From a virus: a stretch of DNA of 43,013 bases. The notes below the pieces were generated by a model that was not told where the DNA came from, ran no database searches, and was given only the letters and a program-made list of their open reading frames with translations. Within the stretch, counting starts at the first letter, position 1. Each line of letters starts with the position of its first letter. The position numbers and the translations under genes were made by a program. Of the stretch, positions 1 through 43,013 are shown one piece after another. The stretch lies in the IMG/VR virus record IMGVR_UViG_3300021952_000009, positions 1-43,013 of that record, one strand, 5' to 3'.

Positions 1-11
1 ATGCTTCGCAC
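1..11. repeat. Left copy of 11-bp terminal direct repeat (circularity or cos candidate)
   Basis: The first 11 bases, ATGCTTCGCAC, are repeated exactly as the last 11 bases (43003-43013). An exact match of this length at both ends is unlikely by chance. It can be an assembly overlap of a circular molecule, or a cohesive-end overhang represented at both ends. It sits between the last lysis-side gene and the small terminase gene, which is where cos lies in lambda-like phages. Confidence 0.8.
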
Positions 12-25
12 CGCGTCGGGTATCA

Positions 26-40
26 CCCCCCGTCAGGGGG
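26..40. other. Short GC hairpin in the presumed cos/terminator region
   Basis: CCCCC (26-30) and GGGGG (36-40) can pair around a 5-nt loop. The hairpin lies just past the stop codon of the minus-strand gene ending at 76. It has no T-run, so a role as terminator is weak. It may instead be part of a packaging site near the contig end. Confidence 0.3.
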
Positions 41-75
41 ACCCAACTGCCCCCTATCGCCCTCGACGTAAGTCC

Positions 76-558
76 TTATTCCTGACCCCCCGCATCTTGA
101 CGTAACTCCTTAACCTGCGTCCCCTGTCGATTGCCCATCAGATCCCCTTGCGCCTGTCTTGCTTGCTTGTCATCGTCGCTCTCTCCCCTCGGCACTACCT
201 TGTTGAGTTGCGTGACGATCAGTTCCAGCTTCTCGCCCGTTCTGGCGTGCAGTTGCTCGTGCCTGTCTGATGCTTCTGACAGTCGTTCCAAGGCCTTGCA
301 CTGTTGCTGCTGTGTGTCTGCCAACAGTTGCATTGTATTCGCCACTACTGGCACGTTGTTTCGCATGTCTGCTACTAGTCCTGTGTGCTCTTCTATGGCC
401 TTGGTTACTTTCGGCTCCCCCCATGCCCACAGGTACACGCACAGCTTCCTGACTCCGATCCATGCCGTTGTCAGCGTTGTCCCCGCCACCGTGAATACTG
501 CTACGAGCATCGACCCGATCGTCACGAAGTCCACTTCTACTGCCAGACAGAACAACAT
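76..558 (-). CDS. Small membrane protein with coiled-coil tail (lysis-cassette member, holin or spanin candidate)
   Basis: This is a 160-residue protein if started at the ATG at 558, which has an AAGGAAG ribosome site four bases upstream; in-frame codons further upstream lack one. Residues about 11-33 form a hydrophobic helix (VTIGSMLVAVFTVAGTTLTT), followed by WIGVRKLCVYLWAWG. The rest is hydrophilic and helix-prone, with QQQQ and repeated E/K residues (about 50-125) suggesting a coiled coil. It is the last gene before the presumed cos site, the place where lambda-like phages carry lysis genes. The single anchor plus coiled coil would suit an i-spanin or an accessory holin. Neither is proven and I recognise no family. 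Confidence 0.6.
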   Translation of the reverse strand: MLFCLAVEVDFVTIGSMLVAVFTVAGTTLTTAWIGVRKLCVYLWAWGEPKVTKAIEEHTGLVADMRNNVPVVANTMQLLADTQQQQCKALERLSEASDRHEQLHARTGEKLELIVTQLNKVVPRGESDDDKQARQAQGDLMGNRQGTQVKELRQDAGGQE

Positions 559-568
559 TCGCTTCCTT

Positions 569-1198
569 TCACTCGATCGGGAATTCCCGTTCACGGATTG
601 TTGACCCGGTGAACTCACACCGGATCTTTGTTTGAGTGGCTACCACCCTTGCCAACTTCGGCTTGAACGTGAAGCCGATTGTCACTTCCAGCCCTGGCAT
701 CGGCTCCAGCAACGCGATACTGAGCGAATCCCCTTCGAGCTTGATGTCACACCCCACCGTGCCCGGTAGCTGGAGCGTTACCCGTGGATGGATCAACTGC
801 CAGACGAATGACAGCATTGACACCCATGTCATCAGAAACCCGATCGCTGGAAACCCGACTGTTGCGTCACTCGCTCCTACTGTGGTGCCTGCCGGACTGA
901 TCTGACGTGCCAGTCCGATCGCGGTGAACTCTGCTGCAAACTTGATGTCATCCCCGATGACGGTATATCGCAGCGATGGATCTGCGATCGTCAACAGTGA
1001 CCCTGGAGCTTCTGCCCGGAATCCTCCCGCCCTGCCATAGATGGCCAGCGTCGTCCACTGCTCCCGATGGCTACCGAGCAACTCGAACGTCTGAGCCCCC
1101 GTGCGGTCCCATTCTAGTCTAACGGGCACGCCCTCGCCGACGTGTTTGCGGAACCATTCCTGTAACTGGACTACTTTCGACCTGATGAGCAGTGCCAC
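569..1198 (-). CDS. Hypothetical phage protein with one hydrophobic segment
   Basis: This is a 209-residue protein starting with GTG at 1198, chosen because GGGAGG lies five to six bases upstream. About residues 114-135 (GFPAIGFLMTWVSMLSFVWQ) form a likely membrane segment. The C-terminal part is beta-rich (VTLQLPGTVGCDIKLEGDSL and VTIGFTFKPK). The start lies inside the 3' end of the thioredoxin-like gene, an 80-bp overlap. I recognise no family. Its place in the late block suggests an envelope or lysis-related role, by position only. Confidence 0.6.
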   Translation of the reverse strand: MALLIRSKVVQLQEWFRKHVGEGVPVRLEWDRTGAQTFELLGSHREQWTTLAIYGRAGGFRAEAPGSLLTIADPSLRYTVIGDDIKFAAEFTAIGLARQISPAGTTVGASDATVGFPAIGFLMTWVSMLSFVWQLIHPRVTLQLPGTVGCDIKLEGDSLSIALLEPMPGLEVTIGFTFKPKLARVVATQTKIRCEFTGSTIREREFPIE

Positions 1199-1691
1199 TC
1201 TCGCCTCCCTTCAAAAGTTGAACGATTGATTGTCGTCCCTTGTACTGGACCCATTCGCCTCGAATGATCTGCCCGTCATCGCGTCGAGTGACGAGCACCA
1301 TTGCAGGCAAGACCGTGACCCCGCATTGCATGGCCAGCGTCGTGTGTTCGTCGAAGTCGATTAGTTGGCAGTGAGCCCGATCTGTCTCATCTACCTGCCA
1401 TCCCGCTTTTCGCAGCCACTCCGGAAACGCATCTTTCCCGTCCAGAGCATTGCGGCACGGTCCGCACCAATCGGCATGAAAGAACAAGATCCGCGGTACT
1501 CGCTCAGAAGGCTTTTCTGGTTCCGCTGCCACCTGTGGCTTCTGCTCTACCTGCGTCCTGTGCTCTACGACTGGTTTCCTCTCTGGCTCTTTCTTCTTTT
1601 CCTGTGGCTTTGTGAATACTCCAGTGAAGTCGTCCGCCCTGATAACCCCACACAGGCAGACACCAACGATGAGAATCCTGATCAACGACAT
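1119..1691 (-). CDS. Exported thioredoxin-like protein
   Basis: This is a 190-residue protein with ATG at 1691 and a GGGAGG ribosome site. Residues 1-19 look like a signal peptide (ILIVGVCLCGVIRA, cleavage near A19). A charged, K/E/P-rich linker follows to about residue 65. The thioredoxin-like domain begins RILFFHADWCGPC, with a canonical CXXC (C76 and C79). VTVLPAMVLV supplies the usual cis-proline region. Such a domain would act as a thiol-disulfide reductase or isomerase outside the cytoplasm. The last 26 codons overlap the next gene and are Arg-rich (QTRRRGRAR). It neighbours a papain-like thiol protease and a lipoprotein, so it may keep a Cys enzyme reduced; that link is inference. Confidence 0.8.
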   Translation of the reverse strand: MSLIRILIVGVCLCGVIRADDFTGVFTKPQEKKKEPERKPVVEHRTQVEQKPQVAAEPEKPSERVPRILFFHADWCGPCRNALDGKDAFPEWLRKAGWQVDETDRAHCQLIDFDEHTTLAMQCGVTVLPAMVLVTRRDDGQIIRGEWVQYKGRQSIVQLLKGGESGTAHQVESSPVTGMVPQTRRRGRAR

Positions 1692-1706
1692 TGCACCCTC
1701 CCTGAG

Positions 1707-2528
1707 TTACCTGGCAAATGGATTCAAAACACCTGTCCAATCAACTTCCTGCGGTTGCATGACCGTCAGACCTGTGATCCCGGTCGCTCCCCATGTGTCA
1801 CCATCTAGCAACTCGTCTACTGCCGTTGGTGACCACAACTCCCAACCGTGGAATTGAGCCGATACGTCGTGTGAGTTCGCACACCACACATACGGCCTTC
1901 CGTTGGCATCCAGTCGACTCGCCAGACTAAGTAACGCTCTCGCATGGCCTCCGTTCCCTTCAGGCCTGTACCGCTCGACGATGTACCCGCTGGAGTACTC
2001 GATCGGCCAATACGACGCCATCAGCACGGTCCCCATGTTCTGGCCTATCAGAGTCCTGACCGACTGATACCCGCCGCTTCGCACGTCCACCGTGGCCGTC
2101 ACCCGGCAGGCCTTGGCCGCTTCGTCCGCCCCCGGTGGAATGCGTGAGTCGAACTGCCCCCGGAATGGATATAGTTCTTCCGGTGGACACCCGTCAGTCT
2201 CCAGAGCCTTGACGATTGACCCGAGTGTGACGCCCCGGTCTCCATACAGGCCGCAATACGTCTGAGCTTTCGCGTAGAGATAGTTTCGGCTCCGCTGGAC
2301 CATTTCCCCGGTGACCTGGAATCCAACGACCTCGATCACGGACGTGCCGGCATGAGCCGCACACATGTTCGTCCGCTGCTGATTCTCGATCCGTACGAAC
2401 GACGGTGGATCAGCAAACAACTGCTCCTTGACCTTGCTGGCACATACCGGCATCGGAATCTGCCGTGATAGCCGCTCTGCAATCTGCGCCACTGTTTCAT
2501 CAACTAGCCCTGTGAAAATCTCCATCAT
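1707..2528 (-). CDS. Papain-like cysteine protease (C1-type fold), candidate lysis enzyme
   Basis: This is a 273-residue protein. The pattern NQQRTNMCAAHAG (residues 49-61) gives an oxyanion-hole Gln (Q51) and nucleophile C56. GNGGHARALL supplies H195 and CANSHD supplies N218, in the papain-family order Q-C-H-N. There is no signal peptide, so a cytoplasmic form would need holin-type release if it acts on the wall. The ATG at 2528 overlaps the stop of the upstream lipoprotein gene by four bases (ATGA). Phage C1-type proteases are uncommon. In this location, between a holin candidate and the presumed cos, it may be the endolysin (peptide cleavage) or a tail or host-protein protease. No other muramidase or amidase is visible in the window. 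Confidence 0.75.
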   Translation of the reverse strand: MMEIFTGLVDETVAQIAERLSRQIPMPVCASKVKEQLFADPPSFVRIENQQRTNMCAAHAGTSVIEVVGFQVTGEMVQRSRNYLYAKAQTYCGLYGDRGVTLGSIVKALETDGCPPEELYPFRGQFDSRIPPGADEAAKACRVTATVDVRSGGYQSVRTLIGQNMGTVLMASYWPIEYSSGYIVERYRPEGNGGHARALLSLASRLDANGRPYVWCANSHDVSAQFHGWELWSPTAVDELLDGDTWGATGITGLTVMQPQEVDWTGVLNPFAR

Positions 2529-2941
2529 CGAGGTTCACCCCCTTGCAGTTGCTTGGCCCAGGTGCGAAGCATTTCCGCCCGTCGTTTGTCTGCCGCCTCA
2601 CGTTCCGCATCTGTCGCGCCACGCTTGGGAGCCTCATCGGTCAATGCCTTCATCGTCGGCATGAACGATGACACGCGTGCTGGCTCCAGTTCGTCACCCA
2701 TGCGTTGCACGATCGACAGTGACGACTCGTGACGCTCAAACGCGTCTGCCGCGTTCTCGAATGCCTTTGCAATCCCGCTCCCGTAGTCGGCCAAGCATTG
2801 CCCGGCATCAACCTCTGTCACCGCTGGCTTTGGCTTGACGGCCTGCCCTGGCTCTATCCGCTCGCCTCCACTAAACAACGGACCGCATCCCGCCATTGCC
2901 AAACCAAGAACTAAGAACAAAGCACCAATAACCGATTTCAT
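2525..2941 (-). CDS. Predicted lipoprotein of the lysis cassette
   Basis: This is a 138-residue protein from the ATG at 2941, chosen because AGGAGG lies eight bases upstream and a clear signal starts there. The N terminus MKSVIGALFLVLGLAMAGCG has a lipobox-like LAMAGC with C19. A short Pro/Lys linker follows, and then a helix-rich acidic region (AKAFENAADAFERHESSLSI). Outer-membrane lipoproteins in lambda-like lysis cassettes act as o-spanins (Rz1), usually shorter and Pro-rich. This one is longer, so a spanin role is only possible. Its stop overlaps the protease start by four bases, and its start lies just after the upstream HNH gene. Confidence 0.7.
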   Translation of the reverse strand: MKSVIGALFLVLGLAMAGCGPLFSGGERIEPGQAVKPKPAVTEVDAGQCLADYGSGIAKAFENAADAFERHESSLSIVQRMGDELEPARVSSFMPTMKALTDEAPKRGATDAEREAADKRRAEMLRTWAKQLQGGEPR

Positions 2942-2942
2942 A

Positions 2943-3479
2943 TCACTTGCCTCCTGCCAGTGCTCGCTTAGCGTCTTTGCGAACGTCTTTATTGGAGACA
3001 GTCCAACTCGGCTTCTTCGGTCCGCTTGGTCCGTCTGGATCATGCCCGATGTTGAAATGACACTCTGCAGACGTCCCACCTCGACAGAGCACAATGAGAT
3101 TGTCCGCATCCCAGATCAGTGACTCGTCGAGGTTCTCGGCGTAGATTCGCTCAACGCTGATGCAGTGATGCGTCTCCAGATGAGCCCCGCGTCTGGCGAG
3201 TGCCTCGACCGATAATCCGCAGGCCTCGCAACTCGTTTGACATGCCAGCTTCTCTCGACGCGTGGCGTTGTACTTTCCGGCAAACTGATGCCGCAGATCC
3301 TGAGCGGGACTGCCAACCACTCCCGGCAGGCTTACCGGAGCGAATATTTCCAACTCCTGCTCAATCGTCTGATGCTCGCCCGCTGGCCTCTCTGGATAAC
3401 GCTGTACTGGTGTTAGAGCCAACACAATGACAATCATGCACATCAGGAGTGGCATTGCGAACTCACGTAACCGCAACAT
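2943..3479 (-). CDS. HNH nuclease domain protein with N-terminal signal or anchor
   Basis: This is a 178-residue protein. The ATG at 3479 shares a base with the upstream stop (TGATG) and has GGAGG six bases upstream. Residues 9-24 (MPLLMCMIVIVLALTP) look like a signal peptide or membrane anchor. An HNH-type zinc-finger nuclease follows: CEAC (C84 and C87), LETHHC (H104 and H105), DADNLIVLC (N127 and C132), ECHFNIGH (C140, H141 and H146). HNH proteins near terminase usually assist cos cleavage and are cytoplasmic, so an exported one is odd. It sits inside the lysis cassette rather than beside the terminase, although joining the ends puts it about 3 kb upstream of the small terminase gene. Confidence 0.8.
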   Translation of the reverse strand: MLRLREFAMPLLMCMIVIVLALTPVQRYPERPAGEHQTIEQELEIFAPVSLPGVVGSPAQDLRHQFAGKYNATRREKLACQTSCEACGLSVEALARRGAHLETHHCISVERIYAENLDESLIWDADNLIVLCRGGTSAECHFNIGHDPDGPSGPKKPSWTVSNKDVRKDAKRALAGGK

Positions 3480-3943
3480 CACTTGCCTCCCTCAGTCGCA
3501 GGCACGAACTCGACCGACCACGTAATCGTGCCACCTCCAAGCGAATGAGACCCCGAAGACTTCACCGATCGCCCGGCGTCGATCTCAAGAGTGGTCAGCA
3601 GTGCCGAGAGCAACGCTTCGTGGGGATTCGGCTGTACGGCATTCCCGCTCGCATCTGGCTTGATTCTTGTCGCTATCTCCGATACCTGGCTGATTACCGG
3701 AACCATCTTGGCCGCAGTCGCCAGCCACCCAGCCCAACGCCCGCCGAGTAGAGTTCCCAGGCCAAGCAATACCGTCACGATCCAGCCTGACGCACTCGGC
3801 ATCACGGCCTTATCTGGACCTGCAACGATTGCTTGAGATCCACCGTGCATGATCGTTCCTACCATGCAGGCGAACCCGATCGCACACAGGACGGATACGA
3901 TCACCAGCACTACAACACCAATCCGCCGCATCTGCTCAGACAT
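3479..3943 (-). CDS. Two-helix membrane protein, holin candidate
   Basis: This is a 154-residue protein from the ATG at 3943, preceded by AGGGG. Longer starts would run into the terminator hairpin at 3962-4006. There are two predicted transmembrane helices: residues 9-30 (GVVVLVIVSVLCAIGFACMV) and 53-76 (GWIVTVLLGLGTLLGGRWAGW). A cytoplasmic or periplasmic C-terminal half of about 75 residues follows. Basic residues (MRR) precede helix 1. Two helices, a lysis-cassette position and the first place after a late-type terminator all fit a holin that permeabilises the inner membrane. No sequence family is recognised, so the call rests on topology and context. Confidence 0.55.
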   Translation of the reverse strand: MSEQMRRIGVVVLVIVSVLCAIGFACMVGTIMHGGSQAIVAGPDKAVMPSASGWIVTVLLGLGTLLGGRWAGWLATAAKMVPVISQVSEIATRIKPDASGNAVQPNPHEALLSALLTTLEIDAGRSVKSSGSHSLGGGTITWSVEFVPATEGGK

Positions 3944-3961
3944 CGCTTGACCCCTAACACG

Positions 3962-4006
3962 AAAAAAGCCCGGCAACTCGTTCCACATTGAACGAATCAC
4001 CGGGCT
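3962..4006 (-). terminator. Strong intrinsic terminator just upstream of the holin candidate
   Basis: On the minus strand AGCCCGG (4006-4000) pairs with CCGGGCT (3973-3967). An inner TTCGTTC/GAACGAG extension helps close the hairpin, and six T follow (3967-3962). The element stops leftward transcripts only about 20 nt before the holin start codon. A late-gene antiterminator would be needed for read-through, as with tR' of lambda. Confidence 0.85.
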
Positions 4007-4065
4007 GAAGGACATCACCCAATCAGGTTATTGATCATTCCCGCACGGGCTGAAGGACATCGCCC
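4001..4065. repeat. Duplicated 20-bp motif flanking the terminator
   Basis: CGGGCTGAAGGACATCACCC (4001-4020) recurs with one change (A to G) at 4046-4065. The first copy overlaps the terminator stem. The two starts are 45 bp apart. It may be a binding site for a late regulator or a partial duplication of the terminator arm. Confidence 0.7.
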
Positions 4066-4077
4066 GCCGTTGTTGTC

Positions 4078-4245
4078 TCAGATCTTCAGATTCTCTTTGG
4101 TATAGGTATTAATCGCTGTCGGCTTCCCGTTGGAAACCTGAACATCGATCGAGATCATACCAGTTTGATTGCTATTGGCAAATTCCTTTAGTTTCTCTAA
4201 CAGAATTCGCACAACGACATTCATCAAATCACGCTCCCTACTCAT
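4078..4245 (-). CDS. Small hypothetical protein
   Basis: This protein has 55 residues from the ATG at 4245, which lies within the last codons of the adenine methyltransferase gene (8-bp overlap). GGGGTTGGGG precedes the start. The sequence is amphipathic (VVVRILLEKLKEFANS) with a short beta-like C-terminal half. No motif is recognised. It is the last gene before the terminator at 3962-4006, so it ends the early/middle transcription unit. A late-gene regulator often occupies this place in lambdoid phages, but nothing in the sequence shows that here. Confidence 0.5.
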   Translation of the reverse strand: MSRERDLMNVVVRILLEKLKEFANSNQTGMISIDVQVSNGKPTAINTYTKENLKI

Positions 4246-5044
4246 CCCCAACCCCCTGTCGTTGCTCTGCGGCAATCAGTGCCAGCAGGATTGCCATTCG
4301 TTCGATCTTTGGCCGACGCTCCAGATTCGCCCGCCAGCGTTTCACCAACCTATTGACCCGTTCCCTTTCCCTGAATGACCCGCCTAACTGGTCATAACTG
4401 ATGCCGATTGACTGGACGTCTGCTGATTGAGCGTTCTTCCAGATGCATTCGGTGGCCATCGTCCCGCCGCGTGTGATCACTTGCTTTGTCTGTTTTTCCC
4501 AACCACTCAGCCGCTCGTTGTAGAGATCGCAGTCGTAGCCTGAGATCACAACCGGACATTGCAGGCGAATCGCTGCCCGCAGGAATCTTCGATGGTCTCG
4601 GTCCGTCATTTCGTATCGATACAGATCCAGTCTCACACGCGTTGACGGATGGTACGGCGGATCGCAGTACCACAGCTTTTCCGGGTTCGGCGGCTGGTCC
4701 GCTTCCCGCTCCATGTATTCGATTCCATCCCCTTGAATCACCTCGACGTGTGAACATCGCTGCCCCCGACGATTGCCGCGGCCATCGTCATCCGTGGCGT
4801 TGATGGCCAGCTCGCATCGATCGAGATAGCGATGCAGCCAGGTAATAACCTCGCTGTCACGGTCGATCAGTACTGACTGCAACGCGGGAACCTTGGCCCG
4901 GAACACTCCGCAATGCCCCGCGAACGGCTCCACGTAGTACACATGCGGCGGAAGCTGCTGGCAGAGCCACTGCTGAAACCCTGCCAACCCCTTCCCACCT
5001 GGATACCGCATGTCTAATGGTTCTGATGTGTTCACCGTTTCCAT
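4238..5044 (-). CDS. D12-class DNA adenine-N6 methyltransferase (Dam-like)
   Basis: This is a 268-residue enzyme that would transfer a methyl group from S-adenosylmethionine to adenine N6 in DNA. The sequence shows the class order: RYPGGKG near the N terminus (residues 13-19), the SAM-binding motif VEPFAGHCGVF (38-48) and catalytic DPPY (128-131, WYCDPPYH). FRAKVPALQSVLIDRDSEV carries the acidic SAM-contact region. Length matches the family (about 260-290). The ATG at 5044 overlaps the upstream gene by 13 bp, so the two are translationally coupled. No partner endonuclease is adjacent, so it is probably an orphan methylase for restriction evasion or regulation. Target site unknown. Confidence 0.92.
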   Translation of the reverse strand: METVNTSEPLDMRYPGGKGLAGFQQWLCQQLPPHVYYVEPFAGHCGVFRAKVPALQSVLIDRDSEVITWLHRYLDRCELAINATDDDGRGNRRGQRCSHVEVIQGDGIEYMEREADQPPNPEKLWYCDPPYHPSTRVRLDLYRYEMTDRDHRRFLRAAIRLQCPVVISGYDCDLYNERLSGWEKQTKQVITRGGTMATECIWKNAQSADVQSIGISYDQLGGSFRERERVNRLVKRWRANLERRPKIERMAILLALIAAEQRQGVGDE

Positions 5045-5412
5045 CCCTGCAGAATTTCCGATTCCGGCTTTCCGTCAGTCCGCTCGATCAATACCCAGAC
5101 ATCGTTGTCAGAATGCCCACCGTCATCATCTCGATAGCGATGGCATGAATAGCCCCATGCCCTCAGCAGTCGCATTGACTCTTTCAGTTGCCACAGAGTC
5201 AGATTGAACGCTGGCACGTCCTGCTGTGGGCTGAACGCCTGTTCGTCGACATCCCACGTCCCAATGCTGTACAGCGGTCCCTCTCGAGCCTCGCCCGGTT
5301 CGACGATGTTTCCCTGGCTGCCAATCTCGCTCGATCCAACGATGGGGTACTCATCGCCAGCCCCGACGATTGGATCCGCCAACGCTTGAACTGACGATGA
5401 GCGATCGCACAT
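5032..5412 (-). CDS. Hypothetical protein carrying a dispersed-repeat peptide near its N terminus
   Basis: This is a 126-residue protein from the ATG at 5412 (GGGGGAAAG upstream). Residues about 3-20 (DRSSSVQALADPIVGAGD) are encoded by the GACGATTGGATCC repeat family, which also occurs at 21265 and 30296. This part is therefore probably an insertion. The body (FNLTLWQLKESMRLLRAWGY and HSDNDVWVLIERTDG) looks like a compact alpha/beta phage protein without a recognised family. Its 3' end overlaps the adenine methylase start, and a heptamer repeat block separates it from the ParB-like gene upstream. Confidence 0.6.
   Translation of the reverse strand: MCDRSSSVQALADPIVGAGDEYPIVGSSEIGSQGNIVEPGEAREGPLYSIGTWDVDEQAFSPQQDVPAFNLTLWQLKESMRLLRAWGYSCHRYRDDDGGHSDNDVWVLIERTDGKPESEILQGWKR
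5365..5384. repeat. Dispersed repeat family 2, copy A
   Basis: GACGATTGGATCCGCCAACG here is identical to 21265-21284 and nearly identical to 30296-30315. Similarity to the 21265 copy extends over about 44 bp (5365-5408) with roughly five mismatches. This copy is translated in frame on the minus strand as LADPIV. Confidence 0.85.
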
Positions 5413-5425
5413 CAATCTTTCCCCC

Positions 5426-5457
5426 AACCAAGAACCAAGAACCAAGAACCAAGAACT
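5426..5457. repeat. Heptamer tandem repeat (CCAAGAA)n
   Basis: Four perfect CCAAGAA units plus a partial unit lie between the ParB-like stop codon (5456) and the start of the next gene (5412). This is one of 16 sites of the same family. Confidence 0.9.
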
Positions 5458-7384
5458 AGTAAATAACGCTCAACTGAAACACATCCGGACACCATCCGTC
5501 CCCGAGTTTCCCCGGCTGCCATTCGTCCATGACTCGCTCTTCGAGCTCCTCCCGCTCCGTGTCCATCACACCCTCTTCGAGCGTCAGATCGTCCCGCAAC
5601 TGAAGCAGTTCCTTGTCCGTCAGCGTCTTGATGAGATCCTTGGACGGCATCCAGTGAGGCAGAGCAGGAGCCGCCAGCCATTTCGAAAGCTCGTTCATTT
5701 CTTCGAGGTTCAGATCCTCGTAGTTCGCCAGTGACACCTCTCCGACCGTAAAAAATCTGATCACCTTGGCGTAGATCGTCTCGTAGAACTTTTCATCTTC
5801 CTCAATGATCTCACCCACATCCACGGGAGGCAGGAACGTTTGCATCAACAGCATCAACCGAACAACTAACGGATAGTCCGCTTTGCGCGGCTTCGCGAAG
5901 CGTGCCCTGATCGCGCGTGCATGAGCCTCAAGCCATGCTGATGTGATCAGGTTCTTTCGCAGTTCCGCGGCCCGCTCCTTTTGGGCTTTCTTTGCAGCCC
6001 TGTCATCCTGTTCCCGCTGCTCTGTCGGCGGCTTCGCTGGCGTGACGGTCTCACTTGGAGGCGTGCTGGCCTTCTTCTTTTCTGCTGCCTTTTTCTGGAG
6101 CTTGTCCCAGGCCTCAGCATTCGTCGCCACCTGGATCTTTCCGAGTCGTGGATGATCGACCGTCGTAATGCCGAGTTGCTCCCGCAACTTTTCCGTCAAT
6201 TTGAAATCAACCTGACCCTTTCCCATTGGTCTATAGGCCGCTTCAAACCCGGCTGCCATCGCATCGCTAAAGACCATCTTGCCCGGCCTGATATCCGCTG
6301 CGTCACGGTCGAGAACCTTTAACACAGCCGCAGCAAACCCCGGCACCATGGCATGAGTCGCAATCTCGCGAAGCTGATCCGTGCTCAATCGGTCTGCGTC
6401 GAACCGTTCCCACACTTCATCCGGCAGCGACTTCAGGCGAGTAATGTTTGACAGCGTCGACCGCTCGATCCCGAGCTCCTTCAGCAGTTCCTTTTCCGAT
6501 TTCCCTCGTGCCTTGTAGTCGGCCTGCAGATCCACGTAGGCCGAACATCGTTCACGCAACGTCAGATCACGCCGTTTCGCATTCTCGATCAACACGAGCG
6601 TTCTGGCCGTCAGATCGTCGCAATGCACGAGGCAGACCTTGAGATGTTCCAGTCCCGCCAGTTGAGCCGCCAGAACACGAGTATGCCCCGCAATAAGCTG
6701 CCCGTCTGGTCTGGCCAGACAGGGAATCAACTGCTGATGCTCTTTGAGCGACTTGGCCAACTCCTCCACCCACTCTGGAGTCCTTCTCTCTCTGGTGTCG
6801 TATGGCGACCGATAGAACCATGACACAGGCTTCAACACGATCTCTGTGTCGATCCGGTATTCGATCTCATCTGAAGCGTTCTTGGTTCCTGGTTCTTGGT
6901 TCTTGGTCTTTTTCTTCGTTGCTGGTTTCGTGGCCATGTCGTCAGTTTCCTTCTGAAATGATGGGTCAAACTCTTCCGGATTAAACATGCTCTTTCGCGG
7001 CTTCTGTTCTGGTACCGCATCGCCCGCCGCGTCGATGTCGGCCGTGCTCGTCCTTTCTGACGATGCTGCAGCCTCGTCAGGGCTGGCGAATGTCATTGCC
7101 CTGAATCCACGCTTGTCTTCTGGCCCGAGCCTCACGAACTCCGGAGCCGCTGCGTCGAACGCCTGATAGTCTTCTTCCTGCCACTTGTCCGTGGCGTCGT
7201 CGTCTGCCAGGGGGATTACCCAACGCAGCAAGAGCAGCTTTTGATAACTGCTGAGTACCAACAGATCTTCTGTGGCGACCTCGTAAAAACTGCGAATCAT
7301 TCGCCGTATCGCCTCAACTCGATCACCATCGCTCATGGATTCCGGATCGAGTTCCTTCACGTCATCAAGTCCAATCTCCGACAT
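5456..7384 (-). CDS. ParB-like nuclease/DNA-binding domain protein with extra N-terminal domain
   Basis: This is a 642-residue protein. Residues about 174-300 match the ParB/Sulfiredoxin fold: the IDTEIVLKPVSWFYRSPYDT start, then GQLIAGHTRVLAAQLAG (228-244) with the GxHR core. A ParB-type helix-turn-helix follows (KELLKELGIERSTLSNITRL). Residues 1-149 are a separate helical acidic domain. At 158-169 the peptide KKTKNQEPGTKN is an in-frame heptamer-repeat insertion. Internal M150 has AAGGAA about ten bases upstream and could be a second start, so this may be a fusion of two genes. The C-terminal third is helical (a VRLMLLMQTFLPPVD region). Possible roles are partition or transcription/DNA-protein regulation. 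No ParA is visible. Confidence 0.82.
   Translation of the reverse strand: MSEIGLDDVKELDPESMSDGDRVEAIRRMIRSFYEVATEDLLVLSSYQKLLLLRWVIPLADDDATDKWQEEDYQAFDAAAPEFVRLGPEDKRGFRAMTFASPDEAAASSERTSTADIDAAGDAVPEQKPRKSMFNPEEFDPSFQKETDDMATKPATKKKTKNQEPGTKNASDEIEYRIDTEIVLKPVSWFYRSPYDTRERRTPEWVEELAKSLKEHQQLIPCLARPDGQLIAGHTRVLAAQLAGLEHLKVCLVHCDDLTARTLVLIENAKRRDLTLRERCSAYVDLQADYKARGKSEKELLKELGIERSTLSNITRLKSLPDEVWERFDADRLSTDQLREIATHAMVPGFAAAVLKVLDRDAADIRPGKMVFSDAMAAGFEAAYRPMGKGQVDFKLTEKLREQLGITTVDHPRLGKIQVATNAEAWDKLQKKAAEKKKASTPPSETVTPAKPPTEQREQDDRAAKKAQKERAAELRKNLITSAWLEAHARAIRARFAKPRKADYPLVVRLMLLMQTFLPPVDVGEIIEEDEKFYETIYAKVIRFFTVGEVSLANYEDLNLEEMNELSKWLAAPALPHWMPSKDLIKTLTDKELLQLRDDLTLEEGVMDTEREELEERVMDEWQPGKLGDGWCPDVFQLSVIY
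6879..6908. repeat. Heptamer repeat inside the ParB-like gene
   Basis: TTCTTGG/TTCCTGG units on the plus strand are read on the minus strand as KNQEPGTKN. The insertion keeps the frame and separates the N-terminal domain from the ParB domain. Confidence 0.88.
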
Positions 7385-7397
7385 ATCACCCTACCTT

Positions 7398-7931
7398 TCA
7401 TCTCACGTTCAAAACTGGCATCCGTTCCACGACCGGTTGCTTGTCCGTCAACACTCCACGACGAATGATTCTGAGATGACCTGCTATCGCAGATATCATT
7501 GGCTTTTCTCCCGTTTCCTTTGCGAGTCGATCTGCACAGTCCCTCGCTGCAGATAGATCTCCACTCGAAAACTTATGAGGCTGCGACTCCTCGAATCGAG
7601 TCACCCTGCAACCCACCGGCAATTGCAGTCCGCCGTCAAACACAATTTCCTCAATGATCCACGCGACCGATTTCAACTGTGCAGGCTTGGCTTGCTTCTC
7701 GGCTCGTTTCGCGACCGGATTCACCGCTGGATCGTGCACCGCCTGGCATACCGTGTCTTTCGTGTAGAGCAGGCTGGCAACAACGTCCACCTGGTCATCA
7801 GGCTCGTTTGGACAGACTAATTCCCCGCTGTCGACCCATGCCCGAATCTTGGCCTGTGCCTCTTTGTCCGTCAGGAGGCTTCGCCACTTCACACCGGCAA
7901 CCAGACCGCCCGCAAAGTCTGCAAGTCGCAT
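7398..7931 (-). CDS. Hypothetical protein
   Basis: This is a 177-residue protein with ATG at 7931 and GAGGA eight bases upstream. It starts one base past the stop of the next upstream gene, so the two are probably co-translated. The sequence is mixed alpha/beta (GVKWRSLLTDKEAQAKIRAW and DDQVDVVASLLYTKDTVCQA). I see no catalytic motif, zinc ligands or membrane segment. Its location between a zinc-binding protein and the ParB-like gene puts it in the DNA-metabolism block. No function is proposed. Confidence 0.6.
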   Translation of the reverse strand: MRLADFAGGLVAGVKWRSLLTDKEAQAKIRAWVDSGELVCPNEPDDQVDVVASLLYTKDTVCQAVHDPAVNPVAKRAEKQAKPAQLKSVAWIIEEIVFDGGLQLPVGCRVTRFEESQPHKFSSGDLSAARDCADRLAKETGEKPMISAIAGHLRIIRRGVLTDKQPVVERMPVLNVR

Positions 7932-7932
7932 G

Positions 7933-8463
7933 TCAAATCCTCGCGTCCGCAGTTGCCATTAGAAAACCCCTGACGTTGTGACCGCGAAACAGCAATATTC
8001 CCGCGCTGTCTTCGTGTCGCGTAATCACCTTTGCGTCCAGATCTCCAAGCGTCTTGAGGCGAGCGATGTATCCACTGTCGAACACGGCGCCGCCAAAGGC
8101 TTCGATCTCATCTCCGCTGTAGCAGGTGCCTTCACACACAGGACACGCAGTGCCAACAATCTCCAGTCCGTTGCATTTCTTGCATGAACCCTCGATGTAT
8201 TCGCATTGGCACTGGCATTCACTCCACACGCCCGTGACCCCAAACCCAAAGCAGTTCGTGCACATCGATTGATGCCACTCCGCCTCTACGGGCTGCGTCC
8301 TGAATGCCCTGAATCCTCCGGACTCGAAACAGTCCCACTGCAGCCGCGACACGTCTGGATACCTGCGATCTTCGCCACGGCCTGCTAGTTCCCCAGGGTG
8401 CGAAATGATGATGTGATAGTTACCGGCGTAGACATTTCCTCCGATCGAGACCGGTTTCGTCAT
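7933..8463 (-). CDS. Small protein with DnaJ-like Cys-rich zinc-binding centre
   Basis: This is a 176-residue protein if started at the ATG at 8463. A GTG at 8487 is possible, but its GGAGG is only one base away. The centre holds paired CXXC-type motifs: CTNCFGFG, CQCQCEY, CKKCNG and CPVCEG. The spacing resembles the zinc centre of DnaJ cysteine-rich domains (CxxCxGxG). The rest has no recognised fold. It overlaps the VRR-NUC gene 3' end by 44 bp. Such small phage zinc proteins often bind nucleic acids or act as adaptors. The specific role is unknown. Confidence 0.6.
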   Translation of the reverse strand: MTKPVSIGGNVYAGNYHIIISHPGELAGRGEDRRYPDVSRLQWDCFESGGFRAFRTQPVEAEWHQSMCTNCFGFGVTGVWSECQCQCEYIEGSCKKCNGLEIVGTACPVCEGTCYSGDEIEAFGGAVFDSGYIARLKTLGDLDAKVITRHEDSAGILLFRGHNVRGFLMATADARI

Positions 8464-8956
8464 GTCCCAACGACCACGGTCTGACACGCCTCCACTTTTC
8501 CAGATCCGTTCCCAGTGGCTTCAGCGGCGCGATTCCGTTCCGTAGCACTGCTTTGATTTCTTCCACGTCACTCGGATACCAGACAAACGCTGGCGTCTCG
8601 CACTGCTGGAACTGATCGAGCCATTCAAGTTGCTTTTCAGTTGGCTTGTTGTTTTTGACCTTCAACTCTGCCGCGACCTCGTGGCCTGTCGACGGTCGCA
8701 ACATGTGCAGGTCTGGATAACCTTCCCCGTCGTATGACACCGGCGTAATCCATTGATCTCCGCTGCCCTTAATCGCTGCCCGGACATGGAACACGAACCA
8801 GCCGAAGTAGATCCTGGCCGCATTCGCAACGATTCGCTCGAACTCGCCTTCCAGCATTCCTTTCACGACCGTTGGATGCAGAGACCAATCGAGATACTTG
8901 TCTCCAGCCGCGTAGTCTGGATGTTGCCGAGCGATTTTTATTTCAGCTTCGTTCAT
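8420..8956 (-). CDS. VRR-NUC domain nuclease
   Basis: This protein has 178 residues from the ATG at 8956, chosen for its AGGA ribosome site and its four-base ATGA overlap with the upstream stop. Longer in-frame starts run back over the neighbouring gene. Residues about 35-125 fit a VRR-NUC PD-(D/E)XK nuclease: helix FERIVANAARIYFGW, then GYPDLHML (D82), AAELKVK (E97 and K99) and TEKQLEWL (Q109). Phage VRR-NUC proteins cleave branched DNA or act with replication and recombination factors. It belongs to the replication block with the winged-helix protein at 9399-10421. The metal-binding residues are present, so it is probably active. Confidence 0.85.
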   Translation of the reverse strand: MNEAEIKIARQHPDYAAGDKYLDWSLHPTVVKGMLEGEFERIVANAARIYFGWFVFHVRAAIKGSGDQWITPVSYDGEGYPDLHMLRPSTGHEVAAELKVKNNKPTEKQLEWLDQFQQCETPAFVWYPSDVEEIKAVLRNGIAPLKPLGTDLEKWRRVRPWSLGHDETGLDRRKCLRR

Positions 8957-9399
8957 TCCGTTTTCCTGCTGAGACCTGCGATACAAAGCAATGATCCACC
9001 TGCCCCCTTGACCACCATGGCTTCGTGGCCTCCTACATCCGCGAGTCCATACACCGCTGGTCCCGGCAACATGTACGCAAGCCTTACTAATTCCACTTGA
9101 AACCACGTTGACCTCACCCGCACTGCGAACTCCTGAAGGTCTCCCCCCCACTCCGCGTCCCACACCCTCGGTAACGGCTGATCCACCTTCGCTGACACTA
9201 GCTTGCTAATCGTTTTTTCAACGCGCTGATAAATCTGCACTGGCGGCTTTGACCCAGCCCTCACGTATGGATCGTCAGCGACAAGGAGAATCACCCCCGA
9301 CACCAAGACAACCGAATCTCCGTCCCGTCGCCACATTTGGCCCGGTGCCGTCTCCTTGAACAGACTCCATCGAATCACCTGACGAATCATCTCAACCAT
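8953..9399 (-). CDS. Hypothetical protein
   Basis: This is a 148-residue protein. The ATG at 9399 shares a base with the upstream stop (TGATG) and has GGAG in the 3' end of that gene; a longer start at 9414 lacks a ribosome site. The sequence has a beta-rich N-terminal half (GDSVVLVSGVILLVADDPYV) and a C-terminal hydrophobic stretch (MLPGPAVYGLADVGG). It is coupled at both ends to the replication-protein and VRR-NUC genes. I recognise no family. Confidence 0.6.
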   Translation of the reverse strand: MVEMIRQVIRWSLFKETAPGQMWRRDGDSVVLVSGVILLVADDPYVRAGSKPPVQIYQRVEKTISKLVSAKVDQPLPRVWDAEWGGDLQEFAVRVRSTWFQVELVRLAYMLPGPAVYGLADVGGHEAMVVKGAGGSLLCIAGLSRKTE

Positions 9400-10421
9400 C
9401 ACTCCATCCCCCATGCTTTTTTTAGTCGTGCTTGTGCCTCTGCCACGTTGCTCGATATAGGCACCCTTGGCCGATCTTCCATCGGCGTCGTATCTGCGTC
9501 ATCAAACCTCCTGATGGCCTCGATTGCTCTCCGGATGTGCAACGGGGAACCGAGCCACTTGCGTTGCTTGATCCTCTTCGTGAAATACCCGCCGTGATTC
9601 CGGACGTCCGGCATCTCTGCCACGCAGATCGCCAGCGCGAAAAACCTCACGCGGCAATCAGCTTTCACATAGCCATAATCCAAAGCGTGCTCCCACAGCC
9701 GTTGCACCTGGTTCGCGTCCTTCAGGTGGACAAGACCAACCTCGAACGGCCAGCCGTGGTAGTTGCGTTCCTCTGGCAAATCGACGTTTGCGAAACATGG
9801 TTGTATTGATGGTTGAGAACATGGTTTAAGACATGGTTGAAGACCGCGCGCACGCGATAAATAAGTGTCACCCTCGTTCACCTCCGTCAACTTGTCAGGG
9901 GTTCCCGTCAAGTTGTCAGGGGTTCCTGCGAAGTTGTCAGGGGTTCCCGTCAAGTTGTCAGGGGTTCCGACACCGCTTTCCTTGGTCGACTTTCTTCCTG
10001 ATCTGACCGATTCCGTCCGTTGCGCCTTCCGTGGCGGTTCTTCAACCTTGCTGGCCGTTTGCGGGTTCTCCAACAGGATCTCTTTCACACCCTCCCACCG
10101 AATCGCGTAAAAGCTCGATACGCCTTCCACGCGACGCACCGAGAGCAATCCCCTGACTTCACAGTCCGAGACGATCCGCTCTGTCTGACGCACGCTCAGG
10201 CCCATTCGCTGAGCGATGGTTTCAATCTTCAGTTGCCACTCGCCGCCATCGCGCGTAAAGCTTTCGATGGCGATCAACAACCGCTTCATGACACCGGTTC
10301 GAGCCAGCCGGATATCTCCACCTGCTTCGACCCGGTCGAACCGAGGTATCACCAGATGATCGAGCCAGTCTTGACGCCTGGCCCGATTCCAGTCGAAGTT
10401 CTGTTGAGTTTCCCGAGTCAT
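9399..10421 (-). CDS. Winged-helix protein, replication initiator candidate
   Basis: This is a 340-residue protein. Residues about 55-115 form a helix-turn-helix (LKIETIAQRMGLSVRQTERI with a following wing, GLLSVRRVEGVSSFYAI). This type is common at the N terminus of phage and plasmid replication initiators. A low-complexity linker follows: four copies of GTPDNLT-like heptapeptides (about residues 150-180), then LQPCLKPCSQPSIQPC. The C-terminal half is helical (VQRLWEHALDYGYVKADCRV). The DNA coding the linker contains four 21-bp direct repeats, reminiscent of the origin iterons inside lambda gene O. The start overlaps csrA by four bases and the stop overlaps the next gene. Confidence 0.7.
   Translation of the reverse strand: MTRETQQNFDWNRARRQDWLDHLVIPRFDRVEAGGDIRLARTGVMKRLLIAIESFTRDGGEWQLKIETIAQRMGLSVRQTERIVSDCEVRGLLSVRRVEGVSSFYAIRWEGVKEILLENPQTASKVEEPPRKAQRTESVRSGRKSTKESGVGTPDNLTGTPDNFAGTPDNLTGTPDKLTEVNEGDTYLSRARGLQPCLKPCSQPSIQPCFANVDLPEERNYHGWPFEVGLVHLKDANQVQRLWEHALDYGYVKADCRVRFFALAICVAEMPDVRNHGGYFTKRIKQRKWLGSPLHIRRAIEAIRRFDDADTTPMEDRPRVPISSNVAEAQARLKKAWGME
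9892..9971. repeat. Four 21-bp direct repeats inside the initiator-like gene (iteron or origin candidate)
   Basis: TTGTCAGGGGTTCC begins at 9892, 9913, 9934 and 9955, an exact 21-bp period. The units are read as GTPDNLT, GTPDNFA, GTPDNLT and GTPDKLT on the minus strand. A second set of imperfect ACATGGTTGA-type repeats lies next to it at about 9792-9840. The placement within a replication-initiator candidate resembles lambda ori within gene O. Confidence 0.75.
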
Positions 10422-10615
10422 TCTGTGATTGCTTCCGTGCTCTCTGGCTGGCCTTCTGTCGCCAGATCGATAGCCAACTCTTCTCGCACAATGTTCATCG
10501 TTCGAGGGGCTTCAATGCCCACTCTCACCGCGTTCGGACCGATGCGGACAATCGTGACTGTCACGTCTTCACCGATCAGAATCTTTTCCCCTGGCTTCCT
10601 GCTGAGTACCAACAT
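10418..10615 (-). CDS. csrA: CsrA-family post-transcriptional regulator
   Basis: This is a 65-residue protein that would bind GGA motifs in mRNA leaders and alter translation or stability. It starts MLVLSRKPGEKILIGEDVTV and ends the core with NIVREEL. It keeps the N-terminal MLVLSRK strand and the VREE segment containing the RNA-contacting Arg. Length is typical (60-70). The ATG at 10615 has AAGGA eight bases upstream, and the stop overlaps the winged-helix gene (ATGA). A CsrA homologue in a phage replication operon is unusual: it could remodel host metabolism or time phage translation. No antagonist small RNA was identified. Confidence 0.95.
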   Translation of the reverse strand: MLVLSRKPGEKILIGEDVTVTIVRIGPNAVRVGIEAPRTMNIVREELAIDLATEGQPESTEAITE

Positions 10616-10626
10616 CGTTCATTCCT

Positions 10627-10661
10627 TGAACTAAGAACTACGAACTAAGAACCAAGAACTA
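10627..10661. repeat. Heptamer tandem repeat between cytosine methylase and csrA
   Basis: CTAAGAA, CTACGAA, CTAAGAA and CCAAGAA units occupy the junction between the methylase stop (10659) and the csrA ribosome site. Confidence 0.85.
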
Positions 10662-12971
10662 AACCCCCTTCAACTCCAACTGCCGATTCCGTAGCTGCGG
10701 CCGCTTACCCTTGCTCACCTTCAGGAATCCGCAATTCGCTGACACAAGAGCCGCTGCCAGTTGTGGGCAGACCGAGTTGCCTGCACAGCGGACCTGCTCC
10801 TCTTTGGTGAGAATCCCCGGCTTCATCAGCTTTCCGTCTTTGTTCCGCCGCTCATCGCACCACACCTCAATCTTGTAATTCCGTGGGAACCCCTGAGCGT
10901 TGAACAGTTCTCTGGCCGTGAGCATCCGCATGCCGATGTCAACGATCTGGTATTCCACTTCGTTGACAGTCACGATCCCGAATCGCTCTTTTGTCGTCGC
11001 CGTGTGCAACGGTTCACCGATCCCCTGATGGTTGTGGTGATTCCCGTAGTATTTGGCGAGAAACGCCATGACCGCCGCGTGATGCTGTCCGCCGGCTGTG
11101 ACCGTCTTCGCCGGATAGTCTGGATTCCCCGCACCGCCGCCTGTATTGCTGCCGTACATGTGCGACAGATACGCCGCTGCGACTCCTTGTTGCTGACCTG
11201 TCGTCACCGTTGCCACGGTGGCCCGAGCGTCCCCCGGACCGTGGCCCGTCGTGTTCGTGAACATCGTCTCCGCTTTCACCTCAACAACATTCTGCTGAGT
11301 CCCCCGAGTCGTGATCGTGGACAGTGGCCGCTCTGCGCTGTTGCCGATAACTCCCCCGTTGTGCTGTGCAATGAAGGCCTGAACCAACGCATGACGGTTC
11401 GATGTGTCCTGCGTTCTCAAAGGATCATTCAATTCACCACATCGCCCGACCGTGTCACCCTTGGGCCCGTGGTAAGCGTCCAGCACTGGAGCTACCAATG
11501 CTGACTTGCCACCGCCGCCTCCAGTCACAGTCGGCAATGGTTGCTCGATCGATACGCCGCGTGAGTTCCCGTACTGGCTGTCCAGGATCGGCACAATCGG
11601 CCCATCCGCTGGACGATTGTCCCCTCCGTGTTGTGCGACTGGCGCTACGACTTGGGCCCCGTTGTCTGTCGTCACGATCGTCGGCAACGGAGCTTCCACA
11701 GTTCCGCAGCGAGGTGCTTTCCCAGGAGCTTCCCCGTACCTGGGGACACAGTACGGAGCGATGATTGCGTTCTGATCCTTGTTCGACGCTGTCACTGTGT
11801 GCATTGGCCCGTCTGCTGGACGATTGGCCCCGCCGTGTTGCGCGAATGTCATGACTGGAGCAACAACGCATTTATCGTTTGACGTTGTTACCGTCGTTAC
11901 TGGCTCTTCAGCATGCCAGACATTCTTTCCCCGTCCCGTGGTTTTGCTGTGAGCAGGAGACGCCACGAATGGGGACAACACAGGATCGACCACACCAACC
12001 GCATCACGGCTGCAAGTGACAGTGCTGGCCGGTTGGTCTACCCCATAACCTCGGAACCAATCGCCCCCATGATTTCCGTACACCACGAATGGCTTCGCAC
12101 ACTCTAGGACGTAACGCTTCAGACCAGCAAAGATCCTCTTTAGCGTGTTTGCCTGTAGTGGCCGTTTGACGCCAATCACCTTGGCCTCTGCTGGAGTCAG
12201 GAAGATTGACTGACATGGAATTGACCAGTCGATGACGTCCGATGCTGCCGTTCTCCATGGCAGACGCATTCCCGCAATGACTTCTGCAGATCCTGGCTTT
12301 CCGTGGGTCGGCTCCGGCCAGACGATTGACTCACCATCGAATCGAATGATGACAAACAACCGCTTCCTGATCGTTGGAGACCCATAGTCACACGCTCGTA
12401 ACTCCCTCCACTCCACAACACCGCCAAGAGCCTGCAGACGACGAACCCACTTTCGAAACGTCTTGCCACGACGATCTGGGCAGGGGACGTACCACGGCTC
12501 CCCGGACTGATCAAACACCGGGAACCCGTCCGCCCCGACCTTCTTCACCACCGGGCCCCAATCCTGAAACTCCTCCACATTCTCCAGGATGATGACGCGA
12601 GGCCGTGTCTTGCGAGCCCAGTTGAGTACGACCCATGCGAGTCCGCGAACCTTCTTGCCTGCCCCACGCATCGGCTTCCCGCCGCGCGATTTACTGAAGT
12701 ACGTGCAGTCCGGTGAAAACCACCCCAGACCAACCGGCTTGTTGCGAGTGACCACTAGAGGATCTATCTCGCGGACATCGGTCTTGTAATGACGCGTCAG
12801 CGGATGGTTCGCCGCGTGCATCGCCAGCGCTGCCCCATTGTGATTGACGGCCACATCAGGGGACCTTCCCAACGCCATTTCAATACCGGTCGATGCCCCA
12901 CCTCCACCGGCGAAGCAATCGACGATCATCCACTCGGTAGCCTTGAAGCTGTTGACGTGTCGTTTTCTCAT
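10659..12971 (-). CDS. DNA cytosine-C5 methyltransferase with large internal repeat domain
   Basis: This is a 770-residue enzyme, about twice the usual length. It shows motif I DCFAGGGGASTG (residues 18-29), the catalytic motif IV SPDCTYFS with C89, motif VI ENVEEF (130-135), a motif VIII-like region SPTIRKRLFVI (198-208) and motif X GNSVCPQLAAA near the C terminus. The SPDC form of motif IV is one I associate with a phage subgroup. About residues 299-660 hold roughly ten imperfect 30-36-residue repeats with the theme QHGG..., RPADGP, HTVT, VVAP, inserted where the target-recognition domain should be. It would protect phage DNA or regulate; target unknown. The ATG overlaps the upstream stop by four bases. 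Confidence 0.93.
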   Translation of the reverse strand: MRKRHVNSFKATEWMIVDCFAGGGGASTGIEMALGRSPDVAVNHNGAALAMHAANHPLTRHYKTDVREIDPLVVTRNKPVGLGWFSPDCTYFSKSRGGKPMRGAGKKVRGLAWVVLNWARKTRPRVIILENVEEFQDWGPVVKKVGADGFPVFDQSGEPWYVPCPDRRGKTFRKWVRRLQALGGVVEWRELRACDYGSPTIRKRLFVIIRFDGESIVWPEPTHGKPGSAEVIAGMRLPWRTAASDVIDWSIPCQSIFLTPAEAKVIGVKRPLQANTLKRIFAGLKRYVLECAKPFVVYGNHGGDWFRGYGVDQPASTVTCSRDAVGVVDPVLSPFVASPAHSKTTGRGKNVWHAEEPVTTVTTSNDKCVVAPVMTFAQHGGANRPADGPMHTVTASNKDQNAIIAPYCVPRYGEAPGKAPRCGTVEAPLPTIVTTDNGAQVVAPVAQHGGDNRPADGPIVPILDSQYGNSRGVSIEQPLPTVTGGGGGKSALVAPVLDAYHGPKGDTVGRCGELNDPLRTQDTSNRHALVQAFIAQHNGGVIGNSAERPLSTITTRGTQQNVVEVKAETMFTNTTGHGPGDARATVATVTTGQQQGVAAAYLSHMYGSNTGGGAGNPDYPAKTVTAGGQHHAAVMAFLAKYYGNHHNHQGIGEPLHTATTKERFGIVTVNEVEYQIVDIGMRMLTARELFNAQGFPRNYKIEVWCDERRNKDGKLMKPGILTKEEQVRCAGNSVCPQLAAALVSANCGFLKVSKGKRPQLRNRQLELKGV
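10991..12077. repeat. Coding repeat array in the cytosine methylase target-recognition region
   Basis: About ten degenerate repeats of around 100-110 bp encode units such as QHGGANRPADGPMHTVT, QHGGDNRPADGPIVPI and QHNGGVIGNSAERPLSTIT. They are diverged at DNA level except for blocks such as GGCCCGTCTGCTGGACGATT near 11810 and a similar block near 11602. Confidence 0.75.
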
Positions 12972-13183
12972 TCGTCCCCCGAGCCTCCATACGCTTCAGG
13001 ATCTTCCAACTCCTTATCGATCACAGCCCGGTTGTGATCGATGTACGCCTGAACTCGCGGCCACTTACTGAGCCAGTCCTGTTCGCTCAGCCAATCCAGA
13101 TACTCCGCTGGCACATCCTTCATTGGCTTACCTTCGTGCTTGCCAAACGGCATCTTGTCTTTGTCTGCCAACGGCTTTGCCAT
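12968..13183 (-). CDS. Small FGK-motif protein (DUF3820-like)
   Basis: This is a 71-residue protein from the ATG at 13183, set by GGGAG six bases upstream; the longer frame runs into the heptamer repeat. The core MPFGKHEGKPMKDVPAEYLD followed by WLSEQDWLSKWP fits the small family known as DUF3820, in which FGKHKGK and a following tryptophan-rich helix are hallmarks. That family often accompanies or is fused to exonuclease or DNA-processing proteins. The stop overlaps the cytosine methylase start by four bases. Confidence 0.75.
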   Translation of the reverse strand: MAKPLADKDKMPFGKHEGKPMKDVPAEYLDWLSEQDWLSKWPRVQAYIDHNRAVIDKELEDPEAYGGSGDE

Positions 13184-13198
13184 GGTCTCCCTTCCAAT

Positions 13199-13244
13199 CA
13201 CCAAGAACCAATCACCAAGAACCAATCAGCAAGAACTAAGAACC
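13199..13244. repeat. Heptamer tandem repeat, degenerate
   Basis: CCAAGAA and CCAATCA-type units alternate (CACCAAGAACCAATCACC). They fill the junction between two genes and extend about 9 bp into the 3' end of the upstream gene. Confidence 0.85.
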
Positions 13245-13631
13245 TGCTTTTTGCGCCGTCCGCATTGCCTTTCCGTCGATTCGGCGATAGCTGACTGGAT
13301 CTTTAACGACCCAAAACGTCGGACGCAGTCGATGACGATCAAGCCATTCCGCCATGACGTTGCGTACAGCGGCTTCAAGCTCCTCGCGCTGCTCCTTCGT
13401 CGACCGATCCCAGGAGTCAGCACAGTCCATGCTGTACTCATCCTGGCTGGAGACATGTTCCAGCCAATCCGCCGCTTCCCACCAATCTTCAGGCTGAACC
13501 GGTTCCGAATCCTCTCCGACCCAGAACTCTTCACCGTCACTCACGAGAGTCAGAGCAAAAGCCACCGCGTCTGCTTCTGTTTCGAAGTCACCCTCGTATC
13601 GTTCTTCATTCGTCGAATATGACCACGTCAC
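13236..13631 (-). CDS. Hypothetical acidic phage protein
   Basis: This is a 131-residue protein from the GTG at 13631, selected because GGAGG lies six bases upstream; upstream in-frame codons belong to the heptamer repeat. The N terminus reads TWSYSTNEERYEGDFETEAD. The middle is rich in W, E and D (VQPEDWWEAADWLEHVSSQD) and the C terminus is basic (WLDRHRLRPTFWVVKDPV). I recognise it only as a type of small phage early protein and propose no function. Confidence 0.65.
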   Translation of the reverse strand: MTWSYSTNEERYEGDFETEADAVAFALTLVSDGEEFWVGEDSEPVQPEDWWEAADWLEHVSSQDEYSMDCADSWDRSTKEQREELEAAVRNVMAEWLDRHRLRPTFWVVKDPVSYRRIDGKAMRTAQKAGS

Positions 13632-13647
13632 GATTTGCCTCCACCAA

Positions 13648-13682
13648 AGCACCAAGAACTAAGAACTACGAACCAAGAACCT
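13648..13682. repeat. Heptamer tandem repeat
   Basis: Units CCAAGAA, CTAAGAA, CTACGAA and CCAAGAA lie immediately upstream of the GGAGG site of the gene starting at 13631. Confidence 0.88.
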
Positions 13683-13718
13683 GCCTAGTACTCCATCGCC
13701 ACCGCTGACGATCGCGGA

Positions 13719-14087
13719 TCAAGGCGTCGACTTTCTCCGTCTCGTCGCCTTGGCTGCGGCTCCGACTTCTGGCCTCGCGATCAACAGCACTTCGCGGCGA
13801 AACTCGATCCCCTTGACGATGGTGATCTTCTTGCCGATACAGTCCTTCGCTGTCGGAAAGATGGCATCAAATGCAATGCGGTTATCTCGACGCCCCAGGC
13901 TGAACCATGGAGCATGCCCCACGAACTTCAGCACCAATCCGCTTTCGCTTTTCAGAATGTCATCAATCGTGACTTCCAGCGATCGCCCTTTGATGTAGTC
14001 CGGATGAAACCACTGCTCCTCGACCAGGTCCCTCAGTGGCCTTTCTTCCGCAGCCACCGACACAAACGCAACGCCTTCCTCCGCCAT
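13719..14087 (-). CDS. Small OB-like phage protein linked to the RecE-like exonuclease
   Basis: This is a 122-residue protein with ATG at 14087 and GAAGGG upstream. The pattern is a beta-rich module: SLEVTIDDILKSESGLVLKF, then KDCIGKKITIVKGIEFRREV, then LLIARPE. It resembles the short phage proteins that sit next to RecE/RecT-type recombination genes and carry an IGKRITLY-type strand. That likeness is from memory and modest. The tail is basic (KATRRRKS). It lies directly downstream of the exonuclease gene, which supports a role in the recombination module. No enzyme motif is seen. Confidence 0.65.
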   Translation of the reverse strand: MAEEGVAFVSVAAEERPLRDLVEEQWFHPDYIKGRSLEVTIDDILKSESGLVLKFVGHAPWFSLGRRDNRIAFDAIFPTAKDCIGKKITIVKGIEFRREVLLIARPEVGAAAKATRRRKSTP

Positions 14088-14101
14088 GCTTCGCCCTTCT
14101 T

Positions 14102-14141
14102 AAACTAAGAACTAATAACCAATAACCAATAACCAAGAACC
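14102..14141. repeat. Heptamer tandem repeat
   Basis: Units CTAAGAA, CTAATAA, CCAATAA (twice) and CCAAGAA separate the exonuclease stop from the next gene's ribosome site. Confidence 0.88.
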
Positions 14142-14149
14142 TCCGCCTT

Positions 14150-15112
14150 TTACCCGATCTGCATTTCCGGCAATGCGTAAGCCGGTATCGCCCACTCGCC
14201 TGGAGGCGACACGCTTGGCCAGTCGTTTTTGTCCAATGCCGTTGCGATCGCATTGAGTGCCGCTCGATACTCCATCCGGCCTGCGATCTCGCTGGCGAAT
14301 CTCCATGGAGCCCCGTGTACCGTGTGAGGTTTCTCACGCTCCACGGCCACTGCTGCCGGCGTGTACATGCAGCCAGTTAAGACGTGCATGCCGTCTGAGT
14401 AATACGCTGCCTGGCGGTGATATCCGAACGTCGCCGCGGTTCGAGGAAATTTGATCACCGAGTCCGTTGTCTTCAAATCAATGACAGTCGGGCAAGATTT
14501 GTCGTGTTGAACGCAATCGATACGTCCTTTGCAGAGCAGCCCCGTCTCCGTGTCCTTCCAGACGATTGACAACTCGTAATCTGTCGCTGGCCCGTTGTTC
14601 CGAAAGTACTCCCGTGCCATCTCGTCCTGATCGAGTGCATACAGGACGCCACCCATCCGATTGAATTCATCCTGACTCACAATCGACTGCCCGACATGAC
14701 ACGCAGTCCACCTGGCAACGCGATCCTTGTACATCTTCGCGTTCTTGCTTTGAGTTGCTTTTCCATCTGCATCTGTGCACTGAGACGCCACTGCGTTACC
14801 TTCGGCATCAACATCAAATGCGATCAGATCCGGCATCACGGCGTATTGCTTGAGTGCCGTCATGAACTCGAACCGTCCCGCATGGCATAGCTTCCCGAAT
14901 CGGATCTCGGCGGATTCTTCCATCGGCTTCTGGCTGACGTAGTGACCCATCGACACCACGATCTTCGGCGATCGCTCAACAATCGCAGCCCCCAGACTGC
15001 TGTTACTGATGGCGTTCCACGAAAGATATTCATCGAATGGCACGGCCTGATAAACACCTGGGTTCTGGTGCACTGGTTCACCACGCACCCCCGGAAACAC
15101 AAACCCCTTCAT
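14150..15112 (-). CDS. RecE-like PD-(D/E)XK exonuclease (exodeoxyribonuclease VIII family)
   Basis: This protein has 320 residues from the ATG at 15112, which overlaps the upstream stop (TGATG) and has GGAGG five bases upstream. It would degrade linear duplex DNA to make single strands for annealing. Visible motifs are RFGKLCHAGR with H77, then KGRIDC (D199), VIDLKTTDS (D212 and K214), and the helix YHRQAAYY with the QxxxY element (Q234 and Y238 region). They appear in the order known for RecE and Cas4-type PD-(D/E)XK nucleases. Length fits the catalytic domain alone. No RecT or Beta annealing protein is recognised nearby, so the partner may be one of the unassigned neighbours. Confidence 0.85.
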   Translation of the reverse strand: MKGFVFPGVRGEPVHQNPGVYQAVPFDEYLSWNAISNSSLGAAIVERSPKIVVSMGHYVSQKPMEESAEIRFGKLCHAGRFEFMTALKQYAVMPDLIAFDVDAEGNAVASQCTDADGKATQSKNAKMYKDRVARWTACHVGQSIVSQDEFNRMGGVLYALDQDEMAREYFRNNGPATDYELSIVWKDTETGLLCKGRIDCVQHDKSCPTVIDLKTTDSVIKFPRTAATFGYHRQAAYYSDGMHVLTGCMYTPAAVAVEREKPHTVHGAPWRFASEIAGRMEYRAALNAIATALDKNDWPSVSPPGEWAIPAYALPEMQIG

Positions 15113-15411
15113 CATCTCCTCCATTCTCTGTGTTCTCGGTGGTGAACTCCGCGTTGCTCGTCACTCAGCCCGAGCAGATCACACCACTCATCGATCGACT
15201 CACAATCATCTGCGTTCCTGATCACCTGGCTGATTTCGCTGGCACTGGCGAGTGACCATGTCTGACATCTCCGTGAGTGAGCCGCGATGCCCCAAACTCC
15301 GAAGCGATCATTCCGCCGTTCAATCACAATCCGATCGTCGAAGTCATCCGCAGAGCCGCCCCGCTCGTAGATGTGGATCTCATTCCCAACCTCATTGACT
15401 GTCAGCGGCAT
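15112..15411 (-). CDS. Small hypothetical protein
   Basis: This is a 99-residue protein from the ATG at 15411 (weak GTGAAG ribosome site); longer frames run into the heptamer block. The core VNEVGNEIHIYERGGSADDF, then RIVIERRNDRFGVWGI, looks like a small beta-rich protein, with an acidic C-terminal helix (NADDCESIDEWCDLLGLSDE). Its stop overlaps the exonuclease start, so the two are coupled. No family is recognised. Confidence 0.6.
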   Translation of the reverse strand: MPLTVNEVGNEIHIYERGGSADDFDDRIVIERRNDRFGVWGIAAHSRRCQTWSLASASEISQVIRNADDCESIDEWCDLLGLSDEQRGVHHREHREWRR

Positions 15412-15418
15412 GACTTCA

Positions 15419-15452
15419 CCAACCAAGCACCAAGAACCAAGCACCAAGAACC
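15419..15452. repeat. Heptamer tandem repeat
   Basis: Units CCAAGCA and CCAAGAA alternate, four in all, between the stop at 15457 and the gene starting at 15411. Confidence 0.88.
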
Positions 15453-15456
15453 TGCC

Positions 15457-15660
15457 TTATTCTTCAAACAACTCAGCCTCTAAATCGTCAATCAGATCCT
15501 GAGCCCAGAACGGCAGTCTCAATATCTGTTCTGCTGTTGGCCGCTTCACTGCGATCCTGACGCGAAACATCCGCTGTCGTTTCTTGATCGCCTGTTGCCT
15601 GAGTAACTCGATCCATTCCCTCACCCAGATTGGTTGACGCTCCAGCCGCTTGCCGTCCAT
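15457..15660 (-). CDS. Small hypothetical protein
   Basis: This is a 67-residue protein with ATG at 15660 and GAGG six bases upstream. The sequence is basic and helical (IWVREWIELLRQQAIKKRQR) with an acidic tail (FWAQDLIDDLEAELFEE). Its composition looks like a real small protein. It overlaps the 3' third of the zinc-binding gene 15488-15988 in a different frame for 173 bp, and at least one of the two frames there is probably not conserved. I favour this one for the shared stretch, on its ribosome site and composition. Confidence 0.55.
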   Translation of the reverse strand: MDGKRLERQPIWVREWIELLRQQAIKKRQRMFRVRIAVKRPTAEQILRLPFWAQDLIDDLEAELFEE

Positions 15661-15988
15661 GGATCACCTCGCAACGTGCGTTGTCATGTCTCCCCAGTGC
15701 GTACTCGCGGCCACTCACGAGTCTGGTTGCTCCGCATTGGCTGCATTCAAGCAGCACCTCCTCGGCGAGGTTTCCGGCACATGCCTGCATCGCACCTCCA
15801 CACACGCCAATCACGATTCGCGACTTGATGCCAAGCCACTCTTGCCACGTTCTATATCTGCCAGCTACGAGACGAATATGCATGCGACACTTGCCGCACT
15901 CAGTCTTCACCGGCAACATCGATTGATACTGCTGAACATCCGCATGGCAATGTGGACACCGTGGATTCGATCCCATTCGTGACTTCAT
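15488..15988 (-). CDS. Zinc-binding protein with two Cys-pair motifs, 3' end overlapping the next gene
   Basis: This is a 166-residue reading frame with ATG at 15988 and a GAGGG ribosome site. The first part has CPHCHADV and CGKCRMHI, and later CSQCGATR, so two zinc-ribbon-like modules occupy residues about 10-35 and 75-105. The last 55 residues (STNLGEGMDRVTQATGDQET...) are low in complexity and lie on top of the gene 15457-15660. The ancestral stop may have been lost, so that the protein runs on into its neighbour. The role is unknown; nucleic-acid binding is plausible from the zinc ribbons. Confidence 0.55.
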   Translation of the reverse strand: MKSRMGSNPRCPHCHADVQQYQSMLPVKTECGKCRMHIRLVAGRYRTWQEWLGIKSRIVIGVCGGAMQACAGNLAEEVLLECSQCGATRLVSGREYALGRHDNARCEVIHGRQAAGASTNLGEGMDRVTQATGDQETTADVSRQDRSEAANSRTDIETAVLGSGSD

Positions 15989-16024
15989 TACGCCCTCACG
16001 CCTAAGAACTCAGAATTCCCATGG

Positions 16025-16699
16025 TCAAGCACCCGCCGCTGATTGACTTGCTGGGGCTGGCACGTGCTCCGGATGCCCTCCGTTCTGGTGAATTGCACCG
16101 AGTTCCGGAGCCGTTCTTCCCAGCGGCTTCAACATCACCATCCCCGGTGATGCGTTTTCTGGCCTCTCCGCGATCGGATCTCCGGTACGAGGTGCCGACC
16201 ACTTGTGACCCATCTTCGCCGTGACCTGCATCCACTGATCGCGTACAGACTCGGTGCAATGAGCCGCCGCGTCTGCCCATGTTGGCGAGCGACCATGGAG
16301 ACCTTGAAACCTGACTCCGTAAAACAGCGACTGCAGGTTGTGAGGCAGGAATGGCTCGTGTGCTGTCGCGCAGATCGGACAAGTCCCCGGCGATGCTGGC
16401 AGCATCATCATCGGCTGGATGACTTCAACTTCCTTCGGTTCAGGAGCGACCTCCGTTTGAGCAAACAGAATCGGCGTTGGCATCCCCTCTTTAAGACGCG
16501 ACCTCAACTCGATCGCGAGTGACGTGTCTCCAGTGTCGAATTCCTGACTTCGATTGACCTCTCCATCTGTCAACTCGCGACACTCGCCAACTTCGCGGCC
16601 AAAGTCCCTGGCCTCAATGACACACGACTCAAGATCCTCCCCGGCCCAGATATCTTGGTCATTCAAAAAGAACAGTCGCTGACCATTGATAGGTGTCAT
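16025..16699 (-). CDS. Hypothetical phage protein with a CxxC motif
   Basis: This is a 224-residue protein with ATG at 16699 and AAGG upstream. The N-terminal half is acidic (AGEDLESCVIEARDFGREVG). A central segment, GTCPICATAHEPFLPHNLQS, carries a CPIC pair, and SPTWADAAAHCTESVRDQWM looks like a conserved helix. The C-terminal 60 residues are Pro/Gly-rich and probably disordered. It is upstream of the recombination genes in the same transcription unit. I cannot assign a function; the single Cys pair is too little for a confident zinc finger. Confidence 0.6.
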   Translation of the reverse strand: MTPINGQRLFFLNDQDIWAGEDLESCVIEARDFGREVGECRELTDGEVNRSQEFDTGDTSLAIELRSRLKEGMPTPILFAQTEVAPEPKEVEVIQPMMMLPASPGTCPICATAHEPFLPHNLQSLFYGVRFQGLHGRSPTWADAAAHCTESVRDQWMQVTAKMGHKWSAPRTGDPIAERPENASPGMVMLKPLGRTAPELGAIHQNGGHPEHVPAPASQSAAGA

Positions 16700-16749
16700 C
16701 TGTACGTACCTTTCACGCAGACGTTTTGGTTTCTTGAGAAACTTGAAAG

Positions 16750-16782
16750 AGTTCTTGGTGCCTGGTTCTTTGTTCTTGGTTC
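16750..16782. repeat. Heptamer tandem repeat (reverse orientation)
   Basis: TTCTTGG, TGCCTGG and TTCTTTG units lie between the genes ending at 16798 and starting at 16699. Confidence 0.82.
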
Positions 16783-16797
16783 GAACCCAGACACGGC

Positions 16798-17157
16798 CTA
16801 GGAAGTCGGCGCTTCCTGCTCTAAGGCTATGTATTCACCGCCAGACTCATCAAACGCTGTTCGAATGATCGACCTTGCCTCGATCAATCGCTGACGGAGC
16901 AAGGCAACCGTCTTCCCGCGTTCATCCGCGACTCGCTTAAATTCCGTTGCGCGATGTTCCATCTCGCAATACCCGATGCGTTGCTGTTCGAGCACCTCCG
17001 ACATCGACCTGTCTTTTTGCTCCAGGTCCTTGACGCAGCCACGCCAACCATTCCAGCATCGCTGCGCATCGTCCCGAGCGATCGCCCATGCAATCACGAA
17101 CCCGATCAGAGCGATCGTTTCCAGCATCATCGTGGCTATGATAATGAATCCATTCAT
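16798..17157 (-). CDS. Small membrane-anchored coiled-coil protein
   Basis: This is a 119-residue protein with ATG at 17157 and AGGAG upstream. Residues 4-26 form one hydrophobic helix (FIIIATMMLETIALIGFVIA). The rest is charged and helical (CVKDLEQKDRSMSEVLEQQR) and likely to be a coiled coil. It is the first gene after the structured 0.9-kb gap, so among the first expressed after the excisionase-like gene if transcription reads through. Possible roles are superinfection exclusion or membrane attachment of replication proteins; the sequence does not decide. Confidence 0.6.
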   Translation of the reverse strand: MNGFIIIATMMLETIALIGFVIAWAIARDDAQRCWNGWRGCVKDLEQKDRSMSEVLEQQRIGYCEMEHRATEFKRVADERGKTVALLRQRLIEARSIIRTAFDESGGEYIALEQEAPTS

Positions 17158-17316
17158 CGTACTTTCACTCCTGAATTGCGCTGACTCGGCACGATTGCCG
17201 AGTCAGCGACTTGTCAAGACCGCACCCGATCCACCAGGCGAATCGAGTTGAGCCACATGGCTCTTCCTTTGTGGTGGGGTTCTAGCCTCCCCCCGTGGCA
17301 TCTTCACACTATTCGT

Positions 17317-17384
17317 GGTGCTTAGTTCTTGGTTCTTGGTGCTTAGTTCTTGGTTCTTGGTGCTTAGTTCTTGGTTCTTGGTTC
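17317..17384. repeat. Heptamer tandem repeat, longest array
   Basis: About nine units in the order TGCTTAG, TTCTTGG, TTCTTGG form a 21-bp higher-order repeat present three times. The orientation is opposite to the block at 17537-17574. Confidence 0.9.
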
Positions 17385-17536
17385 GATCGTTTCGGTAGGA
17401 TCTCGATCGCACCTGCTGGTTTGATCTTCGTTGGTGTCACCAGCCTTACCCACTTTTGAACGCTATTTTTCCCGATGGGATAGCTCCCAACTGCACTAGC
17501 AGACTCTGCAGATTGACGGTCTACAGGTCAGGTCTT

Positions 17537-17574
17537 CACCAAGAACCAAGAACCAAGAACCAAGAACCATGAAC
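17537..17574. repeat. Heptamer tandem repeat
   Basis: Four perfect CCAAGAA units plus CCATGAA. Inverted relative to 17317-17384, so the two blocks could pair in a transcript across about 150 nt. Confidence 0.9.
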
Positions 17575-17585
17575 TTTTAAAAATC

Positions 17586-17602
17586 GGGGTCATCCTGACC
17601 CC
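17586..17602 (-). terminator. Intrinsic terminator on the leftward transcript
   Basis: GGGGTCA and TGACCCC form a perfect 7-bp stem with a 3-nt loop. On the minus strand the stem is followed by GATTTTTAA. It would stop or attenuate transcripts from the promoter at 18390-18418 after the excisionase-like gene. Confidence 0.7.
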
Positions 17603-17659
17603 CGCGAATCATTCGCCGCGTGTCTCCCACGCGTCCTACGGCCTCCGCCGCGTCCTGGC

Positions 17660-17677
17660 CCCGGCATTCGTGCCGGG
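17660..17677. other. Perfect hairpin with TTCG loop
   Basis: CCCGGCA-TTCG-TGCCGGG gives a 7-bp stem and a TTCG tetraloop on the plus strand, followed by CTCCTTGTTTTC. It could be a weak plus-strand terminator or a structural RNA element. Confidence 0.55.
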
Positions 17678-17836
17678 ACTCCTTGTTTTCGAAGGCCGTC
17701 TATTCCGGCCTGTCACCCCTTACCGCTTTGGGTTCGCGATCGACCGCTCCGATTCTCGCTGTGCCTGCTTTCATCGGTCCCACTCATCTGGGAGTCTGGA
17801 TTACTGGCTCCCGGTCACCGCTTCTCGCGGATTGGT

Positions 17837-17850
17837 CAATTTCCAAATTG
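17837..17850. other. Palindrome CAATTT-CC-AAATTG
   Basis: This is a perfect 6-bp inverted repeat with a 2-bp spacer, directly abutting the tRNA-like segment. It is a candidate operator, an integrase arm or core site, or an RNA end. Confidence 0.45.
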
Positions 17851-17905
17851 AGCAGTGACGGAATCGAACCGTCACTCTGGTAACCCAGTACGCCACGATC
17901 TGCCC
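17849..17905 (-). ncRNA. tRNA-like segment apparently lacking a D arm
   Basis: On the minus strand GACGGTTCGATTCCGTC is an excellent TpsiC arm. The next seven bases, ACTGCTC, can pair with GGGCAGA at 17905-17899 (six pairs including one G-T, then a mismatch). Only about 25 nt lie between, enough for an anticodon-like arm (TGG...CCA) but not for a D arm, and no CCA end is encoded. It may be a decayed tRNA, a tRNA mimic or an attachment-site relic. The T arm is clear; the rest is uncertain. Confidence 0.35.
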
Positions 17906-17952
17906 ACATGACTTGCAATCTCTACGCGAGATTTGACCTGCATCATGCTCCC

Positions 17953-17987
17953 CCAACTAAGAACCAAGCACCAAGAACCAAGAACTG
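17953..17987. repeat. Heptamer tandem repeat
   Basis: CTAAGAA, CCAAGCA, CCAAGAA and CCAAGAA units lie downstream of the excisionase-like gene. Confidence 0.88.
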
Positions 17988-18050
17988 TTTTTTCAAATCC
18001 CCGCCAACGCCCGACCCCAGGCCCGTTGTTGACAACACACAAAACGTGAC

Positions 18051-18329
18051 CTAGGTTTTGGCTGCAGTCTTCTTTCCGCGTCCTGGTCCGGGATGAATCC
18101 CACGCGGCTTGATCTGATACGGACCGCACTTGGCCACAAATTCCAGATAATCGCGACCCAGTACCGTTGCCGTGCCTGAGTCGCGAACCAGTGTGATATT
18201 CAGCTTCGCCGCGCTCTCGGTCAGCTTTCGCAGCTTCGTGCGGCTAATGTTCGCCAGCTTCAAAAACACATGCAGAGGGTATGCCCGATCAGGTTCGATT
18301 GGCGTTTCTCTTTGCTTTGCCTTGGCCAT
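18051..18329 (-). CDS. Small DNA-binding protein, excisionase or AlpA-like candidate
   Basis: This is a 92-residue protein with ATG at 18329, GGAAGG five bases upstream and a good promoter about 54 nt before that. YPLHVFLKLANISRTKLRKL reads as a winged-helix or MerR-like reading head, and VLGRDYLEFV follows as in small excisionase-type proteins. The C-terminal tail is basic (GPGRGKKTAAKT). Proteins with this YPLHVFL start are, from memory, frequent in Planctomycetes, which is my main hint of host. It is divergent from the integrase unit, the usual layout for a directionality factor or early regulator. Confidence 0.65.
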   Translation of the reverse strand: MAKAKQRETPIEPDRAYPLHVFLKLANISRTKLRKLTESAAKLNITLVRDSGTATVLGRDYLEFVAKCGPYQIKPRGIHPGPGRGKKTAAKT

Positions 18330-18389
18330 ATCAACCTTCCGTGTTTGTGGTAACTTTGGTTTTGTTTGACTCGCGGTTGCGATGGGCGG

Positions 18390-18418
18390 ATTAAACCTTC
18401 ACGCCACCAACTCGTCAA
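18390..18418 (-). promoter_or_regulatory. Sigma70-like promoter for the leftward early operon
   Basis: On the minus strand TTGACG (18418-18413) is followed after exactly 17 bp by TTTAAT (18395-18390). This is five of six matches to the -35 consensus and four of six to the -10. A start near 18383 leaves a leader of about 54 nt before the ATG at 18329. It is the best promoter-like match I found in the window. Confidence 0.7.
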
Positions 18419-18442
18419 CAATAAAAGTTTTCTTGCATTCAA

Positions 18443-18486
18443 GTTGCCAGCAACTAAAGACTGTCTCCAGCGACAAAAGCCTTTTG
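18443..18486. promoter_or_regulatory. Two palindromes in the divergent regulatory region (operator candidates)
   Basis: GTTGC-CA-GCAAC (18443-18454) and CAAAAG-C-CTTTTG (18474-18486) are perfect inverted repeats between the leftward promoter and the rightward integrase unit. They are placed where a lysogeny regulator would bind. A T-rich tract (18510-18530) follows just before the rightward gene. The regulator itself is not identified. Confidence 0.45.
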
Positions 18487-18542
18487 TTTGCCTAGAGTTG
18501 CGAAAGTTTTGACTTTTTTTGGTTTTTTTGAAAATTACCATC

Positions 18543-18932
18543 ATGCCGGACACATGGAATCACACGCCGCTCACTGACTTGAAATTCATCGCCGATGAGT
18601 TGAGAGGCACGGCACAGATTCTTGACGATGTGTGTAAAACGCTGTCCGATAATGGAATGGACCGCGCCTGGACGTATTGGACAGACCAAATACCCAGAAA
18701 AACGGCGTCTCTCAAAACGTTTGCTGAGCGAGCTCGTGATGAGGTTAACGACCAGATTGTTTCCAAGCGTTTCGGGCTTCAATGTGCCGCCGAATTAAAC
18801 AAGAACAGGTCATCGAAGGAGCTTGCACGAAGAAACGAAGCGTTATCAAAAGCACTTGTAGACGCCACTCCTGCCAACGATGCAGCACTGGGCAAGAACA
18901 CGAAGAAATCTGCGAAGAAAAAGGCCACCTGA
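18543..18932 (+). CDS. Hypothetical protein coupled to the integrase
   Basis: This is a 129-residue protein from the ATG at 18543. An upstream in-frame codon at 18519 lies in the T-rich tract and is less likely. The sequence is helical (LKFIADELRGTAQILDDVCK) with a Lys/Ala-rich tail (GKNTKKSAKKKAT). Its TGA overlaps the integrase ATG (TGATG), so the two are co-translated. It may be an integration accessory or regulatory protein; no helix-turn-helix is obvious. It is one of only three convincing plus-strand genes. Confidence 0.65.
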   Translation: MPDTWNHTPLTDLKFIADELRGTAQILDDVCKTLSDNGMDRAWTYWTDQIPRKTASLKTFAERARDEVNDQIVSKRFGLQCAAELNKNRSSKELARRNEALSKALVDATPANDAALGKNTKKSAKKKAT

Positions 18933-20086
18933 TGAAAATCAAGGTGTATGTCATCAAGTACCCTGACAGAAAGTTCTACGTCCTTCGCTGGACAGATCCG
19001 CAGACTGGAAAGACTCACAGCAAATCAAGCAAGTGCACCAAGAAACGCGATGCAACCGAAAAGGCGATTGCTCACGAAAAGGCGCTGAACGCTGGTGACT
19101 TGAGCGATGATGGCTCTGCCGCATGGGACGCTTTCAAAGACAAACTGCAAACTTCGGTTTTGTCGGCCACGGCCACACGCACTGAGGAAAAGGTAATCGG
19201 CGTCCTGAAGTCCATGGACAAGTTCCGACCACCCTCCGCAATCCGCGACGTCAACAGCCGGTACCTCAGTGACTACGCTGCCTGGATGCGATCCAATCAC
19301 CTGGCCGAGTCGACAATCCAAAGCCACATGAGGCACATCAAGACGATCCTGCGATGGGCTGTCGATAATCGTTACCTGCCGACGATGCCGACGATCCCGG
19401 CCCAGCCAAGAGCGTCCAAGCGAAAGATGATGAAGGGCAGGCCGATCACCTCCGCCGAGTTTGACCGATTCCTCGCATCAATCCCGAAGGTTGTCGATGC
19501 GGCTCACGTCGCAAACTACGATCGCATGGCCCGAGGTCTCTGGCTGACTGGTCTGCGATTGGCAGAGTCGATGGAACTTTCCTGGGATACCTCGCACGGC
19601 TTTCACGTGATCGTCAACGGAGATCGAATGCAACTGAGAATTCCCGACTGGGCCGAGAAGGGCCATGAAGACCGAGTGTTTCCGCTGCCTCCCGATGCCG
19701 TTGCCTTCCTTTCCTCCATCCCTGAATCTGAGCGGATCGGATACGTGTTCAATCCAACATTCACGCTTCGAGGGAATGTCGGCAGATACAACTCATCGAA
19801 TGACGTGTCCAGAGTCTTCTCAGCGATCGGAGAGGCAGCCGACATCGTAGTTGAGATCCGACGCCCGAAACCCGGCGAAAAGGAGCCGCAGAAAAAATAC
19901 GCCAGCGCCCACGATTTCCGCCGTTCGTTCGGTTCGAGATGGGCGCAGATTGTAACTCCGGTTATCCTGCGAGAGTTGATGCGTCACTCCACCATTGAAA
20001 CAACGATGCTTTACTACGTTGGAGAGGACGCGAATAGAACGCAGGACGAAGTTTACCGCATTTGGAAAGAGCGACACACTTTGTAA
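18932..20086 (+). CDS. int: Tyrosine recombinase (phage integrase)
   Basis: This protein has 384 residues from the ATG at 18932, chosen because it overlaps the upstream stop; the open frame extends further but lies inside the preceding gene. It would catalyse site-specific integration and excision. The catalytic domain carries TGLRLAE (R209), AEKGHED (K243), HDFRRSFG (H327 and R330), MRHSTIETTMLYY with H352, and nucleophile Y361 or Y362. The N-terminal third has a SAM-like core-binding domain (AAWMRSNHLAESTIQSHMRH). A tRNA-Leu-like segment starts 27 bp after the stop, the expected place for attP. Confidence 0.94.
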   Translation: MKIKVYVIKYPDRKFYVLRWTDPQTGKTHSKSSKCTKKRDATEKAIAHEKALNAGDLSDDGSAAWDAFKDKLQTSVLSATATRTEEKVIGVLKSMDKFRPPSAIRDVNSRYLSDYAAWMRSNHLAESTIQSHMRHIKTILRWAVDNRYLPTMPTIPAQPRASKRKMMKGRPITSAEFDRFLASIPKVVDAAHVANYDRMARGLWLTGLRLAESMELSWDTSHGFHVIVNGDRMQLRIPDWAEKGHEDRVFPLPPDAVAFLSSIPESERIGYVFNPTFTLRGNVGRYNSSNDVSRVFSAIGEAADIVVEIRRPKPGEKEPQKKYASAHDFRRSFGSRWAQIVTPVILRELMRHSTIETTMLYYVGEDANRTQDEVYRIWKERHTL

Positions 20087-20112
20087 CACTCGTTGTTCCA
20101 AAACATCAAAAA

Positions 20113-20165
20113 GCCCTCAGGCCGAGTGGCGAAACAGGCAGACGCATCGGACTTAAAATCCATCC
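20113..20165 (+). other. tRNA-Leu-like 5' half, attachment site (attP) candidate
   Basis: GCCGAGTGGCGAAACAGGCA (20121-20140), then GACGCATCGGACTTAAAATC, matches the D arm and the TAA-anticodon arm of bacterial tRNA-Leu. After the anticodon loop the likeness fails: the anticodon stem is mismatched on its 3' side and no TpsiC arm or CCA end follows. A complete functional tRNA is therefore unlikely. The position right after int suggests a segment shared with the host attB tRNA gene. Confidence 0.6.
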
Positions 20166-20288
20166 AGATGGTTTCCGATGCAATCTGCTGGCCTCAAAAA
20201 GGTTCTATGTTAAGGCGAATTCCGAAACATCCTGTTTTCGTTGATTATTCGCGCCTCCGAAACTTGTTCCAAAGTTTGTAACAGAGTT

Positions 20289-20549
20289 TCATTCGATCAA
20301 CTTCACTCGCTGCATCGACTCAAGGTAGAACGATCGCTCTGCCTTTTTGTCAAGATCGATGCCTGTGATCAGCCATCTGCCACGCCTCAACAGCGGCTGA
20401 ATTTCAACCGTCCGATCGTCGAGATGATGCGTCGTAACATCCCGAATTTCTTCTACCACGATCTTTCGTGATTCTTGCTGTGACAGCACCCCGTGAAAAT
20501 TATGCCGTGGGTACAAGAACGAATACGCTCGATTCAGTTCAAGCTGCAT
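20289..20549 (-). CDS. Small hypothetical protein
   Basis: This is an 86-residue protein from the ATG at 20549 (GGGAAG five to six bases upstream); a longer frame to 20573 lacks a ribosome site. The sequence LELNRAYSFLYPRHNFHGVL, then RGRWLITGIDLDKKAERSFY, is strand-rich and loosely recalls WYL-like ligand-binding strands, but it is too short for a call. It points toward the integrase gene and is isolated between two non-coding stretches. Possibly an accessory gene. Confidence 0.55.
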   Translation of the reverse strand: MQLELNRAYSFLYPRHNFHGVLSQQESRKIVVEEIRDVTTHHLDDRTVEIQPLLRRGRWLITGIDLDKKAERSFYLESMQRVKLIE

Positions 20550-20804
20550 GATTCTTCCCGCCTTAGGGACCATTCGACGCGAAAGATTGGCGGGGCGGAA
20601 TTCCTATCACCCCGGCGCGTCACCAGATTTGGACGTGGTTTCACTACACGCCTGTTAATTTGATGGGCTGGATTTTGCCAGCGGCATCGACCTTCGTCAA
20701 TCTATTTTCGCGAAACAATTGTTTTTACCTGGCGACATCGCCGCATTTGGCGTGTATCGTGTTTCGGCTGAAACATTACTCACCCGTGAAGGTCTACTTG
20801 CGCA
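20550..20804. other. Intergenic region between divergent genes
   Basis: No gene is seen. The stretch has AT-rich patches (20690-20735) that could hold promoters for the divergent genes at 20549 and 20805, but I find no clear -35/-10 pair with proper spacing. Confidence 0.4.
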
Positions 20805-21239
20805 ATGTCACACTCGCTTAAACTACCCCTCCTTGCTACCGGCCTTTCATTGATCCTGATTGCCTGCTGCCTGTGGTTTGCAACACGGCCTCCGGCACCG
20901 ATCACGATGACCTACGATGGTCGCGTTTGGACGTTCTCTGGTCACACCTACAACGCCTATCGTGGTTCAGGGCGATCATTCACCAACGGCAAGCATCGAT
21001 TGACCGAGTACATCACTCGACCCGACGACAAGATCGCCATTCGTGCTCGCACCATCGTAGTAGAGACTCAGCGAGGCGGACGATGGGTTATGGATGGCCT
21101 GCTGTCCGATTGGTTTCGCGATGGCTCGCGACGTGAATTGATGTATTCTGACGGTGAGTTGCACGGCACGTGTCGGGAGTGGCTGCCGAGTGGTGATTTG
21201 CGATCTCAGGACGAGTATGTCAACGGCGTTCAGCAGTAA
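20805..21239 (+). CDS. Membrane-anchored MORN-like repeat protein (accessory gene)
   Basis: This is a 144-residue protein. Residues 7-26 form a signal anchor (LPLLATGLSLILIACCLWFA). The C-terminal part has MORN-2-type strands such as WFRDGSRRELMYSDGELHGT and EWLPSGDLRSQDEYVNGV, as seen in the YwqK-type antitoxin-like family. It lies alone on the plus strand between the integrase region and minus-strand genes, typical of a lysogenic-conversion gene expressed from the prophage. It may act at the cell envelope or block superinfection; this is inference. Confidence 0.65.
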   Translation: MSHSLKLPLLATGLSLILIACCLWFATRPPAPITMTYDGRVWTFSGHTYNAYRGSGRSFTNGKHRLTEYITRPDDKIAIRARTIVVETQRGGRWVMDGLLSDWFRDGSRRELMYSDGELHGTCREWLPSGDLRSQDEYVNGVQQ

Positions 21240-21264
21240 CCATGTGGCCATTATCGTTACCGCT

Positions 21265-21284
21265 GACGATTGGATCCGCCAACG
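21265..21284. repeat. Dispersed repeat family 2, copy B
   Basis: Identical to 5365-5384 over 20 bp. Similarity continues to about 21308. Unlike copies A and C, it is outside any gene, just past the MORN-like gene, but its minus strand could still read RSSSNQTLADPIV. Confidence 0.85.
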
Positions 21285-21311
21285 TTTGATTTGACGATGA
21301 TCTATCGATAC

Positions 21312-21530
21312 TTACTTTGCGGAGTCTCTTTGCTTCGCCCCTCGACCGCGTTCACCGCGCCTTTTCCTGACCTCGCGCGTTACCCGCAGTTTTTCTGCGA
21401 CTTGCTGGACCTCTGGCGAGTCCCATAGCAGCCGCTCGATCTCGGCGGCTACTGATCCAGTGCCGGAATCGGCGATCGCTTGTAATGCGGTCTGCAGGCC
21501 GTCAGTGATTGTGATGTTGGTCCTACGCAC
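21312..21530 (-). CDS. Ribbon-helix-helix-like small protein
   Basis: This protein has 72 residues from the GTG at 21530, selected because GGGAGGAG lies upstream at proper distance. RRTNITITDGLQTALQAIAD begins with a beta strand followed by a helix, and VAAEIERLLWDSPEVQQV gives a second helix, the order of MetJ/Arc-type repressors. The C-terminal tail is strongly basic (VRKRRGERGRGAKQRDSAK). It may be a DNA-binding regulator or a toxin-antitoxin-type antitoxin; no toxin gene is adjacent. Confidence 0.55.
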   Translation of the reverse strand: MRRTNITITDGLQTALQAIADSGTGSVAAEIERLLWDSPEVQQVAEKLRVTREVRKRRGERGRGAKQRDSAK

Positions 21531-21639
21531 GATTGAGGCTCCTCCCACCGATCCCGCGTGCGTCTGGTAATTGCACCATAGCGACACAACGGAGCGTGCC
21601 CTTCAATGGGGCCTGCCAGCCGCTCGGTAGCACACGGCT

Positions 21640-21868
21640 GGCAGGAACATCACGCGGGTTTACTCATTCCAGCCAGCGAGCCTGTGGTTGTTGTCGCAAT
21701 CACGCGCCTCGTCAACTCTCGCGGCAAATGAGGTCCAGTCGATGTCGCCCGCGATATCGCCGATCAACGCAACACCACTGATGCAATCGTCCATGAACTC
21801 TTTGAGGCTCAGCCGATGGTTGTTGTCGCAATCACGTTGACTGCGATGGCAGGAACATCACGCGGGTT
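21640..21868. repeat. Set of direct repeats around the small ORF
   Basis: GGCAGGAACATCACGCGGGTT occurs at 21640-21660 and 21848-21868 (not written out in full here; 21 bp, identical). TGGTTGTTGTCGCAATCACG occurs at 21685-21704 and 21817-21836. CACGTTGACTGCGATGG at 21833-21849 recurs at 22290-22306. The repeats bracket gene starts and ends, as if a small gene cassette had been duplicated and shuffled. Confidence 0.85.
21660..21794 (-). CDS. Small ORF, 44 residues, acidic
   Basis: This open frame starts at the ATG at 21794 and ends at TAA 21660-21662. It reads MDDCISGVALIGDIAGDIDW, then TSFAARVDEARDCDNNHRLA and GWNE. The peptide DCDNNHRL near its end is also encoded just upstream of its start, because of the 20-bp direct repeat. 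The ribosome site is weak (AAGAG). It may be a real small protein or a relic of duplication. Confidence 0.4.
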   Translation of the reverse strand: MDDCISGVALIGDIAGDIDWTSFAARVDEARDCDNNHRLAGWNE

Positions 21869-22235
21869 AGCTCCAGCGGTAATGCTGACCATTGCAAGCG
21901 ACGTAGTCGTCGCACTGTGCGTTGCCGGTCATGATTTCGGTTTCGATCTCGTCTCGCACATCAACCAGCATGTCGTCTGTGAGGTCAATCAGTCGCCAGC
22001 AATGGCCCTGGCCCGATGCATCATGCTGTACGGTGACGCCCTTTATCATGGACCGTGGCCCATAGTCACGGCGGATGCGAGCCGCGACGCCTGTATACCC
22101 AGCATCCGACATCATTCTCGCGACGGCGAATGGATCTCGTCCATCAGTGTCGATCGCGTATTCGGCGTCCGAATACGTCTTTGGGCCGTAGTAGACGTTT
22201 CCATGCTTGTCGACTGGAAGGATCGTTGTGCTCAT
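21867..22235 (-). CDS. Hypothetical protein
   Basis: This is a 122-residue protein from the ATG at 22235, set by GGAG eight bases upstream; the longer frame to 22319 is made of the shared repeat (PPIAVNVTASNAN). Sequence: TTILPVDKHGNVYYGPKTYS, then AIDTDGRDPFAVARMMSDAG, an acidic middle (DLTDDMLVDVRDEIETEIM) and an ending with several Cys and Trp. No family is recognised. It is downstream of the tail/glycosyltransferase block and within the repeat-rich accessory region. Confidence 0.55.
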   Translation of the reverse strand: MSTTILPVDKHGNVYYGPKTYSDAEYAIDTDGRDPFAVARMMSDAGYTGVAARIRRDYGPRSMIKGVTVQHDASGQGHCWRLIDLTDDMLVDVRDEIETEIMTGNAQCDDYVACNGQHYRWS

Positions 22236-22471
22236 GTCTCTGTCTCCGTTGGGCTGATTACCAGTCAGCCGGTTCGCGTTGCTTGCAGTCACGTTGACTG
22301 CGATGGGTGGATTGTACACTCCAGTATCGGCAGGTCAATTCAAATCGTCACATATTTTTTCGGAATTCGGAAAAAAGATTTGGAGACGGGGGGGGGTTTT
22401 GAGACAGACGACTGTTTCCGAGCTGGAGACCTTCGGTCGGTCTTTCGGCGGGGTCGGGAGACCCGCGCCGA
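22236..22471. other. Intergenic region with G9 run and inverted repeats
   Basis: It contains the third copy of the CACGTTGACTGCGATGG repeat (22290-22306), an AT-rich imperfect palindrome TTTTTTCGGAATTCGGAAAA at about 22352-22371, and a run of nine G (22388-22396). It follows the end of the long structural operon, so the palindrome may be a bidirectional terminator. No gene is seen. Confidence 0.45.
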
Positions 22472-23830
22472 TCACGTGTGTTGACCGGCTCTGCGAAGTG
22501 CCTCGTCAAGAATTGCCTCTGTCGATAGGTAGCCACGGCCTGCAACTCGGATCGCCTCGAACCACGACGCCCCCTTGGCCTGCTCATTGAGCCTTGTGAT
22601 GATCCTGACTCGATTCTGCTGGCATCCGGCGATTCCCCATTCGTTCATCCACTGTTGCCATTGCAGACAGACTGGACACGTTGAACGCTTGATTCCGCAT
22701 TCCTCCAAGATTGCGTGGACGTGATCGCCGACCGGTTGCCAGTCGGCCTTGAATTCCTTTTTTGTCTTTACCCAGACAGTGCCGAATGTCTTTTCGTCCA
22801 TCCCGGCCTCAATGAAGTGCCGTTTGCAGACGCTGAACCATTCTGAATCACCTTTGCCGGTGTCCAGGTATGTGATCAGGTGGCCGCGTAGACGATCCTC
22901 ACGCGTCAGGCCCGGTGGACTCGCTCCACCCGGATTGCCGAAGCGATGCCACCACTTGAGCCATGATGCGCACATGACCCGCCCGCCGTTCCTCCTGACT
23001 CGCTGATGCAGGTGGAACTCTTCGGGACCGAATCCCCTCAACTGTGGATGGAAGCCCGGCCATGCGTGGCGATTGCAGGAGAACAGGCCGCAACCGTGCA
23101 TCGGGATTTCAAACAAACCGTTCCTGGTTCCTGGTTCTTGGTTCTTGGTTCCTAGTGCCGCTTGGTCGACTCCCCATTGGCCGTACATCAGGCTTCCCCA
23201 GGCTGGCGTCATGTGAGTTGCCAGCACATCACCCTCGCAGCCGTCGCCGAGTAGGACACCGTGAATCAGATCTTTTGACTCTGGGTTCTCGCGGCCCCAG
23301 ATGGCCAGTTGTTCCAAGCCAAATGACTGAACGATCACGTGGCAGTCCATCACTACGACCACGCGGCCTGTGGCGTGATGGAACACTCGACCTTTCGCAG
23401 CCGCAGTGCCACTGACTTCCGTGTAGTGTTCGTAGATCACATTTCCCTGACGGCCAAGCATGCGACACATCTGCTTTGCCTTGAAGCTGTGATTGGTCTC
23501 ACCTGGCTCGTCAGGCTTGCCGTTTGGATCGTTGTCTATCACGACAATTTGCCAACGCCCGTAGTGATCGTGATTCATGCGGATACTGGCCAGAGTCATC
23601 GAGAGACCCTGCCAGTCCCGATAGAACGGGATGCCGATCGTCAACTCTGGTTCTTGCTCCGGACGTGGCCGCAGTGCACACCCCGCACAATTGGCGAGTG
23701 GCTTGCCGGCTGCCTTCAGCGGTGATTCTTCCAGTGTGCATGATCCGAATTCTGAGCAGGCGTGCACCTTGATTGGCGGCTCATGCACCTTGGCTGTGAC
23801 TGGTCCGCGACGATGGCAGGGATAAATCAT
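22472..23830 (-). CDS. Family-2-like glycosyltransferase with N-terminal Cys cluster
   Basis: This is a 452-residue protein. PELTIGIPFYRDWQGLSMTL (residues 61-80) is a GT-A opening strand. WQIVVIDNDPNGK (93-105) and VVVVMDCHVI (157-166) give nucleotide-sugar and metal-binding positions. A Cys cluster (C25, C31, C48 and C51) precedes it. Residues 227-236 (GTKNQEPGTR) are a heptamer-repeat insertion within the catalytic domain. The C-terminal 130 residues are helical with a CPVC pair. It is the last gene of the tail operon, next to a Ser/Thr-rich repeat protein. It may glycosylate that protein or the host surface. Confidence 0.8.
   Translation of the reverse strand: MIYPCHRRGPVTAKVHEPPIKVHACSEFGSCTLEESPLKAAGKPLANCAGCALRPRPEQEPELTIGIPFYRDWQGLSMTLASIRMNHDHYGRWQIVVIDNDPNGKPDEPGETNHSFKAKQMCRMLGRQGNVIYEHYTEVSGTAAAKGRVFHHATGRVVVVMDCHVIVQSFGLEQLAIWGRENPESKDLIHGVLLGDGCEGDVLATHMTPAWGSLMYGQWGVDQAALGTKNQEPGTRNGLFEIPMHGCGLFSCNRHAWPGFHPQLRGFGPEEFHLHQRVRRNGGRVMCASWLKWWHRFGNPGGASPPGLTREDRLRGHLITYLDTGKGDSEWFSVCKRHFIEAGMDEKTFGTVWVKTKKEFKADWQPVGDHVHAILEECGIKRSTCPVCLQWQQWMNEWGIAGCQQNRVRIITRLNEQAKGASWFEAIRVAGRGYLSTEAILDEALRRAGQHT
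23120..23154. repeat. Heptamer repeat inside the glycosyltransferase gene
   Basis: TTCCTGG, TTCCTGG, TTCTTGG, TTCTTGG and TTCCTAG units are translated on the minus strand as LGTKNQEPGTRN without breaking the frame. Confidence 0.9.
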
Positions 23831-23860
23831 AGTTCTTGGTTCTTCGTTCTTGGTGCTTTG
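23831..23860. repeat. Heptamer repeat at the glycosyltransferase start
   Basis: TTCTTGG, TTCTTCG, TTCTTGG and TGCTTTG units fill the whole junction between the upstream stop and the glycosyltransferase ATG, leaving no normal ribosome site. Confidence 0.85.
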
Positions 23861-25522
23861 TTACGCACAGAAGACGTCAGCCGTCTGTCCGCCGAATGTG
23901 CCATCAAACGTTGGAGCAGGTGCCGTGCATGGATCGATACAACCCGTCCCGCCCCCGACGCTACCCCAGTGATGTGGGTCTGAATCCGTCTGCCATGTCC
24001 ACCTCACGAATCCCGTACAGGCCCCGGTTGTTGTTGACGATGACGATGATCCGGTTGATCCTGTTGATCCCGTTGTCCCTGTCGTGCTGCTGCCCGTTGT
24101 CGATGACCCGGTTGTACTGCTGCCTGTGGTTGACGATCCTGTCGTACTACTACCGGTTGTTGATGATCCTGTTGTACTGCTGCCCGTGGTTGACGATCCT
24201 GTTGTACTGCTTCCGGTGGTTGACGATCCTGTCGTGCTGCTGCCCGTCGTGCTGCTCTCTGTCGTTGTGGTGGTCTCATTACAGGCGATTCTCTTGACAG
24301 TGATCGCGCCCGGCCACAAGCTCGACCAGTAGGCATCGTCCCTCGCGCACGTCATGCAATCGTCACCAGACCCGAATGAGTACGGACTGAATGCGATGTA
24401 TTTCCGCGTTGCTGCTGGATCATTGGTACAGTCTGGATCCTCCGCAAGTGTGTATTCGACGGTGATCGTTGTCCGGCCTCCGCCAACTGCACCTGCGCCA
24501 ACTGTACCTGCACCCAGTACGATCGGACACGTGGTGCCGTCAATGGCGTCGTCTGACCTCCAACCGGTATCCATGTACAACACGTATCTGAGCACCCTGC
24601 CCACGATCGATACGCGAGCTAGTCTGACTGTCAAAAAGTAGTGTGCGGACGGATGCAGATCGCAACAGCTACCCAACTGCTCATCCCAGATCACATAGTC
24701 GATCAGGTCTGTCGTCCACAAACACGTCTCTCCACCTGTCACGACCTGTAGTATTGCTTGACTGATTTTTGATCCACCGCTACACGATGGAAGCGGAACC
24801 GGAACTACGTAACAACATGTCAGTTCGCACGGCGGAGGTGGCGCCACGTCTTCGACATTGCAGCATGTCACATAGCGAAAGTCTGGATCCCCCGCATAAT
24901 CACTCGCGAGTGGTGCTGGCTCTCTGATCCAGTCCGAGTTCGACGTCGTCACACTGAAGCGGTGGTCTGTCGGTATTCCCGCGCGATCCGTGTCGTAACA
25001 TCCGGAGCAATGATTTTCGACAAGTTCCCACGTTGACACACCCTCCACCGTGACAACCTTCCACGTGGCAAACCCGAACCATTTGCACGGACACTCCGCC
25101 GTCTGCGTAAATGAGTCGAGATCCTGCCGTCTACCTGGACTGACAGCCTCATACCGCCCCGATTGCCCGTTCCAGATGGCCCAGAAGTATTCTCCACATC
25201 CGATCTTCCAGCGCTGATCGTGTCCACTGGCGTTCTTGCAATCTGTTTCTGCTGGCATCCAGACGCAGTGAGCTTCACCCTCAACACGAAAATACGTCAG
25301 CTTCGACTGATACGCCTGACTGTCAAACTCTGGATGAAACTCCAGCTTCGCCGCCCGCCCCACAATCGCATCCTGCGACCCGTAGCACCACTCCTCACCG
25401 CTATAAGACCACGGCAAGAACGTTTCGAGAGCGATGAACAGAACTAGCTCATTCGCTGGTCTTTGTTGTCGTTCCCGCACCGGAACGCGGGCCAATTCAC
25501 GATTGGTGTTACTGAAGTCCAT
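23861..25522 (-). CDS. Cys-rich tail-tip or surface protein with Ser/Thr repeat linker
   Basis: This protein has 553 residues from the ATG at 25522, which overlaps the upstream stop (TGATG). The N-terminal about 400 residues are rich in Cys and Trp (CNVEDVAPPPPCELTCCYVV and similar), suggesting an extracellular disulfide-bonded fold. About a dozen SSTTG pentapeptides then form a mucin-like linker. A short C-terminal Cys-containing domain follows (FVRWTWQTDSDPHHWGS). The order after the tape measure and a 768-residue tail protein suggests a tail-tip adhesin. The linker is next to the glycosyltransferase gene. No known family is recognised. Confidence 0.65.
   Translation of the reverse strand: MDFSNTNRELARVPVRERQQRPANELVLFIALETFLPWSYSGEEWCYGSQDAIVGRAAKLEFHPEFDSQAYQSKLTYFRVEGEAHCVWMPAETDCKNASGHDQRWKIGCGEYFWAIWNGQSGRYEAVSPGRRQDLDSFTQTAECPCKWFGFATWKVVTVEGVSTWELVENHCSGCYDTDRAGIPTDHRFSVTTSNSDWIREPAPLASDYAGDPDFRYVTCCNVEDVAPPPPCELTCCYVVPVPLPSCSGGSKISQAILQVVTGGETCLWTTDLIDYVIWDEQLGSCCDLHPSAHYFLTVRLARVSIVGRVLRYVLYMDTGWRSDDAIDGTTCPIVLGAGTVGAGAVGGGRTTITVEYTLAEDPDCTNDPAATRKYIAFSPYSFGSGDDCMTCARDDAYWSSLWPGAITVKRIACNETTTTTESSTTGSSTTGSSTTGSSTTGSSTTGSSTTGSSTTGSSTTGSSTTGSSTTGSSTTGSSTTGTTGSTGSTGSSSSSTTTGACTGFVRWTWQTDSDPHHWGSVGGGTGCIDPCTAPAPTFDGTFGGQTADVFCA
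24020..24265. repeat. 15/30-bp coding repeat (SSTTG)n
   Basis: Two alternating 15-bp units (GTTGACGATCCTGTC and GTACTGCTGCCCGTG types) give a 30-bp higher-order repeat of about a dozen pentapeptides. Such arrays change copy number easily by slippage or recombination. Confidence 0.85.
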
Positions 25523-27828
25523 CACTGAAAATCCAAATTCGTGAATGAGGTTTCAATGTGCGTGTTGCCAGTCTGCGTTGTCCCTGGAGCGTGAGACCCT
25601 CCCAGGTTGTAGACGATGGCCGTGATTGGCGTGTTGACGTCTGCCAACTGATAGCGGCCCCCTACGTCTGTGATCAACCACCCAAGCTGGAACGTCGCTC
25701 TGATCTGCTGCCACTGCAGATCGAGAGATTGACGCGTTGTCGAATACCACTGAGCCGCCGCCGTTGCGATCGACTTCAGACGCATCCGATCATCCTTGGC
25801 CGCTCCCCCGCTGGTCGTCTCGATCGGCAGGCCGTCGCGAATCTCGACCGTTGTATGGGGGATGACGTAATCGAATCTGGCGTTGGGGACCTCTATCAAC
25901 AGGATCTCTTCGGCTACCCCCGCTGGAGCCTCGTTCAGGACTGCGGATTGCTCGACGCGTTCTGTTAACTCCACACAGAGTGTTACCCACATGTCCTTGT
26001 AATCGAGGCCACCATGCAGACGCGACTTTTGCGAATCCGCTGTATCGGCCCATCCCGTTCCCTCGCCCGCAGTCGGCCCGCCGATGAAATGAGGCACGTC
26101 TGCGATCAATTCGAATCCCGGCTCCGTATCCACCACGTTGACACGGCATGACCAGTCTCGATTGGATTTCGAGTCGAATGACTTTTGATGCAGTCGGTCA
26201 AGCATTTCGTACCGATGCAGATTGACTGCCTCGCCGTCGGCTGCATCGCCATTTCCGGCGTATGTTCTCGCGTAGGCCAGCAGCGGAATGAATGACGGAT
26301 GTACCTGGCTCGTAAATGCCGCCGCGTAAACGAAGTCTGCCAAGGCGGTACCGCTGTAGTTGTGACGTTCATAGAGCGGTAGCCCTCGCATCACCCTGAG
26401 CAGCGGCACGAGATCCCTGCCGTCCCAATCTCCTTCCTCGTCCACCAAAGCTGTGTATGTCTCTGCCGTCTGGTCTCCTCGCAACCAGTATTCCGGACTG
26501 TCGAGCAGCTTGTGAGGATGTGGAATCTTGCCGTTCCATCGCTTGTCCGCTGCCACATGCGTATTCAGTACGAATCGGCGAAACACCTCGTTCAATCGAT
26601 CGGAATTCCGTGCGATCGCATTTCTGTTCTGTCGCTGCGTCAGGCTCAATCCTGAATAGTCTGATGCTGTGCTGGCCCCGGCTTTGTATTCAGCCTCATC
26701 ATCCGTCGACCATGCTGGGCGCGTGATTTCTGATGTCGTCCCGAGTGCCGCTGCAATGCGGGTCGTAAATGTCGTCGTTCGCCTGGCTCCGCGTGCGATG
26801 ACTCGGTGATAGCGCTGCGTTGTGGCATTCCTGACGCTGGCCTGAGTGATGTCGAATGCGTGTTCAAAGTCCAGCGATCGCTGATTCGCATTGGCTTTCA
26901 ACGTCTGTCCGTTGGGCAACAACAAATCCGTCTTGTTGAACGTGAAGACGTGCACCACTATTTCGTTTGTTGACGTATCGAAGTCGACCCAATAACCGAC
27001 GCCGCGAAATCGTGGAATCAGTGCGTCGAGCAATGCTTTCAGCGTCATTCCGTCTGTTGGCTGATTGACCTGCCACCAGTCGAGATAGTCGACATCCACA
27101 TCATCGGCGAATCTCCACCGGTTCGGGACTGTCCCATCTGCTGCCCATGGAGCGTGGTATTCCAACAGGTACTCAACCGCCGTGAATGCTGTCCACTCCT
27201 GCTGGCCTCGCTGGTCCCAACTGAAGACATATTTTGTATCCGCGTCGTCTGCGTCCTTTAGCCTGTTAGTTGATCTATTGCCACTCCTCGCGTACTGGCC
27301 CTGCTGGTCCGTGTTGAAGACGATTCCCGTCAGTGAGTGATATTTGTTGGCTTCAGTCCCATCGGTATCGACGTACGAAAAGTTTACGGGTCTTTTATCT
27401 GCCATCCTCAGCAGCCCATAAGCCATGACCTGCTGTTCGCCCTGTGGCGTGTTCTCCGGATCTGGCGTTGTGCCTGCTGTGTTCCGTTCGTCGTATTCGA
27501 TGATGCCATGCCATGTGATTGTTTCGTCAGAAACATCTGAGTCGTCTTCGTGAACGGTGTCACTGATCACGACCTTGACGAACTTTCCGTTCAGATCCTT
27601 TGGCGCGTACGTCGATGGCCCCGGCCCTGCTGCTCCCTCTCTCAGAATCTTTCCGTACGTATATGACAGACGGCATTGCTCGATTTCGGGAGCAACTGCC
27701 AGCCGCAGCATCTCGGCATACAGATACGGCACAACGACGAATTCACCCGTGGAAAGCGTGTCCGCGATCGATACGACCGCTTTGGGATGACGGTAGACGG
27801 TGCGTTTGGAGGTGGATATGGAAGTCAT
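25522..27828 (-). CDS. Large tail protein (baseplate or tail-tip candidate)
   Basis: This is a 768-residue protein. The N terminus (VYRHPKAVVSIADTLSTGEF, then LAVAPEIEQCRLSYTYGKIL) and the long middle, rich in Y, W and D (DYLDWWQVNQPTDGMTLKAL), have the look of tail hub or baseplate proteins. No enzymatic motif is seen. The C terminus has QLADVNTPITAIVYNLGG. It lies between the tape-measure side and the Cys-rich tail-tip protein, overlapping the latter. The ATG at 27828 directly follows a heptamer block and lacks a good ribosome site. Tail role is by size and order. Confidence 0.6.
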   Translation of the reverse strand: MTSISTSKRTVYRHPKAVVSIADTLSTGEFVVVPYLYAEMLRLAVAPEIEQCRLSYTYGKILREGAAGPGPSTYAPKDLNGKFVKVVISDTVHEDDSDVSDETITWHGIIEYDERNTAGTTPDPENTPQGEQQVMAYGLLRMADKRPVNFSYVDTDGTEANKYHSLTGIVFNTDQQGQYARSGNRSTNRLKDADDADTKYVFSWDQRGQQEWTAFTAVEYLLEYHAPWAADGTVPNRWRFADDVDVDYLDWWQVNQPTDGMTLKALLDALIPRFRGVGYWVDFDTSTNEIVVHVFTFNKTDLLLPNGQTLKANANQRSLDFEHAFDITQASVRNATTQRYHRVIARGARRTTTFTTRIAAALGTTSEITRPAWSTDDEAEYKAGASTASDYSGLSLTQRQNRNAIARNSDRLNEVFRRFVLNTHVAADKRWNGKIPHPHKLLDSPEYWLRGDQTAETYTALVDEEGDWDGRDLVPLLRVMRGLPLYERHNYSGTALADFVYAAAFTSQVHPSFIPLLAYARTYAGNGDAADGEAVNLHRYEMLDRLHQKSFDSKSNRDWSCRVNVVDTEPGFELIADVPHFIGGPTAGEGTGWADTADSQKSRLHGGLDYKDMWVTLCVELTERVEQSAVLNEAPAGVAEEILLIEVPNARFDYVIPHTTVEIRDGLPIETTSGGAAKDDRMRLKSIATAAAQWYSTTRQSLDLQWQQIRATFQLGWLITDVGGRYQLADVNTPITAIVYNLGGSHAPGTTQTGNTHIETSFTNLDFQ

Positions 27829-27833
27829 GGAAA

Positions 27834-27911
27834 AGTTCTTGGTTCTTGGTTCCTCGTGCTTGGTTCATGAGTCCCGGTGCCTGATTCTTGGTTCCTGGGT
27901 GCTTGGTTCAT
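27834..27911. repeat. Heptamer tandem repeat, diverged
   Basis: About ten units, TTCTTGG with variants TTCCTCG, TGCTTGG, TTCATGA and TGCCTGA, fill the junction between two tail genes. Confidence 0.85.
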
Positions 27912-28357
27912 GCCGGCGGTGGCGGCGGGGGCGGGGCGACGTAGACCGGGATCAGCGTCCAGACCGCCTCTACGACGTATGGCCCGCTGCAGGTCCCGCC
28001 CAGAGACGTTGACACCCGGCGCCATGATGCTGAGACATCCAAGATCCAGTATTTGTTGGATGTCGGTTCATCGTTGTAGTTCGCTCCCGCGTGAATGACC
28101 TCGACAAGCTCGTCGTTCACCGCTGCCTCGTACGCGACGCACAAGGCCTGAGCGACTGACTTGCTAATCACATCCACCATTGACGCCATGGCAAACGGCC
28201 TGCCCTTAACGCCAGTCGTGACGAATCCGGTTCCCGCTGTCCCTGGCCTCTGCACCGGACTGGCTGTCCTGCGTACCGTCTCAGGAGGACCGCCGTTCGA
28301 GGACATTCCCTTCAGCGAGACAAATTCGAAGTCGCCAATCATGTATGGGGCGGTCAC
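27908..28357 (-). CDS. Small tail-region protein
   Basis: This is a 149-residue protein starting with GTG at 28357, which overlaps the tape-measure stop (GTGA); AAGGGG lies upstream. The sequence is YMIGDFEFVSLKGMSSNGGP, then ASMVDVISKSVAQALCVAYE, with a C-terminal polyproline (VAPPPPPPPA) that runs into the heptamer block. Position directly after the tape measure fits a distal-tail or minor tail protein. No family is recognised. Confidence 0.6.
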   Translation of the reverse strand: MTAPYMIGDFEFVSLKGMSSNGGPPETVRRTASPVQRPGTAGTGFVTTGVKGRPFAMASMVDVISKSVAQALCVAYEAAVNDELVEVIHAGANYNDEPTSNKYWILDVSASWRRVSTSLGGTCSGPYVVEAVWTLIPVYVAPPPPPPPA

Positions 28358-30024
28358 TCAACGTTCCCCTTTAGATTGATTGGCCGCTTTGTCTTTTCCT
28401 TCCGCATTTCCTCAAGGGCTTCCAACTGCTTTTCCATCACAGCGATCATCTTTTCGTCGCGATCCTCTTTCGGCCTTCTACGCTCCAGGCTTAAGTCCTG
28501 TGATAGTTTTCGTCCCTCTTTCTGGATTTGTTCGAGGGATTTTTCTCCGCCATTTCCCGCCTGTCCCATCTCATTGGACTGCGATCCCTCTAACGACTTT
28601 GCGACCTTCCCGAATCGCTGGGCAGTCTGAGCGTTATTTCTTGAGTAGTACGCACCCTCAAGGGCTCTGGCGGTGTTGGTTGCTGCCTCTTCCGGCGACT
28701 GCCCCATCATTTCTCGTGACCACTTTGCCCATCCCGCTTCCTGACGGTGCATCCAACCAATCCCCTCGGCGCTCATGTTCTCCTCGAATCCCTGGCGAAC
28801 AACACCCCCTTTCGCGCCTGCCGTATCCTTGATCCTGGCCCGTTCTGCTGAGTTCACCAGGGACTGATTCTGATCGGCAATCTTGAGATTGGGATCTTCT
28901 CGCATCTCTTTCGCGCGTCGCTGGAATTCCTCCGATGATTTTTCGAGCGATGGCAGTGTCGCCATTGTTTCTGCCATGATCTTTGCTTCAGCGCTTCCTG
29001 CCGTCAGCATGGCCTTAATCGCTGGCGCCATGCGTCGCTCACCTGAGTAGCCGTCTGCGTCCTCAATTTTCATCACCCTCCCGTCTGGTGATGTGAACTC
29101 GGTTTGCAGACCCTTCAGCTTCTTTCCCTTGTACTCCTTGCCTTCAAGGAATGCGTCTCTCAATGCTGGATCTGCCTGCATCGCCTCAATACGTTCACGA
29201 GTTGTTTTGAACTCCGGCAGCGCCTCTGCCATCTGCATTTCTAAGCTAATCTGAGCGGTATTTGTTCTCTTTCCCGTCGTGTCTCCGGAACCGTGCGTCA
29301 GAGCGTTGCTGATGGCTACTCCGTATTCCAACGGAGTGTTATTGATCTTGTTTCCACCAAGCACCGCCGGAATCACGTTTTTGTTAAATGCGGCAGGATC
29401 GGCGACTCTTGATTGAGCCTGTGCGGCGAGTGAAAACCCGATCGCCTGTTCTGGCGTCGTGCCTGGTATTTGCTTCGTGATGTCGAGAGATGTTTCGCCC
29501 AGTTGCACCATCGACTCTTTATCGTGCCTGGCAATTTGTGCCGCTGCGACAAACGTCTTTTCCACGTCCTGTGTCGTCTGTGTCGGCCCCTTTGCCGCCT
29601 GCATCCTGTTCAGCATCTCCGGAACGATCTGCATTGGGACATTGTTGTCCGTGGACAATCGCTGAATCTGCTCTCTGACCTGTGGCAATGGTGCGTCCGT
29701 CGCCAACGCCAGCTTCGTCAGCGTCTGCGCGAATGACAGATTCGCATCCTTCGCTTTTTCCTGACGCCGAACGAAGTCGTCCCATTCCTGGCTTGCCAGT
29801 TGAATACCCTTGACGACCAAATCAACTGCGCTCGCTACCCCGGTTACCCTTTGAGCAAACGCAGTTGCCCCCTGGGTCATTCTTCCGAAACCTCCATCAC
29901 CTTCCTCGGACGTCTTTTTGACTCGCTTGATTTTGTTTTCCAATGAGTCGTACTGACGCTCCAGCTTGGCGATTGCCGCTAAAGCGTCGTTCGTATTCCC
30001 GGTAATGGTTAGGGCGGCTGGCAT
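28354..30024 (-). CDS. Tail tape-measure protein candidate
   Basis: This is a 556-residue, strongly helical protein. The N terminus ALAAIAKLERQYDSLENKIK is coiled coil, followed by AVDLVVKGIQLASQEWDDFV and long helical stretches (PQVREQIQRLSTDNNVPMQI). The C terminus is charged (EKQLEALEEMRKEKTKRPIN). Long coiled-coil proteins between tail tube and tip genes set tail length. About 556 residues would mean a short siphovirus tail (roughly 80 nm by the 0.15 nm per residue rule). No clear transmembrane helix or lytic domain is seen. Confidence 0.65.
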   Translation of the reverse strand: MPAALTITGNTNDALAAIAKLERQYDSLENKIKRVKKTSEEGDGGFGRMTQGATAFAQRVTGVASAVDLVVKGIQLASQEWDDFVRRQEKAKDANLSFAQTLTKLALATDAPLPQVREQIQRLSTDNNVPMQIVPEMLNRMQAAKGPTQTTQDVEKTFVAAAQIARHDKESMVQLGETSLDITKQIPGTTPEQAIGFSLAAQAQSRVADPAAFNKNVIPAVLGGNKINNTPLEYGVAISNALTHGSGDTTGKRTNTAQISLEMQMAEALPEFKTTRERIEAMQADPALRDAFLEGKEYKGKKLKGLQTEFTSPDGRVMKIEDADGYSGERRMAPAIKAMLTAGSAEAKIMAETMATLPSLEKSSEEFQRRAKEMREDPNLKIADQNQSLVNSAERARIKDTAGAKGGVVRQGFEENMSAEGIGWMHRQEAGWAKWSREMMGQSPEEAATNTARALEGAYYSRNNAQTAQRFGKVAKSLEGSQSNEMGQAGNGGEKSLEQIQKEGRKLSQDLSLERRRPKEDRDEKMIAVMEKQLEALEEMRKEKTKRPINLKGNVE

Positions 30025-30037
30025 GATTCCGAAAGCT

Positions 30038-30066
30038 TTCTTGGTTCTTGGTGCTTTGTTCTTAGT
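30038..30066. repeat. Heptamer tandem repeat
   Basis: TTCTTGG, TTCTTGG, TGCTTTG and TTCTTAG units lie between the gene ending at 30062 and the tape-measure start. Confidence 0.85.
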
Positions 30067-30376
30067 TACCTGCCTGGATCGTTGTTTGTGGCGATGCTGC
30101 AGGCGGGTCTGTTGCTGTGGCCTCCTTTTTCAGGCGTTCGATTTCGGCTGTTGTGATCGGTCCGAATTCGAATTGCTTGAAGTTGGCCGCGTAGCTGTGG
30201 CCTTGCTGGCAGTGCAGGTCCCCACCTGCATCTTCGACGATGATCGGCGATTTGCAGATTTCGCAGGCCTTCATCGAGCTGACATCGCCGCCCCCGACGA
30301 TTGGATCCACCAACGCCGTGTCCGGCGATGGTCGATCGCCACTCGGCACTTCTGACGATGCTTGTTTTTTCGCCAT
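30062..30376 (-). CDS. Small zinc-ribbon-like protein with family-2 repeat peptide
   Basis: This protein has 104 residues from the ATG at 30376, set by GGGGGAG. Residues 16-31 (SPDTALVDPIVGGGDV) come from the GACGATTGGATCC repeat. The C-terminal part has CEIC (C38 and C41) and HCQQGH (C56 and H60), a C2-CH zinc ribbon. The tail is Thr/Pro/Ala rich. It sits in the tail block but is flanked by heptamer blocks on both sides, which suggests an inserted gene. Function unknown. Confidence 0.6.
   Translation of the reverse strand: MAKKQASSEVPSGDRPSPDTALVDPIVGGGDVSSMKACEICKSPIIVEDAGGDLHCQQGHSYAANFKQFEFGPITTAEIERLKKEATATDPPAASPQTTIQAGN
30296..30315. repeat. Dispersed repeat family 2, copy C
   Basis: GACGATTGGATCCACCAACG differs from copies A and B by one base. 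It is translated in frame on the minus strand as LVDPIVG, as in copy A. Confidence 0.8.
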
Positions 30377-30385
30377 GTCTCCCCC

Positions 30386-30447
30386 CAACCAATAACCAAG
30401 AACTATGAACCAAGAACTATGAACCAAGAACTATGAACCAAGAACTG
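30386..30447. repeat. Heptamer tandem repeat, 14-bp higher order
   Basis: CCAAGAA and CTATGAA alternate (three perfect 14-bp pairs). The array fills the junction between two genes of the tail block. Confidence 0.9.
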
Positions 30448-30450
30448 CTT

Positions 30451-30762
30451 TTAGGACCCTATCCAGCTACCCGCCTGGCCGCTGGCTGATCCGATCACGT
30501 AGATTTGTGTCGGATCGCTGGCCTCGATAAACACTTCCTCGTTTGCATTCAGCGCAAACCCGTCTGTCGTCGCCGCTGCAACTCCCGCTGTCACTGTCGA
30601 TTTTCCAACATAGACTGTCCCGGTGTTACCTGATGCCGCTTTGACAGTGACACCACGGCGACAGAATGCAGGCAGTGCCGTTAATGCGGCCTTGGTACCA
30701 CCCACCGAAAACGACCCGTGAAAAAAGTCCGTGCTGCTGATCTCAGCCGCTGGATGACTCAT
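30451..30762 (-). CDS. Small structural protein candidate
   Basis: This is a 103-residue protein with ATG at 30762. It is beta-rich and Ala/Thr/Gly-rich: ISSTDFFHGSFSVGGTKAAL, then GVTVKAASGNTGTVYVGKST and NANEEVFIEASDPTQIYVIG. This pattern (VTVKA...GTVYVG...VTAG...LNANEEVFIEA) resembles small phage coat-decorating or fibre-associated modules. It overlaps no gene and lies between the Gly-rich fibre-like protein and a repeat block. Function inferred only from composition. Confidence 0.6.
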   Translation of the reverse strand: MSHPAAEISSTDFFHGSFSVGGTKAALTALPAFCRRGVTVKAASGNTGTVYVGKSTVTAGVAAATTDGFALNANEEVFIEASDPTQIYVIGSASGQAGSWIGS

Positions 30763-30774
30763 TTTATGCGCCTT

Positions 30775-31458
30775 TCATCGTCGCCTTTTGCGACGTTTTG
30801 ATACTGGGTTTCGAATCGCAGTTCTTGCGGTGTAGGTGATCACGACTTTGCCAGCCTTACCTGCACCCGACGTGGCTGATGGTCCGCCACCGCCGCCGCC
30901 ACACCCATCTCCCGTCGCGTCGGTGCCATTCGCTCCCGCACCGGTTCCGCCATTCCCGGCGCCTGTCGCTCCCGTCGCAGCAGTACCTGATGTGCCTGGT
31001 CCGGACGCAGTCCCTGGATTTGCTCCACCGCCGCCGCGAGATCCCGGAACTGATCCATTTACCCCGTTTGCCCCATCGTTTTTCACATCGCCAATCGAGT
31101 TTGCTGCTAGCCCACCGGTGCCTCCGATTGTGGATCCCGTGCCCGCCGCGCCAGCTGAATCGGCTAAACACCCTTGTGACGTGTTTGTTGGCTGCGAGCC
31201 GGTTTTGCTAACCCATACTGGCGTGGATGCATTACCTGGCGTCCCAACGTTCCCCCAGTTGAATGTCAGAAATCCCCCTGGAGTAACGGGCAGCGCCGTC
31301 ACCGACGAAAACGCACCGCTGCCGCCACCACCCTGACCAGCCGAGTTCACGCCCCCCGCACATCCATTACCCGTGGTATCAAGCTGTACAACGGTCACTC
31401 CGGCGGGAATTGTCCAGCTATTACCGTCTGCGGGTCGTAGTGTTACTGTTGTTGGCAT
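30775..31458 (-). CDS. Glycine-rich fibre-like protein
   Basis: This is a 227-residue protein. It begins with a strand motif WTIPAGVTVVQLDTTGNGCA typical of the glycine-rich tail-fibre domain, continues with Gly/Ser/Ala-rich loops (GGGGSGAF and CGGGGGGPSATSGAGKAG) and ends KVVITYTA followed by a basic tail (KRRKRRR). Such domains form beta sandwiches in host-recognition fibres. The ATG at 31458 overlaps the upstream gene by 16 bp. It probably acts at the virion surface. Confidence 0.65.
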   Translation of the reverse strand: MPTTVTLRPADGNSWTIPAGVTVVQLDTTGNGCAGGVNSAGQGGGGSGAFSSVTALPVTPGGFLTFNWGNVGTPGNASTPVWVSKTGSQPTNTSQGCLADSAGAAGTGSTIGGTGGLAANSIGDVKNDGANGVNGSVPGSRGGGGANPGTASGPGTSGTAATGATGAGNGGTGAGANGTDATGDGCGGGGGGPSATSGAGKAGKVVITYTARTAIRNPVSKRRKRRR

Positions 31459-31931
31459 TCCGTCTCTCGATTACTCGGAAACTCACGATCGATGATTTCC
31501 ATGATCTCTTCCACCGCTTCCTTCGCGATTCGGAGATTTCCTTCTTCAGTCTCCCTGCTGTGATTCAACTCTTCTCGCCGTGCGTCGAATTTCTCGCGAG
31601 TTTCCACCGGCATCAGGTCTGGAATGTAGTCAGTGACGCGGAACTTGATCATCTGTCTCCGGTGATCATCCATGATCGACAGCTTCAACATTTCCAGGCA
31701 CTGTTTCCTGAGTTCCAAAACGATCAGTGACTGCTGCGTCCAAAGATCCCTGGCCGCTTCGAAATTTGTGATTGCCGTTTGTTCGTCGATCGACGATACA
31801 GAGGCCTCACTCGTTGCTTCTGGCGATGCTGCAGCATCGTTCGCGTTGTCGATGTCGGCCGCCACCGTTGACTCTGGCGATGTCTCCGACGGTTGGACTT
31901 CCTCCGTTGTTTTCTTTTCTTTCCTTGCCAC
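31443..31931 (-). CDS. Coiled-coil protein, tail-assembly chaperone candidate
   Basis: This is a 162-residue protein with GTG at 31931 (AGGGG six to seven bases upstream). The N-terminal 50 residues are an acidic, Ser/Thr/Ala-rich linker (AADIDNANDAAASPEATSEA). The rest is helical (LELRKQCLEMLKLSIMDDHR and EGNLRIAKEAVEEIMEIIDR). It lies between tail tube and tape-measure genes, where tail chaperones are found; there is no slippery-frameshift partner that I can see. Its linker resembles residues about 100-125 of the ParB-like protein. Confidence 0.5.
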   Translation of the reverse strand: MARKEKKTTEEVQPSETSPESTVAADIDNANDAAASPEATSEASVSSIDEQTAITNFEAARDLWTQQSLIVLELRKQCLEMLKLSIMDDHRRQMIKFRVTDYIPDLMPVETREKFDARREELNHSRETEEGNLRIAKEAVEEIMEIIDREFPSNRETECQQQ

Positions 31932-32013
31932 GTTTAACCCCTCGCTGCGAGTGTGAACATTTCCCCTAAACTCCGGCCTGCGACGTCACGGCCTTTTATC
32001 CAACACAGCGTCA

Positions 32014-32781
32014 TCAGGCTGGCGGCTGTGTATTTTTTTTTTCGATCTCACCAACCAGTTCCGTAACTGTCCGCCAATCGATCGCGGCCTGCAGGATCTG
32101 ATACCAGTTGGCGACCTGCCCTGAAGCGTCGTCAACGATTTCGAATAGCCCGAGTGCGTTGACCTCGTACGGCCCAACTCGATAGTTGAGTGACAAGACC
32201 TCCGCCGCCTTGTCCCATAATTCTCCGAGTGGCAGATCCTCGTTGTCCCAGATGCGTTTGGCGAGGTTCACCCATCGCTGATATTGCGGCTTGACGGTCA
32301 TCACTCGGACGCCCGAGTCATTCAGCCCAACGGACATCGGCAGCGTTACCTTGGCCCCCGGTGAATGATTCCTGATGATGGGTGCCGTCCATTCGCAATC
32401 GTCGTTCAGCGTTACCTGCTCACCTGTGAACCAAAGCATTCTTCTCAGGCTTCGCTCGGTCGGTGGATTGTCCGTGTACCAACCGAGCCACGCCACAGGC
32501 CCCGCATCCGTGATCTTGATCCACGTCTGCAGCCCTGGACGGTAATCGACCGCGAATGATTCGTCGGTGATCATCCCGCCCGGCAACACCGCGAAGATCG
32601 TCCCGGTCTGACCTCCTGGCCCGTCCTGATGCAATGGATTGCAAATCACTTCGTCCGTCTGCCACGTCTTGTCAGATCGCACCAGATCCCATAACGCCGT
32701 TCGTGCAAACGTCGCTGCGACCTCAGCACGTGGTAATGCTGGACGTGGCAAGCCCGGAATGAAGTACAAAAACTGCGACAT
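32014..32781 (-). CDS. Hypothetical tail-region protein
   Basis: This is a 255-residue protein. Sequence features: MSQFLYFIPGLPRPALPRAE, then VICNPLHQDGPGGQTGTIFA and a Trp-rich middle (PVAWLGWYTDNPPTERSLRR). No membrane segment or catalytic motif. It is directly downstream of the tail-tube candidate and upstream of the coiled-coil protein, so a tail-assembly or tail-completion role is likely by order only. Confidence 0.6.
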   Translation of the reverse strand: MSQFLYFIPGLPRPALPRAEVAATFARTALWDLVRSDKTWQTDEVICNPLHQDGPGGQTGTIFAVLPGGMITDESFAVDYRPGLQTWIKITDAGPVAWLGWYTDNPPTERSLRRMLWFTGEQVTLNDDCEWTAPIIRNHSPGAKVTLPMSVGLNDSGVRVMTVKPQYQRWVNLAKRIWDNEDLPLGELWDKAAEVLSLNYRVGPYEVNALGLFEIVDDASGQVANWYQILQAAIDWRTVTELVGEIEKKNTQPPA

Positions 32782-32792
32782 GGTTCACCATA

Positions 32793-33734
32793 TTACGGAG
32801 CGACGATAATTGCCTGATTGACGGACTGAGTGAACGGAGCGTGCGTGTCGTCTGGAGCCAGGCAGAGAATGCTGATCGTGTCCGAGTACAACGCCTGCCC
32901 GTCTGCACTGCTGCTCTCTGGAGCCGCCACCCCCTTAGTGCAATTGATCTTGGTGTGCACTGTCGACGAATTTGATTGAAAGCTCGTGGAATCGGCGTTA
33001 GCCCAGGCCTTGGCGTAGATCGTCAAATCTGTGACGGCTGTTCCCCCAAGGAGGATCGTCGACCAGTTCACCGGGTTTTTCGTCTTGATGGTGACCATCG
33101 TTTCGCGGATCGTTAATTCTCCGTAGACGTCGTACACGGAGTCTGAGTCATTCGTCCCCGTGTACTGGCATCCGCTGGCGATCGTTACCGACTCGACACC
33201 GTCAATCAATGTTGCGTTGACATAGACCGGACCTGCCGCGAAATAGTTTGCAGCCGTGATTGCACCGGCAGGCAATGACACAGACCCATTCGCGACGATC
33301 GGCAGAGCAGACCCGTTGTAGGTCGGCCTGAGACTTACGTCAGCCGTCGCTCGTGCGAGTGCTGGCAACATCACCTGAGACCAGCAGGTCAATGCTTGAG
33401 CGACATCATGCCGCTTGTGAACCGTACCTGACCTGGCAAGAGGTGCCGCCCCTGTGGTTTTCTTCTGGTACAGCTTTGCACTGAGGCCTGCACCCCACGC
33501 TGCCAATAGCCCCAGCACCACGTCAATCTGTGGCGTCGTGAATGTGATTTCTGGCTGAATTCGTTCGATCGCCCCGAACAGTGGCGCTGGGTGCCCGGCT
33601 GGAGCTTCGGTAAAGAACTGAGCCCCGCCCTTGATCATCGCATTCTTGATTGCTGAAAAGGTCGCAACCGGCGTGCCCGGTGTCGCGACAGTCGCCAGTG
33701 TAATCACGTCCAGCTTTAACGGCGTCGAGATCAT
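32793..33734 (-). CDS. Major tail (tube) protein candidate
   Basis: This is a 313-residue protein. The ATG at 33734 overlaps the upstream stop (TGATG) and follows GAGAGG. It is beta-rich with many Thr/Ser/Val (LDVITLATVATPGTPVATFS and GELTIRETMVTIKTKNPVNW), as in tail-tube subunits with extra surface domains. It follows the connector and tail-terminator candidates in the canonical head-to-tail order. No sequence family recognised; call made from order, size and composition. Confidence 0.6.
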   Translation of the reverse strand: MISTPLKLDVITLATVATPGTPVATFSAIKNAMIKGGAQFFTEAPAGHPAPLFGAIERIQPEITFTTPQIDVVLGLLAAWGAGLSAKLYQKKTTGAAPLARSGTVHKRHDVAQALTCWSQVMLPALARATADVSLRPTYNGSALPIVANGSVSLPAGAITAANYFAAGPVYVNATLIDGVESVTIASGCQYTGTNDSDSVYDVYGELTIRETMVTIKTKNPVNWSTILLGGTAVTDLTIYAKAWANADSTSFQSNSSTVHTKINCTKGVAAPESSSADGQALYSDTISILCLAPDDTHAPFTQSVNQAIIVAP

Positions 33735-34252
33735 CAGATTCCTCTCAATTTCAATTGGGCTCGCATCTCCATGCCTGATGCGAAAACTTGTGACATTTCC
33801 TGACAGTCCGCGTTATTGACCGCAGTGGCTTCTGCTGGCTTGTCCGGTTGTCGCGTGACCATTTTCAGCCGCCCGGTCTGTTCATCAATGAATGTCCCGA
33901 CGAACGGCTTATCGAAGTAGGTTGGCGTCACCATTCGAACGACACACTGATGGCTCGTCGCTGTGATCGATGGGAAAGCCATCATCCAGCGGAGCGACTT
34001 TCCTTTCAGCGTGTTCTTGACGTAACGCCCTGGCCCGACCCCCTCATCCTTCTTGATTTCCTGCATGTAGAGCGTGTTGCGAGGCATGTTGCCATACCGC
34101 GACTCGTTTCCCGGAGTGAAGTGGCTTTGCAGCTTGTTCCGATGCCACCATTCCCCGGTGTCCCGCAAACTGGCCCGCTGCATTGCTGGCATCGCCCGGC
34201 CAAGTCCCCTGACGTTTGACTGAACCACAGCATCAAGCACTACCAGAGGCAT
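33734..34252 (-). CDS. Head-tail joining or tail-completion protein candidate (HK97 gp10-like position)
   Basis: This is a 172-residue protein from the ATG at 34252, which overlaps the upstream stop (TGATG). The sequence has an N-terminal helix (VRGLGRAMPAMQRASLRDTG) and the stretch WHRNKLQSHFTPGNESRYGN, then PTYFDKPFVGTFIDEQTGRL. The RDTGEWWHRNKLQSHFTP region recalls tail-completion proteins of Mu/HK97-like phages (helix plus FxxxG...Y), but the match is loose. It lies between the terminator-like and tail-tube genes. Confidence 0.5.
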   Translation of the reverse strand: MPLVVLDAVVQSNVRGLGRAMPAMQRASLRDTGEWWHRNKLQSHFTPGNESRYGNMPRNTLYMQEIKKDEGVGPGRYVKNTLKGKSLRWMMAFPSITATSHQCVVRMVTPTYFDKPFVGTFIDEQTGRLKMVTRQPDKPAEATAVNNADCQEMSQVFASGMEMRAQLKLRGI

Positions 34253-34815
34253 CACGCACCCCCAATCACGGCATCGCCATAACTGACCAGCATGTGACGA
34301 TAGAAAAAGTCTCCCGTTGATTCCCGCGTCTTTCTGGGGGAATGACCATGCATCGGGACGATTACAGAACTGATCGCCAGATGCCCCTCACCCTCGATGA
34401 CTGGCTCTTGATCGTCCGCACCTGACAACAGCAATATTTCCTGCGTCCAAGTCTCCAGTACGTCAACAGCCTCCAACCTCCTGTCGTTCCACGTCGTCAT
34501 TGCTGGGTTGACGGGCGTCCTGAGATACAAATGCAACTCCGCATGGTCCCTCAAGTCGACCTGCGACCCATCAGACACGGCCCTGGCCCCGCTGGCATTG
34601 ATCCAGATCGACGCGAAACACTTGTCGTCTGTGATTTCTGCAATTCCTTCTACTTCGGCGAGTTCCTTGTCCGGGACACCTTCAAACAACACCCGGTCAC
34701 ATGCTGCGGAGTAATCCCCGCCGATTTTCTGCTGAAACGCCGCCGATAAGGCTACCATCCGATGCAGCTTCAGCATCGCTTTGGCAAGTCCCGTTGTCGG
34801 CGTGTATGCGGTCAT
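34252..34815 (-). CDS. Tail terminator candidate
   Basis: This is a 187-residue protein with ATG at 34815, overlapping the upstream stop (ATGA). The core LRDHAELHLYLRTPVNPAMT, then RRLEAVDVLETWTQEILLL, and EGEGHLAISSVIVPMHGH shows the strand-helix pattern usual for tail-terminator or minor tail proteins (gpU-like). It is in the standard place between head-tail adaptor and completion proteins. Family not proven. Confidence 0.5.
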   Translation of the reverse strand: MTAYTPTTGLAKAMLKLHRMVALSAAFQQKIGGDYSAACDRVLFEGVPDKELAEVEGIAEITDDKCFASIWINASGARAVSDGSQVDLRDHAELHLYLRTPVNPAMTTWNDRRLEAVDVLETWTQEILLLSGADDQEPVIEGEGHLAISSVIVPMHGHSPRKTRESTGDFFYRHMLVSYGDAVIGGA

Positions 34816-35168
34816 AGATTTACCGGTTTGATGCCTGATGTCTGAATTTCTTCGCGAACAAATTGCAGCCTGAGCACTCCGCCATCGTCACCGAATTGTC
34901 GGTCGAAGTCCCATCTCTTCGTCTCCCAGACAACGTAGTCACCGGTTCTGGGTGATTTTGACAGCGATGATTTCAGGCAGGACACGGACAATATGCGGAA
35001 TTGCGTTGCGTGGCTTTGCCCATCTCTCTGGTCGCTCGCCTTCTCGTTGACTACTGCATCAATGTTTCTGGCATCCAGTCCCAACGGGTGGTACTCGATC
35101 TGGTCACCCATTTCGAATAGGACATCGCTCTCGAATGCCCTTGAAAAGTCATCCGTGAAACGACTCAT
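34812..35168 (-). CDS. Head-tail adaptor candidate
   Basis: This is a 118-residue protein with ATG at 35168 and GAGGG upstream. It begins with a helix (SRFTDDFSRAFESDVLFEMG) and continues as a beta barrel-like region (IEYHPLGLDARNIDAVVNEK, then GDYVVWETKRWDFDRQFGDD). This helix-plus-barrel layout is typical of lambda gpFII-like adaptors. Position after cement protein and before tail terminator supports it. Confidence 0.55.
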   Translation of the reverse strand: MSRFTDDFSRAFESDVLFEMGDQIEYHPLGLDARNIDAVVNEKASDQRDGQSHATQFRILSVSCLKSSLSKSPRTGDYVVWETKRWDFDRQFGDDGGVLRLQFVREEIQTSGIKPVNL

Positions 35169-35185
35169 CTTGCGACCCTCTAAAA

Positions 35186-35232
35186 TGTGACCGAGTGACC
35201 GAGTGAACCGCTACAGGGGTCACCCGGTCACA
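35186..35232 (-). terminator. 15-bp near-perfect inverted repeat between cement and adaptor genes
   Basis: TGTGACCGAGTGACC (35186-35200) pairs with GGTCACCCGGTCACA (35218-35232) with one mismatch, around a 17-nt loop. No T-run follows on either strand, so it may be a processing or stability hairpin rather than a classical terminator. It sits between the gene ending at 35246 and the gene starting at 35168. Confidence 0.6.
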
Positions 35233-35245
35233 TGTCACCTGGCAA

Positions 35246-36010
35246 TTACGCAAGCGGAGTCAGCTTCAGGTAGACTTTCATCTTTCCTGCTTTGCTGGTC
35301 CCTGTCGTTTCCTGAGTCACCGTCCCCGTGATGGACTTGCCAGCGGCCACTGTTTTGATTGCGTCTCCAGTGGCTCCTCCCAACAATTTGCTGGTCCCGA
35401 TGATGACATCTCCAACGGCGTCCGCGCTTGCGTCGGACGGCGTCAACGTGGCAATCGTGTTGCCGTCGCCATCACGGACAGTGACGATCCCCTGATCCTG
35501 CGTCGAACCGGCGAATACCTCTGTCACGACACCATAGACAAGCTCTACAACGAACCCGTTCGAGTTCTGGTTTGCCGGAACTAGAACGTGGGTTGCCGAG
35601 TCTACCGTCGTTTCACAATCGAACTCGTACACGATTGGCCTTAATGCCACTCGCTTGTTCAGGATCGTCCTGACAAACAAATCGCCCGACGCCTTGTCTG
35701 CGTCCGCCACTCCCAAATAAAAGTCGCTGGTGTCAAGCGTCGTGCTGGCTGGCACTGCCTTTGCCGCTGACGCATCCCACCAGACTTCATCGCCGCGACT
35801 GAACGTCGTTGCCGACGCGCTGGTGACGTCAAACACACCCTCCGTATCGACCGACATTTTGTCGCCTGAGACTGCCGTTTCCAGCCCACACTTGACCGCT
35901 GCCCGGCCATCGTCCAAGACAACTGGATCGCCACCGTATACCGTTGTCGACGCCGTTACCTGCAACGTATCGTCGCAAGCCCGGCGAATGCATTTCGCTG
36001 CCGTAGACAT
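35246..36010 (-). CDS. Capsid decoration/cement protein (DUF2190-like)
   Basis: This is a 254-residue protein with ATG at 36010 and AAGGGG upstream. The first 120 residues (TASTTVYGGDPVVLDDGRAA, then DVTSASATTFSRGDEVWWDA and FYLGVADADKASGDLFVRTI) fit the DUF2190-type beta-rich capsid cement proteins. A second beta-rich domain follows (EVFAGSTQDQGIVTVRDGDG). The gene is isolated between two hairpins (36072-36093 and 35186-35232), so it may have its own mRNA and expression level, as expected for an abundant virion protein. Confidence 0.75.
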   Translation of the reverse strand: MSTAAKCIRRACDDTLQVTASTTVYGGDPVVLDDGRAAVKCGLETAVSGDKMSVDTEGVFDVTSASATTFSRGDEVWWDASAAKAVPASTTLDTSDFYLGVADADKASGDLFVRTILNKRVALRPIVYEFDCETTVDSATHVLVPANQNSNGFVVELVYGVVTEVFAGSTQDQGIVTVRDGDGNTIATLTPSDASADAVGDVIIGTSKLLGGATGDAIKTVAAGKSITGTVTQETTGTSKAGKMKVYLKLTPLA

Positions 36011-36071
36011 GAATCGCCCCTTAAGGAGATTGAGTTGCTTTGAAGAAACTTATCTTATTGAACAGAAGAAA

Positions 36072-36093
36072 CACCGGCTCCCGCGAGCCGGTG
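36072..36093 (-). terminator. Terminator after the capsid gene
   Basis: CACCGGCTC (36072-36080) and GAGCCGGTG (36085-36093) form a perfect 9-bp stem with a CCGC/GCGG loop. On the minus strand it is followed by TTTCTTCTGTTC. It lies 16 bp after the capsid stop codon and ends or attenuates the terminase-capsid transcript. Confidence 0.8.
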
Positions 36094-36108
36094 CCACATC
36101 ACCTACGA

Positions 36109-38256
36109 TCAGGCCCCGTTGGCCTTCAGCAGATCGCGGTATCCCAGAATGGCGGAACCGATGCTGTGTTCGACATCCCACTGCATTCCGTACAGCCCAT
36201 CCGAATCGAAGAACTTCGACCGCAATCGTGGCAGTCGTCCCGTACCACGGAGGTACGCCACCTGGATCGACTTCCGCTGGTCGGAGAGCATGAACCAGTT
36301 TGTTGCCGATCCCGTGACCATTGCTTCGGTCACTGGATTCCAACATCCCGTAGCGTCAATGCGTGGCTCTTCGATGACGACCAGCTTCTTGCCGACAAGA
36401 GCATTCATGTCGCCACGCACCGCATCAGTCAGTCCGGTTGCCAGCAACTTCGACGATCCGATCAATTCCTCGGTGTAGTTTCCGAGCCCCGTTGGAACGA
36501 TGATCCATTTCGGACGCAGATTGAGGCGAATCTTCTGCTTTCCTCGCAGTTCATACTGCGCCATCATGGTTTTCATCGCGTATTCCAACGCGGCCTTGCT
36601 CATCGCGTATGTTCCGCCCGTCAGCAGATTGCCGTGCGTGGCGTGGAACACAGCAACACTGTCTTGTGCCAATGTCGGGTTGGCGAGCAACAGTGAGTAG
36701 ACCAGATCCGGACGCAGCCGCCTGGCGTCTGCCCCCAGTTCCTTCGGTGCCTTCTGCTGAATTGCCCCGAACCGATCGTTGATCAGGTCCATTTCGTCGC
36801 AGGTGAACTGTTCTGAGTACGATGAAACCGAATAGGTCTCCTTGTTGCTCGACATGTCGCCGTGCTCTGCAGATTTCCCGCGAGTCCGTTTTTTCATGCC
36901 GCCCATTTTGCTGAGATCTACCGCCTCTGCGGTCAGGTAGTTCTCGACATCGGTTTCCTCGACGAAGCCCTGTGTCGTGGTGTCGTCCGCTTCGAGGTAA
37001 CCAACCAGCAACTGAGCCTGCACATTTGTCGTGAACAGATCCTGCACAGCCGGCGTCGACAGTGCTCGCTGATGCATGTCGAGTCGGTTGTCCGGAATCT
37101 CGACTCCACAGACTTCGAGAGCCCGCTCCAGCAGCTTATCCTGCGACCAACCGACGAACCGATCCGCCTGACGGACCAGTTCATCCAGTTCGTCTTTCGA
37201 ACGTCCAGCCAACGGGCTCGCTGATTTCGATTGCCCGCTGTAGCAGCCGCCCCGAAGTTTATCCGCAACCCTTCGGACATCGACACCGCCGCGTGTTGCA
37301 AACGCCAGAGACACCAGCCGGATCCCTGCCATTCGTTCGTCGTCTTTAACTTCGACGTTTCCTTTCGGCTTCGCGCCGACTGGCGGCTTTCGCTCTGCCC
37401 GATGGGCGCCGAGAAACAGATCCGCCGCCATGTCCGGCGTACATGCCGGATCATCCAGGCATCGCTCCACGAGTTCATCGTCGATGGCTCGCGTGTTCAG
37501 CTTGGCAAGTTTTCGAATTTGCTTCTGTCGATCAAGCTCCGTCAATCCCGGAGCCGCCGCTGGCTTCGATTGCCCTGGGTTTTCCCCTTCCGACCGTTCA
37601 CCCGGCTTGTCGGCCTCCGACCGAACTGATTCAACTGGTTTTTCGACTTCTGGGGGAGACGCCCCCTGCGCCTGCTTTGGCATGGTATGCCTTTCTGATG
37701 GGGGGAGTTGCTCCGCCCGGATTTTCGCTGCCTGATCTGCACCAATCACAACGGCCGAACCCTCTTTGATTCGATACTTCGTTGCAACTCGCATTGATCG
37801 GGGACCGGCAGCGAATTCGCGGCCCCCGATATTGGCTCTTGTATTCGGCTCCAGCTTGACCGATTCAATAATCTGGTATCCGATCGAAACGTCCGTCAGA
37901 TGCCCCTGGCGAACCTTGTTCCACACCTTCTCGACATCCGGATCTCCCTCGACGAAAAACAACCTGCCGACAATCTGGTTGTCGCCCTCACGGCGGATTG
38001 AACGGATCGACCCGAGTAGATCCCCGGTGTCCCATCTCATATGTGATTCAAGCAGCGGAATCTGATCGGCGTACTCTGCTCCCTCTGGAATGAGCACTTC
38101 ATCAACCATTTCCCAGTCGTTCCAGTCGAATACCGGAACGGCGTTTCCAGTGGTCAACACCGCTTCGACGCTACGCTCCTTTTCGTTGATGGACGCGGCA
38201 CGCAGCAATATCGACTGGGAGGCCAAATCACGTCGAGACATTGTTTCAAACGGCAC
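36109..38256 (-). CDS. Fused prohead protease and major capsid protein
   Basis: This protein has 715 residues from the GTG at 38256, chosen because GAGGAG lies eight bases upstream; an ATG at 38241 is the alternative and lacks a ribosome site. The N-terminal about 180 residues fit the HK97-type (herpesvirus-like) prohead serine protease: AASINEKERSVEAVLTTGNA, LLESHMRWDTG with the His, and GHLTDVSIGYQI with the Ser. A charged Pro/Glu linker follows (PEVEKPVESVRSEADKPGER). About residues 400-715 are the capsid domain, recalling Mu gpT-like heads (RPDLVYSLLLANPTLAQDSV, then HATHGNLLTGGTYAMSKAAL). Self-processing would release the mature capsid subunit. Confidence 0.88.
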   Translation of the reverse strand: MPFETMSRRDLASQSILLRAASINEKERSVEAVLTTGNAVPVFDWNDWEMVDEVLIPEGAEYADQIPLLESHMRWDTGDLLGSIRSIRREGDNQIVGRLFFVEGDPDVEKVWNKVRQGHLTDVSIGYQIIESVKLEPNTRANIGGREFAAGPRSMRVATKYRIKEGSAVVIGADQAAKIRAEQLPPSERHTMPKQAQGASPPEVEKPVESVRSEADKPGERSEGENPGQSKPAAAPGLTELDRQKQIRKLAKLNTRAIDDELVERCLDDPACTPDMAADLFLGAHRAERKPPVGAKPKGNVEVKDDERMAGIRLVSLAFATRGGVDVRRVADKLRGGCYSGQSKSASPLAGRSKDELDELVRQADRFVGWSQDKLLERALEVCGVEIPDNRLDMHQRALSTPAVQDLFTTNVQAQLLVGYLEADDTTTQGFVEETDVENYLTAEAVDLSKMGGMKKRTRGKSAEHGDMSSNKETYSVSSYSEQFTCDEMDLINDRFGAIQQKAPKELGADARRLRPDLVYSLLLANPTLAQDSVAVFHATHGNLLTGGTYAMSKAALEYAMKTMMAQYELRGKQKIRLNLRPKWIIVPTGLGNYTEELIGSSKLLATGLTDAVRGDMNALVGKKLVVIEEPRIDATGCWNPVTEAMVTGSATNWFMLSDQRKSIQVAYLRGTGRLPRLRSKFFDSDGLYGMQWDVEHSIGSAILGYRDLLKANGA

Positions 38257-39778
38257 TTGTTCTGCTCCTCTCAAGAACTTCCGCAACCTGCTCGCGCAGT
38301 TCGACAATCATCGCCTCAAACCGCTTTTCCGATGCCGACTGCTGGCTTGCTGCCTGAGCACTGGCGACGATCTGAGCCAGCGATTGTCCGATACTGTTTT
38401 CTCCACGAATCTCTGACACTCGTGCGATGCTCGACGCCACTTGCTCGTAGTCCAAGCCCAACATTCCACAGGCTTCGATTTCCGATATCAGCCCGAGCCG
38501 CAACAGGATTTCCAGCGAATTCGCCACCTTGACAGGATCAACATGCGGTGGACGTGACCACGTAAACTTGATCTCCCAATCGTCTGGTACCGTTCTCAGT
38601 GCAGGCACCTTAAACGCGGCCTCGCGTCTGACCATCTTGACGAGCCGCCTCAACGCAACCCGTTCCAGCCATGACTGAGTCGCTGCGTTTCCACGTGAGT
38701 AAATTTGAGCGTCGAAATTGGCCGCAGAAAACGAATGATCTCCCGAATCGAGAATGACCATCATCAGTGGCATCGATACGACTCTGCCGAGTTCCGCCAG
38801 TCGCGTCTTGCGATACTCGGTGTAGTTCATCTGCTGCAGATTGGCCTGAATCGATTTTGCTTTGTAACCAGGTGGCAAGGCCCGCATCATCCGCCGCTTG
38901 CTTTTGATTTCACCCGTCATTGCTCGCGGCGGATTCGATGGATCTTCGCATTCAAAAAAGACCATCCAGTCTGCAGCCTGTCTCAAGCCGTCAAGCACTT
39001 GGGTATCCAAATCACGCAAATCCGCTGCCGTCTGCAGACATGGAGCTAGCCAAGGGAACCCGCGAACCTGATTTGATTCGACTCGCTGAAAACAGTGCAA
39101 AAACCCGCTTGCGTCCATTTGCTTTGGAAGCATTGAACGCATGTAGGCTGATTCGTCCGACAGGAAGTCTTTGACCCACAAGCTGACCGGTTTGCCGTTG
39201 GCGTCGCATTCGACACCGTCAACATTCACCGTTTGAGTATTGATCCTCAATGGTGCGACCACTCTGCGTGGATGCACTGAAAGCAGCCTCATCGCGACGA
39301 TCCGAGAACCATCCTCATCCTCTGGGAGCTTTTCTCCCCTGAGCAATCGCGGATCGTTTGTGATCTGTTCAATGAACTCACCGCACGTCCATAGCTGCGG
39401 TATCCACGTTCGCATCATATCGACACCGGAAAGCTGACCGTTCAGGTCAGGCATGGCAAACCAGTCTTTCCAGACCTTTTCACAGGACCGGTTGAATTTT
39501 GCGTTACTCGACTGCGACTGCATGATCGGACCCTCTGGCCCGACGATGTCTGTTGTCTGCGTATGAATCATTCCGCTAACAAACGGATTATCCGACGCCT
39601 CACTTATGCATTTTTTGCGATAATCTGCCAGCGAGAGACTGATGTCCTCGTTGACCGATTTATCCTCATGCCCCTTCCAGTGAGCATCGTTCAACCGGCT
39701 GCTTTTGGCGTTCATCCAACGCCTGATATCAATCGCTTCAACCGTGCGGATCATGACCGCTTTCGCCCAATCAAACAT
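38246..39778 (-). CDS. Portal protein, lambda gpB-like family
   Basis: This protein has 510 residues from the ATG at 39778, which has a perfect AAGGAGG five bases upstream (a longer frame to 39817 exists). The sequence shows portal-family features: DNPFVSGMIHTQTTDIVGPE, then WKDWFAMPDLNGQLSGVDMM, HCFQRVESNQVRGFPWLAPC and the C-terminal region LRLGLISEIEACGMLGLDYE. It forms the dodecameric DNA-entry ring at the capsid vertex. The 3' end overlaps the protease-capsid start. Length fits lambda-type portals (about 500-530). Confidence 0.9.
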   Translation of the reverse strand: MFDWAKAVMIRTVEAIDIRRWMNAKSSRLNDAHWKGHEDKSVNEDISLSLADYRKKCISEASDNPFVSGMIHTQTTDIVGPEGPIMQSQSSNAKFNRSCEKVWKDWFAMPDLNGQLSGVDMMRTWIPQLWTCGEFIEQITNDPRLLRGEKLPEDEDGSRIVAMRLLSVHPRRVVAPLRINTQTVNVDGVECDANGKPVSLWVKDFLSDESAYMRSMLPKQMDASGFLHCFQRVESNQVRGFPWLAPCLQTAADLRDLDTQVLDGLRQAADWMVFFECEDPSNPPRAMTGEIKSKRRMMRALPPGYKAKSIQANLQQMNYTEYRKTRLAELGRVVSMPLMMVILDSGDHSFSAANFDAQIYSRGNAATQSWLERVALRRLVKMVRREAAFKVPALRTVPDDWEIKFTWSRPPHVDPVKVANSLEILLRLGLISEIEACGMLGLDYEQVASSIARVSEIRGENSIGQSLAQIVASAQAASQQSASEKRFEAMIVELREQVAEVLERSRTSAV

Positions 39779-40166
39779 CGCAACCTCCTTCACCGACGTA
39801 TCGAACGGGAATCGCAACGTAGAATGGATCGCCCGCCGCCGCTGCGGCCCGGCTACTGGCTTCCCTCAGTCTTTGCTGACACTGCAACACCAGCGCGTCG
39901 ATGTCCTTGGCGTTAAATCGCATGCCAGCGCCGCCGCCAAACATCGTGTCTGGTCGCGTTGCCAACAGGAGCTTGACTGTCATCAGCAAGTCGATAGCCG
40001 TCTGCCAATCAAGCAACAACATCGCCGCTCTCGCGGCGTCGACATCATCGTTGAGGGTGGAAGCGGTTGCCATGTGCGTGATACTGATCTGGCCCCGCCC
40101 TCGCGAACAGATGGCGTTTACAGATTCTGTAATCACGGCGAAATTCAGTTTCTTACGAAACGTCAC
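39771..40166 (-). CDS. Small head-completion protein candidate (gpW-like position)
   Basis: This is a 131-residue protein with GTG at 40166 overlapping the upstream stop (GTGA); an internal ATG at 40073 is possible. The helical middle DDVDAARAAMLLLDWQTAID, then DIDALVLQCQQRLREASSRA, and the end YVAIPVRYVGEGG match the general form of lambda gpW, a 68-residue protein that lies between terminase and portal genes. This one is longer. Assignment is by gene order. Confidence 0.45.
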   Translation of the reverse strand: MTFRKKLNFAVITESVNAICSRGRGQISITHMATASTLNDDVDAARAAMLLLDWQTAIDLLMTVKLLLATRPDTMFGGGAGMRFNAKDIDALVLQCQQRLREASSRAAAAAGDPFYVAIPVRYVGEGGCDV

Positions 40167-40483
40167 TCGCCTCCCACTATTTCCGACAATCTTTTCTCGA
40201 TCGACTTAAAGCAACGTCCACAATCATTGCATTTGTGGTGTCTGATTTTTCCTCCCGGCGTCGATCTCACCGGACAGCTAGTTGAACGGCATTTTTTGTT
40301 TGGACATTCTACCGGCACGTAGTAGACCGGCCCGTGATCCTGGGCTGCGTCTTCGGCCTCTGGCGCAGCACATACAACGCCTGCCCCGCAGTTACCGCAT
40401 TTGCTTCGCCACTCCTGCCAGAACTCGTCAAACTCCGGCTCCGTGCCGTGCGTTGCCCCGCAGTCTTTGCAGCGCTCGATCAT
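40163..40483 (-). CDS. Zinc-ribbon protein between terminase and head genes
   Basis: This protein has 106 residues from the ATG at 40483, overlapping the terminase stop (ATGA) with GGAG upstream. Cys pairs: CKDC, CGNC, CPNKKC and CNDC, giving two zinc ribbons (ERCKDCGATHG...KCGNCGAGV and VECPNKKCRSTSCPV...HKCNDCGRCF). The second resembles the transcription-factor-like ribbon often found in phage zinc-finger proteins. It may assist DNA packaging or late transcription; the sequence does not decide. Confidence 0.65.
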   Translation of the reverse strand: MIERCKDCGATHGTEPEFDEFWQEWRSKCGNCGAGVVCAAPEAEDAAQDHGPVYYVPVECPNKKCRSTSCPVRSTPGGKIRHHKCNDCGRCFKSIEKRLSEIVGGE

Positions 40484-42510
40484 CTGAACCACTCCGACAA
40501 TGATATTGCTTGATCCTCTTGCGCTGCTCTTTTTCGTATGTCTGCAACGAGTGATGACGCCACCAACAGCCCGTATCCCACATCAAAAAAGTGATCGTCC
40601 TTGCCGTCGCCGTATTGCGGCACCCATGCCATTGTCGTCCCCGTCTTAGGCGTTGTTTTCTCCTGCCACTTCCACGCAACCAACTGCGATGCCCATGAAC
40701 TTCGGCTGATCGTTTTATCCACTCGTTCCATGTGGGCTTTCGGATCGTCTCCCCATAAGGCGATTGAACCCGGCTTGCGTGTGCCATCGTCCTCGAACGC
40801 ATCGGACATAAACCCCGCGTGAACCTGTCGCATCCACCAGTTTGTCTCTGCAATCGTCAACCACCAGTCCTTCTTGTTGGACTCCTTCTTCTTTTGTTGT
40901 CGCGACCGATACCAGTGATTTCCCAACTTGGTGTCTTTCGTTTCTTTTTTTGGATGGACATAGTTGTCCCCCTCGCCCTTTGACATCGTCCACGCGGTTT
41001 CTGTCGACGTTGCCTTTGTCACAAATTCCAGCACGGCGTCCTGTTCGAAACCGGCGTCAACGTCCACAAGATCTACGGACCATGCGTCACCCGCCGTTGT
41101 TTTCCACTCAGTCTCTTCCAGTTCCCGCTTGATGGCTTCCAGTCCGGCGATGATCGCCTCTTTGAATGACGACCCTTCATCAAATGTTGTCCTCTGGATT
41201 CCGTAGTGAACAACTGAATACGCTCTGCCGCGTCCGTCGATTTCGGGACCGCAGGCCATGACCGCCCAGTAGTGCCACCTGGCGTGCACGTCGATCTTGC
41301 AGACCAGCGATTGCGTGTCGGCCGGCAGCATGTACCTTGGCAATCCCGTCAGCCGCGAAGCAACCAGGGTTTCTGAGATCTCAAATACCGTTGACGTGTC
41401 CGCTACCGGAATGGTCCACACGAACTGGCACCTCTCCCGCTCTGCTGATTCGCGGTCCGCTTTCCTTGCAGCCTTCCACTCTTCGAGGCCGATCTGCGAT
41501 TCCTCGGCGAACAGGTTGTTGACGGCACTCCACCGCATTGAGAATGTGCGAGTTTGCGGGACCGAACCTGAGATCGTGCCGTCCTGCGCAATCACCTGCC
41601 CACGATGTACGAGCTTGGCTGCCACGTTGGCTTCTCGTCTCTGCAGTGGGCTCCATCCCGTGCCACATTGCGGGCAGTAGAACCTTCCTTTCTGCTCCGC
41701 CTCTAATTCGTTCTGTGCTGTCTCCCACCCAGCGAAGTCTTCACGCTCCGGCGTCACCCACTCCGGACAGTGTGGGCATTTCAAAGCGATTCGTGAGTCA
41801 GTCCCAGACTTCAGGCCGGTCCAGATCGGGCCATCCTCCGTATCTACCGTGCATTCCATGTACATGATTGCTCGCGGCCCGTGCGACCTCAGACGGGCCT
41901 CGATCTGCTCCAGCGGCCCAGACTCCAGGGATGTCGCCGCCCCGGTCCGCATCCCGTTGACTTCTGTCCCGACTGCCACACGTGCTGTTGCGGCTGATTT
42001 GTTTTTGTCTCCCCCTCCACCAATCATCCAGATGATGTACGTTCCGTTCGCAAACTTGATGAGCCGGTCAAATCCTCCCTGAGCACCCCCACCACGTTTC
42101 GGAAGAAACCTGGCGTACTGCGATTCCTGAATGATCGGCAGGATGTCAATCAGCCACTTCTGTTCGCAGATCGCATCATCTGGAGCGAACGCGATGACGT
42201 TTTCCCGACGCTCAAACAGGTGATACACGATTGGTTCAACAAAACAGTTGAGCGTTTTTCCTGATTGGCTTGGCCCCGTCGCTATAAAGCGATTGAACAA
42301 CCCTGATCCGATGGCGTCGTACCAAAGGCCTGTGTACGGCTGAAACTCGCACTTAAACCGACGCCCGCCCTTTGGTCCCGTCCGTGGCAAAACGATTTCT
42401 TTCTCCGCGAATTGTCTATGCGTACGCAATCGAGGTGTCCGACTGGCCTGCAACAGCCAGCGAATTTCCTCAAAGTGCGTCGGCATATCCAATTTTTCGG
42501 CGGTTATCAC
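40480..42510 (-). CDS. Terminase large subunit, GpA family
   Basis: This is a 676-residue ATPase-nuclease that cuts concatemeric DNA and pumps it into the prohead. Walker A is GPSQSGKT (residues 79-86), preceded by FNRFIAT. A zinc-finger-like CPHC...CPQC pair (KCPHCPEWV and FYCPQCGTGW) follows the ATPase region, typical of GpA proteins. The C-terminal nuclease region includes WSVDLVDVDAGFEQDAVLEF. The GTG at 42510 overlaps the small terminase stop (GTGA); an ATG at 42486 is a possible alternative. GpA-type terminases act with cos sites in lambda-like phages, in line with the contig ends here. Confidence 0.93.
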   Translation of the reverse strand: MITAEKLDMPTHFEEIRWLLQASRTPRLRTHRQFAEKEIVLPRTGPKGGRRFKCEFQPYTGLWYDAIGSGLFNRFIATGPSQSGKTLNCFVEPIVYHLFERRENVIAFAPDDAICEQKWLIDILPIIQESQYARFLPKRGGGAQGGFDRLIKFANGTYIIWMIGGGGDKNKSAATARVAVGTEVNGMRTGAATSLESGPLEQIEARLRSHGPRAIMYMECTVDTEDGPIWTGLKSGTDSRIALKCPHCPEWVTPEREDFAGWETAQNELEAEQKGRFYCPQCGTGWSPLQRREANVAAKLVHRGQVIAQDGTISGSVPQTRTFSMRWSAVNNLFAEESQIGLEEWKAARKADRESAERERCQFVWTIPVADTSTVFEISETLVASRLTGLPRYMLPADTQSLVCKIDVHARWHYWAVMACGPEIDGRGRAYSVVHYGIQRTTFDEGSSFKEAIIAGLEAIKRELEETEWKTTAGDAWSVDLVDVDAGFEQDAVLEFVTKATSTETAWTMSKGEGDNYVHPKKETKDTKLGNHWYRSRQQKKKESNKKDWWLTIAETNWWMRQVHAGFMSDAFEDDGTRKPGSIALWGDDPKAHMERVDKTISRSSWASQLVAWKWQEKTTPKTGTTMAWVPQYGDGKDDHFFDVGYGLLVASSLVADIRKRAAQEDQAISLSEWFR

Positions 42511-42950
42511 TCTGAACCCAAGTCCTTTATCTTGCCTTCTGCCTCCGCAATCGCATCCTCAAGGATCTGCAACGCATCTGGCCCGTATTCCCGCTGCAAC
42601 TGCTCACCGGCCCCGCGAATCAGTGATGCGATCTCATTCAGCCTGGCATGCATCCAGTCGATCGCCACGACCTGTCTTTTCATTTCCGCCAGCTTTATTT
42701 CTTCCTGCTCTGCTCTGGCGTCTCGAAACCGCTCAAGACCCGGCGAATCCGACCCTCCCTCTGTTTCTGGAGAAACATCCGCTCCAGCCGCTCGACATCG
42801 CCACTCGCACAAATCCCACAACGCAACCGATCCATCTGGCGCGCGTGGATATCCAGGCAGCTTCTGCCAGTCGTAGATGGTCTGACGCGAAACCCCTGCG
42901 AAATCAGCGATTTCCGTCACGGCTGATGTTCTGGTTCGCTGCTTTGCCAT
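42507..42950 (-). CDS. Terminase small subunit, gpNu1-like
   Basis: This is a 147-residue protein with ATG at 42950 (no strong ribosome site). Residues 11-50 form a winged-helix reading head (VTEIADFAGVSRQTIYDWQK, then APDGSVALWDLCEW), as in lambda gpNu1, which binds cos. The C-terminal half is helical (EIKLAEMKRQVVAIDWMHAR) for assembly with the large subunit. It is the first gene of the head operon and starts 63 bases from the contig end, so the packaging site is probably in the joined end region. Confidence 0.85.
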   Translation of the reverse strand: MAKQRTRTSAVTEIADFAGVSRQTIYDWQKLPGYPRAPDGSVALWDLCEWRCRAAGADVSPETEGGSDSPGLERFRDARAEQEEIKLAEMKRQVVAIDWMHARLNEIASLIRGAGEQLQREYGPDALQILEDAIAEAEGKIKDLGSE

Positions 42951-43002
42951 TTAGGTGTCGTCGTCAACCACAAATTGCCTTCATTTGCAGAAAAATCTCG
43001 CG

Positions 43003-43013
43003 ATGCTTCGCAC
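43003..43013. repeat. Right copy of 11-bp terminal direct repeat
   Basis: This is identical to bases 1-11. The small terminase gene starts 53 bases away at 42950. If the ends are joined with one copy of the repeat removed, the non-coding span between the genes ending at 76 and starting at 42950 is about 127 bp. Confidence 0.8.

Follow-up and report, generated by a model that had tools for sequence, protein, structure and literature searches.

Heptanucleotide repeat arrays at gene junctions of a phage and their counterparts in bacterial chromosomes

Why should a phage carry the same short tandem repeat at so many of its gene borders? The question is raised by the virus record IMGVR_UViG_3300021952_000009, the analysed stretch of which (43,013 nt) is referred to as the window. 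It encodes a portal, a head protease and an integrase; the phage is temperate and its hosts, as we infer, probably planctomycete bacteria. We consider it reasonably likely that the arrays represent a heptanucleotide satellite prone to slippage, with consensus (AACYAAG)n. Satellites of this type are dispersed in some Pirellulaceae chromosomes, and here one would have become established in non-coding gaps of a phage genome. What the phage carries thus seems to be a repeat of host type and not a new signalling system. Heptamer repeats in bacterial chromosomes have long been known, without an explanation; that such chromosome-type satellites fill the gene junctions of a phage is, to our knowledge, without precedent.

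Distribution of the arrays in the window

We counted 17 heptamer arrays: all 16 sites listed in the initial annotation, with coordinates accurate to within a few bases, and a weaker one at 2900–2935 (+). A degenerate trace that had also been reported near position 16000 does not qualify as an array. When the window was simulated 40 times with a first-order Markov model, the same array criterion detected none. AACCAAG ranks first among the 1,172 heptamer classes of the window, and the next ranks are taken by its variants. The midpoints of 14 of the 17 arrays and 621 of the 779 array bases are non-coding (non-coding share of the window: 11%). When the gene map was shifted circularly (n = 6,144), only 2 rotations reached the observed number of non-coding midpoints and 1 that of non-coding array bases, which bears out the suspected enrichment at junctions over shuffled positions. 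With short tandem 7-nt arrays at many sites and their enrichment in non-coding sequence, the window shows two features of the dispersed intergenic heptanucleotide repeats of prokaryotes.

The usual layout at the junctions is stop codon, array, ribosome site and ATG, and the array mostly lies 4–15 nt upstream of the start codon. Most intergenic gaps of the 5–31 kb region contain an array. Among same-strand junctions shorter than 20 nt none of 24 contains an array, among longer ones 13 of 24 do. The head and packaging half (31000–43013) is free of arrays despite gaps of 59–98 nt. An (AACCAAG)4 array (5426–5456, +) abuts the stop TAG of a ParB-like gene (5456–7384, -), with the next gene starting at 5412. 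The array at 10627–10662 (+) has a C5-MTase gene (stop 10659) on one side and a gene starting at 10615 on the other. At 13194–13244 (+) the array shows a private 14-nt period, (CCAATCACCAAGAA)3, and one of its units includes the stop TAG; the next one (13643–13683, +) lies in an 87-nt gap between genes 13719–14087 and 13236–13631. An exonuclease VIII-like gene (14150–15112, stop 14150) and a start at 14087 flank the array at 14102–14144 (+). Another private 14-nt period, (AACCAAGCACCAAG)2.3, is found at 15416–15455 (+), where the array fills the intergenic gap, and the array at 16749–16785 (-) occupies a 98-nt gap downstream of gene 16798–17157. Further along, the array at 23826–23863 (-) spans both the stop of gene 23861–25522 and the start of gene 22472–23830, the ATG of which is provided by an AACTATG unit. 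The array at 27831–27900 (-) fills the junction of genes A (25522–27828) and B (27908–28357), and the one at 30035–30068 (-) borders gene C (28354–30024) on its upstream side, with the stop TAA contained in an AACTAAG unit. The last array (30382–30447, +) has a private 14-nt period, (AACCAAGAACTATG)3.8.

The annotated position between genes did not hold for all sites. Three arrays are located inside ORFs: the weak one within ORF 2525–3043 (-), an in-frame array in the ParB-like ORF upstream of its ParB_N domain (6878–6909, -) and another in-frame array inside ORF 22472–23830 (23118–23159, -). Two more (17534–17577, + and 17953–17988, +) are in the 17.4–18.05 kb gap, a long one that has no clear genes, and the longest array, with a private 21-nt period repeated 3.4 times (17311–17388, -), overlaps only a weak 43-codon ORF. 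Tandem AACTAAG/CTTAGTT-type units hold a stop in every frame, therefore an array touching a gene end would become the new end. In array-rich genomes annotated stop codons and in-frame linkers may be repeat-derived.

Arrays in other phages and in bacterial chromosomes

Searches for close relatives of the window with the portal, with the terminase as a single sequence and at the DNA level found little. We found no array in terminase-related viral loci totalling 978 kb, in any of 24 related whole records or in the planctomycete surroundings of related terminases (340 kb). We therefore rejected a conserved feature of the phage lineage, as related late-module phages carry no arrays. The arrays are not a signal private to this phage either: AACCAAG arrays occur, rarely, in several unrelated phages and also in chromosomes. 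Repeats at random positions in relatives, which would have spoken against a link to junctions, were not encountered; the relatives have none and in the unrelated array-bearing phages they are mostly junctional.

The repeat appears to enter junctions; the initial annotation had listed a mobile repeat among the options. Genes A and B overlap by 1 nt in the closest relative (G413) and are separated by a 9-nt gap in G173 (assigned by position), whereas in the window they lie 79 nt apart and a 70-nt array fills the junction. A host parallel is given by genes X and Y: in G577 and G613 they overlap by 4 nt, in G003 a distance of 200 nt with a 140-nt array separates them. At another locus (L559) two near-identical flanks enclose arrays of differing length.

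Such occupied borders might serve as recombination linkers, i.e. 30–70 bp of shared sequence retained for gene swaps with array-bearing phages or the host via an annealing recombination system of the phage. The array at 30035–30068 is located exactly at the start of a four-gene block without counterpart in G413, and the array at 30382–30447 lies within this block. The phage encodes the exonuclease VIII-like protein, and in Corndog-type phages genes are gained and lost by recombination between dispersed repeats (PMC4351075). However, the border is a single case, and where arrays were gained, between genes A and B and in the chromosome of G003, gene order stayed intact. We observed no array across which genes had been exchanged, and with arrays in both orientations inversions and deletions would be the favoured outcome. 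We regard linkers as unlikely; for the recombination hotspot proposed initially the one block border is a possible sign, and short homologies for gene exchange are a possible secondary role of the arrays.

The proposed search of planctomycete genomes revealed dispersed arrays in some Pirellulaceae chromosomes: three genomes carry dispersed copies, mostly intergenic. Overall 144 of 164 AACCAAG arrays in bacterial chromosomes are intergenic at a coding fraction of 0.83; the reversed pattern is no valid control for this search, since reading AACCAAG backwards gives a rotation of the same heptamer. Bursts of arrays are sporadic and confined to a few genomes. The three most frequent units of the window, AACCAAG followed by CACCAAG and AACTAAG at about equal frequency, are also the top three planctomycete units, in a comparison drawn from array-selected loci. 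CACCAAG accounts for 12 of 94 units in the window, 74 of 673 in Planctomycetes and 5 of 208 in Verrucomicrobia; in Bacteroidota and in Chloroflexi it falls outside the 12 commonest unit types.

Placement, folding and end registers

Arrays in bacterial chromosomes favour the stop side of genes over the start side. Placement near a stop codon was observed 17 times in Planctomycetes (8.0 expected for random placement in the gap), 11 times in Bacteroidota (5.2) and 11 times in junction phages (6.8). The arrays of the window fill their gaps. Start proximity showed no excess over random placement, except weakly in Planctomycetes.

The short distance to the start codon at most window junctions could indicate a cis-acting expression signal at gene borders that aids translation start, transcript processing or termination. 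The stop-adjacent planctomycete arrays show a strand bias of 17:2, and folding predicts strong hairpins for head-to-head array pairs in one other phage, both in line with such a role. On the other hand, arrays of the window occur in both orientations relative to transcription, as had been noted before, the head module lacks them, and chromosomes favour the stop side, with 11 convergent versus 2 divergent array-containing gaps in Planctomycetes. Predicted folds of four window arrays were no better than those of shuffled sequences (z -0.32 to 1.86), with no stable REP/BIME or terminator hairpin, and the arrays had no match in Rfam. Hairpin terminators in the window are unsupported and a known RNA family was rejected. 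An expression signal is quite unlikely; orientation, the unfolded state of the tested arrays and the stop-side preference in chromosomes likewise disfavour the transcript-level signal suggested initially.

The ends of the arrays deserve attention. The right end falls at AACY in 10 of 17 window arrays and 9 of 13 arrays of other phages (expected fraction 0.19), and an end-register bias is seen in the window, in other phages and in Planctomycetes. Such preferred registers hint that more than slippage is at work. They could mark a mobile satellite with defined ends, 7n+4 in length, with AACY first and last, which a dedicated or borrowed enzyme inserts preferentially at gene 3’ ends. The polarity that chromosomal arrays show in their CACCAAG units, the occupied versus tight junctions and the sporadic bursts in few genomes would fit. 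However, the bias is partial, with both ends in the preferred register in only 5 of 17 window arrays, and the higher-order periods, being private, speak for growth in place. Neither a clear conserved flank among the window arrays nor a consistent target duplication was seen, and no enzyme was identified. Enzymatic insertion of this kind is very improbable in our judgement. That the arrays are a transmissible repeat, 7n+4 long with AACY at both ends, delivered mostly to gene 3’ ends and passing between phages and PVC bacteria, and not slippage noise, we also hold to be doubtful, with a small chance of being correct.

Growth of the arrays and comparison with known repeats

That the 14- and 21-nt periods are private, that both orientations occur and that the tested arrays do not fold speaks for local slippage at tolerated sites and not for a strand-specific signal; the private periods also disfavour copy-and-paste from one master array. 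According to the satellite reading, short seeds would arise at a junction or be carried into it, gain or lose multiples of 7 nt as the polymerase slips and persist where no gene is broken, right behind a stop codon and ahead of the next ribosome site. The pattern can be explained in this way without any function. Pure slippage does not predict the end registers, the strand bias of stop-adjacent planctomycete arrays or the CACCAAG polarity. The array density of the window also counts against this explanation, as 17 arrays in 43 kb are well above sampled chromosome stretches (12 in 160 kb of G001, weak ones counted). Because replication and recombination are fast in phages, comparing those that have arrays with relatives that lack them offers a tractable way to ask how repeats are seeded and whether they are functional.

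No paper turned up when the literature was searched for the exact strings of the repeat. The initial annotation had named no described phage system of this kind; to say that no comparable system exists would be too strong: the arrays behave like the dispersed intergenic heptanucleotide repeats of prokaryotes, but are phage-borne, with the same family also in chromosomes. GGGAATC/GGGGAYT repeats of Xanthomonas and Nostoc, tentatively ascribed to polymerase slippage, are likewise 7-nt units with few units per array, spread genome-wide and mostly non-coding; they lie near stop codons, sometimes overlapping them, and are rare between divergent genes (PMC4692102), a placement that the planctomycete loci and the junction phages show too. 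They are chromosomal and not phage-borne, and their unit is G-rich and unrelated in sequence: AACCAAG/CTTGGTT has GG at most, so it is not of the quadruplex-forming GGGNATC type. TAACTGA repeats of Beggiatoaceae, Cyanobacteria and Bacteroidetes, with an expression role proposed in Beggiatoaceae, share the direct 7-nt unit, the mostly intergenic position, the patchy occurrence over distant phyla and the absence of a known transfer mechanism, but are mostly forward and immediately upstream of starts (PMC4679880), whereas the present arrays have both orientations and are stop-proximal in chromosomes. The (GATAGRA)n satellites of Chloroflexus aurantiacus are also one family scattered over a genome, with another unit and in the chromosome only (PMC6749651). 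In phages, the start-associated sequences (SAS/ESAS) of Cluster K mycobacteriophages, with a suggested expression role, are repeated at many junctions of one genome (PMC3203893). They are single 13-bp asymmetric, non-tandem elements, nearly all in one orientation and largely conserved at homologous genes of related phages, unlike the window arrays, which are tandem, in both orientations and absent in relatives. Cluster O mycobacteriophages contain more than 30 dispersed copies of 17-bp palindromic repeats, many of them intergenic and involved in gene gain and loss (PMC4351075); these differ by dyad symmetry, non-tandem arrangement and presence in all cluster members.

Protein-binding sites were considered as well, either replication iterons of the DUF1376 type or candidate sites for the ParB-like protein of the phage. 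The AACCAAG consensus does form invariant-core arrays inside DUF1376 phage genes. The window arrays, however, do not preserve AACCA as a core, as C occupies position 4 in only 70%. No DUF1376 protein is encoded in the window, the junction phages G016–G018 or most array-rich hosts, and the O-like gene of the phage (9399–10421) holds separate repeats of its own (4 x 21 bp). Judged from sequence, binding sites would be highly improbable, and iterons of a DUF1376 initiator were rejected on account of position 4 and the missing protein.

As a separate observation, DUF1376 phage primosomal genes contain the AACCAAG heptamer in frame. These arrays share consensus and period 7 with those of the window and differ in that there is typically one array, inside the primosomal gene, with AACCA invariant. 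From their sequence they are probably origin iterons; as such they would give the phage primosomal genes, a large family, an origin motif that can be put to the test.

Heptamer arrays at gene junctions of the window

The initial annotation had placed heptanucleotide arrays at 16 sites of the window, mostly at gene junctions. Tandem Repeats Finder and a matching script recovered period-7 AACCAAG/CTTGGTT arrays at all 16, in both orientations as described, and an additional, weaker array at 2900. AACCAAG ranks first among the 1,172 heptamer classes of the window, followed by its own variants, and 40 Markov-1 simulations of the window yielded no array under the unchanged criterion. With genes taken from a home-made codon-usage caller, whose gene starts are approximate, array midpoints were non-coding in 14 of 17 cases (1.9 expected), a result matched by 2 of 6,144 gene-map rotations, so that the proposed enrichment at junctions holds. 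The usual order in mRNA sense was likewise as suggested: stop codon, array, ribosome site, ATG. None of the window junctions shorter than 20 nt contains an array; among the longer same-strand junctions 13 of 24 do, all within 5–31 kb. The head module is free of arrays, though it has gaps of 59–98 nt. Three arrays are located inside ORFs. Within a ParB-like ORF (5456–7384) an in-frame array separates a 160-residue N-terminal part from the ParB_N domain; this ORF may represent two genes, or the array may be a repeat-made linker.

The window, a virus record of 43,013 bases, encodes a portal, a fused head-protease, C5 and D12 methylases, a ParB-like protein, an O-like replication protein, an exonuclease VIII-like protein and a tyrosine integrase; gene 40480–42510 reads as large-terminase-like by position and conserved motifs. 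This gene content identifies the window as a temperate tailed phage. Among 392 genomes of the phylum to which the Pirellulaceae MAG SJ586 (G003) belongs, 8 contain relatives of the terminase-like gene (at most 45% identity), and a region of the related genome G173 carries several late genes of the window in the same order. Because the search covered that phylum alone, we infer a planctomycete host only as likely.

The repeat in chromosomes and other viruses

Dispersed intergenic heptamers are known from bacteria: GGGAATC-type repeats in Xanthomonas and Nostoc, which lie close to stop codons and seldom between divergent genes (PMC4692102), and TAACTGA repeats in Beggiatoaceae, with a patchy distribution across phyla (PMC4679880). 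GATAGRA heptamer repeats are described for Chloroflexus (PMC6749651), and other kinds of dispersed junction repeats occur in phages (PMC3203893, PMC4351075). A search of the open-access literature, with few subscription papers, found neither heptamer arrays of this kind described for a phage nor the AACCAAG repeat sequence. We therefore regard the window arrays as a phage-borne variant of known repeats.

Many bacterial genomes contain (AACYAAG)4+, prominently the Pirellulaceae MAGs SJ586 and M30B19 (G001), with further matches in Verrucomicrobia, Bacteroidota and Chloroflexi; 144 of 164 arrays at these bacterial loci are intergenic. A perfect 24-mer of the repeat was found in 13 of 199 Pirellulaceae genomes, and only a few (e.g. 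G001, G003 and G005) carry it at many sites, so array dispersal within this family is sporadic. Two complete scans of IMG/VR, run with planctomycete-type variants, yielded 33 and 22 stretches, in which 56 of 74 arrays are intergenic. Multiple arrays in stop-array-start layout are present in the otherwise largely unrelated viral contigs L014, L039/L043, L098 and L569. Terminase relatives of the window showed no arrays, either in 978 kb of viral loci or in 24 whole records.

The 94 units of the window comprise mainly AACCAAG (34), CACCAAG (12) and AACTAAG (11), the 673 units of planctomycete loci AACCAAG (285), AACTAAG (176, inflated in chromosomal sets by a retrieval pattern allowing C or T at position 4) and CACCAAG (74). 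As the same pattern excluded CACCAAG, the comparison of this unit is fair; it is scarce in Verrucomicrobia (5 of 208) and outside the top unit types in Bacteroidota and Chloroflexi. Judged by unit sequence, the window arrays appear to be built of host-type (planctomycete) units.

Gain, growth and ends of arrays

The gene order A (25522–27828), B (27908–28357), C (28354–30024) and D is common to the window and G413, its closest relative found (terminase 52%). In G413 the ends of A and B share 1 nt, and in the G173 region, where B was assigned by position only, 9 nt separate them; in the window the gap measures 79 nt and is occupied by array 27831–27900. Between C and D, 26 nt apart in G413, the window has four genes, and array 30035–30068 marks the C-side border of this four-gene block. 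In a chromosomal parallel, neighbouring genes X and Y share 4 nt in the genomes G577 and G613; in G003 they lie 200 nt apart with a 140-nt array between them. Since proteins at the compared junctions are ~32–64% identical, the comparison reveals array gain, not the gain event itself.

Private higher-order periods of 14 nt (arrays 13194, 15416 and 30382) and 21 nt (array 17311) are what local slippage or unequal exchange would be expected to leave. In viral contig L559, two junctions with near-identical flanks (2938–2976 and 3478–3503) differ in the unit number and length of their arrays and so show unit gain or loss directly. Slippage alone leaves end register, strand bias and CACCAAG polarity unexplained. 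Against random boundaries, the right array end is AACY in 10 of 17 window arrays (p = 3e-4) and 9 of 13 arrays of other phages (p = 1e-4), and the left end AAC or CAC in 8 of 17 window arrays (p = 0.006); these p-values are exploratory, several register, strand and polarity tests having been chosen after seeing the data. Stop-adjacent Planctomycete arrays show a 17:2 strand bias, and in chromosomal arrays (G003, G001; L255, L259, L270, L312) the CACCAAG fraction is 0.30 in the left half versus 0.02 in the right. Because of these three features we keep open an insertion of arrays by a mechanism with defined ends.

Stop proximity was tested on chromosomes and other phages, the gaps of the window being too small. 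Within 15 nt of a stop codon lay 17 arrays versus 8.0 under random same-gap placement in Planctomycetes, 11 versus 5.2 in Bacteroidota and 11 versus 6.8 in junction phages; array-bearing Planctomycete gaps are convergent in 11 cases versus 2 divergent. Genes often take their own stop (TAG or TAA) from a CTTAGTT or AACTAAG unit, and in tandem these units provide a stop codon in every frame. Arrays encroaching on a gene end would thereby turn an array stop into the new gene end; stop proximity and unit-derived stops fit such encroachment.

Four window arrays folded no better than shuffles. Another phage, L576, carries hairpins of head-to-head array pairs at gene ends (3227–3301, 8638–8710 and 12527–12595; also in L566 and L570). 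They are strong, the two that were folded giving a z of about −5, and are perhaps terminators built from the AACCAAG-type repeat.

Arrays within DUF1376 genes and other repeats

In the first viral scan 93 of 99 gene-internal arrays fell into one protein family, DUF1376/PF07120, annotated in PHROG as primosomal protein. Selecting phage genes by their N-terminal domain alone gave 72 (L462–L541, e.g. the L462 gene from 1501; also L009 4079–4873), of which 63 contain an in-frame array at residues 110–131. Over 313 units, from a sample in which relatives of its first sequence are over-represented, the core AACCA is 98–100% invariant while the last two bases and the encoded residues vary, which points to a DNA-level constraint. 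Most simply, these arrays are probably origin iterons within an initiator gene, as in lambda O. A DUF1376 gene is missing from the window, whose arrays also lack the core constraint, so the common consensus may be a coincidence.

Four 21-bp direct repeats (CCGTCAAGTTGTCAGGGGTTC) at 9884–9968, within the lambda O-like gene 9399–10421, are probably the phage's own replication iterons. A 30/60-bp coding repeat (24078–24247) lies in gene 23861–25522, a large late gene without PHROG match.
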